A stretch of DNA of 62,631 bases. Source: Runella sp. Lineage in GTDB: Bacteria > Bacteroidota > Bacteroidia > Cytophagales > Spirosomataceae. The notes beneath the pieces were generated by a model, which saw nothing but the letters and a program-made list of their open reading frames with translations, did not search any database and was not told the DNA's origin. How positions within the stretch are numbered: position 1 is the first letter of the stretch; each line of letters begins with the position of its first letter. Positions 1-62,631 of this stretch are shown one piece after another. The DNA is taken from positions 1 through 62,631 of the forward strand of contig NZ_JAIXST010000078.1 in assembly GCF_027484545.1 (NCBI RefSeq), read 5' to 3'. The position numbers and the translations under genes are program-made.

Positions 1-429
1 AAAAAACGCAATACACAGCCAATAAAAAATGACAGAGAAAGTCAATAACGACAATGGTTTACAGGCACGGTGGACAGAACGCCAACTGGTAATAACTAAG
101 CATTCGTTTTGGGCGAAGCCCTCGTTGTTTGTTGTCTTCCGAAGGGAGACTGCGAACTCAAAATACATGGAGTTTTTGCAACACGGCAAATGCTACAATA
201 TTGGCTTTATCGTCCCTGTTGGCCGTAATTGGCTGTGGCCAACCGTAACGGTCCAAAATAATTTGTGTGCTGTCGGGTAATCAAGGACATTCGGTTTGGT
301 ATTTTCTGACCGCACTGAGAAGTTTATAAATAAGGGGTGTTTCTTTGATTGATTGTCAGTACTAAATTGATAATTTAGGCCCTTTAAGTTTTAAAATTTG
401 AAGGTCTTTTTCTAAAAATCGTAAAAACT
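1..429. other. Left-end stretch with no confident gene; possible repeat or gene relic
   Basis: No convincing gene is visible here. A plus-strand frame of 83 codons (29-280) is open but has no recognisable domain and no export signal. The opposite strand, about 150-285, reads DSTQIILDRYGWPQP and later AFAVLQ, which faintly resembles DUF6624-type proteins (ILDxYGWP...AFxVxQHA). It lacks a start codon and is closed by stops on both sides. Either a decayed gene fragment or an intergenic repeat of Bacteroidota would fit. A short palindrome (CTAAATT-GAT-AATTTAG) lies near 362-378, upstream of the first gene. I assign no function. Confidence 0.25.
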
Positions 430-1470
430 ATGAAAGCACTTTTACCCATTTTATTCTTCATTTTGCTTTTGTCAAAAGAAGGAATTGCACAAGATGAGAA
501 ACCACAGGCCATAGAAAGGGCTTGCCCAAACACATTTAGTGTGACTAAAAATACAAAAACCTATTCGTTAAGATACGCCAGTAATCACGCCATTGCCGAA
601 TCAAATAAAAACATTACTCAATTGGTTATCTACATTCATGGGGCCAGAAGAAACGGATTGGACTACTACGAATGGGGTGAAAAAGCGGTCATTGCAGCCA
701 ATAAAACGAATGAAACCCTGTTTATATCCCCTCAGTTTACTTCTGAAAAAGATTTGGAAGACCACAAACACGATGCTAACCATTTGTTTTGGACAAATAA
801 CAATTGGCGAGTAGGCGACGAGTCGGTGTCGAGTAAAAAGCGTAAAATGGACGATACCTTTAGCAGTTTTAGCTTAATAGATTCTATGATTGCCCGAGTT
901 TGCAACAAAAAGCTTTTTCCAAAACTTAAAAATATCCTTATCGTAGGCCATTCGGCTGGTGGGCAATTTGTTTCACGTTATGTAGGTATGACACCAATGC
1001 CTACTATACAGAAGAAATACAAATTTCGCTTCATTGTGATGAATCCCTCCAGCTATTTATACTTAGACGATAGAAGGCCGATGAAAACAAATTCAGGGTT
1101 GACTTTTGCCAGACCTGATACAACAGGTTGTAGTAGTTTCAATGACTATCCACGAGGCACTGAAAAACTAAATCCCTATGCTTCTAAGGCAGGAATCGGA
1201 ACCATCAAAAATCAATTTTTGAACCGAGACGTTGTGTTTATACTTGGCGGAAATGATGTCAATATGAACGATAGTAGTTTAGACAAATCTTGTGGTGGCA
1301 ACCTTCAAGGGCGTTTTCGTCTGGAACGCGGACAGTTTTTTTATGAATACATTCAGCTTTTTTCAACCAAAAAGAAAATTCATCAAATTGAAGTAGTACC
1401 CAATGTGGCCCACGATGGCGACAAAATGGTCAATTCAATGGCTGCTCAAAGGTTTATGTTTAATTTTTAA
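430..1470 (+). CDS. Secreted alpha/beta hydrolase (esterase-like)
   Basis: The protein has 346 residues and a Sec signal peptide (about 1-21, ending GIAQ). The core is an alpha/beta hydrolase: YIHGARRNG (about 68-76) supplies the oxyanion-type loop, and GHSAGGQ (about 173-179) is the nucleophile elbow with its catalytic serine. A late His in NVAHDGD is a plausible catalytic histidine. The substrate cannot be read from the sequence. Carbohydrate or acyl-ester esterases of this fold are common beside PULs, and the gene converges on the PUL's last sulfatase (56 bp between stops). It is the only plus-strand gene in the first 36 kb, so it is not part of the PUL transcript. Confidence 0.8.
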   Translation: MKALLPILFFILLLSKEGIAQDEKPQAIERACPNTFSVTKNTKTYSLRYASNHAIAESNKNITQLVIYIHGARRNGLDYYEWGEKAVIAANKTNETLFISPQFTSEKDLEDHKHDANHLFWTNNNWRVGDESVSSKKRKMDDTFSSFSLIDSMIARVCNKKLFPKLKNILIVGHSAGGQFVSRYVGMTPMPTIQKKYKFRFIVMNPSSYLYLDDRRPMKTNSGLTFARPDTTGCSSFNDYPRGTEKLNPYASKAGIGTIKNQFLNRDVVFILGGNDVNMNDSSLDKSCGGNLQGRFRLERGQFFYEYIQLFSTKKKIHQIEVVPNVAHDGDKMVNSMAAQRFMFNF

Positions 1471-1526
1471 GGGTAATTTGTTTACTGAATCGTTGTTATC
1501 AGATGTGTAACTCAGTACATTAATTA

Positions 1527-2846
1527 TCATTTTTGGACTAATGCTAATTTTAAGGCAAGATTATCTTTAATTGTCTTAAAATTAGCATCTTGTGCTAAGT
1601 TTTTTTGCTCGGATTCATCTTTTGTTAAATCGAAAAGATACTCTGCACCAGATTTTGTTTTAATGTATTTGTATTGTTTATCTCGAAACGTAGTTCCGTT
1701 TTTAGTATCGGGGTTCATAACATGATCAATCTCTTCATAAGTAAAATCACGGGCAAAACTATTGGGTGTTGTTAATAATGACTTGAAGCTCTTTGAGTCT
1801 TGATAAGTAGTTATGTTTGTTCCTGCAATGTCGGCAATTGTTGCAAATAAATCGGTTGTATTAATTAAGGAAGCATCTATTCCTTTTCTGTTTACGCCTT
1901 TGCCATAAATAATCATTGGAACTCGTACACCACCTTCAAAAAGAGACCCTTTTGAGGTGTCTTTTGTGAAAGGACTTTGAGCAAGTACTTCTGGTGTTCC
2001 ATTATCACCTAAAAAAATAATGATTGTATTGTCCAACTGAGCCTTCGGAATGTTCTGTAATAAGCGATTAATTTCTGTATCCATCGCCTCAATTGAAGCG
2101 AGATATTTTGACAAATTTGTATTCGTAGGCGTGCTGGTTATTAGGTTATTTGGTGGCTCTTGATAAGGAAAATGAGCGGCATTATGTGCCAACCATAAAA
2201 ACCATGGTTTGGTTTGATTCTTTATCCAGTTAATTGACTCGTTCGTAAATTCTGTTGTTGTATAATTTGTTGAACTTGTAGTTTGTCCGTTCGTAACTTT
2301 TTGCCATTTATAATAATCGGTCACTTCACCACCCATAAATCCTGCAAAATAATCAATACCCATTTTGTTGGGGTTAGATGGTCCTCCATTGGTATTGTCG
2401 GACAAATGCCACTTGCCTATTACAGCATCGGCGTACTTGTTTGAAGTATTTTGTTCAATAAATTGTTGTATTGATGTAGTTGTCAGCTTAATACCCCCCG
2501 CATTAGGTGTAGGCAATCGAACAACACCAGTCCGAAATCCGTATTGACCCGATAAAATGGTAGCCCTTGTTGGAGAGCATAAAGGATTGGCATATACTTG
2601 CGTAAAAATTAAGCCATCTTTCGCCAATTTGTCTAATGTTGGCGTTTTTGCCTTCTGTGTGCCAAAATTTGAAAATCCATTAAATGGATCTATCCCAATG
2701 TCATCGCCTATTATTAGGAGAATATTAGGCGAAAGGTTTTCGGTTGCAGGCGTACTATTATCAATTGTATCACTTTTTTTACAAGAAGATAAGATAAACA
2801 AAACACTCATCATCAAAATGGAGAGCTTGATTATTTTTAAAAACAT
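1527..2846 (-). CDS. Lipoprotein sulfatase, S1 family (Cys-type)
   Basis: This 439-residue type I sulfatase hydrolyses a sulfate ester, probably on an exported glycan fragment. The N-terminus is a lipoprotein signal with lipobox ILSSC (Cys22), so the enzyme should be membrane-anchored. The active-site motif CSPTR starts at Cys90, which must be oxidised to formylglycine. Metal-binding residues appear in IIGDDIG (about 45-51) and FLGDNGTP. A late GVRVPMIIYGKG segment is typical of arylsulfatases. It is the last gene of the PUL, separated from the lyase gene upstream by a 293-bp gap that carries a repeat, so it may be expressed less strongly or separately. Substrate position is unknown. Confidence 0.88.
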   Translation of the reverse strand: MFLKIIKLSILMMSVLFILSSCKKSDTIDNSTPATENLSPNILLIIGDDIGIDPFNGFSNFGTQKAKTPTLDKLAKDGLIFTQVYANPLCSPTRATILSGQYGFRTGVVRLPTPNAGGIKLTTTSIQQFIEQNTSNKYADAVIGKWHLSDNTNGGPSNPNKMGIDYFAGFMGGEVTDYYKWQKVTNGQTTSSTNYTTTEFTNESINWIKNQTKPWFLWLAHNAAHFPYQEPPNNLITSTPTNTNLSKYLASIEAMDTEINRLLQNIPKAQLDNTIIIFLGDNGTPEVLAQSPFTKDTSKGSLFEGGVRVPMIIYGKGVNRKGIDASLINTTDLFATIADIAGTNITTYQDSKSFKSLLTTPNSFARDFTYEEIDHVMNPDTKNGTTFRDKQYKYIKTKSGAEYLFDLTKDESEQKNLAQDANFKTIKDNLALKLALVQK

Positions 2847-2924
2847 CGTTGCTAAATTTGATTGATTTGAAACATTTATTTATTCGGTAATAGCTAAATA
2901 CACTGTTTTATTATTAATTCTATG

Positions 2925-3036
2925 TCTCGCAGATATACGCTGATTTGGCTGAATAACCCACAGCCTCGGACGGTCGCACGTTTTCGCGGAAATCAGCGAG
3001 TATCAGCGGATTTTAGATTTGCGTAAATCTGCGAGA
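2925..3036. repeat. Intergenic palindromic repeat (CGCAGAT / ATCAGCG type)
   Basis: A 10-bp perfect inverted repeat, TCTCGCAGAT (2925-2934) and ATCTGCGAGA (3027-3036), flanks a core with the words GCTGATTT, AATCAGCG and TATCAGCGGAT. I recall similar CGCAGATTT/AATCAGCG elements scattered between genes in many Bacteroidota genomes; this is from memory and needs a genome-wide search. It sits in the 293-bp gap between the lyase gene and the terminal sulfatase gene and contains no ORF. Confidence 0.6.
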
Positions 3037-3139
3037 GAGAAAAAATAACTTTTAAAACACTGTACTGAACGTAAAAAATTATAAACTTGAAATAGATAGT
3101 TGTTAGTTGAGTACCGATATTCTCTACTTCTAATATTCG

Positions 3140-4306
3140 TTAAAATACCCAAATCAACGGATTACGTATTGGTAAATTCCGAATTACTTCATCGTTTTTA
3201 GGGAAATGTTCGAGTTTTTTCCAAGTATCCAACCAAGCCTTTTCTTTATATTTTTGATACCCAAAAATCAAAAAAGGCTGTGCCACAGGCCATTCATTCC
3301 AGTACATTACATCCTGTGAACTTTTCCAAGTGGCTTTATTTTCTACAAAAGGATAGAGAAATTCTACCCCTTTTTTGAGGGTTCGGCTATCTTCTAACGC
3401 AAAATCCCACAGGCTCTCTTTTTCATCAGAAAGTACATGGCAAACGGTGGTCATGGCATCTAAATTGAAGAGCGAATAGCCATAAGGTTTAGTCCTTTTA
3501 AGTTCGAGCGGAAAGCTGCCGTCCTTTTCTATTTGATTGGGCATTAAGACCGTTTTGAATCTGTTTTTACAATAATCAAGCATTTCTTGGTTGCCAGTAA
3601 GCTTTGCAAATGAGGCTACTTGCATTACCCAACACGTTCCGTGGTTATTTTTTGCATCACGTTCTTCTATGCCGTAAGGATGTGAATTTACCCAGACTAA
3701 ATACTTAGAAAACCAATCTTTTACCTTCCCTAAGTCTTGTTTATTGACAACTTTGGCATTTTGCATCACGAGTACACCTTGTGCCACTTCCATCATTTGT
3801 ATCATGTCAATCAAGCCTGTACCACGTCCTGTTACTTTTCCTTTGATGGCTTGGGCATAAAGCAATGAGGGGTTCATGTAGGTTTTTTCGTCAATGAACC
3901 AAGCATTTAGATGTTCAAACGCTTTCTTGACGTATTTTTCGTCTTTGGTTAGCATGTACGCCGAGGCCAAAGTACCAATTATCTGACTGAACCGAATCAT
4001 TGCCTTACGATGTGCCACGAAGTTATTGGGGTTTGACTGCCCATCTCTTTGGATGTAAGGCCCATTTGGGTCGTTTGGGTTTTGCCACCAATAATCACCT
4101 TCCGAATAAAAATCATGTAGCCCACCTGCCGAACGTTCGCATTGTTGAGCAGTAACCGTGATTGGCTTCTCGGTCATCGCAATTTTAGCGTTTCCTAACA
4201 CTTGGCTTCTAAGAATTGGGCTTATAGTCTTAAATAACGAACTTTGTCCAATTCCAACAATTGGAAATAGTACGGAAATAATCAATATTTTGGCAAAAAT
4301 TTTCAT
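3140..4306 (-). CDS. Alginate_lyase-family polysaccharide lyase (PL5/PL38-like)
   Basis: This 388-residue secreted protein (signal about 1-20) has the alpha/alpha-barrel Alginate_lyase domain (Pfam PF05426). Visible family marks are YWWQNPNDPNGPYIQRDG (about 72-89), GRGTGLID (about 160-167) and KNNHGTCW (219-226), where the Asn-His pair matches the catalytic Asn/His region of PL5 enzymes. Such lyases beta-eliminate uronate polymers, for example alginate or glucuronan, and leave 4,5-unsaturated ends. The layout looks closer to the PL38-like Bacteroidota branch than to Pseudomonas AlgL, but that is a judgement from motifs only. The same domain recurs as the C-terminal third of the fusion protein at 15276-17951. 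Confidence 0.82.
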   Translation of the reverse strand: MKIFAKILIISVLFPIVGIGQSSLFKTISPILRSQVLGNAKIAMTEKPITVTAQQCERSAGGLHDFYSEGDYWWQNPNDPNGPYIQRDGQSNPNNFVAHRKAMIRFSQIIGTLASAYMLTKDEKYVKKAFEHLNAWFIDEKTYMNPSLLYAQAIKGKVTGRGTGLIDMIQMMEVAQGVLVMQNAKVVNKQDLGKVKDWFSKYLVWVNSHPYGIEERDAKNNHGTCWVMQVASFAKLTGNQEMLDYCKNRFKTVLMPNQIEKDGSFPLELKRTKPYGYSLFNLDAMTTVCHVLSDEKESLWDFALEDSRTLKKGVEFLYPFVENKATWKSSQDVMYWNEWPVAQPFLIFGYQKYKEKAWLDTWKKLEHFPKNDEVIRNLPIRNPLIWVF

Positions 4307-4341
4307 CTGGTATTTGTTATTGAGTCCTTTGATTAAGAATT

Positions 4342-5922
4342 TTATCTCGACTGCTTTTGATTTGTTAAAAATTCTGACATCAATTTCTCGTGGTCTTTCA
4401 GCACAGCCTTATATTCTGTTTTTGATGCTAAGTTTTCAGTTTCCAAAGCATCTTTTTGATAGTTATACAATTCCACTGCGACAGGTTTTGCAGTCGATAG
4501 AATGATTGTATTTCTGTAATTTTGTTCGTACCAAGCCACATAACGATAGCGTTTTGTCCGAATCGTATAACCCATCATTTTGTCGCCTTTTCTTGGATAT
4601 TGACTTTGGGTAAATGATTTTAGTTCAATCTCAGGATTTTTCAAAACTGGAACTAAACTTTTACCAGCTAGATCTGCGGGTGTTTTTAAACCTGCCATTT
4701 CGGTTAAAGTTGGGAAAATATCTACAAACTCACTTAATCCTTGGGCTTTTTGATTTCCTTTAAATGCTGGCGATGCAATGATAAGTGGGGCTTTGGTGGC
4801 TTGTTCATAATTATCGTGTTTGCACCAAAGTCCGTGGTCGCCCAAATGCCAACCATGGTCGCCCCACAGAACAACGATGGTGTTTTTATCTAAGCCTTGT
4901 TTTTTTAATTCATCCAACAATTTTCCTACCTGTGCATCCATGTAGCTTACTGCCGCATAATAGCCATGAATTAACTCTCGTTGAATAGCCTCTGATTGTG
5001 GCGTGGCTTTGGCATCAAAATGTTCAAAATTGCTTTGCATATAAGCATTGTATAATTCCCCTGAATTTTGAGCTGCATAATCGGGAGCTCCTACGGGCAT
5101 ACGTTGAACACCAGAAATCTTGATTTTTGAACGGTCATATAAATCCCAATATTTTTTAGGCGAAATAAAAGGTAAATGTGGTTTAACAAAACCCACAGCA
5201 TAGAAAAATGGCTTTTGGTCTTTGGCAAACTTCCCGAGCATTTCAATGGCATTTTTAGCGACAACGCCATCCATGTAGGCATCATCTGGCACATCTGCCG
5301 ACTCTACAGCTGGACCTTTATTGTTTGCCAAATATTCAGTTAATTCTGTGCCTGTAAGCCCTCGACTTTTGGCATCAGCTTCAATTTTGGCAACTTTTGC
5401 TTTCGTTTCAGGCAACTGATAGCCGTTTACAGGTTTTTCAAAGCCTGCGGCATAATTGCTCGGAAATTTTCCATAGGATACTGCTGGAATACTCCAAGAA
5501 GGTACATCCATTCCTTTATCAACCGAACGTTGGTCAAACATTTTACCAATCGTCGCTGTAGTATAGCCATTTTCTTTAAAGTATTGAGGGAGGGTAACTA
5601 CATTGGGAACCATGTCTCTGAGCTGGGTTTTCAAATCCCAAATTCTGGTATAATCAGGTCGTTGGCCAGTTAAAAGACTGGCTCGGGTAGGGGCACAAAC
5701 AGCCTGCTGGCAGTAATTATTCATAAAAACTGTCCCCATTTTGGCCAATCGGTCAATATTGGGCGTAATCATTTGGCTTTCACCATAACAACTCAACAAT
5801 GGTTTTAAATCATCTACAGCGATGAAAAGAATATTGGGTTTTTCTGTTTTTTGTGCAAAAAGGTCATGGCCTAAAACAAGTAAGCATAAAGCCAAAGTCC
5901 AAAGGGTAGTGGTTTTTTTCAT
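4342..5922 (-). CDS. Secreted sulfatase, iduronate-2-sulfatase-like (S1_7-like)
   Basis: The 526-residue protein has a signal peptide ending near LFAQ (about 24). The sulfatase signature is VCAPTRASLLTG, with the formylglycine precursor at Cys76. AVDDLKP (about 35-41) and LWGDHGWHLGDHG hold metal and sulfate ligands; the GDHGWHLGDH pattern is typical of iduronate-2-sulfatase-like S1 enzymes. It is a close paralogue of the sulfatase at 27512-29101, with shared stretches such as KMGTVFMNNYCQQAVC, so the locus has duplicated this enzyme. Iduronate specificity is not proven, because this subfamily includes other specificities. Confidence 0.88.
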   Translation of the reverse strand: MKKTTTLWTLALCLLVLGHDLFAQKTEKPNILFIAVDDLKPLLSCYGESQMITPNIDRLAKMGTVFMNNYCQQAVCAPTRASLLTGQRPDYTRIWDLKTQLRDMVPNVVTLPQYFKENGYTTATIGKMFDQRSVDKGMDVPSWSIPAVSYGKFPSNYAAGFEKPVNGYQLPETKAKVAKIEADAKSRGLTGTELTEYLANNKGPAVESADVPDDAYMDGVVAKNAIEMLGKFAKDQKPFFYAVGFVKPHLPFISPKKYWDLYDRSKIKISGVQRMPVGAPDYAAQNSGELYNAYMQSNFEHFDAKATPQSEAIQRELIHGYYAAVSYMDAQVGKLLDELKKQGLDKNTIVVLWGDHGWHLGDHGLWCKHDNYEQATKAPLIIASPAFKGNQKAQGLSEFVDIFPTLTEMAGLKTPADLAGKSLVPVLKNPEIELKSFTQSQYPRKGDKMMGYTIRTKRYRYVAWYEQNYRNTIILSTAKPVAVELYNYQKDALETENLASKTEYKAVLKDHEKLMSEFLTNQKQSR

Positions 5923-5986
5923 AAAAAAGATTTGCAGTTTAAACTATTTCTAAAAAATCAGTAGCAAGCCAAAAATGATTGAAAAA

Positions 5987-7471
5987 TTAAACAGTCCTTT
6001 CCTTTTTCCATTCATAAACAACTGCCCCATGAATGTCATGGTGTTGAAAAGTAATGCTACTTTTATTGTCTATTCGTTTTAAATCAACCGATAAAAAACC
6101 GCCTTTTACCAAATGAAAACGGTGATAGGCTTTGTTTTCACCTGGCGTACCACCTGCGTGCTCATCGCTTGCTGCACCGATGCTGAATTCATTAAGACCC
6201 GTTTCGGGATGCACCGAATGGTATTGCCAATGACGGTCGCCACAAATCACGAAAAAATTATCTGGGACATTCGCTTGAAGCCAATTTCGCAATTCATCGC
6301 CTTCGTGTTTGAAACCTTTATTGGTATGATTATCATCCTTCTGCGGACGGTCAGGCCCCACTAAAGGTGTTGGACTGACAAGCACTTTCCATGTAGTAGT
6401 GCTTTCTTTGACCGTTTTTTGAAACCATTCTTTTTGTTCTTTGCCCCAAATCGTTTTTTCGGGACCATCGGGCATTTCATTGGGAGAACGAAAATCCCGT
6501 CCATCCGTCAGCCAAATTTGTAGATCTTGTCCCCAACGGAAAGTGCGGTAACTTGGAGAATTTCCATACATGGGGGCTTGTTGATAGAAAATATTCTGCC
6601 CTTGTGCGAATGTAAAATCACCCATTTTTGCACCTGGTTCAGAGTCATTATCAAGGGTGTCGTGGTCGTCTTTTAGCCAATATGTACCGACATTGCGGTT
6701 AAATTCCATCAAACGAGGCAAACTAAACATGCGTTCCCAATGGTAACGCGCCAATCGCTCTGTAAAAGCCCTTGGCATATCGTTGTCATAATAGACCAAA
6801 TCGCCTGTCAGACAAGTGAATTTGGGTTTAAGTGCCAGCATCGCTGGATAAATATTGTGCCCATCTGGATGCCCACGGTCGGGATAGCCTTGACAGGTCA
6901 TCAAGCAAAAACGAAAATTGCTGGGTGTGTCAGCGGCAGGTGCGGTTCCAAATTTGCCTTTAAATGTTTCGCGTCCTTTTTTGCGTTTGTTGGTGGTCGC
7001 TTCGCTTTCGTAATAGTAAGTTGTATCGGATTTTAAACCTTCCAAAGTAAAATGATGAATGAAATCGGTGCTTTCTGATACTTCAACCCATTCAGTCGTT
7101 TGAGCTGTTTTTAAATTTTCATCTACCCCATAACGAACCCGCACAAAGCCTGAAACACCAGGACAAGCACCTTCGAGTTGCTCAACAGGAACGGTGACAA
7201 CTGGTAATTGGCCTTGGGGATAATCGTTCATACGTCCAGGAATAAGTACACCTTTGTTATTGCGAACAGGCACTGAAGTTAAGCGCGTCCAAATAATGGC
7301 AGAAGTATCCGTGACTTCACCGACCCGCGTACCCATGGCTTGATAAATGATTTTATTTTCATCAAAAATACGGAGGGGTATCCCCGAAAGTACGGAAGAG
7401 CCCAAAGCGATTGAAGCCGTTTGTTTTACAAATGCACGACGAGTTACGGGTGTTTTATCTTTTTTTTTCAT
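5987..7471 (-). CDS. Tat-exported PhoD-like metallophosphatase
   Basis: This 494-residue protein begins with a twin-arginine signal (TRRAFVKQ, Arg11-Arg12). A PhoD N-terminal beta domain follows (about 40-170, ending in a TTYYYESE strand). The PhoD catalytic domain has CLTGDLVYYD, WLKDDHDTLDND, TDGRDFRSP and CGDRHWQYHS, the usual metal-ligand blocks. PhoD-family enzymes are Ca/Fe-dependent phosphomonoesterases or phosphodiesterases. Its start overlaps the stop of the upstream sulfatase gene (7468-7471, ATGA), so the two are probably translationally coupled. A phosphatase inside a sulfated-glycan locus suggests removal of phosphate esters from the same substrate, but it could also simply scavenge phosphate. 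Confidence 0.85.
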   Translation of the reverse strand: MKKKDKTPVTRRAFVKQTASIALGSSVLSGIPLRIFDENKIIYQAMGTRVGEVTDTSAIIWTRLTSVPVRNNKGVLIPGRMNDYPQGQLPVVTVPVEQLEGACPGVSGFVRVRYGVDENLKTAQTTEWVEVSESTDFIHHFTLEGLKSDTTYYYESEATTNKRKKGRETFKGKFGTAPAADTPSNFRFCLMTCQGYPDRGHPDGHNIYPAMLALKPKFTCLTGDLVYYDNDMPRAFTERLARYHWERMFSLPRLMEFNRNVGTYWLKDDHDTLDNDSEPGAKMGDFTFAQGQNIFYQQAPMYGNSPSYRTFRWGQDLQIWLTDGRDFRSPNEMPDGPEKTIWGKEQKEWFQKTVKESTTTWKVLVSPTPLVGPDRPQKDDNHTNKGFKHEGDELRNWLQANVPDNFFVICGDRHWQYHSVHPETGLNEFSIGAASDEHAGGTPGENKAYHRFHLVKGGFLSVDLKRIDNKSSITFQHHDIHGAVVYEWKKERTV

Positions 7472-9054
7472 TTTTTTACCTTTTTCTTACTTTGTTTCAC
7501 ACCTACTTTTTTAGCCCAAACATCAAAATCAATGCTCATTTCAGCGACTTTTTTTTCAGATTGTTGAGCGATATTCTTATTTTCGCTTGGGTCTGTTTCG
7601 AGGTCGTACAATGCCCAATCGGCCTCATCTGCTTCTTTTACTAATTTAAAATTGCCTGTTCTAATCGCTTCATTGCCTTGATGTTCCCAATAAAGTGTTC
7701 TTGGATTCGCTTTTTTACCCGTCCAAAGATAGCTTAGGCTTTGACCATGAATATTTGTAGCGGCAGGGGCTTGTGCCAAATCAAGGCTTGTCGGCAAAAG
7801 GTCAATGACGTGACTTGGGGCATCCATATACCCTTTTTTCGGTTTGATTTTAGCGGGCCAGTGCATGATACAAGGGCTGATAATACCGCCTTCGTGGGTG
7901 AATTTTTTATACAATTTGAAAGGCGTATTCGAGACATTTGCCCATTGATAATCATACGTGCCGTAGGAACCCCGCTCCCCGATCCTTTTAGTGGGTAAGC
8001 CGAGTTTTCTATCGTCCACATTTTCATCGCAGCCGCCATTATCCGATAAAAAGACGATGAATGTGTTGTCTAACTGCTTCGTGTCTTCTAAATTCTTTAT
8101 CAATTTGCCAATATTTCTGTCCATCCTGTCAATCATCGCTGCATAAACAGCCATTTTCCTTGCCCAAGTGGCTTTGTCTTGCACTGAATTCCAAGCTGGA
8201 ATATTATTTGGGCGAGTCGTAAGCGCATAACGTTTGTCCAATAAACCCAATTTCTGCATTTTTTTGAAACGGTTTTCACGGGTCACATCCCAACCTTGTA
8301 GGTAGAATTTTTCATATTTGGCAATGTCTTCTTCGTAGGCATGAAGCGGAAAATGCGGCGCAGTATAAGCGAGATATAAAAAGAACGGATTGGCCTTTTT
8401 GCCTGCCTGATTAATAAATTCAATCGCCTTGTCGGTAAAAGCGTCAGTGGCGTAATACCCCTCAGTAGGAAGCACATATTCTTGGTCATTCAAGACCATA
8501 AAACGTTTTCTTTTCTCTTTTAAAACCTCAAAATAGCTCGAAGCACCCGAAATCAAGCCGAAATATTTATCAAAACCCCGTTTAAGAGGCCAATGTTCTG
8601 GGCTTTCACCGACGTGCCATTTGCCCGTCATATAGGTATTGTATCCTGCCGCATGTAGTCGCTCGGCAATTGTCGGCACACTCGGGTCGAGATAACCTTG
8701 ATAGCTGCCTTTCTCTACTTTTTCATCTTCAAAAGACACCATGCCGCCCATGCCGACCGCATGAGAATAATTGCCCGTCAGTAAAGATGCGCGTGTCGGA
8801 CAGCAACGACCTGCATTGTAAAAGCTTCTCAATTTAATCCCATTCACCGCTAATTTATCAATATTGGGTGTGCTGATTTCGCTGCCGTAGCAACCAATAT
8901 CCGAAAAGCCCATATCATCTGCCATGATGATAATGATATTGGGGCGAGGATTTGCCGTTTCTGTTTTTTTCAGCGATAAGAAACTGCACAAAACGATACC
9001 ACTCAACGCTGTGAGCAAGAGTAGAGCGGATTTGGTTTGTTTAAATATTTTCAT
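7468..9054 (-). CDS. Secreted arylsulfatase, S1 family (S1_4-like)
   Basis: The 528-residue sulfatase has an N-terminal hydrophobic export segment (about 9-28). The active-site motif is CCPTR, with the formylglycine precursor at Cys84, in AGRCCPTRASLLTG. MADDMGFSDIGCYG (about 44-57) and LSDNGGCDENV carry metal ligands, and the EGGIISPCIMHWPAK segment is typical of AtsA-like arylsulfatases. The C-terminus is unusually basic (KQSKKKVKK). It is a paralogue of the sulfatase at 23205-24920, sharing the layout DMGFSDIGC/DMGYSDIGC. The stop overlaps the next gene by 4 bp. Confidence 0.88.
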   Translation of the reverse strand: MKIFKQTKSALLLLTALSGIVLCSFLSLKKTETANPRPNIIIIMADDMGFSDIGCYGSEISTPNIDKLAVNGIKLRSFYNAGRCCPTRASLLTGNYSHAVGMGGMVSFEDEKVEKGSYQGYLDPSVPTIAERLHAAGYNTYMTGKWHVGESPEHWPLKRGFDKYFGLISGASSYFEVLKEKRKRFMVLNDQEYVLPTEGYYATDAFTDKAIEFINQAGKKANPFFLYLAYTAPHFPLHAYEEDIAKYEKFYLQGWDVTRENRFKKMQKLGLLDKRYALTTRPNNIPAWNSVQDKATWARKMAVYAAMIDRMDRNIGKLIKNLEDTKQLDNTFIVFLSDNGGCDENVDDRKLGLPTKRIGERGSYGTYDYQWANVSNTPFKLYKKFTHEGGIISPCIMHWPAKIKPKKGYMDAPSHVIDLLPTSLDLAQAPAATNIHGQSLSYLWTGKKANPRTLYWEHQGNEAIRTGNFKLVKEADEADWALYDLETDPSENKNIAQQSEKKVAEMSIDFDVWAKKVGVKQSKKKVKK

Positions 9055-9110
9055 AAAAAATTGATTTTTAACGCTTTGTAAAATACCCCCCTCCGTATGT
9101 CTGCTAAAAT

Positions 9111-11447
9111 CTAAGGTTTTTTAGTTCTCACACCCCAATTATTCATATCTTCTACTTTCATTGGCAAAGATGAAATTATGAAATCCTTTGGTTTTTCACC
9201 TGTGTAAAGTATCGCTTCTTCTCCTTTTTTTAAATTCAGTTCAACCACGCCATCGTGCTGTTTCATTTTGACAGTTTTTGACGCAATCAGTTTTATTTCA
9301 CCCATAAAATCTGCTTTAATCAAACAGGGGTCTCCTGCAAGACTTTGGATTTTTATAAACTCAGTTTTACTATTTTTACTAACAGCACTGACTAAAAAGC
9401 CCCCCTCAGTACGTAGGTTAAAAAACTCGGTATTTTGCCAAGTTGAAGGTATCGCAGGGAAAACTCGAATGACTCCACCCCAACTTTGTATCAACATATC
9501 TAAAATACTGCGTGCCGCTGAAATAGGCGACTCAAATGTGGGGTTTTCTCTTTCACTGTAAAAAGTATTGGGTGTAGCCGTTGGCGTGCGTTTCGGGGCA
9601 GGCGGTTCTGCAAATCGGGGTAATAACTCTAAGGAACGATTGAGCCATTTCAACGCCTTATCGCCCTCGCCCAAAGCTGACCACAAAGACGATGCGCCTG
9701 AAAATTTATAAATACAATTGTCGCCATCTAAATCGGTAAAATGTTGAACAGATTTTTGCATCATCGGAATACGATTGGGTTCGTTTTCAATCGTCATGTC
9801 ATACAATGGAAAAATTGCAAAAAGGTGGCTATAATGCCGATGGGGTTTCGCAAAAGGCACGTCTTTGCCTATCATTATGCCGTTTTCATCTGTATTGTAG
9901 TCCTGCATTTTAGCAAGCGTTTCTTTCCAACGGGGCAATAAAGGGTCGTCAATTTTCAAGCGTTCAGCTATCGAAATCAATGTTTTAAAACCCCACCGAG
10001 CTAAGGCAATATTGAGACTGGTTTCTTTTGCATTACCGTATTCATCGGAATAGGTGTAGGGAATATGGTACAAACCATCGTCGCCTTTATACAAAATGCG
10101 TAAATAAACATTGAACGCCCGCCGCATCAAGGGATAAATCGCATTTCTCAAACGTACATCGTCCCCAATGCGGCTGTTGTGTACATAATACATCTGCATC
10201 AGCCATGGTAAAACGATGATATTCAATTCTTTATCATTATTTTTGTCGTCCGATAAAAACAGTGGATTGTACATATCGTCGTAGTTAACAGGATTTCTAA
10301 CACCTGCACAATCGGCTTGAAAAGCTGCGGGAACATTGGCGATGAGTTGGTCTTTATGACGGTCAATCAGTTGGTATAAATTATCTTCCAAATCCGCGTG
10401 ATTGGCAGTGCCAAACACAAAATACGTGAGTTGCACATTCAAATTCATCCACACGAGGGGCCAAGAAGTCGGCTTGAACCAAGGCCCCAAAAGGTCAATC
10501 ACAGGCCGATTGGGGTGGGTCGCACTGCCTAATTTGTACAATTGAATCCAATAAAAACTTTCCAAACGGGCATCTGGAATAGATATAAAACTTGCAGAAT
10601 AGTAGTTGTGCCACCAATTTCGGTGGGCTTTTTCCATATCGCTGACTTTTTTCTGTAGCCCCGCTTTTATCGTAGCTACCGCATCCATCGCCGAACCCGA
10701 AGCGGCTTTGCGGTATTTGCCCCAACGATTGGCAACTGTCACCAAAACGGTTCGTGAATTATCGGCATTAGTTTTTTCGCTCCACGCCGTTGCATAATCA
10801 TCGCCCATCAACAAAGGCTGCGTGACGACTTCTATAGCGTCCATTATTTCTGTGCGAAAAGGTGGGTTTTGTTCATATTTTACATTCAATTCTAAACCCA
10901 TTGCCCGTTTTGCAATGTAGCGTGCGCTTTGTGCTAATTGTGGTCGGAATTGAAATTTTACCGTTTTTTCATTGCCCGTTGTTGTCATATTGACCACAAT
11001 CAATTCTTCTTCCGAAGGGGTAAAACAGCGAAAAGACAGTGTGCCTTCGGTCGTAGTCAATTCGCCTCTGATTTCAGCGTTCCATAAATCAGTGCAGATT
11101 GATGTTTTTATGATTTTGCCGACAGGCTTTAAAAGCAATTGCCCAATGGGCAAACGCGAAGTTTCATAGGCACTCGGTTCTTTTGTACGGTGGTCAAACA
11201 CGTCCGTTCTGCCAATTTCAAAACGCAGCGCATTGGTGTCTATATCGTCTTTAAAAAGTATCGTTCCCAATAAACCATTGCCGACAAAAGCCCCTTCAAA
11301 ATAGTCGGCGGGCATTTTATCCCACACTAAATCGTGTTGCGCCAAATAGGATTGCCAATGGACGTTTAGTTGAACGGCCGTTTGTTTTTGTGCCGAACAA
11401 AGGATGTTTGTTATGAGAAAACAGAGTATTGTAGTTGTTATTTTCAT
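9111..11447 (-). CDS. GH95-like glycoside hydrolase (alpha-L-fucosidase/galactosidase family)
   Basis: This 778-residue secreted protein has a signal peptide ending near CSAQ (about 19). The N-terminal domain has FEGAFVGNGLLGTILFKDD, which is typical of GH95 N-domains. The (alpha/alpha)6 catalytic part contains ATHPNRPVIDLLGPWFKP, WMNLNVQLTYFVFGTANH and HRHYSHLFAIFPL. A C-terminal beta domain follows. GH95 members remove alpha-1,2-L-fucose or alpha-L-galactose. The GPW...N(L)NVQLTY block matches the family, but the sequence is divergent, so specificity is open. It would trim fucose or galactose branches of the PUL substrate. Directly upstream lies a pseudogene. Confidence 0.72.
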   Translation of the reverse strand: MKITTTILCFLITNILCSAQKQTAVQLNVHWQSYLAQHDLVWDKMPADYFEGAFVGNGLLGTILFKDDIDTNALRFEIGRTDVFDHRTKEPSAYETSRLPIGQLLLKPVGKIIKTSICTDLWNAEIRGELTTTEGTLSFRCFTPSEEELIVVNMTTTGNEKTVKFQFRPQLAQSARYIAKRAMGLELNVKYEQNPPFRTEIMDAIEVVTQPLLMGDDYATAWSEKTNADNSRTVLVTVANRWGKYRKAASGSAMDAVATIKAGLQKKVSDMEKAHRNWWHNYYSASFISIPDARLESFYWIQLYKLGSATHPNRPVIDLLGPWFKPTSWPLVWMNLNVQLTYFVFGTANHADLEDNLYQLIDRHKDQLIANVPAAFQADCAGVRNPVNYDDMYNPLFLSDDKNNDKELNIIVLPWLMQMYYVHNSRIGDDVRLRNAIYPLMRRAFNVYLRILYKGDDGLYHIPYTYSDEYGNAKETSLNIALARWGFKTLISIAERLKIDDPLLPRWKETLAKMQDYNTDENGIMIGKDVPFAKPHRHYSHLFAIFPLYDMTIENEPNRIPMMQKSVQHFTDLDGDNCIYKFSGASSLWSALGEGDKALKWLNRSLELLPRFAEPPAPKRTPTATPNTFYSERENPTFESPISAARSILDMLIQSWGGVIRVFPAIPSTWQNTEFFNLRTEGGFLVSAVSKNSKTEFIKIQSLAGDPCLIKADFMGEIKLIASKTVKMKQHDGVVELNLKKGEEAILYTGEKPKDFIISSLPMKVEDMNNWGVRTKKP

Positions 11448-11507
11448 AATTTAATTGGTCGTGAAGTTTCCCCTCCATAAAAAAGGTATTTTTAAGGTAT
11501 AAAATGC

Positions 11508-11913
11508 TCATTTTATCGCATCTCTCACTTCTTCAATAAACTTAGCCACTTTCACTTTTGGGTCGCCTTTGCCAAGTGTTTCAAGTGGAATATAGCTTCG
11601 ATAACTGCTGTTTGAATAAAATCATTGTGGTTTTGAATGGCGTCAATAACACCGTGTTTTTGACCGTATTCGACACATTCTTTGATGTCTTTGACCATCC
11701 ATGTCGCAATCGTATCCCATGAATATTCTTTTATGGGGTTCATGGTTTTTGCCATCAACGGGTCGTTGAAAGAAAAGGCATTTAAACTGGTTTTTAAAAA
11801 TCTCTTTTTAGGGTTTTTGGCACTTTTTTTGTACGATATAAATCAAAAGATGTCAACGCAGGTGCAAATACCATTGATTTTATAAAATTTCTTCTTGCTG
11901 TTTGATTTTTCAT
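11508..11913 (-). pseudogene. Decayed Tat-type sugar phosphate isomerase/epimerase (TIM barrel) gene
   Basis: Three pieces of one gene remain in order. At 11913 an ATG opens MKNQTARRNFIKSM, a Tat-like signal, and stops after about 39 codons. In another frame follow LKTSLNAFSFNDPLMAKTMNP and KECVEYGQKHGV...QNHNDF, matching xylose-isomerase-like TIM-barrel epimerases. A last piece, PLETLGKGDPKVKVAKFIEE to the stop at 11508, is the family C-terminus. A full gene would be about 290-310 codons, while only about 135 codons of sequence remain. There are at least two internal deletions (after MNP and after HNDFIQTA) and frame breaks. It is flanked by intact PUL genes on the same strand, so the loss is probably recent and tolerated. 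Confidence 0.85.
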
Positions 11914-11970
11914 CACGTTGTTATTTAGTTCTGTAAAAAAGGTGAAATACAGAGGGGGTAAAAAAGTAAA

Positions 11971-13815
11971 TCATTTCCCCAATTTCAACTCCTCCATCAA
12001 AGCTAAAGAGAAAAATGCAGCTGAATAAGCACATGTCACAGGATACCACGGTCTGAAAGCTGCGCCCACTGCCGAGTGTAAATTTACGCCAACTAAACCG
12101 CCTTTGGCTTGCAAGTCGGGTCCATCGTATTGATTGTTGATGCACCAAGTCAAGGCTTTTCGGGCAGCATTTAGGTATTTTTTATCCGAAGAGGCTTTGT
12201 AGGTTTGATACAAAAGATAACTCCAAAGGGCTGTTCCTTTTTCACTCGCCCCCGCTTTTTCTATGGTTTCATCGGCGATGAAAGCCCAACAGCCTTCTTT
12301 TTTTTGCCATAAAAGCATTTGGTCTGCCATTTTTTTGGCTAATGTCAAATATTCGCCTGTGGGAACAGCTCGGTGCGTTGCCAACAGGCCTTCCATTGCC
12401 CAACCTAAGCCACGGGTCATTTTTATAGACGTTTGAACACCCGTTTTTTTGTGCCAACCCCGTTCCCAAAGCCCATCAGCACGGCTTAGTTTTTTAATGT
12501 GTTCTTTCATGTATCGGTCTGTCATTTTTTGATAATACGGGTCTTTTGTCACGGCGAACAATTCGGCTAACCCCTCTGTTCCAAAGCCCGATTCATCAAT
12601 GGTGTGTACCGAAAACTTATTTTCATCTATATAAAAATCTTGTGGAATAAGCCCATATTTTTTCATCAAAGTATCTGTCGTGGCGGCTAATAATTTGGCA
12701 GCGTCCAAATACTCTTTTTTACCTGTAAAATTATAAAGCGGTAGCCAACCCCATCCTGACAAAAAATTAGCATCGGAAGTAGCAACACAATGTTGATAAC
12801 CAAAATCGGGCAAAATAATGTCTCTGCGCCAGCGTGAAATAGGCACGCCGTAAACAGGGTGTTTGGTATCCATAATGCGGAGGGATAAGCCATTTTGACC
12901 TATTGCATCGGCAATGTTGATTAACTCTGTTGTGTTTTTCGATAGATTTAAATCTTGAATTTTGGTCGCTTCCAATAAAGCTTTTATGGCTGGCCCTGCG
13001 CCCCAAATCCAATGAGAGGAACGGTAAGTTTGGGCTTCAATGTCATAAAAAAGATTCAAACTGCCATAAGTTGGGCTTGCTGGATTGTGATTTTGAGAAC
13101 GAATAATGTATTCTAAGGCATTTTTAAGGGATAACTTAACGTTTTTAGACGATAAATCATCTGTCTTCGGTTTTGTGAAAACGCTTAATTTTTTTGTAAA
13201 ATCAATCTTTTGTGTGCGTGTTTCAGTTTTACTATTTTGAAGATAGCTAACTTCGACGGTACCCGACCAAGTTTCAGATAGTGGTTCGATATTATATCTA
13301 AATTGTCCGTTGATGAGCGGAACTTCTTGTAAAAAATAAAAATCCTGTACTTTAACTGTGGCAGGCTCTACATACAATGAGTTTTCCCAATCTTCTAAAA
13401 GATGTGGTGCCAAATAGAGTATTTGTTCATTTGGATAAATAGTTTTGTGGAAATGTTGGTTCCATGCCCACAATGTTGGCTTTTCATTCAATTGGACAAC
13501 GGGTTTTACACCATTTTGCAATCTTAAATCTACAACAGGATACCATATTTCTTTATTTGGTCGTGGACTTGGAACAACTGTACTTGGGTCTGGATTTTTT
13601 GGTGAAATGTCAGTTATTTTTGTTATTCTGTTATTTCTGTCTGACTTTATTTTTACATAAACTTTCTTAATATCAGTAGAAAAGGTAGCTCTCAACTCTA
13701 TTTTATTTTCAATTGAAAATACAGAGATTTCGTTATTTGTTTGCCCAATACTTTCTAATGAAAGATACATTAGAAAGTATAAAAAACTGAGTTTGATAGA
13801 TTTGTAATTTTTCAT
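11971..13815 (-). CDS. GH88/GH105-like six-hairpin hydrolase with beta N-domain
   Basis: The 614-residue protein has a signal peptide (about 1-24). Residues about 30-210 form a beta-rich domain I cannot assign. Residues about 225-610 look like an (alpha/alpha)6 barrel related to GH88/GH105/GH154 unsaturated-uronyl hydrolases and glucuronidases. Marks are SDANFLSGWGWLPLYNFTG, DESGFGTEGLAELFAVT, MTRGLGWAMEGLLATHRA, EKGTALWSYLLYQTYK and AFRPWYPVTCAYSAAFF. The TRGLGWAM and GTALWSYLLY blocks parallel the RGxGW and GTAxFxY blocks of GH105. It likely removes a uronic acid from oligosaccharides, but the exact family needs a profile search. Cellular place: periplasm or cell surface. Confidence 0.65.
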   Translation of the reverse strand: MKNYKSIKLSFLYFLMYLSLESIGQTNNEISVFSIENKIELRATFSTDIKKVYVKIKSDRNNRITKITDISPKNPDPSTVVPSPRPNKEIWYPVVDLRLQNGVKPVVQLNEKPTLWAWNQHFHKTIYPNEQILYLAPHLLEDWENSLYVEPATVKVQDFYFLQEVPLINGQFRYNIEPLSETWSGTVEVSYLQNSKTETRTQKIDFTKKLSVFTKPKTDDLSSKNVKLSLKNALEYIIRSQNHNPASPTYGSLNLFYDIEAQTYRSSHWIWGAGPAIKALLEATKIQDLNLSKNTTELINIADAIGQNGLSLRIMDTKHPVYGVPISRWRRDIILPDFGYQHCVATSDANFLSGWGWLPLYNFTGKKEYLDAAKLLAATTDTLMKKYGLIPQDFYIDENKFSVHTIDESGFGTEGLAELFAVTKDPYYQKMTDRYMKEHIKKLSRADGLWERGWHKKTGVQTSIKMTRGLGWAMEGLLATHRAVPTGEYLTLAKKMADQMLLWQKKEGCWAFIADETIEKAGASEKGTALWSYLLYQTYKASSDKKYLNAARKALTWCINNQYDGPDLQAKGGLVGVNLHSAVGAAFRPWYPVTCAYSAAFFSLALMEELKLGK

Positions 13816-13833
13816 TTTAAATAAATAGTTTAC

Positions 13834-15264
13834 TCAATTTGTCTTCATTCCCGGTTTTAACAATGCCCTGGGGCGATTGGCCTCTGCGGTTTTAGGTACT
13901 TGTGAATTTGCAATAACCGCTTTACCTTTTATTGCAAATTTTTGAGTTTTTTGGTCGTTCACCTGATTGATATATTCTTTCGGGTCATTTTTATGAATAT
14001 AGAGTTCTGTGCCTCTTTTGCCGCCATCCCATTCCGTATATCGCCATTGATTATTAATGACAGTTCTGCCTAAAACATCTACATTTTGGGTACTGTCATA
14101 ATGAAAAACCATGCTTTTTGCAGGTGGAATGATTCTGTTTTTTCCACTAAAAAAGGGGACTAAATTTTTTCCTTCTAAAACTGGTAAAGTTGACCCGCCA
14201 CTTAATGCCACTAAAGTTGGATAAATGTCTAAAAGTTCTACTGGCGAATTGACAACTTTTCCTTTTGGAATTCCAGCCCCAGCCATAATCATCGGCACAT
14301 GGGTAGAAGCATCAAATTGACTTAACTTTGCCCAAAGACCATCATGGTCGCCAAGGTGAAATCCATTGTCGCCCACCAAAACCACGACGGTGTTTTCCCA
14401 TAAAGAAAGTTTATCCATTTCATCTAATAAAAGCCCAATTTGTGAATCTGTAAATGAAATACAGGCATAATATCCTTGAATCGCTTCTTTTCTGTTGGGT
14501 TGAGAAAAACCTGATAGCTCAGTTTGTAAAGCAATTGGTGGGACATTAGACATTTTTGGTTCGGCTGGAATAGAAATTTTGTCTTTTGGATATAAATCAA
14601 AAAAACGTTTTGGGGCAGTCCATGGCAAATGCGGTTTGTGAAAACCTGCTGCTAAAAAAAAGGGCTTTTTTTCATTTACTTTTTCCCTCAAAAATCTCAA
14701 AATAGTTTGGGTATTGTGTGCGTCACGAGTTCTTGAACCGTCTGATGACAGTGCCAAAGAACTTGGTTTGCCGTCTCCTCCACCTTGGCGAGTATCCACG
14801 GCACTTTTTTCTTCTGGATCTTGGCTTGGATTATCTTCGTAAAAATCCCAAGAAGCAACATCACTCATTTTAGCATTGTGGAAAACCTTACCAGCCCCTG
14901 CTGTGAAATACCCTTTCTGGCGAAAATATTGAGGCAACATCACGGCATTGGGCAGGGCTGTTCTGGCTGAAACATTTAAGACATAAATACCCGTAGTCTC
15001 GGGTCTTTTACCACTTAGAAATGATGCCCTGCTTGGATTGCACAACGGATATTGGCAATAGGCACGGTCAAAACGCACCCCTTTTGCAGCTAAACGGTCA
15101 ATGTTTGGTGAAAAAACTTCTTTGTTTCCATAGCAACCAAGCGAAGTGTTCAAATCATCAACTACAATGAAAAGTACATTGGGTGTTTTTTTAGATAATT
15201 CTTGCGAATAAACTGGTGTTAAAAAAAAAGTTATAAGTACAAAAACTTGAATAGCCTTTATCAT
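13834..15264 (-). CDS. Secreted sulfatase, iduronate-2-sulfatase-like (S1_7-like)
   Basis: This 476-residue sulfatase has a signal peptide ending near PVYS (about 20). The active site is LCNPSRASFLSG with formylglycine precursor Cys75; CNPSR uses Ser in place of the usual Thr, which is common in this subfamily. VVDDLNTSLGCYGN (about 34-47) and LVGDNGFHLGDHDGLWAK contain metal and sulfate ligands. The GFHKPHLPW segment matches iduronate-2-sulfatase-like enzymes. It is more distant from the pair at 4342 and 27512 than those are from each other. The gap to the fusion gene upstream is only 11 bp, so the two are co-transcribed. Confidence 0.88.
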   Translation of the reverse strand: MIKAIQVFVLITFFLTPVYSQELSKKTPNVLFIVVDDLNTSLGCYGNKEVFSPNIDRLAAKGVRFDRAYCQYPLCNPSRASFLSGKRPETTGIYVLNVSARTALPNAVMLPQYFRQKGYFTAGAGKVFHNAKMSDVASWDFYEDNPSQDPEEKSAVDTRQGGGDGKPSSLALSSDGSRTRDAHNTQTILRFLREKVNEKKPFFLAAGFHKPHLPWTAPKRFFDLYPKDKISIPAEPKMSNVPPIALQTELSGFSQPNRKEAIQGYYACISFTDSQIGLLLDEMDKLSLWENTVVVLVGDNGFHLGDHDGLWAKLSQFDASTHVPMIMAGAGIPKGKVVNSPVELLDIYPTLVALSGGSTLPVLEGKNLVPFFSGKNRIIPPAKSMVFHYDSTQNVDVLGRTVINNQWRYTEWDGGKRGTELYIHKNDPKEYINQVNDQKTQKFAIKGKAVIANSQVPKTAEANRPRALLKPGMKTN

Positions 15265-15275
15265 TGTGTCCTATT

Positions 15276-17951
15276 TTAAAAGGTTAATTGCCCTAAAAAT
15301 GAATTGTAAATCGTTTCATCGACTTCCTTTGCCAATTTATCATAAGCAGGATTGGAATAAGCTTTTGCTGCTGTTTTAAGTATATTGACGGTTTCGCCGT
15401 ATTCCATTTTCTTGATTTGCTTATAATTCCAAGTTTTTTCTTTTTTTAGATAAGGTATTATCCAATTCACACATTTTTGAAGGCTTTTGCCATCGGCAGT
15501 CTGGTAGTTCCACAAATCAATATTTAGATGTTCAGCTAAATGTGCATTATGAAAAAAGCCCATTAAATTCATGTTCACGTACCCCCAAGAGGTGGTGCGT
15601 TCTAATTCGTGTGGTTGACTGCCATCGGGTTTAAGCTGACTTTCAATGCGTTTTTTTGTAACTGCTATCTGTTTTTTTGCTAAATCATTCTGACCTGTAA
15701 AAAGTGCATAGGATATAATCTGAACATCATAATACGTTCCATGATTATTATGCTCGTCGGCTTCGTCAATGCCCAGTGGGCTTTCCAAAGTCCATGTCAA
15801 GAAATCCATGAACCATTTTTTTAAATCCTCATGGTCTTTTTTTGACCAGTTTTTAGAGTTTTGCAATAAAATAGCAGCGTCAATTACTCGGTTTAAGGCA
15901 CGGGTTTCGATGAGTCCAATGCCTCGCCCTGTATTGATTCCTGGAATTCCCTGTCCAAAGTTTAGATTTGGATTTTGGCGGGTTTCTTTGTCCAAAAACC
16001 ATGTTTTGATGATTTTGGAAGCAAATTCGGCATAGTGTTCGTCTTTTGTGAAAAAATAAGCCAAAGCCAAAGTTTCAGCATCGTCTTCGACTTTATCCAT
16101 TTCATCCGAGTCTGTTATTTCATAATATTCTGGATTTCGTTCGCCATCACGTCGGATATACGGCAATCCGTTTGGCTTTGAAGGGTCAGGCCACCAATAC
16201 GGCCCTATACTCATGTAGTCGTGTTTGTCGCCACTGGGTGGGGTTTGCTTTTTGTGCATTACCGAGTACAATTTTCCTTCTTTAACAATCTTATCAGCAC
16301 TTTTCAAAAGATTTTTTAGTGCTTGTTTTTTAGAAGGGTCAGTATTATTGGTAATGGCTTTAAGGTTTTTCGCCAAAATCCCTTCATTTAATAGAAGTGT
16401 CGAAGAACTGTTTGTTGCAAAATCGTTGTCTAACACACCTTTTATTATTTCTGTCCAAACCTTATAGCCTTTTTCGTTAAAATGTAGTTTGTCATTGATG
16501 TACATTTCGGGCTGGTATTTTCCATCTTTACCCAAAAGCTGTTGCATGGTTTCAATAAAATGCAGGTTTGGTGTATTTTGACAGTAGCTTTTAAACAACT
16601 CATTTGCTTCTACTATTTTGTTTTGAACTGCCCAACGGCGTTCATTTGGTGAAATAGCAATATAGTAAATTGGCGTAGTTGGGTGTTTTTGACGCACCTT
16701 TTGTACGACAGATTTAAAGGCTTCCAAAACTTGGGTCGGAGTTTTATCTTGTTTTCCTGCCGTAATATCGTTACTTCCAGAATAAAAAACGATGGCTTTG
16801 AAAGCGTGATTAGCCATAATTCGGTCAATGTAATAAGCCATTTCTCCAATATTAGACCCTCCAAAACCACGATGAATGATTTCGTGTGGGGCTAAATCTT
16901 GCTTGATGGTTTTCCATAAACGGATGTAGGAACTTCCAGTAACTAAAATGGCATTTGATGAATAGGATTCCGTTTTATCTAATTTTTCAAATTCTTGAAT
17001 TTCTTTTTCAAATCTTAATATTCCCTTTGAATCTTCGTTTCTATTTAGTTGTGCAAAAAGCCATTGATTTACTTCCTTTAACGCATCTAATTGATTTTCA
17101 TTTCCGATGTTATGCCCTGCGTTCACATACAGTCGTATGCCTGTCGGAATGCCTATGGCTAAGGCTCTTTCATACAAAATTTTGCTGCCGTATTTAAAAC
17201 CATGATAAGCGTATGAAGAATCAAAAGGCACAGTGACGTCGGCAGTTCCATGAATATTAAACATGGGAATATCACCTTGTTGAATCCAATGATAGTCAAC
17301 CATTGCCCCCCAACAGTCCACTACAGCATGTACCTTTGAAGAGTAACCCGCATTACCACTTGTTCCTTCTAACGTACCATGTTTTTGAATATTGATGTAT
17401 TTGGGTACTTCCTGTTGGTCCAAATACGCCAGTTGCAGGGCAGTCATAGAGCCAGCCGAGCCGCCCATAACATAGATTTTGGTAGTATCTACGCCGTATT
17501 TTTCAGCGTTTTTTCTAAAAAAACGAATGGCAGCCTTGGCATCTTGAACGGCTCGAATCATTGCTTCAAAATACGAGGTGTCAGATTTTGGTTTTTCTAT
17601 TCCTAATCTATAATTGATAGAGCTTGTTACATAACCACGTTTTGTAAAACTTCGACTAAATAGCATTTGAAAACCTTTTGCTTTATCGCCATTGACAAAA
17701 CCACCGCCATGAATGAATACAATGAGAGGGCGTTTTTTTAAAGTGTCAGAAGTTGGTGAATAAATATCGAGCAGTAATTTTTCGGATTCACCCTTGATGT
17801 TTTTAGCTTCGCCATATTGAATATTTTTTAGAGAATCTATGGAAGCAAATACTTCATTTTTAAAACGTTGTGTGTTTTGTCCTTGCATGTTTTGTGCAAA
17901 GAAAAACAGCGTAAATAATGGCGTGAAAATGTAACGAATCATATCTTTCAA
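15276..17951 (-). CDS. Three-domain fusion: carboxylesterase + SGNH hydrolase + alginate lyase
   Basis: This 891-residue secreted protein joins three catalytic domains. Residues about 40-300 are an alpha/beta esterase: HGGGF (81-85), GGSAGS with Ser165, Asp238 in HGTADVTVP, and His280. Residues about 315-510 are a PAF-acetylhydrolase-like SGNH domain: VTGSSYIRLW (Ser341), GFGGSN, YSGSND and DKLHF (Asp487/His490). Residues about 525-891 are an Alginate_lyase domain with YWWPDPSKPNGLPYIRRDG, GRGIGLIETRA and NNHGTYYD (His737). Every domain keeps its apparent catalytic residues. One enzyme could therefore remove acyl groups and cleave the uronate chain. The reading frame is continuous, with no sign of a frameshift join. 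Confidence 0.85.
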   Translation of the reverse strand: MKDMIRYIFTPLFTLFFFAQNMQGQNTQRFKNEVFASIDSLKNIQYGEAKNIKGESEKLLLDIYSPTSDTLKKRPLIVFIHGGGFVNGDKAKGFQMLFSRSFTKRGYVTSSINYRLGIEKPKSDTSYFEAMIRAVQDAKAAIRFFRKNAEKYGVDTTKIYVMGGSAGSMTALQLAYLDQQEVPKYINIQKHGTLEGTSGNAGYSSKVHAVVDCWGAMVDYHWIQQGDIPMFNIHGTADVTVPFDSSYAYHGFKYGSKILYERALAIGIPTGIRLYVNAGHNIGNENQLDALKEVNQWLFAQLNRNEDSKGILRFEKEIQEFEKLDKTESYSSNAILVTGSSYIRLWKTIKQDLAPHEIIHRGFGGSNIGEMAYYIDRIMANHAFKAIVFYSGSNDITAGKQDKTPTQVLEAFKSVVQKVRQKHPTTPIYYIAISPNERRWAVQNKIVEANELFKSYCQNTPNLHFIETMQQLLGKDGKYQPEMYINDKLHFNEKGYKVWTEIIKGVLDNDFATNSSSTLLLNEGILAKNLKAITNNTDPSKKQALKNLLKSADKIVKEGKLYSVMHKKQTPPSGDKHDYMSIGPYWWPDPSKPNGLPYIRRDGERNPEYYEITDSDEMDKVEDDAETLALAYFFTKDEHYAEFASKIIKTWFLDKETRQNPNLNFGQGIPGINTGRGIGLIETRALNRVIDAAILLQNSKNWSKKDHEDLKKWFMDFLTWTLESPLGIDEADEHNNHGTYYDVQIISYALFTGQNDLAKKQIAVTKKRIESQLKPDGSQPHELERTTSWGYVNMNLMGFFHNAHLAEHLNIDLWNYQTADGKSLQKCVNWIIPYLKKEKTWNYKQIKKMEYGETVNILKTAAKAYSNPAYDKLAKEVDETIYNSFLGQLTF

Positions 17952-17954
17952 GTT

Positions 17955-19163
17955 TTACTTATTCAATTTTCTTTTTCTCAACAAAGCTTCCAAATAATAG
18001 TAGTCAGCATATACGATAGGGACATCAATTTCTGATTTTGCTGGAAGATTACCCGTGCTATGAATCAATAAAAAACCTTTGTTTGTTAGTGGTTCGGCCT
18101 TGTAAGTTTTGTTGAGACTTTTCATGATTTTGTCGGCCGTTTCTTTATATAAAACTGCTTTCTCAGGAACCATTGTACTGAGTTCGTAAAGAGCCGAAGC
18201 GGTGATTGTAGCAGCCGAAACGTCTCTTGGTTCGTTGGGTATTTTTGGGGCATTATAGTCCCAATAAGGCACTAAATCTTTTGGCATACTGGGGTGATTG
18301 AGGATGTAATTCCCGATTTTTTCGGCTTGCTGTAAATACTTTTTGTCGCCTGTTTCACGATAACACATGGTGTAGGAATAAAGCCCCCAAGCTTGGCCTC
18401 TTGCCCAAGAAGATTCATCGCTAAATCCTTGATGGGTATTTCTTTTTGTAACCTGACCTGTTTTTGGGTCGTAACCAATAACATGGTACGAACTAAAATC
18501 GGGTCTAAAATGATTTTTCATGGTTGTATTGGCATGGCTAACAGCTACTTTATAAAAAGTAGAATCTTTGGTTTCTTTAAATGCCCAAAATAGTAGTTCA
18601 AGATTCATCATATTGTCAATAATTACCGGAAAATCCCATACTTCGGCGTGGTGGTCCCATGAGCGAATACAGCCAACAGTTGGATTGAAACGAGTAATCA
18701 ACGTGCGAGCCGATTGAATCATGATGTCACGATATTTTGGGTCTTTTGTGAGACGATACCCATTGCCAAAACTGCAATAGATTTTAAAGCCCATGTCGTG
18801 CGTAACGCCATTTGTTTTTTCTTGCTCGATGGGTGCAGAAAATTCTTTGGCTTTTTCGAGCCATTTTTTGTCTTTGGTAAGTTCGTACATATACCATAAA
18901 TTGCCAGAAAAGAAGCCGCTTGTCCAGTCTTTTGAAGCCACTAAAACCAAGGTGTCGCCTTTGGTTGTTCTTGGACTTACGCCTTTTGCACCACTGGCTT
19001 TTACTTTTGCGAACTCTTCAAAAGCATAATCAAACTGAGCTTTGGCGTGGTCAATGGCTGAGACTTTTCCTTCTTTGTTTTCCTTCTTTTCTTTATTCTG
19101 AGCTTCTGCATTTTGTGAGGCAATTGCAAAACAAATGCTTAGGACTAAAATATACTTTTTCAT
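17955..19163 (-). CDS. GH88 unsaturated glucuronyl hydrolase
   Basis: The 402-residue protein has a signal peptide ending near NAEAQ (about 22) and a charged linker. It belongs to GH88, which hydrates the double bond of 4,5-unsaturated uronic acids at the non-reducing end of lyase products. Two catalytic aspartates are visible: Asp123 in THDMGF and Asp183 in IIDNMMN, equivalent to Asp88 and Asp149 of the Bacillus enzyme. Other marks are SWDHHAEVWDFP, SWARGQAWGLYSY and YWDYNAPKIPNEPRDVSAA. It is the natural partner of the PL6 and alginate-lyase-type enzymes of this locus. It lies 3 bp from the fusion gene. Confidence 0.92.
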   Translation of the reverse strand: MKKYILVLSICFAIASQNAEAQNKEKKENKEGKVSAIDHAKAQFDYAFEEFAKVKASGAKGVSPRTTKGDTLVLVASKDWTSGFFSGNLWYMYELTKDKKWLEKAKEFSAPIEQEKTNGVTHDMGFKIYCSFGNGYRLTKDPKYRDIMIQSARTLITRFNPTVGCIRSWDHHAEVWDFPVIIDNMMNLELLFWAFKETKDSTFYKVAVSHANTTMKNHFRPDFSSYHVIGYDPKTGQVTKRNTHQGFSDESSWARGQAWGLYSYTMCYRETGDKKYLQQAEKIGNYILNHPSMPKDLVPYWDYNAPKIPNEPRDVSAATITASALYELSTMVPEKAVLYKETADKIMKSLNKTYKAEPLTNKGFLLIHSTGNLPAKSEIDVPIVYADYYYLEALLRKRKLNK

Positions 19164-19187
19164 GTTTTTTGATTGTTTACAAAATTT

Positions 19188-20327
19188 TTATTCAACTGTA
19201 ACTTTAAGTGGGTTTTCAATGCGGTTTTTGTAGGATTGCAAATAGCCAAACCATGCTGTGGCTGAGGTGATTACATTTGCTTTGTTCCAAGCTGCCCCTG
19301 TGTAGTACACAAATGGAACGTCTTTTTGCGAGGTAGCTTGGGTTAATAATTGCGTATTGCTAACTTTCATTTTAATAATTGGGGTAGAAAGAATGGTTCC
19401 TACACCCGTTATGCCATCTTCGCCCATTTGTGGTTCCCAATAGCCCATGATGCCTTGTTGTTCGTCCAATAACATAGTGCCTTGGTCTTTTCTTTTGATG
19501 ATACCGACTACCAAATCCATACTTGGTTTATCTACATATTTGTATTGAGCCTCAATCCGATTGAGCTGAGAACCAGCATCTAATGAAATGGTTTTGGTGG
19601 CGTTGACTTTCATCCCCGCCACGTCCCAGTCATCGTATTCTAATGCAAAAGTTGTTCTGAGCGGGCCATTGTCTAATACTTTCCAACGAACATAATTTTT
19701 GGAATAATAGATTGAGTCATTGACGTAAGGGTAGGCGTTTCCTGCACCGCAGGTGTAACCAACGTGATAATAATCCATGCCATCGCCCAGATTGTCATGG
19801 TATTTTCCTCTTTTATAACGCTCATTAATAACCATTCTACTGGTACTTTTCACCCAGACATCTACGCCATAAGCCATTTCTTTGGGGGTTTGTTCGAGTG
19901 CTTTTCCGTACATTCTGAAAGCAATTTTATCATTTTCCCAAGCAAAATCATCTTTACGCTCGGGTACATAACGCCCATAGGTTTTTGTGACAGAAGTACC
20001 TGATTTTCCTTTCTGAATCAAAAGTTTAGTTGAAGCATTCGCCGCTAAATCTACTTGGACTAAGAGATTTTGAATGGTTTTTTCGCCCCGAAATTCAAAT
20101 TGAAAAGGCACATCTTTTTTGGCGAGGTTATTAATTATCTTAAAATTGGATGTATCTATGCTTGGGTATTTTAGTAAAATATCTTTCCAAGCAATAGCCA
20201 CAACTTCTTCCTTTCGTTCTGACGAAGTGGGGTTTGAAACAGTGATGATTGCTTTTTGATTTTGTGCGATTACTGGCTTTGAATATACCCAACTGAATGC
20301 CATCAAAATGAAGCCTAATTTTTTCAT
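19188..20327 (-). CDS. Secreted DUF4861-domain protein
   Basis: This 379-residue protein has a signal peptide ending near VIAQ (about 22). The rest is a beta-rich DUF4861 domain: YGRYVPERKDDFAWENDKIA (about 118-137), GNAYPYVNDSIYYSKNY, LEYDDWDVAGMKVNATKTIS and FGYLQSYKNRIENP. DUF4861 proteins occur beside GH88, sulfatases and lyases in uronate PULs. I recall an oligosaccharide dehydratase acting on ulvan fragments being reported, and whether it falls in this family should be checked. A role in processing uronate oligosaccharides, between the lyase and GH88 steps, is an inference. It sits one base from the upstream sulfatase gene. Confidence 0.72.
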   Translation of the reverse strand: MKKLGFILMAFSWVYSKPVIAQNQKAIITVSNPTSSERKEEVVAIAWKDILLKYPSIDTSNFKIINNLAKKDVPFQFEFRGEKTIQNLLVQVDLAANASTKLLIQKGKSGTSVTKTYGRYVPERKDDFAWENDKIAFRMYGKALEQTPKEMAYGVDVWVKSTSRMVINERYKRGKYHDNLGDGMDYYHVGYTCGAGNAYPYVNDSIYYSKNYVRWKVLDNGPLRTTFALEYDDWDVAGMKVNATKTISLDAGSQLNRIEAQYKYVDKPSMDLVVGIIKRKDQGTMLLDEQQGIMGYWEPQMGEDGITGVGTILSTPIIKMKVSNTQLLTQATSQKDVPFVYYTGAAWNKANVITSATAWFGYLQSYKNRIENPLKVTVE

Positions 20328-20328
20328 C

Positions 20329-21684
20329 TTAGTCGTTTTTACTTTTTTCTTTTTCCTTCAATTTTTCGGCCTTTTTGGCATTTTTCTCTGCTTTATTTGC
20401 GTGACGACCACTTCCGTCACCTTCATCCATAATTCCCCCTGCTGGATTGAGTTGCTCTAAAACTGCCGACAAACGTATTTTTGCCTCACTTACTTCTTTA
20501 TTTTCAGAAACATTGGCTACCAGATTCTCTTCAAAGGGGGCTTTGCTCATATCAAACAATTTACCTTCTCTGTTCAATTTGAATTTTTGGTCTCTGACAT
20601 ACCATTGACTGCCCAATTCCATGAAAATCCATTCTCTCGGATTTCCTTTTTGACCTTTGAGTTGTGGAACAAAACTTCTGCCGTCCAAAACCTTGCTTTT
20701 GGGCAATTTTGCTCCTGCTATATTTGCCAAGGTTGGTAAAATATCGGAGGCGTCTATCAAATCATTGGTGACTTTATTAGGAGAAATTACGCCTGGCCAA
20801 TTGGCAATCATGGGTACTAAACTGCCCCCTTCCAGCATTGAGCCTTTTTTACCTGAAAGAAGTTTGCCACCAATGGTTGCTTTTGGATATTGTTCGCTAG
20901 CGGTACCGTTGTCGCCCATGAAAACGATTAGGGTATTTTCTCGAAGTTTAAGTTCTTCTAATGTCGTTATTAATTTACCTACTAACTTATCCATATAAGC
21001 CACATTGTCGGCATAAAAATCTTTGCTATCGGGTTTGCTATCAGGTGTTTCTTGTATCAAATTATGCACATGTGACATGGCATAATGAACATAAAATGGC
21101 TGGTTTTTATTTTGTTTGATGAAGTTTACCAATTGCGTATGCATCAAATCAGGCATATATTCTTGCTTACCCAATGTTTTGGTTTCTCCATTAACCAGGT
21201 AATCTTTTTTATCTTTTGCCCAATATCCTCCACTGCCTTTAAACGTAATATAATCGTCAAAACCAAAATCGGCTGGTGTCAAACCAAACTGACTCCATTT
21301 GCCAATCATGGCACTTTTATAACCCTCCGTTTTTAAGATAGAGGGAATAAGGGTTTCTTCTGAGGGTTTTATTTTTGCCACATTGTCTTGATTTACTGCA
21401 CCAGTTCTAAAAGCATAACGACCTGTCAGAATCAAAGCCCTCGATGGTCCGCATAACGGTGCTGTATATGCATGGTTAAATTTTAAACCATTTTTAGCGA
21501 GCTTATCAATATTGGGTGTTTTGTTATTGTCAGAACCATAACAGCCTACTTCACCAGTACCTAAATCATCGGCAAGGATAAAAATGATATTTGGTTTACT
21601 GGTATTTGTATTATTTTTCTTGGTTTGTGCTGAAATGTTTTGACCAAGAAAAATTGAAATCAGCAGAATTAAGTATCGAATCAT
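20329..21684 (-). CDS. Secreted sulfatase, S1 family (Cys-type)
   Basis: I place the start at the ATG at 21684, because it opens a clean signal peptide (MIRYLILLISIFLGQNISAQ). An in-frame upstream start at 21738 would add 18 polar residues and overlap the previous gene. The protein then has 451 residues. The active-site motif is CGPSR with the formylglycine precursor at Cys78. LADDLGTGEVGCYG and FMGDNGTASEQ hold metal ligands, and KKGSMLEGGSLVPMIANWPG is a typical later block. The C-terminal tail is Lys/Glu-rich and probably disordered. The specificity is unknown. Confidence 0.87.
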   Translation of the reverse strand: MIRYLILLISIFLGQNISAQTKKNNTNTSKPNIIFILADDLGTGEVGCYGSDNNKTPNIDKLAKNGLKFNHAYTAPLCGPSRALILTGRYAFRTGAVNQDNVAKIKPSEETLIPSILKTEGYKSAMIGKWSQFGLTPADFGFDDYITFKGSGGYWAKDKKDYLVNGETKTLGKQEYMPDLMHTQLVNFIKQNKNQPFYVHYAMSHVHNLIQETPDSKPDSKDFYADNVAYMDKLVGKLITTLEELKLRENTLIVFMGDNGTASEQYPKATIGGKLLSGKKGSMLEGGSLVPMIANWPGVISPNKVTNDLIDASDILPTLANIAGAKLPKSKVLDGRSFVPQLKGQKGNPREWIFMELGSQWYVRDQKFKLNREGKLFDMSKAPFEENLVANVSENKEVSEAKIRLSAVLEQLNPAGGIMDEGDGSGRHANKAEKNAKKAEKLKEKEKSKND

Positions 21685-21716
21685 TTTACAGTTTCTTAAA
21701 AATATTTTTTTAAAAT

Positions 21717-23177
21717 TTAATCTTTCGCCTTTTTCCAATGTAAAGTGTCGCCTTTAAATCGAGTAAGAGCTTTCATTTCGGTTGGAATACCCAAATCGCC
21801 TTGCTGATTCATCCAAGATTTTAATTCAGCAACTAAATTTTCTTGGATACCTTTTAACTTGGGGTCGTTAGCCAAATTATTCAATTCATATTTATCATTT
21901 TTGATGTTGTACAGTTCTAATTCAGGGCGGTTTCTGTATAAACTGGCGTGGGCGTTTTCTTTCTTATTGTTTTTAGTTTCGTCCAACCAGCCTTCGTACA
22001 ATTTGTTGCCAAGCTTGGATGCAGAGCAGTAAAAAGGCTCATTATAATTGAGATTCCAAATCAGTTTATAATCATGGTCTTGTACTGACCGAACAGGGTA
22101 GTTTTCAGAGCCGTTGTTGATACCACGTGTGGTATGAACGCCATAAACATATTTTCTGATTTCAGTATTTTTTCCTAACAAAGTGGCATAAAAACTTTTG
22201 CCATCAAGGGTCATAGAACCTTCTTTATTGGCTCTTAATGTAAGCGGGTCACCTCCTGCTGCTTCGTAAAGCGTGGGTAGGACATCGATGTATTGTGAAA
22301 GAATGCTGGTACGAGTTGAGGGTTTAATTGCTTTTGGCCAACGGGCGATAAATGCCGCTTTCAAACCCATATTATAGCAAGTCCATTTTCCAAAAGGTAA
22401 TGAAGTGCCGTGTTCGCTGGCAAACATAAAAATGGTGTTGTCTTTTTTGGGTTGATTATCAACAATTTTCATACAATTGCCTACGAGGCTATCGGCATAA
22501 GTGATTTCGGCATAGTATTTTACCAACTCTTTTCTGGTCTCTTTGGTATCTACCATGTACGGAGCAATTTTAAGTTTTTTGGCGTCATATTGGGCGGGAT
22601 TTCCACGAGTCCAAGGGCCATGGGGTTGGTTGGTGGCAACTACCAATAAATAGGGTTTGGTTTTATCTTTGTTTATCCATGCTTCGGCATCGGCTAAATT
22701 TATGTCTTGCCCTTCGCCGTTATCGCTGTCCCTGCCACCAAGGTACTCAAATGGGAAAGATGAAAGTGGAGCCGTATGCCGTTTGCCAATCAATGCTACT
22801 CGATACCCCATTTTTTTGAAGTGGGTAAAAACACTTATTACACCATCATAAACTTTGGCGTGGTTGGGATAACTGCCATTTTTTACTGGAAAAACACCAG
22901 TATATAAACTTTGGCGTGTAGGGCCACACATAGCAGTTGCGTTGTTCATATTATCAAAACATAAACCTTGCTGGGCTAATTTTGCCAAATTGGGCGTTTT
23001 TACATCTGGGCTTCCGTAAGGTTCGCAATCAACAGAAGTCATATCATCGGCTATGAAAAACAGGATGTCAGGCTTTTTCTGTAAATCGTCTGTTGATTTT
23101 TTTGAAGACTGAATATAAGATGCCAACAACAGAATAATGGCTATTGAACTCAGCGATAAGATTATTTTTTTGTTCAT
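21717..23177 (-). CDS. Secreted sulfatase, sulfamidase-like (possible S1_8)
   Basis: This 486-residue sulfatase begins with a hydrophobic export segment (about 4-22). The active site is AMCGPTRQSLYTG with formylglycine precursor Cys84; CGPTRQ rather than CxPTRA, followed by FPVKNGSYPNH, recalls heparan N-sulfatase-like (S1_8) enzymes. IADDMTSVDCEPYGSPD and FASEHGTSLPFGKWTCYN are consistent with that group. True N-sulfatase activity is not established, and no other heparin-specific enzymes (PL12, PL13, PL21) are present, so an O-sulfatase is equally possible. Confidence 0.86.
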   Translation of the reverse strand: MNKKIILSLSSIAIILLLASYIQSSKKSTDDLQKKPDILFFIADDMTSVDCEPYGSPDVKTPNLAKLAQQGLCFDNMNNATAMCGPTRQSLYTGVFPVKNGSYPNHAKVYDGVISVFTHFKKMGYRVALIGKRHTAPLSSFPFEYLGGRDSDNGEGQDINLADAEAWINKDKTKPYLLVVATNQPHGPWTRGNPAQYDAKKLKIAPYMVDTKETRKELVKYYAEITYADSLVGNCMKIVDNQPKKDNTIFMFASEHGTSLPFGKWTCYNMGLKAAFIARWPKAIKPSTRTSILSQYIDVLPTLYEAAGGDPLTLRANKEGSMTLDGKSFYATLLGKNTEIRKYVYGVHTTRGINNGSENYPVRSVQDHDYKLIWNLNYNEPFYCSASKLGNKLYEGWLDETKNNKKENAHASLYRNRPELELYNIKNDKYELNNLANDPKLKGIQENLVAELKSWMNQQGDLGIPTEMKALTRFKGDTLHWKKAKD

Positions 23178-23204
23178 AATTCTTGATTTTTTTGACTACA
23201 TGTT

Positions 23205-24920
23205 TTATTTGGAAGGTTTCCAAGGCCAAGGTTTTGTTTTGGTTCTGATGGCTTCGGTTTCCCATTTCTGTGCCATTTCTTTGGCTTTTTCTGGGTACGT
23301 TGTTACCAAATTGATTCGTTCGCTTGGGTCATTTTTCAAATCATACAGTTCCCATTTGTTTTCATCAGCGTCACCAAAGGTCTTTTGTTTTCCAGTTTTT
23401 GAAACCAATTTCCAGTCACCTATTCTGATGGCACGATTAGCAGAATGTTCCCAAAAAATAAAATCTCGGGCTACGGGCTTATTGATAAATGCAGGCACAA
23501 GACTTTTTCCTTCTAATGCTTGCATCTCATTCCCATTAAATTGTTTTGGATACTCTAAACCCGTAATTGCCAAGCAAGTAGCCATGATGTCAATCAAATG
23601 AGAAGGTTGTTTTCTTAGTTGTCCTTTTGCGGCAATACCTTTGGGCCAGTGAACTATCAAAGGCGAGGCAATTCCGCCTTCGTGGGTGTATTGCTTGTAG
23701 CTTCTAAAAGGTGTATTGCTCACATTTGCCCATTCTTCACCGTAGGTTGACCAAGAATTAGCATCTCCTGGCATTACACCTCTGCCACTTTGAACGAATC
23801 TTCCATCACGAGTGTATTCAGGTTTTTTATCTAAAAAAATGGCATCTTGTGGCATTGGCTTTAATACTTTTTGTGCCTCGGTGAGCGGCTTTGCAGGTTT
23901 ATCAGTCTCGACTGGTTCGGCACAGCCGCCGTTGTCGTGCATGTAAAAGATGACAGTATTTTCTAATTCACCTTTCTTTTCGAGTGCGGTAATTATTTTG
24001 CCAATTCCTTCGTCCATGATGTCCACCATTGCGGCATACACTTCCATTCGTTTTACTTGCCAATCTTTTATTGGTTCATCTTTCCAAGCAGGTACGTCAA
24101 CACCACGGTCGGTTAGCACACATTTATCGCTGATGATTCCTAATTTTTTAAGTTTGTTGAATCGTTGCTCTCGCATCACATCCCAACCTTTATCATAAAC
24201 ACCTTTGTATTTTTTTACATCGTTTTCTGGGGCATGAAGTGGCCAATGAGCAGCCGTATAAGCCACATAAAAGAAAAAAGGTTGCTGTTTTGGATGTTCT
24301 TGAATGAATTTTACAGTGGTGTCGCTGATAGCACGGGTATAATAAAAGTCTCTGTAAGGAGCAACGAACGTGTTATTGCTAATCAAAGTGCCAGGGTCAT
24401 AATAACTGCCTGAGCCGTTGAGTGTACCGAAATAACGCTGAAAACCACGTTGCAAAGGCCAATTACTTTTATCACCGCTCGGTTTCATGTCTTTGGCTAT
24501 GTGCCATTTACCTGTCATGTAGGTTGCATAGCCTGCTTTTTTAAAAACCTCAGCCATCGTAACCGCATTTTTACTCAAATCGCCCTTATAGCCTTCTTCG
24601 GTATAGTTCTCCGTAGAAAGATGCCCCATGCCTGCTTGATGCGGATACAAACCCGTGAGTAAAGACGCCCGTGTGGGACTGCAACGTGCCGTGTTATAAA
24701 AGCTCGTGAAACGTAATCCATTTGCTGCTAATCGGTCAATATTAGGCGTTTTTATTTCTGAGCCAAAACAACCAATGTCAGAATAGCCCATGTCGTCTGT
24801 AAGAATGACTATCACATTTGGCTTCTTGGTTTGAGCATTTATTGTTGAATATTCAAACAAAAGGCATGTTAGAACCAAGAAAAAGAAGAATTTATTAGTA
24901 GTTTTTTGGGAAATATTCAT
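23205..24920 (-). CDS. Secreted arylsulfatase, S1 family (S1_4-like)
   Basis: The 571-residue sulfatase has a signal peptide ending near TINAQ (about 30). The active site is RCSPTRASLLTGLYPHQAG with formylglycine precursor Cys80. LTDDMGYSDIGCFG (about 40-53) and MHDNGGCAEP provide metal ligands. Long inserted segments (about 255-380, rich in Pro and charged residues) match the paralogue at 7468-9054, and both share the EGGI(A/I)SP block. The gene lies 16 bp downstream of the FGE gene, which fits coordinated production of sulfatase and its activator. Confidence 0.88.
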   Translation of the reverse strand: MNISQKTTNKFFFFLVLTCLLFEYSTINAQTKKPNVIVILTDDMGYSDIGCFGSEIKTPNIDRLAANGLRFTSFYNTARCSPTRASLLTGLYPHQAGMGHLSTENYTEEGYKGDLSKNAVTMAEVFKKAGYATYMTGKWHIAKDMKPSGDKSNWPLQRGFQRYFGTLNGSGSYYDPGTLISNNTFVAPYRDFYYTRAISDTTVKFIQEHPKQQPFFFYVAYTAAHWPLHAPENDVKKYKGVYDKGWDVMREQRFNKLKKLGIISDKCVLTDRGVDVPAWKDEPIKDWQVKRMEVYAAMVDIMDEGIGKIITALEKKGELENTVIFYMHDNGGCAEPVETDKPAKPLTEAQKVLKPMPQDAIFLDKKPEYTRDGRFVQSGRGVMPGDANSWSTYGEEWANVSNTPFRSYKQYTHEGGIASPLIVHWPKGIAAKGQLRKQPSHLIDIMATCLAITGLEYPKQFNGNEMQALEGKSLVPAFINKPVARDFIFWEHSANRAIRIGDWKLVSKTGKQKTFGDADENKWELYDLKNDPSERINLVTTYPEKAKEMAQKWETEAIRTKTKPWPWKPSK

Positions 24921-24936
24921 AAAAAAGAAATTAAAA

Positions 24937-26055
24937 TCATTTATCAGCTACACATCTAAAACCCAAGTGTTCCATACCCGAATCGGGAGAACTTTTCATT
25001 CGGGCTGCAACTCTATAACCGCTACAATAGGATTCATTACAGAGAAATGAGCCACCTCGCATGGTTCTTTTAGGTACAGTTGGTTCGTCGGGGTCGTAGC
25101 TACTTTTCGGGCCTTTGGGGTTTTCAATCACCTTGACATTAGCCATCTGCTCATAATAATCGTGGTGATATAAATCGGCACACCATTCCCAGACATTACC
25201 TCCCATATCGTATAAACCGTAGCCATTTGCAGCAAAGGATTTTACTGGTGAAGCACCGTAAAAGCCATCTTTTGTGTCATTTTTATAAGGAAAACTACCT
25301 TGCCAATAATTACATTTGTTTTTGCCTTGTTCTACGTTTTCATTTCCCCAAGCATAGACATTGTTTTTGAGATTTCCTCTGGCGGCAAATTCCCATTCGG
25401 CTTCGGTGGGTAAGCGTTTACCAGCCCATTGGCAATAGGCATTGGCATCGTCCCAACTAATATGTACAACTGGAAATTTATCGTTGCCTTTAACATTACT
25501 GTTTGGTCCTTTTGGGTGTTTCCAGTCTGCACCGTGAGTCCATTGCCACCATTGGCTATAATCTTGCAGATTTACCGCACTTTGAGTAGGCACAAAAACC
25601 AATGATGCCGCTTTAAGCATTTCGGGTTTTGGCTTTGGTGTATCTGGTGGTAAAGTGGCTTTGATTTCATCCCAGTTTACATCTTTTTCGGCGGTGGTTA
25701 TGTAGCCTGTGGCTTTTACAAAAGCAGCAAATTGTTCATTTGTTACTTCGGTTATATCCATAAAGAAGCCATCGAGTTTTACTTGGTGTTTAGGCAATTC
25801 ATCTCTTCTACCTTGCTCATTGTCAGCTCCCATTTCAAAGGTTCCTCCTTCTATCCAAACCATACCCTCTCGATTTGTGGCAATATTGGTAGTTGTAGAA
25901 TCTGTGCCTTTATTTTGGGCTGCAAATCGACTTGGTATTTTTGAAGTACAACAAGTCATGGCCTCCGCTTTCTTCTTTTCATTATATTTATAAAAAGAAA
26001 AAGCCGCAATACTTGTTATCGCAATTGTTAATAAAACCCATTTTAAGTTTTTCAT
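24937..26055 (-). CDS. Membrane-anchored formylglycine-generating enzyme (SUMF1/FGE family)
   Basis: FGE converts the active-site Cys of type I sulfatases to formylglycine using oxygen and copper. I choose the ATG at 26055 (372 residues); a TTG at 26076 lies inside the upstream gene. Residues about 5-22 are an export or anchor segment. The FGE-sulfatase domain runs about 62-372: WIEGGTFEMGADNE, AGKRLPTEAEWEFAARG, GNVWEWCAD and RGGSFLCNESYCSGYRVAAR. Cys339 and Cys344 match the copper-binding pair Cys336/Cys341 of human FGE, so this looks like a true FGE and not a lookalike such as GldK. A CC pair (Cys35-Cys36) with a PSR motif precedes the domain. Periplasmic action is inferred from the N-terminal segment. 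Confidence 0.88.
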   Translation of the reverse strand: MKNLKWVLLTIAITSIAAFSFYKYNEKKKAEAMTCCTSKIPSRFAAQNKGTDSTTTNIATNREGMVWIEGGTFEMGADNEQGRRDELPKHQVKLDGFFMDITEVTNEQFAAFVKATGYITTAEKDVNWDEIKATLPPDTPKPKPEMLKAASLVFVPTQSAVNLQDYSQWWQWTHGADWKHPKGPNSNVKGNDKFPVVHISWDDANAYCQWAGKRLPTEAEWEFAARGNLKNNVYAWGNENVEQGKNKCNYWQGSFPYKNDTKDGFYGASPVKSFAANGYGLYDMGGNVWEWCADLYHHDYYEQMANVKVIENPKGPKSSYDPDEPTVPKRTMRGGSFLCNESYCSGYRVAARMKSSPDSGMEHLGFRCVADK

Positions 26056-26060
26056 CTTCT

Positions 26061-27515
26061 TTATTTTTTCATCCAACTAACGCCAACATCTTTTTTGCTT
26101 ACAATTTTTGAAACATCAAATACCATGATTTCTTTGTCTGAAAGTTTGATTTGATGAATGACAAGGCGTTGGTTGATAGCATCGATTACAGATTTGTTGG
26201 TAAATTGTTTTCCAAAGTAAAAACCATCTTTTAAAACCAAATCTTTTGTTTTAATTTGTGAAAAACCTTTTTCTGATGTTGCTCCATTGGTATAAAAGTT
26301 ATCAGTTAAAGTATAAGTCGATGTTGGGTCTTCAATTACAATAGGTTCAATGTGTTTTCCTACTGTATTTACGACGGTGTTGCCCACCAACAAAACATTT
26401 TTCGGGGCAACCAATGGTTTGCCTTTGTTTGTATTTCCTACACCAATTTTTATGGCTGCACCAACCGAATTAACGATTGTATTATAGGCCACAATGGCAT
26501 TGTCGGCAGGATAATACTCATTTAAAGCCGAGTTTTCTAAACCAGACATGACTGTTATTGGTGATTTCATGTCTTTATCACTACCTTCCAGATTCTCTAC
26601 GTAATTATTAAAAAAAGTATTATTGGGATTGATGACTCTCAATCCTGCACTTTCTTTTCTGCCCGCCTTACCGTTGATGTAATTACCATACACAAAACAC
26701 TTTTGTCCGTGCCTGATTACCATACCGCCATCATTTCCGATGAATGTATTAAAACGATAAATATTATCCCAGCTTTTATTACTCACTACTTCTGTTTCGA
26801 TGCGTTCGTCTTCAAAATAATTGTATTCAATGATATTAAAACCGTGTGAGAAAGAAGTCGTACTTGTGCCCACTCTGATTTGTTCGCCGCCATTTTCTGA
26901 AAAAGTACGATAACCAAAATAATTATGATGAATATGATGATGTGCTGAAGGGGCTACATCCGAGCCTGGAACATATTCTTTTTCTTGTTTATATTCTACC
27001 ACAAGCGTCGGCCCTTTGTTGGTTTTGCCTAAAAAATAGCAATGCTCAACTTCATTGTATGTCCCGACCAAATTGACATAATAATTGGTTTTTCCTGTTG
27101 ACTCAGCATGGGTATAGTTTATAATAGCACAATTACTGATTTTTGAATGATGTGCTTCTTTACTTCCGATGGCAAAGCTAATGACGTGCTCTTTATCTTC
27201 TAATGTGCATTTTCCTTCAAACAAAAAACCTTCAACTTGTAAATAATTGCCACTCAAAAGTATTTGAGAACTACCCGAAAATGAAACTCTTCCCGCCGTT
27301 TGAGCCTTCAAAATAATTGGTTTTTCAGCATTACCATTTTCTTTAAAATTAATTTTAATGTCCTCGTATTTACCATCTTTCCAAACAATAACATCACCCG
27401 CTTTTGACTTTGACAAAGCAGTTTCAAATTCGTTTAAATTAGCTACCAAAAAATCAGTAGCATGTGCTTGCATACAAACAAATAATAAAGTGATTATTAA
27501 AAGTTTTTTAGTCAT
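26061..27515 (-). CDS. PL6 polysaccharide lyase (alginate lyase / chondroitinase B family)
   Basis: The 484-residue protein has a signal peptide ending near AHA (about 19) and a right-handed parallel beta-helix. PL6 lyases beta-eliminate alginate blocks or dermatan sulfate. Conserved residues line up with Pedobacter chondroitinase B: calcium-region residues in SENGGEQIRVGTS (Asn208) and in RIETEVVSNKSWDN (Glu240, Glu242), the Brønsted base Lys247, and Arg268 in MVIRHGQKCF. Substrate (alginate, dermatan-like or another uronan) is not determined. The start overlaps the stop of the upstream sulfatase gene by 4 bp (ATGA, 27512-27515), so translation is probably coupled. Confidence 0.9.
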   Translation of the reverse strand: MTKKLLIITLLFVCMQAHATDFLVANLNEFETALSKSKAGDVIVWKDGKYEDIKINFKENGNAEKPIILKAQTAGRVSFSGSSQILLSGNYLQVEGFLFEGKCTLEDKEHVISFAIGSKEAHHSKISNCAIINYTHAESTGKTNYYVNLVGTYNEVEHCYFLGKTNKGPTLVVEYKQEKEYVPGSDVAPSAHHHIHHNYFGYRTFSENGGEQIRVGTSTTSFSHGFNIIEYNYFEDERIETEVVSNKSWDNIYRFNTFIGNDGGMVIRHGQKCFVYGNYINGKAGRKESAGLRVINPNNTFFNNYVENLEGSDKDMKSPITVMSGLENSALNEYYPADNAIVAYNTIVNSVGAAIKIGVGNTNKGKPLVAPKNVLLVGNTVVNTVGKHIEPIVIEDPTSTYTLTDNFYTNGATSEKGFSQIKTKDLVLKDGFYFGKQFTNKSVIDAINQRLVIHQIKLSDKEIMVFDVSKIVSKKDVGVSWMKK

Positions 27516-29101
27516 TTTTGATTCGATTTGAAGAAAGCTAACATTTTAGCATTCATATCTTTTGCAATTGTTGCATACTTTTTGTCTTTCACCACGTTAA
27601 CCTTTTCTAAAGGGTCTTTTTCGTAGTCATACAATTCGCTGGCATAAACTTTTTTAGCAGAATAGGGGTCATTGCTGGTAAAGTCACTCATCCAAAGCAC
27701 ATACCGATATTTTTCGGTTCGCATAGCGTATCCCATCAATTTATTGGTGGCGTAGCCCAAACTTTTCTGTTCTTCTTTTTTCAATTTTCGAGGATATTGA
27801 CTTACAGAAAAGTCTTTTACCTTCGCTTTGTTATTGACCATAATAGGCTTTAAACTTTTGCCATCTAAAAAAGTAGGAATGGGCGTACCTGCCAAATCAC
27901 ATATCGTTGGAAAAATGTCTAAATGTTCAGTCTGAGAACTTGTTTTTCCTGATTTTATTCCTGGTGCGGCAATAATGAGTGGTGCTCTGGTTGCTTGTTC
28001 AAAATTGGTATGTTTTTCCCATAAATCATGGTCGCCTAAATGCCAACCGTGGTCGCCCCAAAGTACGATAACAGTATTGTTTAATGTCCCTAATGAATCA
28101 AGAGTATTCAAGAGGATTCCCACTTGGGCATCCATGTAAGAAACCGCAGCATAGTATCCATGAATCAATTCTCGTTGCTTTTCTTCTTTAAGATTTACAT
28201 GAAGACCGCCCTCTTCATTGTAAGTAGCAAAGGCTGGAATATCTGTATAATTTCGTAATTCTCCCGAGCGGTGATAAGCGATTTCAACGCCATTTTTTGA
28301 ATGCTCTTGAAAAGTTGCCAATGGCATGTCAGCATCCTTATACAAATCCCAATATTTTTTGGGGGCAACAAAAGGTAAATGAGGCTTATGAAACCCAACC
28401 GCCATAAAGTAAGGTTGGGTGTTTTTTGAAAACTTTATCAATTGTTGTTTTGCCAACAGAGCATCTACGCCATCATCATAAGCGTTGTCAGGTACATCAA
28501 TGTTTTCAAATGATGGACCTTTTCTACTGGTTGGATTTTCATCGTCGCCATCATCATTTTTTGGTTTTTGAACTTTTTTATCGAATAAAACCTTCATTTC
28601 AGGCTTTTGGTATTGACCGTTAGCAGGTTTACCCAACCCATTGGCATAGTCGCTGGGTGATTCTAACAAATAAGGCACACTCCATGAAACAGGATCTACT
28701 CTTTTAATGGCACTTGAGGGGTGGAAAATTTTTCCGACCCCCGAAGTAGCGTAACTTTGTGTAATTAGATATTGAGGAAGTGTAATAATATCGGGGTTCA
28801 TGTCCCGCATTTGGGTTTTTAAGTCCCAAATCTTGGTGTAATCGGGTCGTTTACCTGTCATTAAGCTTGCACGGGTAGGTCCACAAACCGCTTGTTGGCA
28901 ATAATTATTCATAAAAACAGTCCCCATTTTTGCCAAACGGTCAATATTAGGTGTCTTTATTTGTGTGTTTCCGTAACAGCTCAATATTGGTTTTAAATCA
29001 TCAACTGCAATAAACAGGACGTTGGGCTTGCTCTTTTGCTGGGCAAAAATACTTGTTCCTAATAAAATTAGGAACAAGCTAAGTAAAGATACTTTTTTCA
29101 T
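27512..29101 (-). CDS. Secreted sulfatase, iduronate-2-sulfatase-like (S1_7-like)
   Basis: This 529-residue sulfatase has a signal peptide ending near SIFAQ (about 21). The active site is AVCGPTRASLMTG with formylglycine precursor Cys73. AVDDLKPILSCYGN and LWGDHGWHLGDHDLWEKH carry metal and sulfate ligands, and VGFHKPHLPFVAPKKYWDLY fits the iduronate-2-sulfatase-like group. It is the close paralogue of the sulfatase at 4342-5922 but has an acidic insert (NDDGDDENP, about 178). It is the first enzyme gene after susD, a position often given to enzymes active at the outer membrane. Confidence 0.88.
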   Translation of the reverse strand: MKKVSLLSLFLILLGTSIFAQQKSKPNVLFIAVDDLKPILSCYGNTQIKTPNIDRLAKMGTVFMNNYCQQAVCGPTRASLMTGKRPDYTKIWDLKTQMRDMNPDIITLPQYLITQSYATSGVGKIFHPSSAIKRVDPVSWSVPYLLESPSDYANGLGKPANGQYQKPEMKVLFDKKVQKPKNDDGDDENPTSRKGPSFENIDVPDNAYDDGVDALLAKQQLIKFSKNTQPYFMAVGFHKPHLPFVAPKKYWDLYKDADMPLATFQEHSKNGVEIAYHRSGELRNYTDIPAFATYNEEGGLHVNLKEEKQRELIHGYYAAVSYMDAQVGILLNTLDSLGTLNNTVIVLWGDHGWHLGDHDLWEKHTNFEQATRAPLIIAAPGIKSGKTSSQTEHLDIFPTICDLAGTPIPTFLDGKSLKPIMVNNKAKVKDFSVSQYPRKLKKEEQKSLGYATNKLMGYAMRTEKYRYVLWMSDFTSNDPYSAKKVYASELYDYEKDPLEKVNVVKDKKYATIAKDMNAKMLAFFKSNQK

Positions 29102-29110
29102 TGTAATTGA

Positions 29111-30658
29111 TTAGTAACCAGCGTTTTGAGGGATTACAATTTGAGTATTATTATCAATTTCCCTTTGTGGAATAGGCAATAATAAACGATTGGGATTGGT
29201 ATTTGTTTGCAAATCTGTCACAGACAGCCTCGGTGCTGAATAGGTGCTATAATGACTTGGATACATCAACGCAAAGTGGTCTTGCAATGTTTTTTCCGCC
29301 GTGATAGTTGTTAATGTTGTATTAAATCGTAACAAATCGAACAGTCGTTGGTTTTCAAAAGCAAATTCAAGTCTTCTTTCGTCAGATAATGCCTTCTCAA
29401 ATAATGCTACTGTATTAACTTGCGTGGCCGTTAAATCTGTCAATGCAGCACGTTTACGAACTTGATTAATGAGTGCCAAACTTGCGGGCGTATTTCCTTG
29501 TGCTTCGGCCAGCATCAGCAATACATCAGCATAACGAATTACTGGCCAATCACTTTCAGAATCTTTGGCTACAACCATCACAGAAATATGTTTTTTGGGA
29601 TAAAGTTTTGCGGCAGTCCCTGTTCCATATACTCCAATATTTACTGCTTTTCTTACATCAGTTGTTGTATATAGGTTATTAACTTCGGAAGTTGGGTAAT
29701 TATAACCACTACCATCGCCATTGGCTACGGCAGCACCGCTATTTAGAGGTGCGAAAAGGTTTGAAAACTGAGAACCCAATCCTAAACCACCTGCTTTGTA
29801 ACGAACAGAGAAAAGAATTTCAGAACTCATTTCCGTTGCAGTAGAGAAGATATTTGCATAAGAAGCAAGTAAACTATACCCACTATTGGCAATAATATCT
29901 TGCAACAAGGTAGCCGCCTCCGTTTTTTTGTTGAGAGTGAGATAAACCTTAGCCAATAATGCCTTTGCAGACCAAGCGTTTGCACGCCCCAAATCAACAG
30001 CTGAGATGGACGCAAATTTCACAGTGCTACCGTTGGCTGCTGCGTTCTGTAAATCAGCCACAATCAGTTTGTAAATCTCTTCTTTCGAAACCCGATTGAT
30101 ATCTTTTGCCTCCTGAGGTGTTACTGGCTCGTGTGCCAGAAACACACCGCCGTATAATCGTACTAAATTGAAATAATGGTAAGCTCTGATAAATGAGGCT
30201 TCGGCAGAGAGTTTTTTACGGTTGGCCTCATCAATCGGAATATTAATTTCACCAAAAGTCAATGCTCCTGAACCTGGGCTATAATTGGCCCCTAATGCAT
30301 CAAGTACAAGGTTGGTATTACGGATATTATAGTAAACTGACAGCCAGTAATTATAATTACCAGCATGTGAAGTACTTGGATATAGCATGTCCAATTCACT
30401 CAAATCACGGTTTACCTGTGAACTACTACCCGTAGCTCCCATGACAGAATTGTCACTACGAAGTTCGGTAAGTGTCCATTCTTCAACCAAGGTTTTTTGC
30501 ATACCACTATAGCAGCCCGTCAAGGCACTGCTCACCTCCGACTGATTTGAGTAAAATGTACTGGCATTTAGGTTTGATTGTGGGTATAAGTCTATGATAT
30601 TGTTACAACTACTCAAACTTACAAACGAGAGAAGGATTATATATTTGATTGCTTTCAT
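29111..30658 (-). CDS. SusD/RagB-family outer-membrane glycan-binding lipoprotein
   Basis: The 515-residue protein has a lipoprotein signal with Cys18 (SLSSC) and the SusD fold. Marks are NLNASTFYSNQSEVSSALTG near the N-terminus, the TPR-like segment ASFIRAYHYFNLVRLYGGV (about 164-182) and the closing LRFNTTL...RLLLPIPQREID block. SusD proteins cap the SusC channel and capture glycan at the cell surface. It is placed directly after susC (20 bp) as expected for a SusCD pair. It is the only SusD in the window, so this pair probably imports all fragments made by the enzymes downstream. Confidence 0.95.
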   Translation of the reverse strand: MKAIKYIILLSFVSLSSCNNIIDLYPQSNLNASTFYSNQSEVSSALTGCYSGMQKTLVEEWTLTELRSDNSVMGATGSSSQVNRDLSELDMLYPSTSHAGNYNYWLSVYYNIRNTNLVLDALGANYSPGSGALTFGEINIPIDEANRKKLSAEASFIRAYHYFNLVRLYGGVFLAHEPVTPQEAKDINRVSKEEIYKLIVADLQNAAANGSTVKFASISAVDLGRANAWSAKALLAKVYLTLNKKTEAATLLQDIIANSGYSLLASYANIFSTATEMSSEILFSVRYKAGGLGLGSQFSNLFAPLNSGAAVANGDGSGYNYPTSEVNNLYTTTDVRKAVNIGVYGTGTAAKLYPKKHISVMVVAKDSESDWPVIRYADVLLMLAEAQGNTPASLALINQVRKRAALTDLTATQVNTVALFEKALSDERRLEFAFENQRLFDLLRFNTTLTTITAEKTLQDHFALMYPSHYSTYSAPRLSVTDLQTNTNPNRLLLPIPQREIDNNTQIVIPQNAGY

Positions 30659-30678
30659 TATTCAAGAGTTTTTAGCGA

Positions 30679-33600
30679 TTAAAAATTAATGTCAATTCCA
30701 AAAATGATGGTTTTAGGAATAGGGAAACTTCCTCTTTGATAGCCATCTACCAACGACGAGCCATACGCACCATTCGTAAAACGTCCTTCTGGATTTAAGC
30801 CTCTGTATCCTTTGGCAGTATGAAAATAAAGGTTTTGCCCCGAAGCATACACTCTCATTGAACTCATTCCTACGGATTTTGAAATTTTAGTAGGCAATTT
30901 GTAGCCTAAGTTTATTTCTCTGAGCGAAAAGTAAGAGGCGTCTTCGACTACATAATCTGTAAGTAACCAGTTAAAGCCATTTGTATTGTAAGGTGTTTTG
31001 CCATCACCTGGAAACATGGGGCTCAACCAGCGGTTAGCGTTATAGGCCCTGTTTTTCTGTTTGGCTTCGTTATAGTTGGGATCTCCATTGACAAGCGAGC
31101 CTCCTTGCACACCTTGCAACGAAAAGCTAAGGTCAAATGACTTGTAATTGAGATTGTTAGTAATACCCCAAGTAAAATCTGGATATGGATTTCCAATGAC
31201 TGTTCGGTCGTTGTTGTCGATAATTTTATCCCCATTTATATCAACCAATTTTAATCCCCCTGGAACAAAATAGTTTGTTAGGCTACTTTTTACACCATCC
31301 GCTTTGGCTTTGTCCACGTCAGCTTGTGATAGCCACACACCATCTGTTTTAAAACCGAAAAACTGAATCAATGGGTCGCCAACTTTGTTTTGATAGACTT
31401 CTGTCCGTTCGCCTTGATTCAATAGGTAGGCTTCTTTGCCTAATTCTAATATTTTGTTTTTGGTATGAGAGAAATTAGCAGAAGTATTCCATTTGAAGTT
31501 TTTGGTAGATATATTTCGGGTTGTTAATTCTAATTCAATACCCTTGTTTTCTAAACTACCGATATTATTCCAAAAAAGAGGAACACCCGTAAAAGCCATT
31601 GATGATTGTTGCAGCAATAACCTATCTGTTTTGGATTGGTAAACATCAACCGAAAGCTCTATTCTGTTTTTGAGAATAGCCAAGTCTAAACCCAAGTTGG
31701 TTTGAAAAGTACTTTCCCAAGTAATGTCTTTGTTGGCAATTATGGTAGGTGAGGTAGATTGACCCGCCACTAAGTTGCCATTTCCTGTACCCAAAGGATA
31801 GTTGGCCGAATACATTAAATCCAAAAAGCCAAAATCAAGAATGCGGTTGTTACCAGACACACCATAGCTTGCTCTTAATTTTAATTTATTCAACCAGCTT
31901 ATGTGTTTCAAAAACTCTTCTTCGGTGGCTACCCAGCCTACTGAAATAGATGGAAAAGAACCCCATTTCTTGCCAGGGCCAAAATAAGAACTACCATCAG
32001 TACGAAAACTTGCAGAGAGCAGGTATTTATCTTTGTACTCATAATTGACCCTGCCCAAATAAGATAACAACCCAATTTGATTGATGGAACTTGTTGTTCC
32101 AGCTTTGTCAATTTGTGATGCATTGTTGATGGTTCTGATATCATCGCTTGGGTAGTCCAATCCAGTTACTTGGCTTCTGCTTACTTTGGTAGTTTGGGCA
32201 GTATAACCAAGCAAGGCATTGATAGTATGACTGCCTATGGTTTTTGTATAATTCAAGGTGTTTTCAGAAAGTAAATCAATGTAAGAAGTAGTATTGTAAA
32301 CACCCTTGCTTACGATACCATCGCCCGTTGCATTTCGATTAGCCCAGTTCAAACCAGAAGAATTGTTGACATAAACACTCGCCATCGTTTTGAAATCTAA
32401 ACCTTTGAGGAGATTGATGGTCAGGTTGCCCGAACTTTGTAAACGATACTCGTTCGAGTTTACATCTTGACTTAACACTGCAGATTTAGGGTTGTTTTGT
32501 GATGAACCCGTTTGTGGCCCTGTTGGCCCTGTAGATGTCCAAGTTGATCCATCTGGCATCAAACCAGAGTAAACTTGATTACTAAAATGTCTTGGATGGG
32601 CAAAATCACCCGCTTTTATATCAGCCCATTGAGGGACTTGTCTGACCCAAGCCGCCGTTTTTTCATTGTGATACACGGGCAGTGAGCTGGGAAATCGCAT
32701 AAAATTGGTGAAATTCTCAGATGGTGTTTCTCTTGTAGAATATGAAGGATTTAGGTTGAGCGAAAGTTTTACTCTTTTGCTTAAATCCACATCTACTTTT
32801 GCACGTATATTGTATTTCTCATAATTACTTTTAAACATCATTCCTTCGTCTGACTGATAGCCACCAGAAATGAAGTAACGAACGTCCTTTTTCCCGCCAG
32901 ACGCACTCAACAGAATATTTTGAAACTTTCCCGACCTCAAAGACTCGCTTTGATAATCACTTCCTTGACCATCCAGCATAGTTTGTTCAATGATATAAGC
33001 CGAGCGGTCGTTATCACCAGCTGTATTTGCGATTGTTCGAGCTGGTGCACTTGGGTCTTGTGCTCGCAAGGCCGCTTCGTCAAAAAGCAACTTTACATAG
33101 TCTGTTGCCGACATGATATCATACCTTTTGTAAGGTGTTTTTTGCCCTACTGAGTATTTGAAAGAGTATGTTGTTTTCTCTGACTTTCCACTTTTTGTGG
33201 TGATTAGTATTACCCCACTTGCACCACGAGATCCATAAATAGCCGCCGAAGCCGCATCTTTTAGTACTTCAACCGATTCAACATCAGCCATGTTGACAAA
33301 GGCAAGTCCGTCTGGTACAGGTTGTCCATCAACTACAACTAATGGACTCGAACCTGCATTTACAGAGGTGATACCTCTGATAGTGATTTTTGGAGTAGCA
33401 CCCGCTTCTGAAGAAATATTCTGAATTTGTACACCAGCTATTTTACCTTGCAAGGCTTGGTCGAGTCTGGAAACTGGTGCTTCGTCTAATTTTTCATTTT
33501 TGTATTTGGAAACAGCACCCGTCAGACTTGATTTTTTTTGTGTACCATAGCCAACTACTATGACTTCTTCCAAAGATTTGTTATCAACCTTAAGCGAGAC

Positions 33601-34242
33601 ATCAATAGAATTGCTATTCCCAACAACGATTTCTTCGCTCTGATAACCCACAAAACTAAAGACCAATACTGCTGTTTTGGCATTGGCTAAATCTAAAGTG
33701 TATTCACCCTTTGCATTGGTCGTGGTCCCTTTGCTTGTTCCTTTCACTACTACACTTACACCAGGCAGAGGTTCACCACTTGCTGCGTCTTTGATACTCC
33801 CTTTTATAGGATTGTCACTTGTTTCGGAATTTGAGGATTGCTGAGCTGACGGCTTTATTTCATTTATATCATCGGCAGATGGCATATTGCTCAAAATAAT
33901 ATTGTTTCCAGAGGGCCTATATTTGATGCCAAGTGGTGTTAAAAAAGCATCCAATACCTCTTTGACAGTCTTATTCTGAACGTTGATTGAGCTTTTTCTT
34001 TGGGCATCAATGGCTGATGAACTATATACAAATTTTAGTTTTGCTTCAGCCTCAATCTGTGACAAAATGTTTTTAATTGACTTTTCCTTGATGATTAAAG
34101 AGATACGTTTTTCAAGAAGTTCTTGGGCATAACTCTTTTTTGCATAGGCCATTCCTATAAAAAGAAAGGTTATTGCCATTTGAGTAATTGATATTCGCAT
34201 GATTTTAAGGAATGTTTTATTCCTGAGTAAATTTACTTTCAT
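30679..34242 (-). CDS. SusC/RagA TonB-linked transporter with STN signalling domain
   Basis: I place the start at the ATG at 34242, which opens a normal signal (about 1-40, ending KKSYAQ) and gives 1187 residues. The longer frame adds 43 residues read from leader DNA. Domains in order: STN (about 48-120, KRISLIIKEKSIKNIL), carboxypeptidase-like regulatory domain (about 147-230, GSIKDAASGEPLPGVSV), TonB plug (EEVIVVGYGTQKKSSLTGAV onward) and a 22-strand-type barrel to the end. STN domains pass ligand occupancy to a FecR anti-sigma factor, and FecR and sigma lie just upstream. It should import the oligosaccharides and switch on the locus. Confidence 0.95.
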   Translation of the reverse strand: MKVNLLRNKTFLKIMRISITQMAITFLFIGMAYAKKSYAQELLEKRISLIIKEKSIKNILSQIEAEAKLKFVYSSSAIDAQRKSSINVQNKTVKEVLDAFLTPLGIKYRPSGNNIILSNMPSADDINEIKPSAQQSSNSETSDNPIKGSIKDAASGEPLPGVSVVVKGTSKGTTTNAKGEYTLDLANAKTAVLVFSFVGYQSEEIVVGNSNSIDVSLKVDNKSLEEVIVVGYGTQKKSSLTGAVSKYKNEKLDEAPVSRLDQALQGKIAGVQIQNISSEAGATPKITIRGITSVNAGSSPLVVVDGQPVPDGLAFVNMADVESVEVLKDAASAAIYGSRGASGVILITTKSGKSEKTTYSFKYSVGQKTPYKRYDIMSATDYVKLLFDEAALRAQDPSAPARTIANTAGDNDRSAYIIEQTMLDGQGSDYQSESLRSGKFQNILLSASGGKKDVRYFISGGYQSDEGMMFKSNYEKYNIRAKVDVDLSKRVKLSLNLNPSYSTRETPSENFTNFMRFPSSLPVYHNEKTAAWVRQVPQWADIKAGDFAHPRHFSNQVYSGLMPDGSTWTSTGPTGPQTGSSQNNPKSAVLSQDVNSNEYRLQSSGNLTINLLKGLDFKTMASVYVNNSSGLNWANRNATGDGIVSKGVYNTTSYIDLLSENTLNYTKTIGSHTINALLGYTAQTTKVSRSQVTGLDYPSDDIRTINNASQIDKAGTTSSINQIGLLSYLGRVNYEYKDKYLLSASFRTDGSSYFGPGKKWGSFPSISVGWVATEEEFLKHISWLNKLKLRASYGVSGNNRILDFGFLDLMYSANYPLGTGNGNLVAGQSTSPTIIANKDITWESTFQTNLGLDLAILKNRIELSVDVYQSKTDRLLLQQSSMAFTGVPLFWNNIGSLENKGIELELTTRNISTKNFKWNTSANFSHTKNKILELGKEAYLLNQGERTEVYQNKVGDPLIQFFGFKTDGVWLSQADVDKAKADGVKSSLTNYFVPGGLKLVDINGDKIIDNNDRTVIGNPYPDFTWGITNNLNYKSFDLSFSLQGVQGGSLVNGDPNYNEAKQKNRAYNANRWLSPMFPGDGKTPYNTNGFNWLLTDYVVEDASYFSLREINLGYKLPTKISKSVGMSSMRVYASGQNLYFHTAKGYRGLNPEGRFTNGAYGSSLVDGYQRGSFPIPKTIIFGIDINF

Positions 34243-34289
34243 TACATTTGGTTGTTTTTGTAAGATTTGGAAACGGTTTGACAAGAACA

Positions 34290-34327
34290 CTCCCGACAAC
34301 GATGCATGAGACTGATATTTTCGGGAG
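34290..34327 (-). other. Inverted repeat in susC leader
   Basis: CTCCCGA (34290-34296) and TCGGGAG (34321-34327) can pair across a 24-nt loop in the transcribed leader between fecR and susC. It lies about 50 nt before the chosen susC start. It may shape translation or stability of the susC message; that is inference. A second hairpin lies 11 bp further upstream. Confidence 0.4.
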
Positions 34328-34337
34328 GGGATTGGGG

Positions 34338-34367
34338 TCGGTAGTGGTGCAAGCACTACCGATTTTT
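34338..34367 (+). terminator. Hairpin plus T-run, plus-strand terminator-like, antisense to the susC leader
   Basis: TCGGTAGTG (34338-34346) pairs perfectly with CACTACCGA (34354-34362) over a 7-nt loop, followed on the plus strand by TTTTT (34363-34367). No plus-strand gene ends here, since susC and fecR are both on the minus strand. On the minus strand the hairpin would instead be preceded by A residues. A short antisense RNA across the susC leader would be a natural user of it; see findings. Confidence 0.45.
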
Positions 34368-34426
34368 GCAACTTTGGGTTGGTGTTTTTATAAGATTTAT
34401 TGTCTTATTGAGAATAGTACTATACT

Positions 34427-35482
34427 TTATTTACAGCCTTTGGCATAAATTACGATTTGGCCATCTACTACTTCATAACGGGCTTGGATGGTCTCACAGA
34501 TGACCTCTATTTTTTCATAAAGCGTTTCTTGATTCTGGAATACAGCAGTGAGATTGCAATGAGCCAACAAATCGGCATCAAACGTAATTTTTACACCGTA
34601 GGCTTCCTCAATTTGCGTTAGCACTTTTGAAATAGGCGTTTCGTCGTACTCAAATTGGCTATTTTCGGAATTCGGAAAAAGAAGTATCGGTTTTTCGACC
34701 AAGGTTTTTACTAATTTCTCTTCTGTTTTCTCAAAAACCACTTGTTGATTAGGAACCAATAACATTTGCCCTAAGTGTTCTATATCATTAGTACCAGCTT
34801 GTTGATAAACGGTCACCCTTCCTGTACGCACAGCGACCAAAGTTTTGGTTTCGTCTTTATAAGCTCTGATAGTAAAACTTGTCCCTAAAACCTTGGTAAC
34901 AATGCCCCCGGCATACACTATAAATGGGCGCTGAGGGTCTTTTTGAACTTCAAAAAATGCTTCTCCTGTCAAAAAAACCGTTCTGGTTTGGACTCCAAAA
35001 TCTGTAGAGACCTGTAGCTTACTCCCTTTTTTGAGGGTTACGACAGAGCCATCGCTTAATTTCGTACTAAGTGGCTGTAAACTATTGTTTTCGGTTTCAG
35101 TAGTCTTTGAAAGAACTAGATATTCTCCATTTGGCACTGAAAAGAACGATTTTTGGTATAGAAAGGTAAAAGCCATTATCAAGACGATTGATGCGGCAAT
35201 TTTAAACCAAGTTTGCTCGAAGAGTCTTTGCTGCTTTGACTCTGTTCTATTCAATATGGCCTGTATTCCTTGTTGAATCTGCTGAGTTGGAATTGTTTTT
35301 TCTTCAATTTGAGAAGCAATCACTAAGGATTTGGCTTCTTCGAGTAACATTTTTTTGTTGGGATGCTGCTCCAACCAATTTTCCCAAAAACAATCTTTAC
35401 TCGAAAGCTTCTTTAATACCCATTTTCTGAAATAGAGGTCTTGTACAAAATCCTCTATTTGATATTTCTCCAATTTGTTCAT
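34427..35482 (-). CDS. FecR-family anti-sigma factor
   Basis: This 351-residue inner-membrane protein holds the ECF sigma factor inactive until the SusC STN domain signals. The cytoplasmic part (1-90) carries a Trp-rich anti-sigma segment (CFWENWLEQHPNKK). One membrane helix spans about 93-109 (FKIAASIVLIMAFTFLY). The periplasmic FecR domain (about 125-235) has KLSDGSVVTLKKGSKLQV and VFLTGEAFFEVQKDPQRPF, and a DUF4974 C-terminal domain (about 270-351) ends in ARYEVVDGQIVIYAKG. The gene follows the sigma gene by 8 bp. Confidence 0.95.
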   Translation of the reverse strand: MNKLEKYQIEDFVQDLYFRKWVLKKLSSKDCFWENWLEQHPNKKMLLEEAKSLVIASQIEEKTIPTQQIQQGIQAILNRTESKQQRLFEQTWFKIAASIVLIMAFTFLYQKSFFSVPNGEYLVLSKTTETENNSLQPLSTKLSDGSVVTLKKGSKLQVSTDFGVQTRTVFLTGEAFFEVQKDPQRPFIVYAGGIVTKVLGTSFTIRAYKDETKTLVAVRTGRVTVYQQAGTNDIEHLGQMLLVPNQQVVFEKTEEKLVKTLVEKPILLFPNSENSQFEYDETPISKVLTQIEEAYGVKITFDADLLAHCNLTAVFQNQETLYEKIEVICETIQARYEVVDGQIVIYAKGCK

Positions 35483-35490
35483 AAAGATGA

Positions 35491-36084
35491 TTAAGTAATT
35501 ATAGTGGTTATGGAAAATAGTAATGACATTACCCAGTTTTTTCTTAATAGTTTCAGTGCTTCATACACCAAATTGATAGCGGAATGATGATTAATTGCCA
35601 TTATTTGGGAGATTTCTTCATATTCTAATTCTTGATTGAACCGCAAATACAACGCCTCTCTTTGCCTCTTGCTTAATGTAGAAAGGTGGTATTTTAGTTT
35701 TACGAGCGTTTCGTGTTCGATTTCGTTTTTAATCAAGTAGGTTTCTATATTAAACTGAACCTCAACTTCATAATGGTCATCAAGGTCAGTTACTCGCTGA
35801 TGCCAGAAATTGCGAGTTTTCTCCTTAAGCAATGCTCTCCGATAAGACGAAATAAGGTATGCCTTGATTGATTGGGGGATGTCAAGCTTATCTCGGCAAT
35901 TCCACAATTCAATAAAAAAATCCTGAAGGCAATCCTGAGCAAAATCATTATCCCTAACCAAACGTTGACCGTAATTAAGCAAGGTCGGATAGTATAGATT
36001 CAATATTTTTTCAAAAGCCTTACGATCACCTTTTTGGAAGGATTGCCAAGTTATTGTCTCCATCACTGATAAATCTTCGTTCAT
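35491..36084 (-). CDS. RNA polymerase ECF sigma factor (sigma-70 family)
   Basis: The 197-residue protein has sigma region 2 at about 24-90 (DFAQDCLQDFFIELWNCRDKL) and region 4 at about 130-180 (LSTLSKRQREALYLRFNQEL, then the helix-turn-helix EEISQIMAINHHSAIN). It has the Bacteroidota ECF layout paired with FecR. It probably drives expression of the SusC operon after release by the anti-sigma factor. It is the promoter-proximal gene of the PUL; the first usable start is at 36084, with a second Met eight codons in. The upstream region contains a strong inverted repeat at 36206-36254. Confidence 0.95.
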   Translation of the reverse strand: MNEDLSVMETITWQSFQKGDRKAFEKILNLYYPTLLNYGQRLVRDNDFAQDCLQDFFIELWNCRDKLDIPQSIKAYLISSYRRALLKEKTRNFWHQRVTDLDDHYEVEVQFNIETYLIKNEIEHETLVKLKYHLSTLSKRQREALYLRFNQELEYEEISQIMAINHHSAINLVYEALKLLRKNWVMSLLFSITTIIT

Positions 36085-36205
36085 TTGTGAGGTTAGAGTT
36101 TAATACTCATTAATATATTCACTCCTTATAAATCGCATTTAGCAATTGAAATATTTCAAGCTAAAGTTAGATGATACTCAGCTTTTTACAGTAAGAGACA
36201 AAAAG

Positions 36206-36254
36206 AATAGTAGAATCCTGAAAATAAATGTGTTTTTTTCAGGATTCTACTATT
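36206..36254. repeat. 19-bp perfect inverted repeat upstream of the sigma gene
   Basis: Left arm AATAGTAGAATCCTGAAAA (36206-36224) is exactly complementary to TTTTCAGGATTCTACTATT (36236-36254), with an 11-nt spacer. It begins 122 bp before the sigma start. It can act as a transcription terminator in either direction, or mark an insertion edge. No intact gene ends here, so its role is not obvious. Confidence 0.8.
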
Positions 36255-36690
36255 TAGTAAATTTGACAGGCTGTTTTGGGTTTTAAATCAGGACTAACGA
36301 TTTCAATCTTAATTTGCCATTTCCTAAAAAACTTATCTGAAATTTGATTTATGGCCTAATTGCTTTCTTGGCTGTTTTTTTGCATACAAGCTTCAGCTAG
36401 ACTTAGTCACCTCAAAGGAGGTTATCTCGATTTCAATTTTAGATACTCTTAAATCCGTCACTCCCGCCGTTCTTACCTCCGAACAAAGTCGTTTTGCTTT
36501 TCATTTACCCACAGGCTATCACATGGAGTGGGTTTCAATCGTTCCCATGATAAAGGAACCTGTAGCCATTGCTTAAATTATGGAAACGCGCCCATGTACG
36601 TAGTTTAAATGGAAACCTACACCAAAGACGCAGATGGCAAAAGCAGGGTAAATGTTGTTGGAGGATATTTAGAGGCGCGGGGAAACTGAT

Positions 36691-36719
36691 AAAAGGTCTG
36701 TTTTTATTAAAGACCTTTT
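36691..36719 (+). terminator. Terminator-like hairpin in the junction
   Basis: AAAAGGTCT (36691-36699) pairs perfectly with AGACCTTTT (36711-36719) across an 11-nt loop, ending in a T-run on the plus strand. It follows directly after a short plus-strand frame that stops near 36690 and may be the terminator of a decayed gene. Confidence 0.55.
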
Positions 36720-36874
36720 GTCGCCACGATAGATTTGGGAATTCCACTGATTTATGTTGGAGAAAGGGAGATACAGGCAACGGCGACCGCCAAAAATGAA
36801 GTGAATGAATCACCGAATTTGAAATACCTTCTTTTCCCCTTACCTTCGCTCAAAACCACATTCCTAAACAAACT

Positions 36875-39800
36875 ATGAGATCTATTTTTACGCTGCTTTT
36901 AATCACAATCACTCTTTTAGGAGGATTTACCCAAAACAAAAAGAAAACAAAAACATCGGCCGCTGTGACCGTGGTAGAAACGCCTAAGCCTGTCAAAATT
37001 GACTACGACAGCGTATTTAAGGCGGTTAAATGGCGCAATATAGGCCCCTTTCGTGGCGGACGCTCCGTAGCGACCTCTGGGGTAGTTGGCAATCCCCTCG
37101 TGTATTACATGGGTACAACCGGGGGCGGCCTCTGGAAAACAACCGACGCCGGTCTTACGTGGTCCAATTGCTCAGATAGATACTTCAAAACAGGCTCGGT
37201 AGGAGCCGTTTCGGTGGCCGAGTCAGATCCCAATGTAGTGTATGTGGGCATGGGCGAACACGCACCTCGTGGTGTTATGACTTCTTACGGTGACGGTGTC
37301 TATAAATCGACCGATGCCGGCAAAACATGGACGAAGCTCGGTCTTGACCTTACGCGTCATATTTCCCGCATCAGCATTCACCCCCAAAATCCGGACATCG
37401 TGTACGTAGCCGCTCAAGGAGCGTTGCACGGAGCATCGGAAGAAAGAGGCATTTATAAATCGGTGGATGGTGGCAAAACGTGGAAAAAAACGCTTTTTGT
37501 TGACACTAATACGGGTTGTTCGGATTTGAGCATGGATGTTACCAATCCACGGATTTTGTACGCGGCCATGTGGGATCACCGTCGTTTGCCTTGGCAAATG
37601 GTCAGCGGTGGCAAAGGAAGCGGTTTGTACAAATCGGTAGACAGTGGCGAAACCTGGACGAAAATGGAAAAAGGCCTACCCAAAGAATTGGGTAAAATGG
37701 GTATTGTAGTGTCAAGAGCCAATCCAAGTCGGGTATTTGCGGTCATAGAATCAGATACCGAAAAAGAGCAGGGCGGAGTTTTTCGCTCGGACGATGCTGG
37801 AAAGTCTTGGACTCGGGTCAGCAAAGACCACCGAACCGTGCAGCGGGCCTGGTATTACATTGAGATTTTTGCCGACCCTACCAACGAAAACGTTGTCTAT
37901 GTGCTGAATTCACCTGCTCTCAAATCCATTGACGGCGGTAAAACCTTCAGTCGGGTTTTTGGCGGAACCCACGGGGACCACCATGATTTATGGATAAATC
38001 CAACTAACGGCAAAAATGTAGTGCTGGCCAACGACGGCGGAGCGGCGGTTTCATTCAACGGCGGAGAGACGTTCTCTCCTCAAAATCAAATGCCTACGGC
38101 TCAAATGTACCGTATCAACGCCGATAACCTGTTTCCGTACCGCATTTATGGCGGACAGCAGGACAATAGCTCAGTCATGATTCCGAGCCGTACCACTCAC
38201 AGCAGCGGCATCAACGAACGGGATTGGGAGCCGTCGGCCGGTGGAGAAAGTGCGTTCATTGCCTTTGATCCTGATGCGCCGCGCTACCTGATGGGGGGAA
38301 GTTATCAGGGAACCATGGAATTGCTTGATTTGCAAAATAAAGAAGGAAAAGGCGTTATGGCCGCCCCGATTCAGTACCAGGCGTTGAAGGCCAAAGAAAT
38401 GAAATACCGTTTCAACTGGAATGCCCCCATCATTTATTCCAAACGTGAAAAAGCCTTTTACCATGCCGGAAACGTTGTGCTGAAAACGACGGATTTAGGG
38501 AAAACGTGGGTGGAGAATTCTCCTGATCTGACGCGGAAAGATACCACAAAACTGGGATTGGGCGGAGCGCCCTACACCAATGAGGGTGCCGGGGGGGAAA
38601 ACTACGCAACGATTTCGTACCTGATCGAATCGCCCAACGAAGCAGGTGTTTTCTGGTCAGGTAGTGATGATGGATTGGTACACGTGACGAAAGACAATGG
38701 CAAAACGTGGACGAACGTAACGCCCGTCGGACTCGAAGAATGTTTGATCAATGCGATTGAGATTTCGCCGCACGATAACGCGGTGGCTTATGTTGCGACG
38801 CATCGTTACAAACAAAACGATTTTACTCCTTCTGTTTATAAAACAACCGATTATGGTAAAACGTGGACGAAAATCACCGAAGGGATTCCGTATGGAGCCT
38901 GTGTGCGGGTGGTGAGAGAAGATTCGCAGCGCAAAGACCTGCTTTTTGCAGGGACTGAAACGGGACTGTATGTTTCCTACAACGGCGGTAAAAATTGGTC
39001 AGCGATGCAGTTGAACCTGCCTGTAACACCCATTACTGACTTGAAAGTACACCAAAATGACCTGATTGCGGCTACTCAAGGGCGGTCGTTTTGGATATTG
39101 GACGACTTAGGGCCGTTGCGCCAGTGGAAAGGCAATTTGTCCAAAGATAGTTTGGTCGTTTTTACGCCCGAAGATGCCTATCGGGTATCGGGCCGCAGTC
39201 TATTGGATCAGATAAGTGAAGACGATGATGATAATACGGCTTCATTTGGTACCAATCCTTCGACAGGCGTTGTTTTTTATTATAATCTGCCTGTCAAAGC
39301 AGATACATCCATGTCTTTGACGTTGGAAATAAGCAACGAAAAAGGAGACGTGGTGAGAACTTACAGCAGCAAAAAAGACAAGGATTTTGAGGTATATCCA
39401 GGAGGTCCAACTCCCGATCCAACGCTATTGACCAAAGGCGGTATGAATCGATTTGTGTGGAACATGCGCGCCGAAAGCATCAAAGGTATCCCAAAAGTGT
39501 TTATTGAAGGTAGTTACGTGGGGCGTAAGATGTCGCCGGGCAGTTACTCCGCCAAATTTACTTATGGCAAACAAGCCCAAACTGTTCCTGTAAAAATTCT
39601 ACCCGATCCGCGCATTAATGCTTCGACTGCTGATTACCAAAATCAGGAAAATACGCTCAAAGCGCTCGAAAACAGCACCAATGACATTCATGAATCTATC
39701 GCTAAAATGCGAAAAGTGTCGAAGCAAATAAGCGAAGTGAGTTCTTTATTGGCCGAAAAGACCGACCTGAAATCGGTGGTAGATGCCGGCAATGCCATTG

Positions 39801-40087
39801 TTAAGAAAATTAAGGCATGGGAGGCAAAATTGGTTCAGAACAAATCGGAATCAAACGATGACGTAATCAATTTTAAAAACATGCTGAGCGCCGATTATAT
39901 TTTCGTTCGCGGGGAATTGGACTCCAATGTGCCCGTGGTTACCAATGGTCAGAAACAGCAATTGGCCGCACTCGATGCACAGTGGCAAGTCCTTAAAAAC
40001 GAAATGAATGATTTGTTGAACAAGGACATCGCGGATTTCAATAAACTCTGCGCTGACAAAGCATTAACAAAAGTCATTGTGCCGTAG
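36875..40087 (+). CDS. Secreted Asp-box beta-propeller protein (VPS10/sortilin-like, BNR repeats)
   Basis: This 1070-residue protein has a signal peptide (about 1-20). Residues about 45-780 are full of Asp-box repeats of the pattern S-x-D-x-G-x-T-W: [40 protein letters not shown] and SIDGGKTF. They form one or more seven- to ten-bladed propellers. The conserved start [14 protein letters not shown] is typical of a large family in Bacteroidota annotated as VPS10-domain or glycosyl hydrolase. The C-terminal part (about 790-1070) is beta-rich and then helical. Enzymatic activity is not established; it may bind glycans or act in peptide or protein degradation. It opens a four-gene plus-strand cluster. 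Confidence 0.8.
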
Positions 40088-40140
40088 AAAACAGAGATAA
40101 CCCGTAGCTTTTTAGTTTTAAATTAATTCCAAACCCTCAC

Positions 40141-41679
40141 ATGAAACGTACGATAAAACAGTTGATTTACACGATTTGTTGCTTCTTATTGGTGCTGTTT
40201 TGCCTATCACTAAAACCGGCCTCTCAGAAAAACAAAGCCCCCAACATCGTCTACATTTTAGCCGACGACTTGGGCTATGGCGACGTTTCGATTTACAATC
40301 CCAAAGGTAAAATTGCAACGCCCAATATTGATAAGTTAGCCGCGCAGGGAATGAGATTCACGGATGCTCACTCGCCTTCGTCGGTATGTACGCCTACGCG
40401 ATATGCCTTACTCACCGGTCGTTATCCGTGGCGGAGCCGCCTGCCCGTGGGAGTCTTACGCGGGTACAGTCGTACATTGATAGAAGAAAATCGTCCTACG
40501 GTTGCTTCCTTGCTCAAAAGTCAAGGTTATCAAACGGGCGTCATTGGTAAATGGCATTTGGGATTGGATTGGGAAATGGCACAAGGCAAAGAAGAATTGC
40601 TGAAAACGGAAAGTTACGGCATCAAAACCGAGATGAAACCTGAAGAGATTGACTTTGCCAAAAAGCCAACGGGAGGACCTCTAACTGCCGGGTTTGACTA
40701 TTCGTACGTTTTGCCGGCGTCGTTAGATATGCCGCCCTATTGTTATTTAGAAAACCAACAACTGACCGAACAGCCGACGGCTTATACAAATGGAAATAAG
40801 TTGGAATCGGGGTATACCGGTCCTTTTTGGCGCGAAGGCAAAATGTCGCCATCCTTTGATTTTTATGGTGTCTTGCCCGAATTTGTTGGGAAAGCCAACG
40901 CATTTTTGAAAAAACAAACCGCTGCTAAACCTTTCTTTCTGTATCTGCCTTTGGCGGCGCCACATACGCCTTGGGTACCTAAAAAGGAATATTCGGAAAA
41001 ATCAAAAGCAGGGGAGTACGGCGATTTTGTGCAACAGGTAGATGCAGCCGTGGGCGAAGTATTGAAGACATTGGAAGCATCTGGTCTTGCCGAAAATACC
41101 ATCGTCATTTTTGCCAGTGACAACGGTCCCTATTGGCGTCAAAATTTTGTAAAGCAATTTGACCATGCCGCAGCCGGGGAGTTCAGGGGCATGAAAGGCG
41201 ATGCCTTTGAAGGTGGTCACCGCATTCCATTTATCGTTCGTTGGCCCCATAAAGTAAAACCCAATACTGTCAGCAACGCCACTACCACCTTGGCTAATCT
41301 GCTGTCAACCTGTGCCGAAATTGTTGGAATGAAAGACGCTAAATACATCACAGAAGACAGCTATAGTATTTTGTCGGTGCTGTTGGGGAAAACAAAAAAA
41401 GTAGAAAATCAGCCGGCAGTGGTGCATAGTTCATCCATTGGGTATTTTGCCATTCGCAAAGGCGATTGGAAATTGATTGAAGGGCTTGGTTCAGGAGGTT
41501 TTACCGAGCCAAGAGAACTGAAACCTAAAGTAGGAGAAGCCCCGGGTCAGCTTTATAATTTGGCCACTGACATTTCAGAAACCAACAATGTGTACGAACA
41601 AAATCCTGATAAAGTGAAGGAATTGACGCAATTATTGACGGAAATCAAGCAAAGTAAAACCAAGATTACCTTAAAATAA
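40141..41679 (+). CDS. Secreted arylsulfatase A-like sulfatase (possible S1_15)
   Basis: The 512-residue protein has an N-terminal export segment (about 8-25). The active site is VCTPTRYALLTGRYPWRSRL with formylglycine precursor Cys83. LADDLGYGDVSIYNP (about 40-54) and FASDNGPYWRQNF hold metal ligands, and FEGGHRIPFIVRWPHK is the typical later block. The CTPTRYxLLTGRYxWR pattern resembles sulfatases acting on galactose or GalNAc sulfates, but that is a motif-level guess. It is unlike the eight PUL sulfatases in base composition (higher GC) and lies 53 bp after the propeller gene. It would need formylglycine modification, for which the only visible enzyme is in the PUL. Confidence 0.88.
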   Translation: MKRTIKQLIYTICCFLLVLFCLSLKPASQKNKAPNIVYILADDLGYGDVSIYNPKGKIATPNIDKLAAQGMRFTDAHSPSSVCTPTRYALLTGRYPWRSRLPVGVLRGYSRTLIEENRPTVASLLKSQGYQTGVIGKWHLGLDWEMAQGKEELLKTESYGIKTEMKPEEIDFAKKPTGGPLTAGFDYSYVLPASLDMPPYCYLENQQLTEQPTAYTNGNKLESGYTGPFWREGKMSPSFDFYGVLPEFVGKANAFLKKQTAAKPFFLYLPLAAPHTPWVPKKEYSEKSKAGEYGDFVQQVDAAVGEVLKTLEASGLAENTIVIFASDNGPYWRQNFVKQFDHAAAGEFRGMKGDAFEGGHRIPFIVRWPHKVKPNTVSNATTTLANLLSTCAEIVGMKDAKYITEDSYSILSVLLGKTKKVENQPAVVHSSSIGYFAIRKGDWKLIEGLGSGGFTEPRELKPKVGEAPGQLYNLATDISETNNVYEQNPDKVKELTQLLTEIKQSKTKITLK

Positions 41680-41725
41680 CGATAAGATACTCCTTCACTG
41701 CTACACCCTCAAATTTTACGTTAAC

Positions 41726-43045
41726 ATGAAAGAAGAAAATTCAATGAATCGCCGGGACTTCGTAGGAAAAGCAGCTACTGCCTTGGCAGGTATTACCATT
41801 TTGCCGCGCTACGTGCTGGGCGGTACGCGCCCGGATGGCTCAAGGTACATTGCTCCCAGTGATATTATTTCGTTGGGCTTTATCGGAACCGGAAAGCAGG
41901 GCAAAGGGCTGATTAACTCCTTTTTGGGAACTAACGAATCCCGCATTGTCGCCATCAGTGAAGTGTATAAAGCCAAAGCTCAGTTGGCACAGGAACGTAT
42001 CAAATCGAATTACGAAAAGAATCCACAACTTGGCACCTATTCTGAGGTTCCTGTTTATACTGATTTCAGGGAATTGTTGGCTCGCAAAGATGTGGATGCA
42101 GTGGTCATTGCTACACCCGACCATTGGCACGCCGCAATGGCCGTTCGCGCCGCCGAAGCAGGGAAGGATATTTATTGCGAAAAACCGCTGGCGTTGACGG
42201 TCAAAGAAGGCCGGGCGATGGTAAATGCCGCCCGCAAATACAACCGTGTGTTTCAGACGGGAAGTATGCAGCGTTCCTGGCTGGAGTTTCGTCAGGCGGC
42301 TGAATTGATTCGCAATGGCTACATTGGGGAAGTAAAAAGCATTAAAGTAAACGTGGGTCCGCCGCCAAAGCCTTACGATTTACCTGCTGAACCGATTCCT
42401 GAAGGGTTGGATTGGAATACCTGGTTAGGACCCAATGCACCCGTTGCGTTCAATTCCGAATTGGCGCCCCCGATCTCAAAAGATGTATTTCCCAATTGGC
42501 GGAATTACCGCGAGTTTGGCGGCGGCATGGTGACCGACTGGGGCGCTCACATGTTTGACATTGTCCAATGGGCATTAAATATGGACGACAGCGGTCCGGT
42601 AGAAGTATTTGCTCCCGACGGCAAAGAGCATCCTTTCTTGACGTATCGCTACGAAAGTGGCATCACAATGACCCACGAGAAGTGGGATTGGAACAACGCC
42701 ATTCTTTTTACCGGAACGGAAGGCGAGCTTCGGGTTCAGCGCAAAAAAATAGAAACTACGCCAGCTTCGTTAGCTACAAAGGTGATTGGAGAAAACGAAA
42801 AGCACGTCTATAAAAGCGAAAATCACTACAAAGACTTTTTGGACGCGATGCGGAAGCGCAGTAAGCCTATTTGTGATGTAGAAATCGGTCACCGTACGGC
42901 TTCGGTTTGTAACATCGGAAACATTGCCTACCGCCTCAATCGTTCATTGCAATGGAATCCGAAGAAGGAATCGTTCAAAAAAGATGACGAAGCCAATGCG
43001 TTATTGGGACGTTCTATGAATGATGTGTGGGGTATTAAAATCTAA
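41726..43045 (+). CDS. Tat-exported Gfo/Idh/MocA-family oxidoreductase
   Basis: This 439-residue NAD(P)-dependent oxidoreductase carries a twin-arginine signal (NRRDFVGKA, Arg9-Arg10). The Rossmann fold has GFIGTGKQGKGL (about 51-62) and the family motif CEKPLALT (151-158) with the catalytic-site Lys. The C-terminal substrate domain has GGGMVTDWGAHMFDIVQWAL. Exported members of this family are common in Bacteroidota and Planctomycetes and act on sugars or glycosides, some by oxidation-assisted cleavage. The specific reaction is unknown. The gap to the upstream sulfatase is 46 bp, so they are likely one operon. Confidence 0.88.
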   Translation: MKEENSMNRRDFVGKAATALAGITILPRYVLGGTRPDGSRYIAPSDIISLGFIGTGKQGKGLINSFLGTNESRIVAISEVYKAKAQLAQERIKSNYEKNPQLGTYSEVPVYTDFRELLARKDVDAVVIATPDHWHAAMAVRAAEAGKDIYCEKPLALTVKEGRAMVNAARKYNRVFQTGSMQRSWLEFRQAAELIRNGYIGEVKSIKVNVGPPPKPYDLPAEPIPEGLDWNTWLGPNAPVAFNSELAPPISKDVFPNWRNYREFGGGMVTDWGAHMFDIVQWALNMDDSGPVEVFAPDGKEHPFLTYRYESGITMTHEKWDWNNAILFTGTEGELRVQRKKIETTPASLATKVIGENEKHVYKSENHYKDFLDAMRKRSKPICDVEIGHRTASVCNIGNIAYRLNRSLQWNPKKESFKKDDEANALLGRSMNDVWGIKI

Positions 43046-43056
43046 GGGTAAAGCAG

Positions 43057-44025
43057 TTGAAAAAAAGTGCATTTTTTTTATTCTTGATGATTTCGGTGAG
43101 CGCCTTTGGGCAAAAGGTAGATTTTCGGAAACTTAAATCTCCCATTTTGTTCAAAGGCGATTCTGTTACGGCCTATCGCGATCCCATGACGGTGTGGCAC
43201 AACAGTACTTTTTACCTTTATTTCACTCTGACCGAAATAGAACATGACGGTAAAATTTACATGTACACAGCCTTGAGTAAAAGTAAAGATTTAGTAAAAT
43301 GGTCACCCATAAAAAAACTGACCCCGAAAGACCAAAATCTTGATTTTTCGAGTCCGGGCAATGTCATTCGATACAAAGGAAAATGGATAATGTGTCTTCA
43401 AACGTATCCGCGTCCTGATTACACAGTTAATCAAATGCCTCGGTACGGTACTGCTGATTCACGGCTTTTTATGATGAGCAGTGAAGATTTGGAAAATTGG
43501 TCTGTTCCCATACTTTTGAAAGTAAAAGGCAAAGAGATTGCCGTAGAAAATATGGGACGAATGATTGACCCTTATTTGGTGGAAGATAAATCAGAAAAAG
43601 GGAAATGGTGGGCTTTTTACAAACAAAACGGTGCCAGCCGGTCTTATTCCTATGATTTAGAACATTGGACCTACGGCGGACATATTCCTGCGGGCGAAAA
43701 CGTCTGTGTATTGGTCGAAAATGATGAATATGTAATGTTCCATTCTCCCAAAAACGGGATTGGTATCAAAAAATCAAAGGATTTAACGAATTGGCATGAC
43801 GTAGAAACCGCTTTGGTACTCGGCCAAAAAGACTGGACTTGGGCCAAGGGGAGAATTACAGCGGGCTACGTGTTAAATTTGAAAAACGACACCCGAATCA
43901 AACGTTATTTAATGTTCTTCCATGGTTCAGGCCCTAAAACCGAAGAAGAAGGGGATTTTGATAAAAATGCTTCTATTGGATTAGCTTGGAGTGATGATTT
44001 ACTTCATTGGGAATGGATAAAATAA
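43057..44025 (+). CDS. Secreted five-bladed propeller protein, GH43/GH117-like
   Basis: The start is a TTG at 43057, because it opens a complete signal peptide (KKSAFFLFLMISVSAFGQ); the first ATG falls ten codons in and would remove most of the signal. GGGTAA lies upstream. The 322-residue protein has repeated blades with AYRDPMTVWH (about 39-48), MIDPYLVEDKSEKGKWW and WTWAKGRITAGYVL. These resemble the five-bladed GH43/GH32/GH117 group, where an Asp early in blade 1 and a Glu serve catalysis. I cannot assign a family with confidence. It ends the plus-strand cluster and converges on the cytochrome gene (8 bp between stops). Confidence 0.7.
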   Translation: MKKSAFFLFLMISVSAFGQKVDFRKLKSPILFKGDSVTAYRDPMTVWHNSTFYLYFTLTEIEHDGKIYMYTALSKSKDLVKWSPIKKLTPKDQNLDFSSPGNVIRYKGKWIMCLQTYPRPDYTVNQMPRYGTADSRLFMMSSEDLENWSVPILLKVKGKEIAVENMGRMIDPYLVEDKSEKGKWWAFYKQNGASRSYSYDLEHWTYGGHIPAGENVCVLVENDEYVMFHSPKNGIGIKKSKDLTNWHDVETALVLGQKDWTWAKGRITAGYVLNLKNDTRIKRYLMFFHGSGPKTEEEGDFDKNASIGLAWSDDLLHWEWIK

Positions 44026-44033
44026 GACTTCTT

Positions 44034-44489
44034 TTATTTAGAAACACATTCCTCCAGCGCTTCCTGCACCGTTTCTATGGGGGTGATTTCTTTTTGTTTT
44101 CCCCAAGTCGCATAGACATAGGTCACAATTTCAGCAGTTTCCAAGTCTTTTAGAGCAGGATTAGCGGGCATGGCACGGTTATAAATTTTTCCATTAACCG
44201 TCATGGGCTGATTAATTCCGTTTTTTATCCAACAAATTACGTTCGATTTGTCCATCAAATACTCCGACGATAGAGCAGGGTAGAGATTTTCGAGTCCTTT
44301 CCCGTCGCGTTGGTGGCAATTGGCGCAGTGGGTTTGGTACAACGTAAATCCTTCGGCAATATATTGGTCTCGTTTAACATTCCCCTCACTTTGGCAGGAA
44401 TTGAGTAAAAAAATGGAGAAGAAGCAAAGGAATAAAAAACAAATCCTAAGAATCAAAAAAACACTCAAAAACACTTTTTTTATACCCAT
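44034..44489 (-). CDS. Cytochrome c-type lipoprotein
   Basis: The 151-residue protein has a long hydrophobic N-terminus ending in lipobox LLNSC (Cys32). It binds one heme through CANCH (Cys55, Cys58, His59). The distal Met is probably in NRAMPANPAL. It acts in the periplasmic electron transfer chain. It lies 22 bp after the SCO gene on the same strand, which suggests a link to copper delivery and terminal oxidase function. Confidence 0.9.
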   Translation of the reverse strand: MGIKKVFLSVFLILRICFLFLCFFSIFLLNSCQSEGNVKRDQYIAEGFTLYQTHCANCHQRDGKGLENLYPALSSEYLMDKSNVICWIKNGINQPMTVNGKIYNRAMPANPALKDLETAEIVTYVYATWGKQKEITPIETVQEALEECVSK

Positions 44490-44511
44490 TATCTTTTTTA
44501 TTAGCTACTCA

Positions 44512-45150
44512 CTACTTATTTTTATACTCTTCCTTTAGGCGTTCTATATCATCCATGAGCCGTTTGGTAGCTTCGTCGTCGGTGCCGTTATACATACCGC
44601 GTACTCGTTTCTCTTTGTCTACCAGCACAAATGCTCCGCTGTGAATATAGCCTCCTGGCGCGGTAGAATCGGCTCCAGCAACTACCAAATACTGTTTCTC
44701 ACCAATTTCGTAAATCTTTTCACGTGGGCCCGTTACAAACATCCACTGAGTGCCTTTTACGCCTAAATCATGGGCGTATTCTTTCAATACCGCAGGAGTA
44801 TCGTGTTCGGGATCAATGGTGTGCGAGAGTATAGCAATGTCGTTTTGCCCCTGAATCTTTTCATAGACTTTTCGCAACTGTTTTTTCATAACCGGGCAAA
44901 TCGTTGGGCAGGTAGTAAAGAAAAAGTCAGCCACGTAGATTTTGTCCTTGAAGTTTTGAGCAGTAACCGTATCCCCTTCCTGATTTACAAATTTGAAATC
45001 AGGAATCGTATGATAGATTGTATCCACGACTTCCTTGCCATTTACGGTACGAATAGCAGTATCGCGTTCTCCCAAAATAGGTAATCGGTCCGTATTTTTG
45101 CTGCAACTCCAAATGGAAAGCGCAAAAACGATAAAAAGTAAGTACTTCAT
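44512..45150 (-). CDS. SCO1/SenC-family copper chaperone
   Basis: The 212-residue thioredoxin-fold protein has a lipoprotein signal with lipobox SIWSC (Cys16). The copper site is visible as TTCPTICP (Cys81, Cys85) and His170 in YIHSGAF, the CxxxC plus His set of SCO proteins. SCO delivers copper to the CuA site of cytochrome c oxidase. It is co-directional with the downstream cytochrome c gene. Confidence 0.93.
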   Translation of the reverse strand: MKYLLFIVFALSIWSCSKNTDRLPILGERDTAIRTVNGKEVVDTIYHTIPDFKFVNQEGDTVTAQNFKDKIYVADFFFTTCPTICPVMKKQLRKVYEKIQGQNDIAILSHTIDPEHDTPAVLKEYAHDLGVKGTQWMFVTGPREKIYEIGEKQYLVVAGADSTAPGGYIHSGAFVLVDKEKRVRGMYNGTDDEATKRLMDDIERLKEEYKNK

Positions 45151-45222
45151 TTTTGATTGATGGAAAGCGAATAGTGGAATACAGATACTAAATAAAAGAC
45201 GTCCAGCCCCTTAAAACCTGAA

Positions 45223-45654
45223 TTATTTCTTTAATAATTGCGCGGTTTTACCCATGCTTTCAAGCATTTTATCACGGACTGCTCCAATTTTTGCTTTTTC
45301 AGCATTCATGGCTTTAAGTGCTTCATCCCCCGAAAGCGTTTTGAGCGAATCTCCGTTATAATCGTGCATCCAATCCATCATTCCTTTATCGGCATCCTGA
45401 AGCGAACTGCTTAGCGCTAATGCTTCTTCTTTGCGTTTTTGCAAACTGTCTATGGACTTAATTTTCAATAAACTATCCAATGAAGTAATCTCTTTGGACA
45501 ACGCTTCTTTGTACTCCATCAGTTGGCCTATTTTTGGCATTACTTCATCGTGGATGACAAATACTTCTTTTTCAGCTTGTTCTACAGCAGCTTTGTCTTG
45601 TCCGCAGGAACCCAAAATAGCCATTGTGATGGCACTAACGATTAATTTTCTCAT
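45223..45654 (-). CDS. Small helical lipoprotein of unknown function
   Basis: I place the start at the ATG at 45654, which gives a normal lipoprotein signal (MRKLIVSAITMAILGSCG, Cys17). An open frame runs 45 codons further upstream into recN but lacks an export signal. The 143-residue protein is rich in Lys, Glu, Leu and Ala and predicted helical or coiled-coil (EQAEKEVFVIHDEVMPKIGQ, then SLDSLLKIKSIDSLQKR). Homologues in Bacteroidota are sometimes annotated as viral A-type inclusion proteins, which says little. No function assigned. Confidence 0.75.
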   Translation of the reverse strand: MRKLIVSAITMAILGSCGQDKAAVEQAEKEVFVIHDEVMPKIGQLMEYKEALSKEITSLDSLLKIKSIDSLQKRKEEALALSSSLQDADKGMMDWMHDYNGDSLKTLSGDEALKAMNAEKAKIGAVRDKMLESMGKTAQLLKK

Positions 45655-45688
45655 CTTTTCTCTTATAAACTTATAGGTAATATTCGTT

Positions 45689-47380
45689 TTAAAACAAGCC
45701 AATCTGTCCTTTTTGGCCTTGAACCACTTGTTCCTGAAGCATTTCACGGGCGTTTTGGACAATCGCTTCGCTGGGTTTGCGTCCGCCAATCATTTGGGCA
45801 ATTTCCTGAACACGCTCTTCAAAGGTCAGTTTACGGATTTTGCTGACCGTTTTTTCGGCTGAATTGTCTTTAAAGACAAAGTAGTGAGCTGTGCCGTGAA
45901 CGGCAATTTGGTGCAGGTGCGTAATCGAAATTACTTGGTGACTGCGAGCAATTTCACGCATCATTTGACCCATTTTAATGGCTATCTCCCCCGAAACTCC
46001 TGTATCAATTTCGTCAAAAACGATGGTAGGCAACTTTCTTTTACTTGCTAAAATATACTTAATAACCATCATCAAACGCGAAAATTCTCCACCCGAAGCT
46101 ACATTTTTCAACTGTTGCGGTTTGATTCCTTTATTGGCACTGAATAGAAAATCTACGTCATCAATACCGTAATCGGTTGGCTCAATAATTATATGTTTGA
46201 TATTGAGTGCAGCATTGGGCATTCCAAGCTCTAAAAGATAGGTTTTAACCTGTTTTTCTAAAGGATCCATCACTGCTTTCCGAGTGTTGGAAAGTTTTTC
46301 AGCACTCTTGATGAGTTTTACATGGACTTTTTCTGAAATGATTTGGGCCTTAGCAATATCTTCATCCAGATTCAGTACTCGACTCACTTTTTTCTCCAAT
46401 TCCTTCTGAATGGCAATCAGTTCCGCCAGCGTTTTTACCTGATGCTTTTGTTGTAAATGATAAAATAAATTAAGGCGCTCTCTTATTTCTTCGGCCCGGG
46501 CATCGTCAATCTCTACATTGTCTTGCTCGTAACTGATTTCGGAAGCTAAATCTTTTAGTTCAATGTACGCACTTTGAGCCCGTTCGCGCAGAAGTTCATA
46601 CTGGGGAGCAATTTTTCCAATTGCATTCAAACTGCCAACTGCGTTCTTCAGAAAAGAAATCACCGATTGTTCTGGATTGTCCAAATATTCACTTGCCAAC
46701 TGCAACCGTTCGCGGACATCCGTGGCATTTTCCAGAATATTAAGTTCCTGCTCCAATTGCTCCTGTTCTTCTGCCCGAAGGCGGGCTTTCTCGAGCTCAT
46801 CGTACAAAAACTGGTTGTAATCAGATTCTTTACGCAGTTGAGCCGCCTCCGTTTTTAAGCGTTCAAGAATTTGATGGGCTTTACGATAGCCCTGATAGTC
46901 AGCATGATACTGACGTAAAACAGCCTCATTTTGGGCGTACGTATCTACAATCTGTAACTGAAACTCATTGGAACCCAGCAACAGCGTATCGTGCTGTGAG
47001 TGAATATCCATGAGTTGGCCTGAAATACGGCGCAATATTTCCAAATTGACGGGTGTATCGTTAATGAATGCCCGTGACTTACCGGTGGGGCTTATTTCGC
47101 GCCGAATGAGGCATGTGGAAGAAAAATCCAATTCTTCTTCCTCAAACAGATGTTCTATAAAATACCCAGACAAATCGAAGGTGCCTTCGATGATGCACTT
47201 TTCAGCGGGATTATAAAGTACCTTGGTATCGGCACGACTTCCCAGCAGAAGCCCAATGGCACCCAACATGATAGACTTTCCCGCCCCTGTTTCGCCCGTA
47301 ATGATATTGAGCTGAGGGTCGGGAGTCAATTCCAACTGTTCGATTAATGCGTAATTTTTAATCAGCAGATGTGCAAGCAT
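45689..47380 (-). CDS. recN: DNA repair protein RecN
   Basis: This 563-residue SMC-like ATPase works in recombinational repair of double-strand breaks. The Walker A motif GETGAGKS is at residues 29-36. A long coiled-coil middle (about 150-350) follows. The C-terminal ATPase half has ASGGEFSRLMMVIKYIL (signature) and IVFDEIDTGVSGEIA (Walker B and D-loop). Length and layout are normal for RecN. It sits in the cluster bamD-rpoZ-coaBC-DUF4835-small gene-recN, an order I recognise from other Bacteroidota. Confidence 0.97.
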   Translation of the reverse strand: MLAHLLIKNYALIEQLELTPDPQLNIITGETGAGKSIMLGAIGLLLGSRADTKVLYNPAEKCIIEGTFDLSGYFIEHLFEEEELDFSSTCLIRREISPTGKSRAFINDTPVNLEILRRISGQLMDIHSQHDTLLLGSNEFQLQIVDTYAQNEAVLRQYHADYQGYRKAHQILERLKTEAAQLRKESDYNQFLYDELEKARLRAEEQEQLEQELNILENATDVRERLQLASEYLDNPEQSVISFLKNAVGSLNAIGKIAPQYELLRERAQSAYIELKDLASEISYEQDNVEIDDARAEEIRERLNLFYHLQQKHQVKTLAELIAIQKELEKKVSRVLNLDEDIAKAQIISEKVHVKLIKSAEKLSNTRKAVMDPLEKQVKTYLLELGMPNAALNIKHIIIEPTDYGIDDVDFLFSANKGIKPQQLKNVASGGEFSRLMMVIKYILASKRKLPTIVFDEIDTGVSGEIAIKMGQMMREIARSHQVISITHLHQIAVHGTAHYFVFKDNSAEKTVSKIRKLTFEERVQEIAQMIGGRKPSEAIVQNAREMLQEQVVQGQKGQIGLF

Positions 47381-47454
47381 AAAGCAATCGGTTGAACCAC
47401 CGCGAAGTTAGTCAACTATTCAACAAAATAGAATGGCTTTGGGTTTGGAAGTAG

Positions 47455-47682
47455 TCAAAATATCGCCGATTGATCATAAATTACTGATTCAATTTGCGAA
47501 AAAGCCAAGTTATGTTCGTGTTTGCGGAGGTCTTTAAGAAAAATTAGTTGATTTTCAATTTTCCAACAATGCCCAAAAAAAGTTTGATTACTTTTCAAAA
47601 CAACATTGATGTCTCGGTCGAGAAGTTCAGCACTACGATTTTCCAAGTCGGGTTGAAAAACGCGAATCAATCGTTTTCCCAT
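47455..47682 (-). CDS. Conserved-looking 75-codon gene of unknown function
   Basis: The frame starts one base after the stop of the DUF4835 gene and lies between it and recN on the same strand. That spacing and orientation support a real gene. The 75-residue product (MGKRLIRVFQPDLENRSAEL at the start) has mixed beta-like hydrophobic patches (NVVLKSNQTFFGHCW) and no signal peptide or membrane helix. A small RNA-binding-like or regulatory fold is possible, but I do not recognise a family. Confidence 0.65.
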   Translation of the reverse strand: MGKRLIRVFQPDLENRSAELLDRDINVVLKSNQTFFGHCWKIENQLIFLKDLRKHEHNLAFSQIESVIYDQSAIF

Positions 47683-48621
47683 TTATCTTAAGAGTTTGCG
47701 ATACATTTCCGTTTTGGCAGGGTCAAGTTGGGAGAGTATTGTAAAGGCTTTTTGCCTTTCGTCTTTGCTTGCCTCAGCCATGATTTTGTAAATTTCTTCT
47801 CCTTTGGCATCAAAAAAAGAATTGATATAAACCGAAGTAGGCATCAACTTACTTACCTGTTGAACGGTCGTAAGTACATTCATGATTTGCCGACGCGCTG
47901 CGATGGGGTTTTCAGTAAAGGTATCCAGACCCAGTCGGTGATAAGTATAGATCCCTTCCCGAAAGGGGAGTATTTGCTGATTCATCAGGTTATCGACTAA
48001 CCAAAAACGGCTGCGAACATCACCGCTTGAGCGCCAGGCTGAACCTGCCCCGGAACTGTTTTGGGCAATATTCATCAATTGAAAAGCCTTTTGAACGTAA
48101 GGATTACCGCCTTGTTTACTAAATGAATCGTAATCTACTGCCAAAACAATGTAAGCATAAAAAGCTAACATCTGTGTTAGTTCGTCGCTGTACGTGTTTT
48201 CATTAAAGTACATCGGATTGCTTGGCAGGTAATTGAAGTTGAAAAAACGGTCTACATAACTGAGAAGAACTGTTTCATAATTACTGCCAAAAACCGGGCG
48301 AGTCACTACTAACTGAGCCGTACCTTCGTAGACGCCCTGTGCCGGAGAACGGATAAGGTTAATATTGAGTTTGCAATTGATGCGCTCTTCTGGATTGAAG
48401 TTGTCATTGGTCCAACGGCGGGCATTTATAAAATCAGTAATCACACTTTTCAACTGATTCAGGTTGGCATTGTCCGTGTTTTGTTGCGAAAACAGCTGAT
48501 TGTAGTTCAGCATCACCGTACAATTCAACTCTTGCGCCTGGGCAAAATGAGAGAAGGAGAAAATTAGTAATTGGGTGAATAAAAGAACCCTGCAATAGCT
48601 TGTTATTAGTTTCATTACCAA
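47683..48621 (-). CDS. DUF4835 protein (PorD-like, type IX secretion)
   Basis: The 312-residue secreted protein (signal about 1-29, ending AQA) matches DUF4835. Marks are QELNCTVMLNYNQL at the mature start, PVFGSNYETVLLSY, NPMYFNENTYSDELTQMLAFYAYI and AFQLMNIAQNSSGAGSAW. Proteins of this family are annotated as PorD, linked to type IX secretion. The gene neighbourhood (coaBC upstream, recN downstream) supports orthology. The T9SS-sorted protein at 51298 shows the pathway is in use here. Confidence 0.85.
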   Translation of the reverse strand: MVMKLITSYCRVLLFTQLLIFSFSHFAQAQELNCTVMLNYNQLFSQQNTDNANLNQLKSVITDFINARRWTNDNFNPEERINCKLNINLIRSPAQGVYEGTAQLVVTRPVFGSNYETVLLSYVDRFFNFNYLPSNPMYFNENTYSDELTQMLAFYAYIVLAVDYDSFSKQGGNPYVQKAFQLMNIAQNSSGAGSAWRSSGDVRSRFWLVDNLMNQQILPFREGIYTYHRLGLDTFTENPIAARRQIMNVLTTVQQVSKLMPTSVYINSFFDAKGEEIYKIMAEASKDERQKAFTILSQLDPAKTEMYRKLLR

Positions 48622-48663
48622 CGATTATCTAAGATTAACGGTTGTTTTGCTAGAGGTTATCAA

Positions 48664-49866
48664 TTACAATTTCGATGACACAAGTTTTAAAATGTCATGA
48701 GCTACCTCCGTTTTTGATTTTAAATCAAAGTGATGGACTGAGCCACCCGCTTCAATAACGGTAATTTTGTTGGTATCGTATGCAAAACCTGCGCCTTTGT
48801 CGTTGAGCGAATTTAATACAATTAAGTCTAAATTTTTAGATTTAAGTTTTCCCAGCGCATTATCAAACTCGTTATCGGTTTCAAGAGCAAAACCAACCAT
48901 GATTTGCCCCTCCTTTTTTTGTTGTCCAAGCGTAGCGGCGATGTCAACGGTTTTGGTAAGCTCAATGTTAAAATGCGCTTCTTCCTTTTTTATTTTTCGG
49001 TCGGCAGGATGGGTAGGGGTGTAATCGGCCACTGCGGCTGAAAGTATAATTACATCGGCACTTGGAAATGCTTCCTGAGTAGCTTCATACATTTCCTGAG
49101 CAGAGCGTACTTTAATCAATTGAATCGCTGAGTCAGGAACAGGTTGCGCCGTAGGACCGCTCACAAGTGTCACCTTCGCGCCTGCGTAGGCAAAAGCTTG
49201 AGCAATAGCATACCCCATTTTTCCGGTGGAATGGTTGCTGATGTAACGAACAGGGTCAATTGATTCTTGGGTAGGCCCTGCGGTAATTAAAATGTGTTTA
49301 TTTTTTAAGGTCGGGCTTTGAGAAAAGTGCTTTTCCAAAGCAGCCAGAATATGTTCGGGCTCCGCCATGCGCCCTGTTCCTGTAAGCCCGCTGGCTAATT
49401 CACCATGTTCGGCATCAAGAATATGATTTCCGTACTGAGTCAGTTTCTGTAAGTTCTCAACGGTTGAGCCATGTTGATACATGTCTAAATCCATGGCAGG
49501 TGCGAAGAAGACAGGGCAACGAGCAGATAAATAAACTGCCGTAAGCAGGTCATCACATATCCCATTGGCACATTTGGATAAAGTATGTGCTGTAGCAGGA
49601 GCGATAACGATGGCATCTGCCCAAAGGCCCAGTTCCACATGATTATTCCAATCGCCTACTTCATTTTTAACAAAATTGGATAGGGCAGGACGTTTTGACA
49701 AAGTAGCCAATGTCAAAGGGGTAATGAATTCTTTGGCAGCTTCGGTCATTACTACCTGAACTTCGGCTCCTGCTTTTACTAACAAACGGGTAAGCAAAGC
49801 AGATTTATAGGCAGCTATGCTTCCTGTCACACCGAGTAAAATTTTTTTTTGTTGAAGTAAAGACAT
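48664..49866 (-). CDS. coaBC: Bifunctional CoaBC (phosphopantothenate-cysteine ligase/decarboxylase)
   Basis: I place the start at the ATG at 49866 (MSLLQQKKILLGVTGSIAAYK), giving 400 residues; the upstream Met adds an unusual hydrophobic lead. CoaBC makes 4'-phosphopantetheine in coenzyme A synthesis. The decarboxylase half (1-180) has the FMN motif VTGSIAAYK, the active-site His in NHVELGLWAD and PAMDLDMY. The ligase half (about 190-400) has TAGPTQESIDPVRYISNHSTGKMGYA and SAAVADYTP. A hairpin at 49887-49920 separates it from rpoZ. Confidence 0.95.
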   Translation of the reverse strand: MSLLQQKKILLGVTGSIAAYKSALLTRLLVKAGAEVQVVMTEAAKEFITPLTLATLSKRPALSNFVKNEVGDWNNHVELGLWADAIVIAPATAHTLSKCANGICDDLLTAVYLSARCPVFFAPAMDLDMYQHGSTVENLQKLTQYGNHILDAEHGELASGLTGTGRMAEPEHILAALEKHFSQSPTLKNKHILITAGPTQESIDPVRYISNHSTGKMGYAIAQAFAYAGAKVTLVSGPTAQPVPDSAIQLIKVRSAQEMYEATQEAFPSADVIILSAAVADYTPTHPADRKIKKEEAHFNIELTKTVDIAATLGQQKKEGQIMVGFALETDNEFDNALGKLKSKNLDLIVLNSLNDKGAGFAYDTNKITVIEAGGSVHHFDLKSKTEVAHDILKLVSSKL

Positions 49867-49886
49867 AAACTTTAATGAAAACAAAC

Positions 49887-49920
49887 AAAGCCGCAACAAA
49901 CTGGAGATTTGTGCGGCTTT
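49887..49920 (-). terminator. Hairpin between rpoZ and coaBC
   Basis: AAAGCCGCAACAAA (49887-49900) pairs with TTTGTGCGGCTTT (49908-49920), with one bulged base and a 7-nt loop. On the minus strand it is followed by a T-rich tract. It lies 22 bp after the rpoZ stop and may cause partial termination or mark the end of a processed message. Confidence 0.7.
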
Positions 49921-49941
49921 ACAATTGGAATATTGCTTTGA

Positions 49942-50256
49942 CTATTTAGTGTCTTCGTCTTCGCTGAAACGCCAGAACAATTTATCTTCCATAAATTCTT
50001 CAATGGCGATGCCCGTAGGTTTAGGCTGACGCTCATAAAATTTCGAAATCTCAATTTGCTCACGGTTTTCAAAAACTTCTTCTAAGTTGTCAATACCTGA
50101 AGCAAACTCAGCTAATTTATTGTTGAGTTCTTCTTTGGTCTTAGAAGCTATCTGACGTGAACGACGAGAGATAATTGCTACTGATTCGTATAGGTTACCC
50201 GTTTTTGCGGCCAACTTATCAGTATCACGCGTTATAATTGAAGGAGATGCTGCCAT
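49942..50256 (-). CDS. rpoZ: RNA polymerase omega subunit
   Basis: The 104-residue protein has the Bacteroidota RpoZ/Rpb6-like form: SIITRDTDKLAAKTGNLYES, then VAIISRRSRQIASKTKEEL (about 27-45), and an acidic tail with WRFSEDEDTK. It is a small core RNA polymerase subunit that helps assembly. The position between bamD and coaBC supports the call. Confidence 0.93.
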   Translation of the reverse strand: MAASPSIITRDTDKLAAKTGNLYESVAIISRRSRQIASKTKEELNNKLAEFASGIDNLEEVFENREQIEISKFYERQPKPTGIAIEEFMEDKLFWRFSEDEDTK

Positions 50257-50302
50257 ATCTTTAAGAAATAATGAATATTTATTTATGATAAATGTTGAAT
50301 GG

Positions 50303-51205
50303 TCAATTTTGCCCTGATGAGGAGGGGGTTGAAAGCTTTCCTGTATTAGAGGGTGGTGTTTCTTTCGCTGTTTTTTCAGCTTCCAATATCGCCGTCAACT
50401 GCTTTTGAGAACTATCATAATACTTCTCTGCCTGACGAATGTACTTGCTCGTTGGGTATTTATCTATAAACGCCAAATAATACTTGCTTACATCTTGGTA
50501 ACGCTCTTTTTGTTTTTCGGCAAAACTAAGTTTCGCTAAGTTGTACTGCGCATCAACCCTTAAGTAAGCCAATTCTTCATTGTATTTAGAACTGGGAAAA
50601 TCTTTCTGATAATTGGTGATAGCAACCACTGCAGAGCGAAAGTTTGCAATGTTAGCTTCGCTGGTTTGGTAGTAGAGCTTTGCCTTTTCGTAGGCTTTTT
50701 TCTCCAACTTTTCCCGCAATTCTAAAATCAGCGAAGTACTTTCTTCTCTAAAAGCACTTTCAGGGTAGGTATTGATGAAATCCTGTAGAGCACTGATGGC
50801 TGTTAAAGTACTGGCTTGATCTAAATTGAAATTGGGCGAGTCTTTGTACAATGAATAGGCGTGCATATACAACGCTTCCTGCGCGTATTCGCTTCGTTGA
50901 AATGTCTCGTAAAAGTTCTTAAACAGGAACTGAGACATGTTATAGTTCGCCTGTTTGAAGTTACAGTAGGCGTTATAAAACTGAGCTAATTCGGCCTGAC
51001 GTGCGTCTTTACCATTCAGAAGAGGAGTGATTTCTTCAAAGAGTAAACCGGCGTGGTAGTAATCGGCTTTTTTATAATACTGAAGAGCTGCCTCATACTT
51101 CTGCTCGAGGGTACCTTCTTTTTGCAGTTTTGCAAATTTGCTGCACGAACCCAGAACAAGGGTAGTCAAAATCAGCAGGATATATCCAAATAGGGTGTTA
51201 CGCAT
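50303..51205 (-). CDS. bamD: Outer membrane protein assembly factor BamD
   Basis: The 300-residue lipoprotein has lipobox VLGSC (Cys21) and TPR-like repeats of BamD: YYKKADYYHAGLLFEEI, FYETFQRSEYAQEALYMHAY, FINTYPESAFREES and FPSSKYNEELAYLR. The C-terminal tail is low complexity (ETPPSNTGKLSTPSSSGQ). BamD is an essential part of the outer membrane protein assembly machine. It is the first gene of a minus-strand cluster. Confidence 0.93.
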   Translation of the reverse strand: MRNTLFGYILLILTTLVLGSCSKFAKLQKEGTLEQKYEAALQYYKKADYYHAGLLFEEITPLLNGKDARQAELAQFYNAYCNFKQANYNMSQFLFKNFYETFQRSEYAQEALYMHAYSLYKDSPNFNLDQASTLTAISALQDFINTYPESAFREESTSLILELREKLEKKAYEKAKLYYQTSEANIANFRSAVVAITNYQKDFPSSKYNEELAYLRVDAQYNLAKLSFAEKQKERYQDVSKYYLAFIDKYPTSKYIRQAEKYYDSSQKQLTAILEAEKTAKETPPSNTGKLSTPSSSGQN

Positions 51206-51297
51206 AGCGGGCGCAAAAATACGAAAGTTGCTTCATATTTCATAACGAAACAGAAGCAAAAAAAGTATATACGGGAAAGAGATGAGAAGTTGAACTA

Positions 51298-51924
51298 TTA
51301 GTGACGAACCAACAATTTTTTAGTTGCAATTGCCTTACCTTCCAAAAGTAACCGATAAAAATAAACTCCTGTTGGCATCTCACGAGTAGGGATGCGAAGC
51401 TGGTGATCATTTTTATCCAAGTCATATTCAGCTACGTTATTGCCAATGACGTTAAATAAGGCAATTTTAGCATTTCCAACACCTACCGACATTTGATAGT
51501 CAATCTCAGTATACTCATTTGCCGGATTGGGGTAGGCATTCAAAACACGCAGCTTATCACTTACAAATAATAAATCTTCAGATTTAGCAGCATCTTCCAA
51601 ATTAGGGCGTGCTTCAGTAGCAGCAACGGCCGTAGTTTCTTTAATGGTACGATTTTTGTTAGCAACGCTGGTGCTGTTTCCCGTAGTTGGATTAAGTAAA
51701 ATAGAACGATAATAGGCGTTAATTGCCGCACTTGGGCGCAATTTTATACTACGATCAAGCGTGCTTGGTATTTTTGTAAATGTATACGCAGTACTTTCAG
51801 TAAGTTTTTTACCAATGTTTAAGCGGCTTTTGTTGCGGCTGGCTTCCGACTGCGCCGCTGCGTCACTTAGCGCCAGGAAACTGAAGCAAGTGAATAAAGC
51901 GTATATAAGTATATTTTTTTTCAT
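51298..51924 (-). CDS. T9SS-sorted secreted protein of unknown function
   Basis: The 208-residue protein has a signal peptide ending near DAAAQ (about 25). Residues about 125-208 are a type A type IX secretion C-terminal domain: VLNAYPNPANEYTEIDYQM, KIALFNVIGNNVAEYDL, MPTGVYFYRLLLEGKAIATK and a basic end. The segment before it (about 26-120) is short and without a recognisable domain, so this may be a small surface protein. A good TTTG/TAnnTTTG promoter lies at 51969-52000. Confidence 0.85.
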   Translation of the reverse strand: MKKNILIYALFTCFSFLALSDAAAQSEASRNKSRLNIGKKLTESTAYTFTKIPSTLDRSIKLRPSAAINAYYRSILLNPTTGNSTSVANKNRTIKETTAVAATEARPNLEDAAKSEDLLFVSDKLRVLNAYPNPANEYTEIDYQMSVGVGNAKIALFNVIGNNVAEYDLDKNDHQLRIPTREMPTGVYFYRLLLEGKAIATKKLLVRH

Positions 51925-51968
51925 AGCTGGATGGTTCTTGTAAGTGCATACTGCAATTGTATTTTTAG

Positions 51969-52000
51969 CAAAAATATAGGCTTATTCCTGAATAATCAAA
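51969..52000 (-). promoter_or_regulatory. Bacteroidota-type promoter for the T9SS-sorted protein gene
   Basis: On the minus strand TTTG (51997-52000, -33 element) is followed after 20 nt by TATTTTTG (51969-51976, -7 element TAnnTTTG). This matches the primary sigma promoter pattern of Bacteroidota. Transcription would begin near 51962, about 38 nt before the start at 51924. Confidence 0.65.
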
Positions 52001-52083
52001 AATCATGCCTTAAAATGTTGTTAAAATTTATTAAACGGTGTACAATAATATACGGGCAACGAACGTAAAAAGTTTCTTATACA

Positions 52084-53808
52084 CTAAAGTTTCTTCAACT
52101 TTGGTTTTACTTTCGTTTTTAAGACTTCTTTTTTTACAGTTTGATTCGTTTTATCCTGTGGTTTTTCAATTGGTTTGACAATTTTGGGAGGCTTTGGTTT
52201 AAAATTAGTTTTGGCCAATACATCCGTTTTTGTTGGTTTTTCTTTAATTCGCCAATTAAATCCGTCCAATTGTTTGCCTTCCGCTTTCACTCCCTGCGGC
52301 GGAATAAAACGACCGTCCGGTTGTCCCACAAACTGTATTCGATTTACCTGATTTCTTTTAAAATTAAGCGTCATCTTAGCGCATTCAACCCGGTTCATCC
52401 CCATAGGTTTGTTGGCTTCGTTGGCGGCAAAATAAACACTCTCTCCATTACCTTCTACAAAAACTCGTTCTAAACGCGTGCTGTCATCAAAGAAGGCCGT
52501 AATTCGTCGTCCTTTGACTTGGTTAAAATTGAACAGTGTATCCTGAGCGATGACAAATGATTTTGCCTTCAGATACATGGTTCTCAGTTTTTGATTGATT
52601 AATTGAGCAACAATGGAATCGGCTTCCATCTGGTATTTGCCTGACCAGATGATTGGCTTCTTTAAAAAGGTTATTGTAGAGTCCAACGAATTGTAAATCA
52701 AGGAATCACATTTGCTCTGCAAGTCTTTTTTATACAACAGTACGTTTTTATACCCAATCAATTGTCGGGGTTTTTGAGCATCACTTGTATCTGAATCTAT
52801 AACGTTTTTTGATGCTTTCTTTGTTGGTAGAGCTTTTGCCCCTTGAATTTCAATGGAATACAGCGTATCGGCGGTCATAAAGAGCGTATCTTTAGAAATT
52901 ACCGTACGGGTAAGCGCATGTCCCCATACTTTCGAGCGCCCTAATTTTCCATTGTACTGCCCAAAGTCCCCGTTCAGAATCGTCTCGTCATTTTTAGAAA
53001 CCAATTCGACATTTCCTTTGGCAAATCCTTTTTTATTGAGGTTATCAAAACTAAGGGAATCACCCGTTAGCGTATAATCAGGGTTATCAATGGTAGTTCG
53101 TGTACGAAACACAGATTCACCCGTTTCAGTATTGTATGAACCATTTTTAGCAATGACGGTTCCGTCTTTGCTTACGACTTTGGTAGGACTTCTGAAATCC
53201 GCCATTTTAGTAAGCGAATTATAGACCAATGTATCGGTTGTCAGCGTGTATTTCTTGTTAACTAATTTAACGTCGTGGTAGTACGTTGAAATCTTGGTGC
53301 GCGTATCGTAATAACCCTGCTTGCTGGTAAGGGTATTTTCGGCATCTACGGTTTTGCCACGGTCAGGATAAAACGCAACCCCGCTTGCCATATCGTATTC
53401 AATGCGATTGGAAGTCACAGTGCGTTTACGGTCTTTGAGGGTAACTACTTTGCCCGAGACTTTTGCCAAACGACTGTTACCATAGTAAAAAAGAGTATCA
53501 CCCGTAACAGTTACGGTATCTCCCTGCACGATTTTAACGTGACCATACGCTTCGAGGGCATTGGAAGCTACGTTGTGAATGGCTAAATCACAGTACATCA
53601 ACGCGCCTTTGTGACGAAAGATTACCTTATTGACCACGCGTCGTATTTCAGTGCCATCGGGGAGTTTGTTGATGGTAATACTATCAGCACCGAGCAGAAA
53701 AACCTTCTCCTCGCCTGCCGTAAGTGGCGGGCCGGAAGCAGGGCGCTGGGCGTAGATAGTTGTAAAAGTCAGCAAACTCATAAAAGAAATAAGCCATTTA
53801 AACTCCAT
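52084..53808 (-). CDS. OstA-like (LptA/LptD domain) outer membrane biogenesis protein
   Basis: I start at the ATG at 53808 (MEFKWLISFMSLLTFTTIYAQ), which gives a signal peptide; the longer frame adds 19 polar residues. The 574-residue protein has repeated OstA/LptA-type beta-jellyroll units: VVNKVIFRHKGALMYCDLAI, DTVTVTGDTLFYYG, LTLTSKQGYYDTRTKIS-like repeats and LTGDSLSFDNLNKKGFAKGN. It is likely part of lipopolysaccharide transport. The C-terminal 45 residues are a very basic Lys/Pro/Val tail. No intact beta-barrel (LptD) follows, so it acts as a periplasmic LptA-like bridge or has another role. Confidence 0.82.
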   Translation of the reverse strand: MEFKWLISFMSLLTFTTIYAQRPASGPPLTAGEEKVFLLGADSITINKLPDGTEIRRVVNKVIFRHKGALMYCDLAIHNVASNALEAYGHVKIVQGDTVTVTGDTLFYYGNSRLAKVSGKVVTLKDRKRTVTSNRIEYDMASGVAFYPDRGKTVDAENTLTSKQGYYDTRTKISTYYHDVKLVNKKYTLTTDTLVYNSLTKMADFRSPTKVVSKDGTVIAKNGSYNTETGESVFRTRTTIDNPDYTLTGDSLSFDNLNKKGFAKGNVELVSKNDETILNGDFGQYNGKLGRSKVWGHALTRTVISKDTLFMTADTLYSIEIQGAKALPTKKASKNVIDSDTSDAQKPRQLIGYKNVLLYKKDLQSKCDSLIYNSLDSTITFLKKPIIWSGKYQMEADSIVAQLINQKLRTMYLKAKSFVIAQDTLFNFNQVKGRRITAFFDDSTRLERVFVEGNGESVYFAANEANKPMGMNRVECAKMTLNFKRNQVNRIQFVGQPDGRFIPPQGVKAEGKQLDGFNWRIKEKPTKTDVLAKTNFKPKPPKIVKPIEKPQDKTNQTVKKEVLKTKVKPKLKKL

Positions 53809-53973
53809 TACGCAAAAAACTGCGTTGGGGTTGCAATGGGAATCGTTATTTTTTTTGAAAATCATTGGGTATCTCTTTTGCAGATAGAGGATCTGTGCTA
53901 CAAAATTAGCTAAAAACAGACGTTGGCTTCATTCTTAACATACATTAACGAAAATCTCAACCAATCGAGGTAT

Positions 53974-55077
53974 TTATTTCCATTTTCCCAATCTCAGTGT
54001 TTTCTGAACACCGGCGGGATGAAAAAGGGTAACCGTCTGACTGTCAATATCACCAATGAGTAAAATGTCGCGGTAAGGTTGGTAGCTATTTTTCTGAAAT
54101 CTTTCCTGAATGGTGCGTAGCAGAGCAGGAGTAGGGCGTTCAGCGAGGGTATCACAAACGCAGGATTTTCCTTGATGCAGTTCATGTAAAACCTCTAATA
54201 AGGCTTTGGTATCTTCTACTTTTTCAGCTTTTCCGGCAGCGGTCATGCGCTGAACACGGTTTTTAAAATATCGTCCATAAGGCTCATATTCAAACCTTAA
54301 CGCGGGTAATTGCTGTAACATTTCAGACGATTTTTTGAAATGCTGAACGTGATTCGGGTCGATGAAACCCAAAAAGGTACCGCCCCACGTCAGACCATAT
54401 TGCCCGCCTATATCTCCAATAAAGTTTTTATAATAATTAATGTGTTGTAACTGCCGTCCCTTATAGACAATCGCGATGTCGGAAGCCAAGCCAAAATTGT
54501 GTTGTGATAAGGGAGATACACTTTTTCCCATTGCTAAGTGGCGACGTTGATTGCCACTTCCCCGCAAATCGGATTGAACACGAAGCTTGTATTTTGGATA
54601 TTGACGAAGATAGGCTTGCATCATTGAATCCCGTTTTACCAAAAATCGAGTTCTTGTTTCTCTCAAAAGAGGCTCATAACGGTCATAAGGATAATCGGGA
54701 CGGTCGGCGAGTGTCCACAGGTAGGTTTGGTCGAGCCAATTTAAAGTGTCAGTCTGTGACAATGAATCACTCAATGATAAAGCGAAAGGTCTGTCTTTGA
54801 AAGAAGCGGCTGAAACCGCACCTGACTGTTGAAGTTTGCTATTTTCTACGATTGCCATAAAAACGGTGGGAACCTCGGTCAACAACTCTTTGAGGGTATC
54901 AGCTTGCAAAAAAGGCAACACCAAATCAATGACTTCAAGCTTTTCAAGTCGTTGTGTGGTGTCGCAATACTCTGTTATCCAAGAGGTACGAGTTGTGGAG
55001 GGGTAGTCACTGATGCTGCAAGCCCAAAAAAGCAAAATGAGACAAAAACTGCCGGTTGAAAAAGCTAATTTGCTCAT
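53974..55077 (-). CDS. Lipoprotein with M15/VanY-like peptidase domain
   Basis: The 367-residue protein has lipobox LFWAC (Cys20). Residues about 165-250 match M15_4-type zinc peptidases: RGSGNQRRHLAMGKSVSP, SQHNFGLASD with His193 and Asp200 (SxHxxGxAxD), and TWGGTFLGFIDPNHVQHF with His243. These would be the zinc ligands. Such enzymes cut peptidoglycan peptides, as L-alanyl-D-glutamate or D-Ala-D-Ala peptidases. The N-terminal 150 residues and the C-terminal 110 residues are of unknown fold. It lies 47 bp after argC. Confidence 0.72.
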   Translation of the reverse strand: MSKLAFSTGSFCLILLFWACSISDYPSTTRTSWITEYCDTTQRLEKLEVIDLVLPFLQADTLKELLTEVPTVFMAIVENSKLQQSGAVSAASFKDRPFALSLSDSLSQTDTLNWLDQTYLWTLADRPDYPYDRYEPLLRETRTRFLVKRDSMMQAYLRQYPKYKLRVQSDLRGSGNQRRHLAMGKSVSPLSQHNFGLASDIAIVYKGRQLQHINYYKNFIGDIGGQYGLTWGGTFLGFIDPNHVQHFKKSSEMLQQLPALRFEYEPYGRYFKNRVQRMTAAGKAEKVEDTKALLEVLHELHQGKSCVCDTLAERPTPALLRTIQERFQKNSYQPYRDILLIGDIDSQTVTLFHPAGVQKTLRLGKWK

Positions 55078-55124
55078 GTTGCTCTATTGTTGGTGGAAAA
55101 TGCAGCGGCCTAAAGTATTGCTTC

Positions 55125-56102
55125 CTAAAAGGCGGCAGCTTTCAGGCGTAATCCTGCTGTTTCAGGAAGTCCGAAAAGCAAATTCATATTTTGTACTGCC
55201 TGTCCGGATGCTCCTTTGGTTAGGTTATCAATCTCGCTAGTAATGAGCAGATTCCCCTCGTGCTTTTGGAGTTGGATAAGGCATTTATTGGTGTTCACTA
55301 CCTGCTTTAAATCAATGTCCTGCGTGCTTACGTGGGTGAACGGGTGCGAAGCATAGTAATTTTGATAAAGTGCGAGTGCCTCTTCAATTGTTCCCGAAAA
55401 CTTGGTGTATACATTCGCCATGATTCCACGGGCAAAATCACCGCGGTAGGGAATGAAATTCACCTCTTTCGTAAAGCCTGATTGCAAGGCAGTGAGACTC
55501 ATCTTGATTTCTTTGAGGTGCTGATGAGTGAATGCTTTGTAAATCGAAACGTTGTTGTTGCGCCACGTAAAATGCGTAGTTGCACTCAAAGCTTGACCCG
55601 CACCCGTTGAGCCCGTAATCGCACTTACGTGAATATCGTCCGTCAGTAAACCTGCCGCGGCTAATGGCAATAAGGCTAATTCAATACTGGTCGCAAAACA
55701 GCCCGGGTTAGCAATTTTGGACGCAGTTTTGATTTTTTCCCGTTGCAATTCCGGTAACCCATATACGAAATCATTGGTCTGGTCCCGAAAATCGGTGCTT
55801 AAGTCAATGATTTTAAGTGAATCAGGGATTGTGTTTTCAACTAAAAACTTCTTTGATTCATTGTGACCGGAACAAAGAAAAATAACATTTAATCCGTCCA
55901 ATGCGAGTAAAGAAGCAATGTCATCTCCTGAGAATGTTAAATCTGTGTCGCCCAACAAATCGGTATGAGTAGCGTACACCGGCTTACCTGCCTGACTTTT
56001 TGAATGTGCCCAAGCGATTTCTGCGTTGGGATGATTGACTAAAATCCGGAGCAACTCTCCTCCTGTATATCCGGCTGCTCCGACAATGCCTATTTTTATC
56101 AT
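55125..56102 (-). CDS. argC: N-acyl-gamma-glutamyl-phosphate reductase ArgC
   Basis: The 325-residue enzyme reduces N-acylglutamyl phosphate in arginine synthesis. The Rossmann start is MIKIGIVGAAGYTGGELLR. The catalytic Cys135 is in ANPGCFATSIELALLPL, and the late block is NLTKGASGQAVQNMNLLFGL. In many Bacteroidota the pathway uses N-succinyl rather than N-acetyl intermediates; the sequence alone does not decide. No other arg genes are visible in the window. Confidence 0.96.
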   Translation of the reverse strand: MIKIGIVGAAGYTGGELLRILVNHPNAEIAWAHSKSQAGKPVYATHTDLLGDTDLTFSGDDIASLLALDGLNVIFLCSGHNESKKFLVENTIPDSLKIIDLSTDFRDQTNDFVYGLPELQREKIKTASKIANPGCFATSIELALLPLAAAGLLTDDIHVSAITGSTGAGQALSATTHFTWRNNNVSIYKAFTHQHLKEIKMSLTALQSGFTKEVNFIPYRGDFARGIMANVYTKFSGTIEEALALYQNYYASHPFTHVSTQDIDLKQVVNTNKCLIQLQKHEGNLLITSEIDNLTKGASGQAVQNMNLLFGLPETAGLRLKAAAF

Positions 56103-56163
56103 TGAGTGATTAAATAAAGCCCCCTAACCCCCAATGGGGGAACTATGGACAGTGTAATGTATT

Positions 56164-56505
56164 TTATTTCGCCGCTTTTATTTCTCTTTGCAGGCGTTGA
56201 GTGAGTGCCATTCCTACTTCATCTATTTGGGCAGCCATGATTTCATCGCCAGTTGCGTTGCGGAGTGTATCGGCTACGCAACCGATCATTTCAATACAGA
56301 AGCGCTTCATGTCCAATACTGCCATGTCTTTAGACCAGAGTGGAATAAATAGGGTACCGCGGTGGAAATGGTCCCATACGCCTACTGCAATCGCTTTGGT
56401 TTCTTCCAACCCTTCGTTAGGATTATCCGTAGCTTCCCAGTATATTTTTTCTGGGATTTTCTCCTCATCCTGTTCAATGGTAAATTTGATTTCTTTGTGT
56501 TTCAT
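56164..56505 (-). CDS. gldC: Gliding motility protein GldC
   Basis: The 113-residue protein has no signal peptide and matches GldC: IYWEATDNPNEGLEETKAIA, VWDHFHRGTLFIPLWSKDM and MKRFCIEMIGCVADTLRNAT. GldC is a cytoplasmic protein linked to gliding motility in Bacteroidota, although it also occurs in non-gliding species. The gene stands alone, with a terminator on its upstream side. Confidence 0.93.
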   Translation of the reverse strand: MKHKEIKFTIEQDEEKIPEKIYWEATDNPNEGLEETKAIAVGVWDHFHRGTLFIPLWSKDMAVLDMKRFCIEMIGCVADTLRNATGDEIMAAQIDEVGMALTQRLQREIKAAK

Positions 56506-56541
56506 TGGTGGAAATGTATTAATCGAGGGGCAAAGTTAAAG

Positions 56542-56576
56542 AAAAGGTGTTGATAGACATACTATCAACACCTTTT
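56542..56576 (-). terminator. Strong hairpin terminator after lon
   Basis: AAAAGGTGTTGATAG (56542-56556) is exactly complementary to CTATCAACACCTTTT (56562-56576) across a 5-nt loop. The 15-bp stem ends in a T-run in either direction. It lies 30 bp after the lon stop and just before gldC. Confidence 0.88.
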
Positions 56577-56606
56577 ATGAGCCTTCCCGGGTAGATAAAT
56601 AAGCAG

Positions 56607-59114
56607 TTAGTTTGACAAAACTGGAATATTTTCTTTCTTTTCTTCGGGCAATATAAAGTTGGTCGGTTTCTGAACCTTTTCAGAAAGCAGAGCAATCGCT
56701 AAGACATCCTGCACGGTATCCACGTAGTGGAATTTCAGATTTTTGATGTAACTTCCATTGATTTCTTCTACGTCTTTGCGGTTTTTAGAACACATAACAA
56801 TTTCGGTAATACCCGCACGCCCGGCCGCTAAAATTTTCTCTTTGATACCGCCTACGGGTAATACTTTTCCGCGTAAGGTGATTTCGCCCGTCATCGCAAG
56901 GTGGGTTTTGACCCGGCGTTGAGTGTAGATGGAGGCCATCGAAGTCAACATGGTAATACCCGCTGAAGGGCCGTCTTTTGGTACTGCCCCGGCTGGAATG
57001 TGAATGTGTAAATCGTAATGGTTAAAAACTCGGTAATCAATTTCCAGTTCGTCGGAATGGGCTTTCAGGTAGGAAAGAGCTGTCATAGCTGATTCTTTCA
57101 TGACATCACCCAATTGTCCTGATAAAGTCAGTCCTCCTTTACCTCGGCTAAGGCTGGATTCAATAAAGAGAATTTCGCCGCCCACTGACGTCCACGCCAA
57201 ACCAGTTACCACTCCTGCGTTGTCGTTGTCTTGGTATAAATCTTTGTCAAAAATCTCAGCTCCCAGCAGTTTCTCCACGTGGTCAGCCTTGATTACTTTA
57301 GGATAATCTTCTTCAAGTGCAATGGATTTTGCTACTTTACGAACGAGGGTTCCAATTTTTTGTTCCAAGTTCCGGACGCCTGATTCTCTGGTATAATGCT
57401 CAACAATTTTCAAAAGAGCTTTGTCATCCACGGCAAAAGCTTTGGTGTCTAAACCGTGGTCTTTGCGTTGTTTTGGGACGAGGTATTTTTTTGCAATCTG
57501 CAATTTCTCTTCTACGGTATAGCCCGTCAGTTCAATGATTTCCATTCGGTCGCGCAAGGCAGGGTGAATGGTTTCTAAAGAGTTGGCAGTTGCTACAAAC
57601 AATACCTTAGAAAGGTCGTATTCAACCTCTAAATAGTTGTCGGTGAAGGCATTGTTTTGTTCCGGGTCAAGCACTTCAAGCAGGGCCGACGCCGGGTCGC
57701 CACGGAAATCGGAGCCTACTTTGTCAATTTCATCCAAGATAAAAACGGGATTAGACGAACCCGATTTTTTGATATTTTGGATGATTTTGCCCGGCATGGC
57801 ACCGATGTAGGTTTTACGGTGTCCGCGAATTTCCGCTTCATCGTGCAACCCTCCTAACGCCATCCGGATGTATTTTCGTCCCAAAGCTTTGGCCACTGAT
57901 TTCCCTAACGATGTTTTCCCCACCCCCGGAGGGCCATAGAGACACAAAATGGGCGCTTTAAGGCTATTTTTTAATTTTAGAACGGCTAAGTATTCAATGA
58001 TACGCTCTTTGACTTTTTCCAGACCAAAGTGGTCGGCATCCAATACTTTTTGAGCCCGTTTCAGATCAAAATTGTCTTTGGTATATTCTCCCCAAGGCAA
58101 ATCCACCATCAACTCAAGGTAGTTGAGTGTGACAGGGTAATCGGGTGCCATCGGGTTAATACGCTGTAATTTCTGTGACTCTTTTTCGAAATGTTTTTTA
58201 ACCGTTTCCGACCATTTCTTTTTGGCTGCCCGAAAACGAATGTCCTCCAATTCACGCTCGGGAGTTTCCATACCGAGCTCGTCCTGCAACACTTTGATTT
58301 GCTGACGCAGAAAATAGTCGCGCTGCTGCTGGTCAATGTCGATGCTTGCTTTGCTTTGGATGTCGCGCTTGAGTTCGAGCATCTGAATCTCACGCAGCAT
58401 GAACTCCAAAAGCTTATTAGCTTGGTCAGGAATGGTCGGTTTTTCGAGTAATTCCTGTTTGTCAGAAACTTCCGCATTAATATTTGAGGACAGAAAATGC
58501 GTCAGAAACGTTGGACTTTCAATGTTATCCAGCGCGATACGTGCTTCCTGTGGAATGTCGGGATTGAGTCTGAGAATCTTATGTGCTGAGTCGCGGAGCG
58601 ACTGAATAAGCGCTTTCGATTCTTTTTTATTTTGATTGGGGAAATAGTCTTCAATAGGAGAGACCTTGGCAATCATGTAAGGATCTTCGCGTACATAGTC
58701 TTTGACGCGAAAACGCTGACGCCCCTGCAAAATGATAGTGGTATTGCCATCGGGCAAGGTAATCATCTTTATGATGTACCCCATGGTGCCAATGGCGTAT
58801 AAATCAGTACTGGTAGGTTCGGCTTTGTCTTGGTTTTGTTGGGCAATGACCCCAATGATGCGGTCGCCTTTGTAGGCTTTTTTGACCAAACGGATGGATT
58901 TCTGACGACCCACGGTGACAGGAATCACCATTCCCGGAAACAAAACAGTATTGCGTAAAGGCAAAATGGAAAGTTCTTCGGGCATTTCGATGGGTTCATC
59001 GTCGCCCTCGGGACCACCTAATGGCAATATTTCAAGGCTATCCAAATCTGATTCGGCCAACATCAGTCTGGTATATAGTTCATTTGGGTCAAGATTCATA
59101 CGTGGGGCTGCCAA
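56607..59114 (-). CDS. lon: ATP-dependent Lon protease
   Basis: The 835-residue protein has the Lon N-terminal domain (about 40-240, [20 protein letters not shown]), an AAA+ domain with Walker [14 protein letters not shown] and Walker [11 protein letters not shown], and the C-terminal protease domain with catalytic dyad Ser717 ([10 protein letters not shown]) and Lys760 (GGIKEKIL). Lon degrades misfolded and short-lived proteins in the cytoplasm. Length is normal for Bacteroidota Lon. Confidence 0.98.
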
Positions 59115-59219
59115 ATTGACAGAAAAATTTGGGACAAAATAACGAAAAAATCTGAAATAGTGGCTGAAATATTAACTTACATTGATTGGATAACGTTGTA
59201 CAAGAATAAAAAATTTAAA

Positions 59220-59245
59220 AAAGCCCCCGGAAGTCCGAGGGCTTT
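59220..59245 (-). terminator. Terminator after groEL
   Basis: An 11-bp stem, AAAGCCCCCGG with CCGAGGGCTTT (one wobble or mismatch), has a 4-nt loop and is followed on the minus strand by a T-run (plus-strand AAAAAA at about 59217). It lies about 25 bp after the groEL stop. Confidence 0.85.
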
Positions 59246-59270
59246 CGTATACAATCTGGTTGGCTGATAA

Positions 59271-60914
59271 TTACATCATGCCGCCCATACCTCCGCCGCC
59301 GTGACCGTGGCCACCTGCGCCTGCACCAGCATTTTCTTCCGGTTCGTCAGCAATCATACATTCGGTAGTCAACAACATACCTGCAATAGAAGCTGCATTT
59401 TCCAATGCCAAACGAGTTACTTTTTTAGGGTCAATGATACCCGCTGCGGAAAGATCTTCGTAAGTATCATTTTTGGCATTGTAGCCATAACCGCCTTTGC
59501 CTGCTTTCACGTTGTTTACTACCACAGAACCTTCGCCACCGGCGTTAGCTACGATACAACGTAAAGGTGATTCTAAAGCCTGACGGATGATGTTGATACC
59601 TGTGATTTCGTCATCGTTAGAACCTACAACGGCATCCAACGCTTCGATAGCACGAATCAAAGCTACTCCACCACCTGCTACGATACCTTCTTCGATGGCA
59701 GCGCGAGTGGCGTGAAGAGCATCATCCACACGGTCTTTCTTTTCTTTCATTTCAACTTCGGTAGCAGCACCAATGTAAAGGATAGCTACACCACCTGACA
59801 ATTTCGCCAAACGCTCTTGGAGTTTTTCGCGATCGTAGTCAGAAGTTGTGTTTTCGATTTGTGATTTGATTTGGTTAACGCGTCCTTTGATTTGTTCTGC
59901 GTCACCTGAACCGTTTACAATCGTTGTGTTGTCTTTGTCAATGATGATTTTTTCGCAGTGACCCAAGTATTGAAGATCAGCATTCTCCAATTTGAAACCA
60001 CGCTCTTCCGCGATTACGGTACCACCTGTCAGGATAGCGATGTCTTCCAACATTGCTTTACGACGGTCGCCGAAGCCCGGAGCTTTTACCGCACATACTT
60101 TCAAAGCGCCGCGGATTTTGTTTACTACCAACGTAGCCAATGCTTCGCCGTCTACATCTTCTGCGATGATCAACAAAGGACGGCCGGTTTGAGCTACACC
60201 TTCCAATACAGGAAGTAATTCTTTCATTGAAGATACTTTTTTCTCAGAAATCAAGATAAAAGGTTTCTCCAATTCCGCTTCCATTTTCTCTGCGTTGGTC
60301 ACGAAGTAAGGCGACAAATAACCACGATCAAACTGCATACCTTCCACTGTTTTTACTTCAGTTTCAGTACCGCGAGCTTCTTCTACCGTAATTACACCTT
60401 CTGTACCTACTTTCTTCATGGCGTCAGCAATCATGTTACCGATTTCTTCGTCATGGTTGGCAGAAATGGTAGCTACCTGAGCGATTTTACTGAAGTCATC
60501 ACCTACGCTTTCGGCTTGAGCAGAAAGATTGGCAGTTACGGCCAATACCGCTTTGTCAATACCGCGTTTCAAATCCATTGGATTGGCACCAGCAGCTACG
60601 TTTTTAGAGCCGATTGTATAAATAGCCTGCGCTAATACAGTAGCGGTAGTAGTACCATCACCGGCAGCGTCAGCTGTTTTAGAAGCAACTTCTTTCACGA
60701 GTTGAGCACCCATGTTTTCCATTGCATCTTTCAATTCGATTTCTTTCGCTACCGTTACACCGTCTTTAGTGATGGCTGGTGAGCCGAATTTTTTTTCAAT
60801 GATGACGTTACGACCTTTTGGGCCGAGAGTTACTTTAACGGCATTGGCAAGGGTATCTACCCCTCTTTTGATTTTGTCACGTGCTTCGGTATCGAAAAAT
60901 ATTTTCTTAGCCAT
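59271..60914 (-). CDS. groEL: Chaperonin GroEL
   Basis: I start at the ATG at 60914 ([18 protein letters not shown]); an upstream in-frame Met would add 39 residues unlike GroEL. The 547-residue chaperonin folds proteins together with GroES. Visible marks are [47 protein letters not shown] and the Gly/Met tail GGGMGGMM. Downstream lies a clear terminator. Confidence 0.98.
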
Positions 60915-61048
60915 AATTTTAATAAATGAGTGAGCGGTTCGCCGCTGCGATTGTGAATGTGTGATTTGTGATTTGGGATTGGTTATTCGTTTTCTGACAG
61001 TAGCGAAAACGCACACAAGACAGATAAGCAAGTAACGAATAACAAAAA

Positions 61049-61339
61049 TTAGATAATAGCGAAGATGTCTGACTCGCGCATAATAAGGTACTCTTGGCCG
61101 TCAACGGTGATTTCTGTACCGGCATATTTACCATAAAGAATGGTATCGCCTACTTTTACAGTGATGGGTTCATCTTTTTTACCGGGACCTGCCGCTACTA
61201 CTGTACCGCGTTGGGGTTTTTCTTTCGCAGTATCCGGGATAATGATACCAAAAGCGGTTTTTTCTTCGGCAGGGGCGGCTTGTACCAGCACGCGATCTGC
61301 TAACGGCTTAACATTTACTTTTTCTGCAACTGCTGACAT
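61049..61339 (-). CDS. groES: Co-chaperonin GroES
   Basis: The 96-residue co-chaperonin has the usual core: [20 protein letters not shown], the mobile loop [20 protein letters not shown], and [17 protein letters not shown]. It opens the groES-groEL operon with 134 bp between the genes. A promoter candidate lies upstream at 61401-61431. Confidence 0.98.
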
Positions 61340-61687
61340 AATTATCAGGGATTTAAATGGTTTTACAATGAATGAAACTTACCGATAAGTTTATCGTAGG
61401 CAAAGGTATCATTTTCTGTGCCGGCACCTAATTAGGATAATTCTCTGCCATTTTTGCAGATTTTGTATCAATTGTGACGCAAAAGCTGTCATATTCGGAA
61501 TAATCATTGGTTTTGTTGGTATTTTTATTGTATTTTATTTGGCAGTATTGTTTTTTTTAGTAAATTGAGTTTTCATTAAAGTATTAAGTAGTAAGTATGT
61601 GGTATTGGGAAAATGCCTACTTCTCTTTGCTTTTATACAATTTACTCAATACTAATCACTAATTACTTACTACTAAAATAGAAGTGT
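61340..61687. other. Divergent intergenic region: groESL promoter and AT-rich repeat words
   Basis: This 348-bp stretch holds the groESL promoter candidate and, just after it, the palindrome CGATAA-GT-TTATCG (61383-61396). The right half is AT-rich with an imperfectly organised inverted repeat, AGTAGTAAGTA (61587-61597) and TACTTACTACT (61664-61674). No gene is visible. The CIRCE heat-shock operator consensus is not seen. Confidence 0.6.
61401..61431 (-). promoter_or_regulatory. Promoter candidate for groESL
   Basis: On the minus strand TTAG (61428-61431) is followed after 19 nt by TACCTTTG (61401-61408), which fits the TAnnTTTG -7 box exactly and the TTTG -33 box with one change. Transcription would begin near 61394, about 55 nt before groES. 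Confidence 0.5.
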
Positions 61688-62386
61688 ATGGCTACTTTGA
61701 AAAACGATTGGCTTACGGAAGAATGGATTGATTTCGAGTACAAAAAATATTTATTAATGGCTTATTTACAGGAGGTTAACAGTAATTTTGGGCAGTGTAA
61801 GTTATTCCCAGATTTGTTGAATGTTCAAAAACACTACGAAACAACTGCACAACTGAAACAAACGAAAGAGCAAATAGCGGCCTCCTTTCCAAAAAAACTG
61901 ACCGGGATAGACCTTAAAAAAAAGAGTTTTATTTACGAGAAATTTAAAGAAAGTGATACTTTGTCCGAATTTGACAGTATTTTGGATTATTCTCTGCCAC
62001 TTTTTCAGCAAACGCTGACACAGGGCCAAAGTCAATTCGCTGACATTGAAGCTCAACTTACTTTTGCTCCGGTAGGTATCGTACCCCTTCATTTGAAGGA
62101 AGGTTATTTATTTCTTTATCGTACACGGCACAGTGAAACAGATATTTATCACTACCAAATCCGCCTTTTTGAGCACCATGAACAAAGGGGAGTACGTACC
62201 ACTCATATCGAAACGGTGCGTAAAGGAGTCTCCACAACGTTTGAAAACCTCAAGCTGACACTCATTAAAAAAAGGCGGGAATTGCCAAATCCTGCCACTT
62301 ACCTTGTGGAATCTCCTGCCGATTATCCCGTTCAGGAAACGTTATTGCCGATTGCGAAGCGGTTGATTGTAAAGTATGTGGCGTGA
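61688..62386 (+). CDS. Conserved-looking protein of unknown function (232 aa)
   Basis: The gene starts with an ATG at 61688 and is followed by a strong terminator, so it is a real single-gene unit. The 232-residue protein has no signal peptide or membrane segment and looks cytoplasmic. It starts TLKNDWLTEEWIDFEYKKY and has a mixed alpha/beta pattern, for example FAPVGIVPLHLKEGYLFLYR (about 126-145) and a charged C-terminal part. I do not recognise a family. Confidence 0.78.
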   Translation: MATLKNDWLTEEWIDFEYKKYLLMAYLQEVNSNFGQCKLFPDLLNVQKHYETTAQLKQTKEQIAASFPKKLTGIDLKKKSFIYEKFKESDTLSEFDSILDYSLPLFQQTLTQGQSQFADIEAQLTFAPVGIVPLHLKEGYLFLYRTRHSETDIYHYQIRLFEHHEQRGVRTTHIETVRKGVSTTFENLKLTLIKKRRELPNPATYLVESPADYPVQETLLPIAKRLIVKYVA

Positions 62387-62406
62387 GATAGGTCAGGAAG
62401 CTAATG

Positions 62407-62454
62407 AATTAACCTTGTAAATGTAAAATCAGATTTACATTTACAAGGTTAATT
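62407..62454. terminator. Bidirectional terminator, 21-bp perfect stem
   Basis: The left arm (62407-62427, beginning AATTAACCTTGTAA) is the exact reverse complement of the right arm (62434-62454), with a 6-nt loop ATCAGA. It stands between two convergent genes and probably stops transcription from both. Confidence 0.92.
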
Positions 62455-62529
62455 CTTAAAAAATGCCTTTTGTCCTTCTGCCTTCAATCTACTAAAAACT
62501 ATAATTTTACATTAAATGCGAATCTTGGG

Positions 62530-62631
62530 TTAGAAAATATAGTGAAATAGGGCTGTGACTAATGCTCCAAAGATATGAACCATCAGCCCATTGGTGGCTC
62601 TAACTTTAGCAGCATTTTGTAGGTCTGTTTT
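62530..62631 (-). CDS. C-terminal end of a membrane protein (partial)
   Basis: The last 33 codons of a minus-strand gene run off the right edge: KTDLQNAAKVRATNGLMVHI and then a hydrophobic stretch to HYIF before the TAA at 62530. The tail looks like a membrane helix (GLMVHIFGALVTALFHYIF). It converges on the unknown gene at 61688 with the strong terminator between. The family cannot be named from this fragment. Confidence 0.6.
   Translation of the reverse strand, partial: KTDLQNAAKVRATNGLMVHIFGALVTALFHYIF

Follow-up and report, generated by a model that had tools for sequence, protein, structure and literature searches.

What does a PUL act on that sets a single SusC/SusD pair and a PL6 lyase amid eight sulfatases? 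The question is raised by positions 1527 to 36084 of a 62,631-nucleotide stretch of DNA (the window) from Runella sp. (RefSeq assembly GCF_027484545.1, contig NZ_JAIXST010000078.1). Runella is a genus with fresh-water members. The initial annotation had assigned the locus to a sulfated, acylated, branched uronate glycan, with dermatan-like and glucuronan-like polymers among the options.

Gene content of the locus

All 21 genes of the locus lie on the minus strand, and every one was scanned with Pfam profiles at E <= 0.001. These scans reproduced the annotated inventory of one SusCD pair, PL6, alginate-lyase-family domains, GH88, DUF4861, esterases, a PhoD phosphatase, sulfatases and a formylglycine-generating enzyme (FGE), which is correct for 1527-36084. 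NCBIfam profiles gave general models only, all under their cut-offs. As the annotation had stated, no PL8, PL12, PL13 or PL21 was present among the 21 genes at this threshold. The Pfam scans also identified no GH29, GH78, GH2, GH3 or GH43, no PL17-type protein (Alginate_lyase plus Hepar_II_III_C), no SDR reductase or MFS transporter, and no BNR_4 or rhamnosidase, although Pfam names do not necessarily cover all ulvan lyase families. Beside the enzymes discussed below, the locus encodes an ECF-type (sigma-70-type) sigma factor (35491-36084; PF04542/PF04545), a FecR-type anti-sigma regulator (34427-35482; PF04773, PF16344) and a PhoD-like phosphatase (5987-7471; PF09423, 80.9 bits). Divergent neighbours on the plus strand (36875-44025; BNR/sortilin-like, sulfatase, Gfo/Idh/MocA and GH43-like by Pfam) may or may not be part of it.

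The transporter pair is of alginate type and PL6 is nearest to alginate lyases

The SusC TonB-dependent transporter carries an STN signalling domain (30679-34371; PF07715, PF13715, PF07660), and its true start is probably internal to the open reading frame, which begins with TTG in the list. It shared 61% identity with a SusC from an alginate-type locus. The SusD glycan-binding lipoprotein (29111-30658; PF07980, 125.8 bits) shared 60-64% identity with SusDs adjoining PL6 in searches of 241 and 395 genomes. Phylogenetic trees placed SusC and SusD inside a clade of alginate/PL6-locus transporters (support 100/100 and 100/99), and, within that clade, grouped them more closely with three or four alginate-type rows (99/98 and 100/100); sister relations of the pair had support of only 83/82 and 89/89. 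The rows of these trees were picked by similarity, and the independent evidence is only the gene content beside them. Among the five nearest SusD relatives (45-63%, alignment A5), PL6 adjoined in 5/5, a PL17-type lyase in 4/5 and an SDR was shown in 4/5, while a sulfatase was found at none of the five loci. Alginate-type SusCD with PL6 was found in five genomes (G545, G471, G091, G206 and G307). The clade is impure: a B. finegoldii member adjoins PL6 and an alginate-lyase-family gene, but also genes of the heparinase II/III and heparin-lyase-I families. It is common for sulfatases to lie next to SusCD; more distant same-genus SusDs (35-37% identity) adjoin them, and G040 (37% SusD) has two beside SusCD. 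Kinship of a transporter can outlast a change of substrate.

The PL6 lyase is a single-domain protein of 484 aa (26061-27515; PF14592, 254.6 bits). Comparison with solved structures gave PDB 7o84 (6.4e-64), AlyGC (4.1e-57) and chondroitinase B (2.1e-22), a gap of some 40 orders of magnitude in E-value that places it by sequence closer to alginate lyases than to chondroitinase B. The dermatan-like option of the initial annotation is disfavoured by this comparison. The Lys/Arg pair that we take to be catalytic is kept (K247 and R268, spacing 21).

PL38-type lyases, esterases, GH88 and DUF4861

The two annotated alginate-lyase-family domains were located in the protein at 3140-4306 (PF05426, 297 bits; 3nfv, 1.3e-62) and at residues 563-841 of the protein at 15276-17951. 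The latter is a fusion of BD-FAE esterase, GDSL esterase and PL38-type lyase (PF20434, PF13472 and PF05426, 305 bits), probably starts at the ATG at codon 4, and holds both esterase domains of the inventory. Its lyase domain was nearest to 3nfv (6.6e-88) and 8bdq (1.1e-64); these were the best structural matches of both domains and are presumably PL38 structures. No second fusion spanning both the esterase and PL38 halves occurred among the matches listed from 59 genomes. The same search revealed four genomes of the genus, and G014, in which the esterase pair lacks PL38; in three genomes (G001, G004 and G010), approximately 36-47 kb separate an esterase-pair gene from a PL38 gene. PL6 and PL38 are both polyspecific families.

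The GH88 claim was confirmed by a clear unsaturated glucuronyl hydrolase (UGL) at 17955-19163, matching PDB 3wiw at 1.2e-109. Both Asp motifs are present (THDMGF and IIDNMMNLE), which we take to be functional; 3wiw is presumably a heparin-type UGL. The adjoining DUF4861 protein (19188-20327; PF16153, 265 bits) also adjoins GH88 in Fibrella and is fused with GH88 in Runella slithyformis. This ties DUF4861 to GH88, and hence would tie it to the processing of unsaturated uronate. A homologue of 76% identity was found in G018, on a contig that also holds a GH95 and on which none of the set's other enzymes was recognised (ORFs >= 180 aa). No literature on DUF4861 was found among open-licence papers.

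Sulfatases

Eight proteins matched PF00884, all with an intact C-x-P-[S/T]-R maturation motif (8/8), and an FGE for sulfatase maturation is encoded at 24937-26076 (PF03781, 283.5 bits; GGSFLCNESYC, presumably its functional motif), in agreement with the annotated set. Sulfatase types refer here to nearest solved structures, for seven of the nine window sulfatases, and are not formal S1 subfamilies. S_h (27512-29101; 141 bits) is iduronate-2-sulfatase (IDS)-like; in a joined sulfatase query the best stretch of the IDS match fell within S_h (1.2e-73, a value for the whole query). S_h is 51% identical to S_b (4342-5922; 167 bits), which is 6hhm-like (2.4e-90, best stretch of the match), and S_d (13834-15264; 153.8 bits) resembles both 6hhm and IDS (best stretches 1.1e-71 and 9e-60). 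S_c (7468-9054; 211.5 bits) is 7all/1hdh-like (7all, 1.3e-102) and 39-40% identical to S_g (23205-24920; 222 bits). We take S_h and S_b to be S1_7 and S_c to be S1_4. S_f (21717-23177; 114.7 bits) is nearest an S1_8A sulfatase (9bb9, 3.7e-31), steryl/aryl and carrageenan/S1_19 sulfatases score alike with S_e (20329-21738; 196 bits), and S_a (1527-2846; 170.9 bits) has a lipobox-like start. A ninth sulfatase lies beyond the locus on the plus strand (40141-41679).

The host genome gave 29 sulfatase matches at 1e-20, compared with 11-22 in the 12 further Runella genomes; at least nine are on this contig (genes scanned up to 48621). This wealth of sulfatases is more than chance. No paper linking Runella and sulfatases was found among open-licence papers.

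Two candidates for side-residue removal

The annotated GH95 (9111-11447; PF22124) held up as a family match, but the protein is divergent (80 bits) and is referred to here as GH95L; it was 17-20% identical to the two true GH95s compared. The N-x-N, S-x-E and HRHxSH positions were invariant (alignment A1), whereas one Asp position of GH95 aligned with Glu in 7/7 GH95L rows. We assume that the Asn pair, Glu and Asp of GH95 are catalytic; the Asn pair and Glu are kept and the Asp is not. These data bring to notice a clade of GH95-like proteins in which an acidic residue has changed. In Mariniflexile, relatives of GH95L adjoin GH29, GH97, another GH95-like gene and a sulfatase; in Tamlana they stand next to a heparinase-II/III-type protein, a sulfatase, GH29 and a true GH95; and in G206 their neighbours are GH92, GH43, GH3, GH27 and GH88. 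Relatives were also found in Chitinophagaceae MAGs, including a lake MAG (L049) with GH42, esterases, a beta-helix protein and two large proteins without Pfam match as neighbours.

The protein at 11971-13815, annotated as GH88/105-like, has a weak C-terminal match to PF07470 (36.5 bits) but is not a clear GH88, with GH127 (PF07944) scoring 33.5 bits, and is best described as an orphan GH88/GH127-like alpha-toroid protein. It was matched at 1e-30 in one of 296 genomes, the host's own, and no plasmid match was found. Single-sequence structure prediction gave mean pLDDT values of 35.0 for this protein and 31.7 for DUF4861, too low for a fold search.

Comparison with known systems

Same-clade SusC/SusD and PL6 are common to the locus and the alginate utilization locus (AUL) of Bacteroidota. 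In contrast to the AUL, the locus lacks PL17, SDR and MFS, and instead has two PL38s, GH88, esterases and eight sulfatases. Plain alginate is not an evident target because PL17, SDR and MFS are missing from the locus. A minimal PL38-GH88-PL38 PUL in G017 has both PL38 types and GH88 as in the window, in a gene row of FecR, SusC, SusD, PL38, GH88 and PL38; however, its SusC falls outside the window's SusC clade, and no sulfatase was recognised there (ORFs >= 180 aa). A Hymenobacter volaticus plasmid shares SusCD, a PL38-like lyase and GH88. The pAlt76 plasmid cluster of Alteromonas sp. 76-1, an ulvan cluster according to the title of its paper (PMC6431674), shares DUF4861, GH88 and several sulfatases, but has rhamnosidase, rhaM and BNR-4 genes that are not among the window's 21. 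A glycosaminoglycan (GAG) PUL of Roseihalotalea indica likewise combines PL38 and an esterase with SusCD; it differs in having PL8 and PL35, and the excerpt names no PL6 or sulfatase (PMC13027841).

Copies were sought with the fusion protein, DUF4861 and PL6 (59 genomes each), GH95L and the toroid protein (296 each), SusD (241 and 395 genomes), and GH95L also against genome contigs. No full copy of the PUL was found in the genomes searched, among the matched neighbourhoods examined, and it was absent from 60 kb of G010 (ORFs >= 200 aa). Several modules occur separately in other genomes.

Predicted substrate

The interpretation given by the initial annotation found partial support. Our findings agree with a substrate, predicted from gene content, that is sulfated and acylated and contains uronate, and that lies apart from the usual gene sets for heparin, chondroitin, ulvan and fucoidan; the "branched" part is weak, with a single divergent GH95-like enzyme and a single orphan toroid protein behind it. 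Glucuronan-like was the best of the earlier options, and the SusC/SusD pair and PL6 narrow this to a polyuronan resembling alginate or glucuronan. At a probability of about 0.5, we propose that the PUL targets a sulfated, O-acylated glycan whose core is a 1,4-linked polyuronan of the alginate/glucuronan kind, and that the locus arose when alginate-type SusC/SusD and PL6 gained esterases, a set of desulfating enzymes and a PL38/GH88 module. The stronger proposal, that an alginate- or glucuronan-like polyuronan bearing sulfate and acyl groups occurs naturally, probably in fresh water, and has this PUL as its dedicated degrader, converted from an alginate locus, is speculative and in our view rather doubtful. 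Synechan was rejected as a candidate; its uronate content is given as 0.1 mol% in an overproducer and 3.1 in wild type in the section consulted (PMC8205485).

A possible, if tentative, alternative substrate is a sulfated heteropolysaccharide of GlcA and neutral sugars such as fucose or galactose, with the GlcA either in alternation with these sugars or attached to them as a branch; mucilage of freshwater charophyte green algae is an example. The alginate-type transporter would then have been re-purposed. The fresh-water members of the genus, the IDS/6hhm-like sulfatases, the presence of DUF4861 in the pAlt76 cluster, and GH95L with its relatives in Chitinophagaceae MAGs and beside the glycosidases and sulfatases of Mariniflexile, Tamlana and G206 are consistent with this substrate, but the only side-chain hydrolase candidate of a recognisable family is divergent, GH29, GH78, GH2, GH3 and GH43 are missing from the 21 genes, and alginate-type SusCD favours a uronan. 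It is improbable that the locus is composite, with an alginate/glucuronan set and a general sulfatase set serving different glycans of one mixed mucilage: alginate-type SusCD+PL6, PL38-GH88-PL38, the esterase pair and DUF4861 do occur apart from the other enzymes in the genomes described above, yet here the genes are intermingled, with sulfatases lying between PL6 and SusD as well as between the lyases, a single transporter pair serves the whole locus, and one protein joins the esterases to a PL38. A GAG PUL for dermatan or a related polymer is very unlikely: chondroitinase B is a PL6 enzyme, the nearest GH88 structure is 3wiw (presumably heparin-type), and IDS-like and S1_8-like sulfatases are present, but the locus has no PL8, PL12, PL13 or PL21 among its 21 genes, and the kinship of PL6 and SusCD with alginate systems lowers this reading, although hyaluronan and chondroitin sulfate are substrates of RiPL38 according to the excerpt consulted (PMC13027841).

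Proposed working of the locus

For the sulfated polyuronan, FecR and the sigma factor would receive the signal of binding to SusC by way of its STN domain. The esterase domains would remove acyl groups, and the fused PL38, free PL38 and PL6 may cleave the uronate chain by beta-elimination, with oligomers imported through SusC/SusD. The FGE-matured sulfatases, of several sequence types, would desulfate these oligomers, GH88 would remove the 4,5-unsaturated uronate, and DUF4861 may work on that residue or the one after it, as its neighbourhood and fusion suggest. GH95L and the toroid protein could trim side residues, the weakest step. The unsaturated uronate would then enter a KduI-type route; two matches to the KduI family were found in the host genome.

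Significance

Passages of a 2018 survey describe 27 alginate PULs as without sulfatases and natural sulfated alginate as unreported (PMC6298971); the locus is therefore a departure with a testable consequence. Within the titles and abstract openings of open-licence papers, no alginate locus with sulfatases was reported, and no open-licence paper was found that combines alginate, sulfatase, PL6, PL38 and GH88. New results include the placement of SusC/SusD among the transporters of alginate-type loci, the gene content of the five nearest SusD loci, the kinship of PL6 with alginate lyases and the minimal PL38-GH88-PL38 PUL in another genome. The locus resembles an alginate-degrading system rebuilt with acyl esterases and eight sulfatases, a hint that its substrate is a chain of sugar acids bearing sulfate and acyl groups. 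Taken together, an alginate-type transporter and PL6 amid eight sulfatases make the existence of a sulfated polyuronan testable, and the enzymes of the locus are candidate tools for finding such a polymer.

Gene content of the PUL

All 21 genes of the PUL lie on the minus strand, from 1527 to 36084, and Pfam scans of these genes bore out the gene list of the initial annotation. The C-x-P-[S/T]-R motif was present in 8/8 of the PUL sulfatases (S_a to S_h), which are diverse as judged by sequence comparison: S_b and S_h share 51% identity, S_c and S_g share 39-40%, S_d shares 33-35% with S_b and S_h, and the best full-length matches of S_a, S_e and S_f to the rest of the eight reach only about 26-30%. 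Across the whole genome, 29 sulfatases were matched at 1e-20, the highest number among 13 genomes of the genus (11-22 in the other 12), together with 30 SusD matches; the PUL is therefore one among many PULs. An orphan 614-aa protein (11971-13815) has a weak C-terminal GH88/GH127 toroid, and no relatives besides itself were found at 1e-30 among 296 genomes.

Genes flank the PUL on both sides. Divergent to it, the plus strand at 36875-44025 encodes a sortilin/BNR protein, a ninth sulfatase, a Gfo/Idh/MocA oxidoreductase and a GH43-like protein, possibly a second operon adjoining the PUL. At 430-1470, convergent with the PUL end, lies a 346-aa protein with a GHSAGG serine-hydrolase-like motif and no Pfam match at 0.001.

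SusC/SusD belong to an alginate-type set

SusD matches at 1e-60 were identified in 22/241 genomes of the order, own genome included, the best being G545 (60% identity) and G471 (46%), with the remaining listed matches at 35-40%. At 1e-80, 4/395 phylum genomes had a match, own included (G091, 61%; G206, 64% over residues 1-337; G307, 52%). SusC was 61% and 47% identical to its G545 and G471 counterparts, respectively. In trees of 14 SusC and 15 SusD proteins, the window pair nested within an alginate/PL6 set (support 100/100 and 100/99) that left eight control rows outside, and, more narrowly, grouped with three or four alginate-type rows at 99/98 and 100/100; its exact sister is unsure (83/82, 89/89). 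Rows were picked by similarity to the window, and the independent fact in these trees is the gene content beside the rows.

This gene content was alginate-type. The G545 locus encodes MFS, SusD, SusC, an Alginate_lyase+Hepar_II_III_C protein (PL17 type), SDR and PL6; the G471 locus encodes SusC, SusD, a heparinase II/III protein, PL6, a PL17-type protein, MFS and SDR. The G206 SusD locus carries a PL17-type protein, SDR and PL6, the G307 locus PL6 and a PL17-type protein, and the G091 locus PL6 and SDR, where none of four scanned genes was PL17. Passages of one study describe alginate utilization loci by the PL6 and PL17 pair (PMC5966431). A sulfatase search of the genomes identified none within these five loci and no match on the contigs holding the G471, G206 and G307 loci; the G545 and G091 loci lie about 32 kb and about 385 kb, respectively, from the closest sulfatase. 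As controls, one or two genes beside SusDs at 33-40% identity (G454, G040, G442, G535 and G551) were scanned, six in all. PL6 was found in 0/6; the genes matched BNR_4 (two), sulfatase (two, both G040), alpha/beta hydrolase (one) or nothing (one). Same-genus SusDs at 35-37% identity also adjoin sulfatases by coordinates, so sulfatases beside SusCD are common as such.

The alginate/PL6 set also holds a Bacteroides finegoldii row whose locus has PL6, alginate-lyase-family, heparinase II/III and heparin-lyase-I genes, and the clade therefore need not be purely for alginate. This mixed uronan locus includes SusCD, with a SusC from the window's clade, and occupies 5549-22322 of a plasmid stretch (L088).

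Lyases, GH88 and DUF4861

The closest solved structures to PL6 were alginate lyases (7o84, 6.4e-64; AlyGC, 4.1e-57), with chondroitinase B at 2.1e-22. PL6 shares 35% identity with the G545 PL6 over 365 residues; at 1e-30 there is one match in its own genome, and 3/59 relatives, own included, have one. Its K247 and R268 lie 21 residues apart, which we take to be the spacing of the PL6 catalytic pair. Both Alginate_lyase domains were closest to 3nfv and 8bdq, presumably PL38 members. Activities given for PL38 in part of one source are alginate lyase and glucuronan lyase, with RiPL38 acting on hyaluronan and, weakly, chondroitin sulfate (PMC13027841).

Among the matches listed in 59 genomes, no second protein spanned the esterase-esterase-PL38 fusion (15276-17951); each covered one half of it, either the esterases or the PL38. 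The PL38 and GH88 families recur together in G017 (consecutive FecR, SusC, SusD, PL38, GH88 and PL38 genes; three enzymes by Pfam), whose SusC groups apart from the window SusC in the tree, and on a Hymenobacter volaticus plasmid (SusCD, a PL38-like lyase at 42%, GH88). The window GH88 (17955-19163) matched 3wiw at 1.2e-109.

DUF4861 was found at 1e-20 in 10/59 genomes, own included. It adjoins GH88 in the window, comes after GH88 in Fibrella, and is joined to it by Pfam in a Runella slithyformis fusion protein (L071, 313-2274) that links the two families. An Alteromonas 76-1 plasmid cluster, on a plasmid tied to ulvan by a paper title (PMC6431674), has DUF4861 with rhaM, rhamnosidases, sulfatases and GH88. 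These settings link DUF4861 to unsaturated-uronate processing and not to one polymer.

A divergent GH95-like enzyme

The GH95-like enzyme (GH95L, 9111-11447) was aligned with related proteins (7 GH95L and 2 true GH95 rows). N335, N337, S467, E469 and HRHxSH were invariant, and the Asp of the true GH95 rows (QVDG, QIDG) faces Glu in 7/7 GH95L rows; the clade may deserve its own family. Matches at 1e-30 were present in 12/296 genomes, own included, three besides own at 1e-80 or better. Relatives occur in four Chitinophagaceae MAGs (three full-length at 58-59%, one partial at 55%), Mariniflexile gromovii, Tamlana sedimentorum, a Phycisphaerae MAG and Bacteroides finegoldii. The last is a gut counterpart of the GH95L setting: on a plasmid (L085, 17674-37021), the gene lies among three lyases annotated HepC, SusCD and a sulfatase. 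Because GH95L partners include heparinase-like lyases (B. finegoldii, Tamlana) besides fucosidase families (Mariniflexile, Tamlana), fucose cannot be taken as the established GH95L target. In G206 (C3, L055-L056), a GH95L at 64% to the window's sits within a large GH92/GH43/GH3/GH27/GH88 locus, and a five-sulfatase run (C3:152684-161163) lies 25-34 kb away.

Substrate and implications

The initial annotation described a real PUL well, but the dermatan-like substrate that it allowed is disfavoured by PL6 and the SusCD kinship, which indicate an alginate-derived import system instead. A 1,4-polyuronan is suggested by the presence of PL6 and PL38 along with the alginate-type transporter. Having GH88 rather than PL17 suggests that the unsaturated uronate is removed by hydrolysis, and the sulfatases, together with FGE and the esterases, suggest a substrate that carries sulfate and acyl groups. 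As for catabolism, two hits to the KduI family exceeded the cut-off in the genome, and two other hits were of fucose-isomerase type (8.2e-11 and 5.3e-6). The genus of the window is Runella, as its congener G003 matches a plasmid of Runella slithyformis DSM 19594 (source, fresh water lake) with 100% identity over 6 kb. Freshwater algal mucilage is a possible source of the glycan; charophyte EPS is described as rich in fucose, galactose and GlcA, its sulfate content being variable (PMC10762512).

At the gene level, the locus is a counter-example to alginate PULs without sulfatases; that a sulfated polymer exists is what we infer from it. The locus is an alginate-derived import system amid many sulfatases, which sharpens the initial account.
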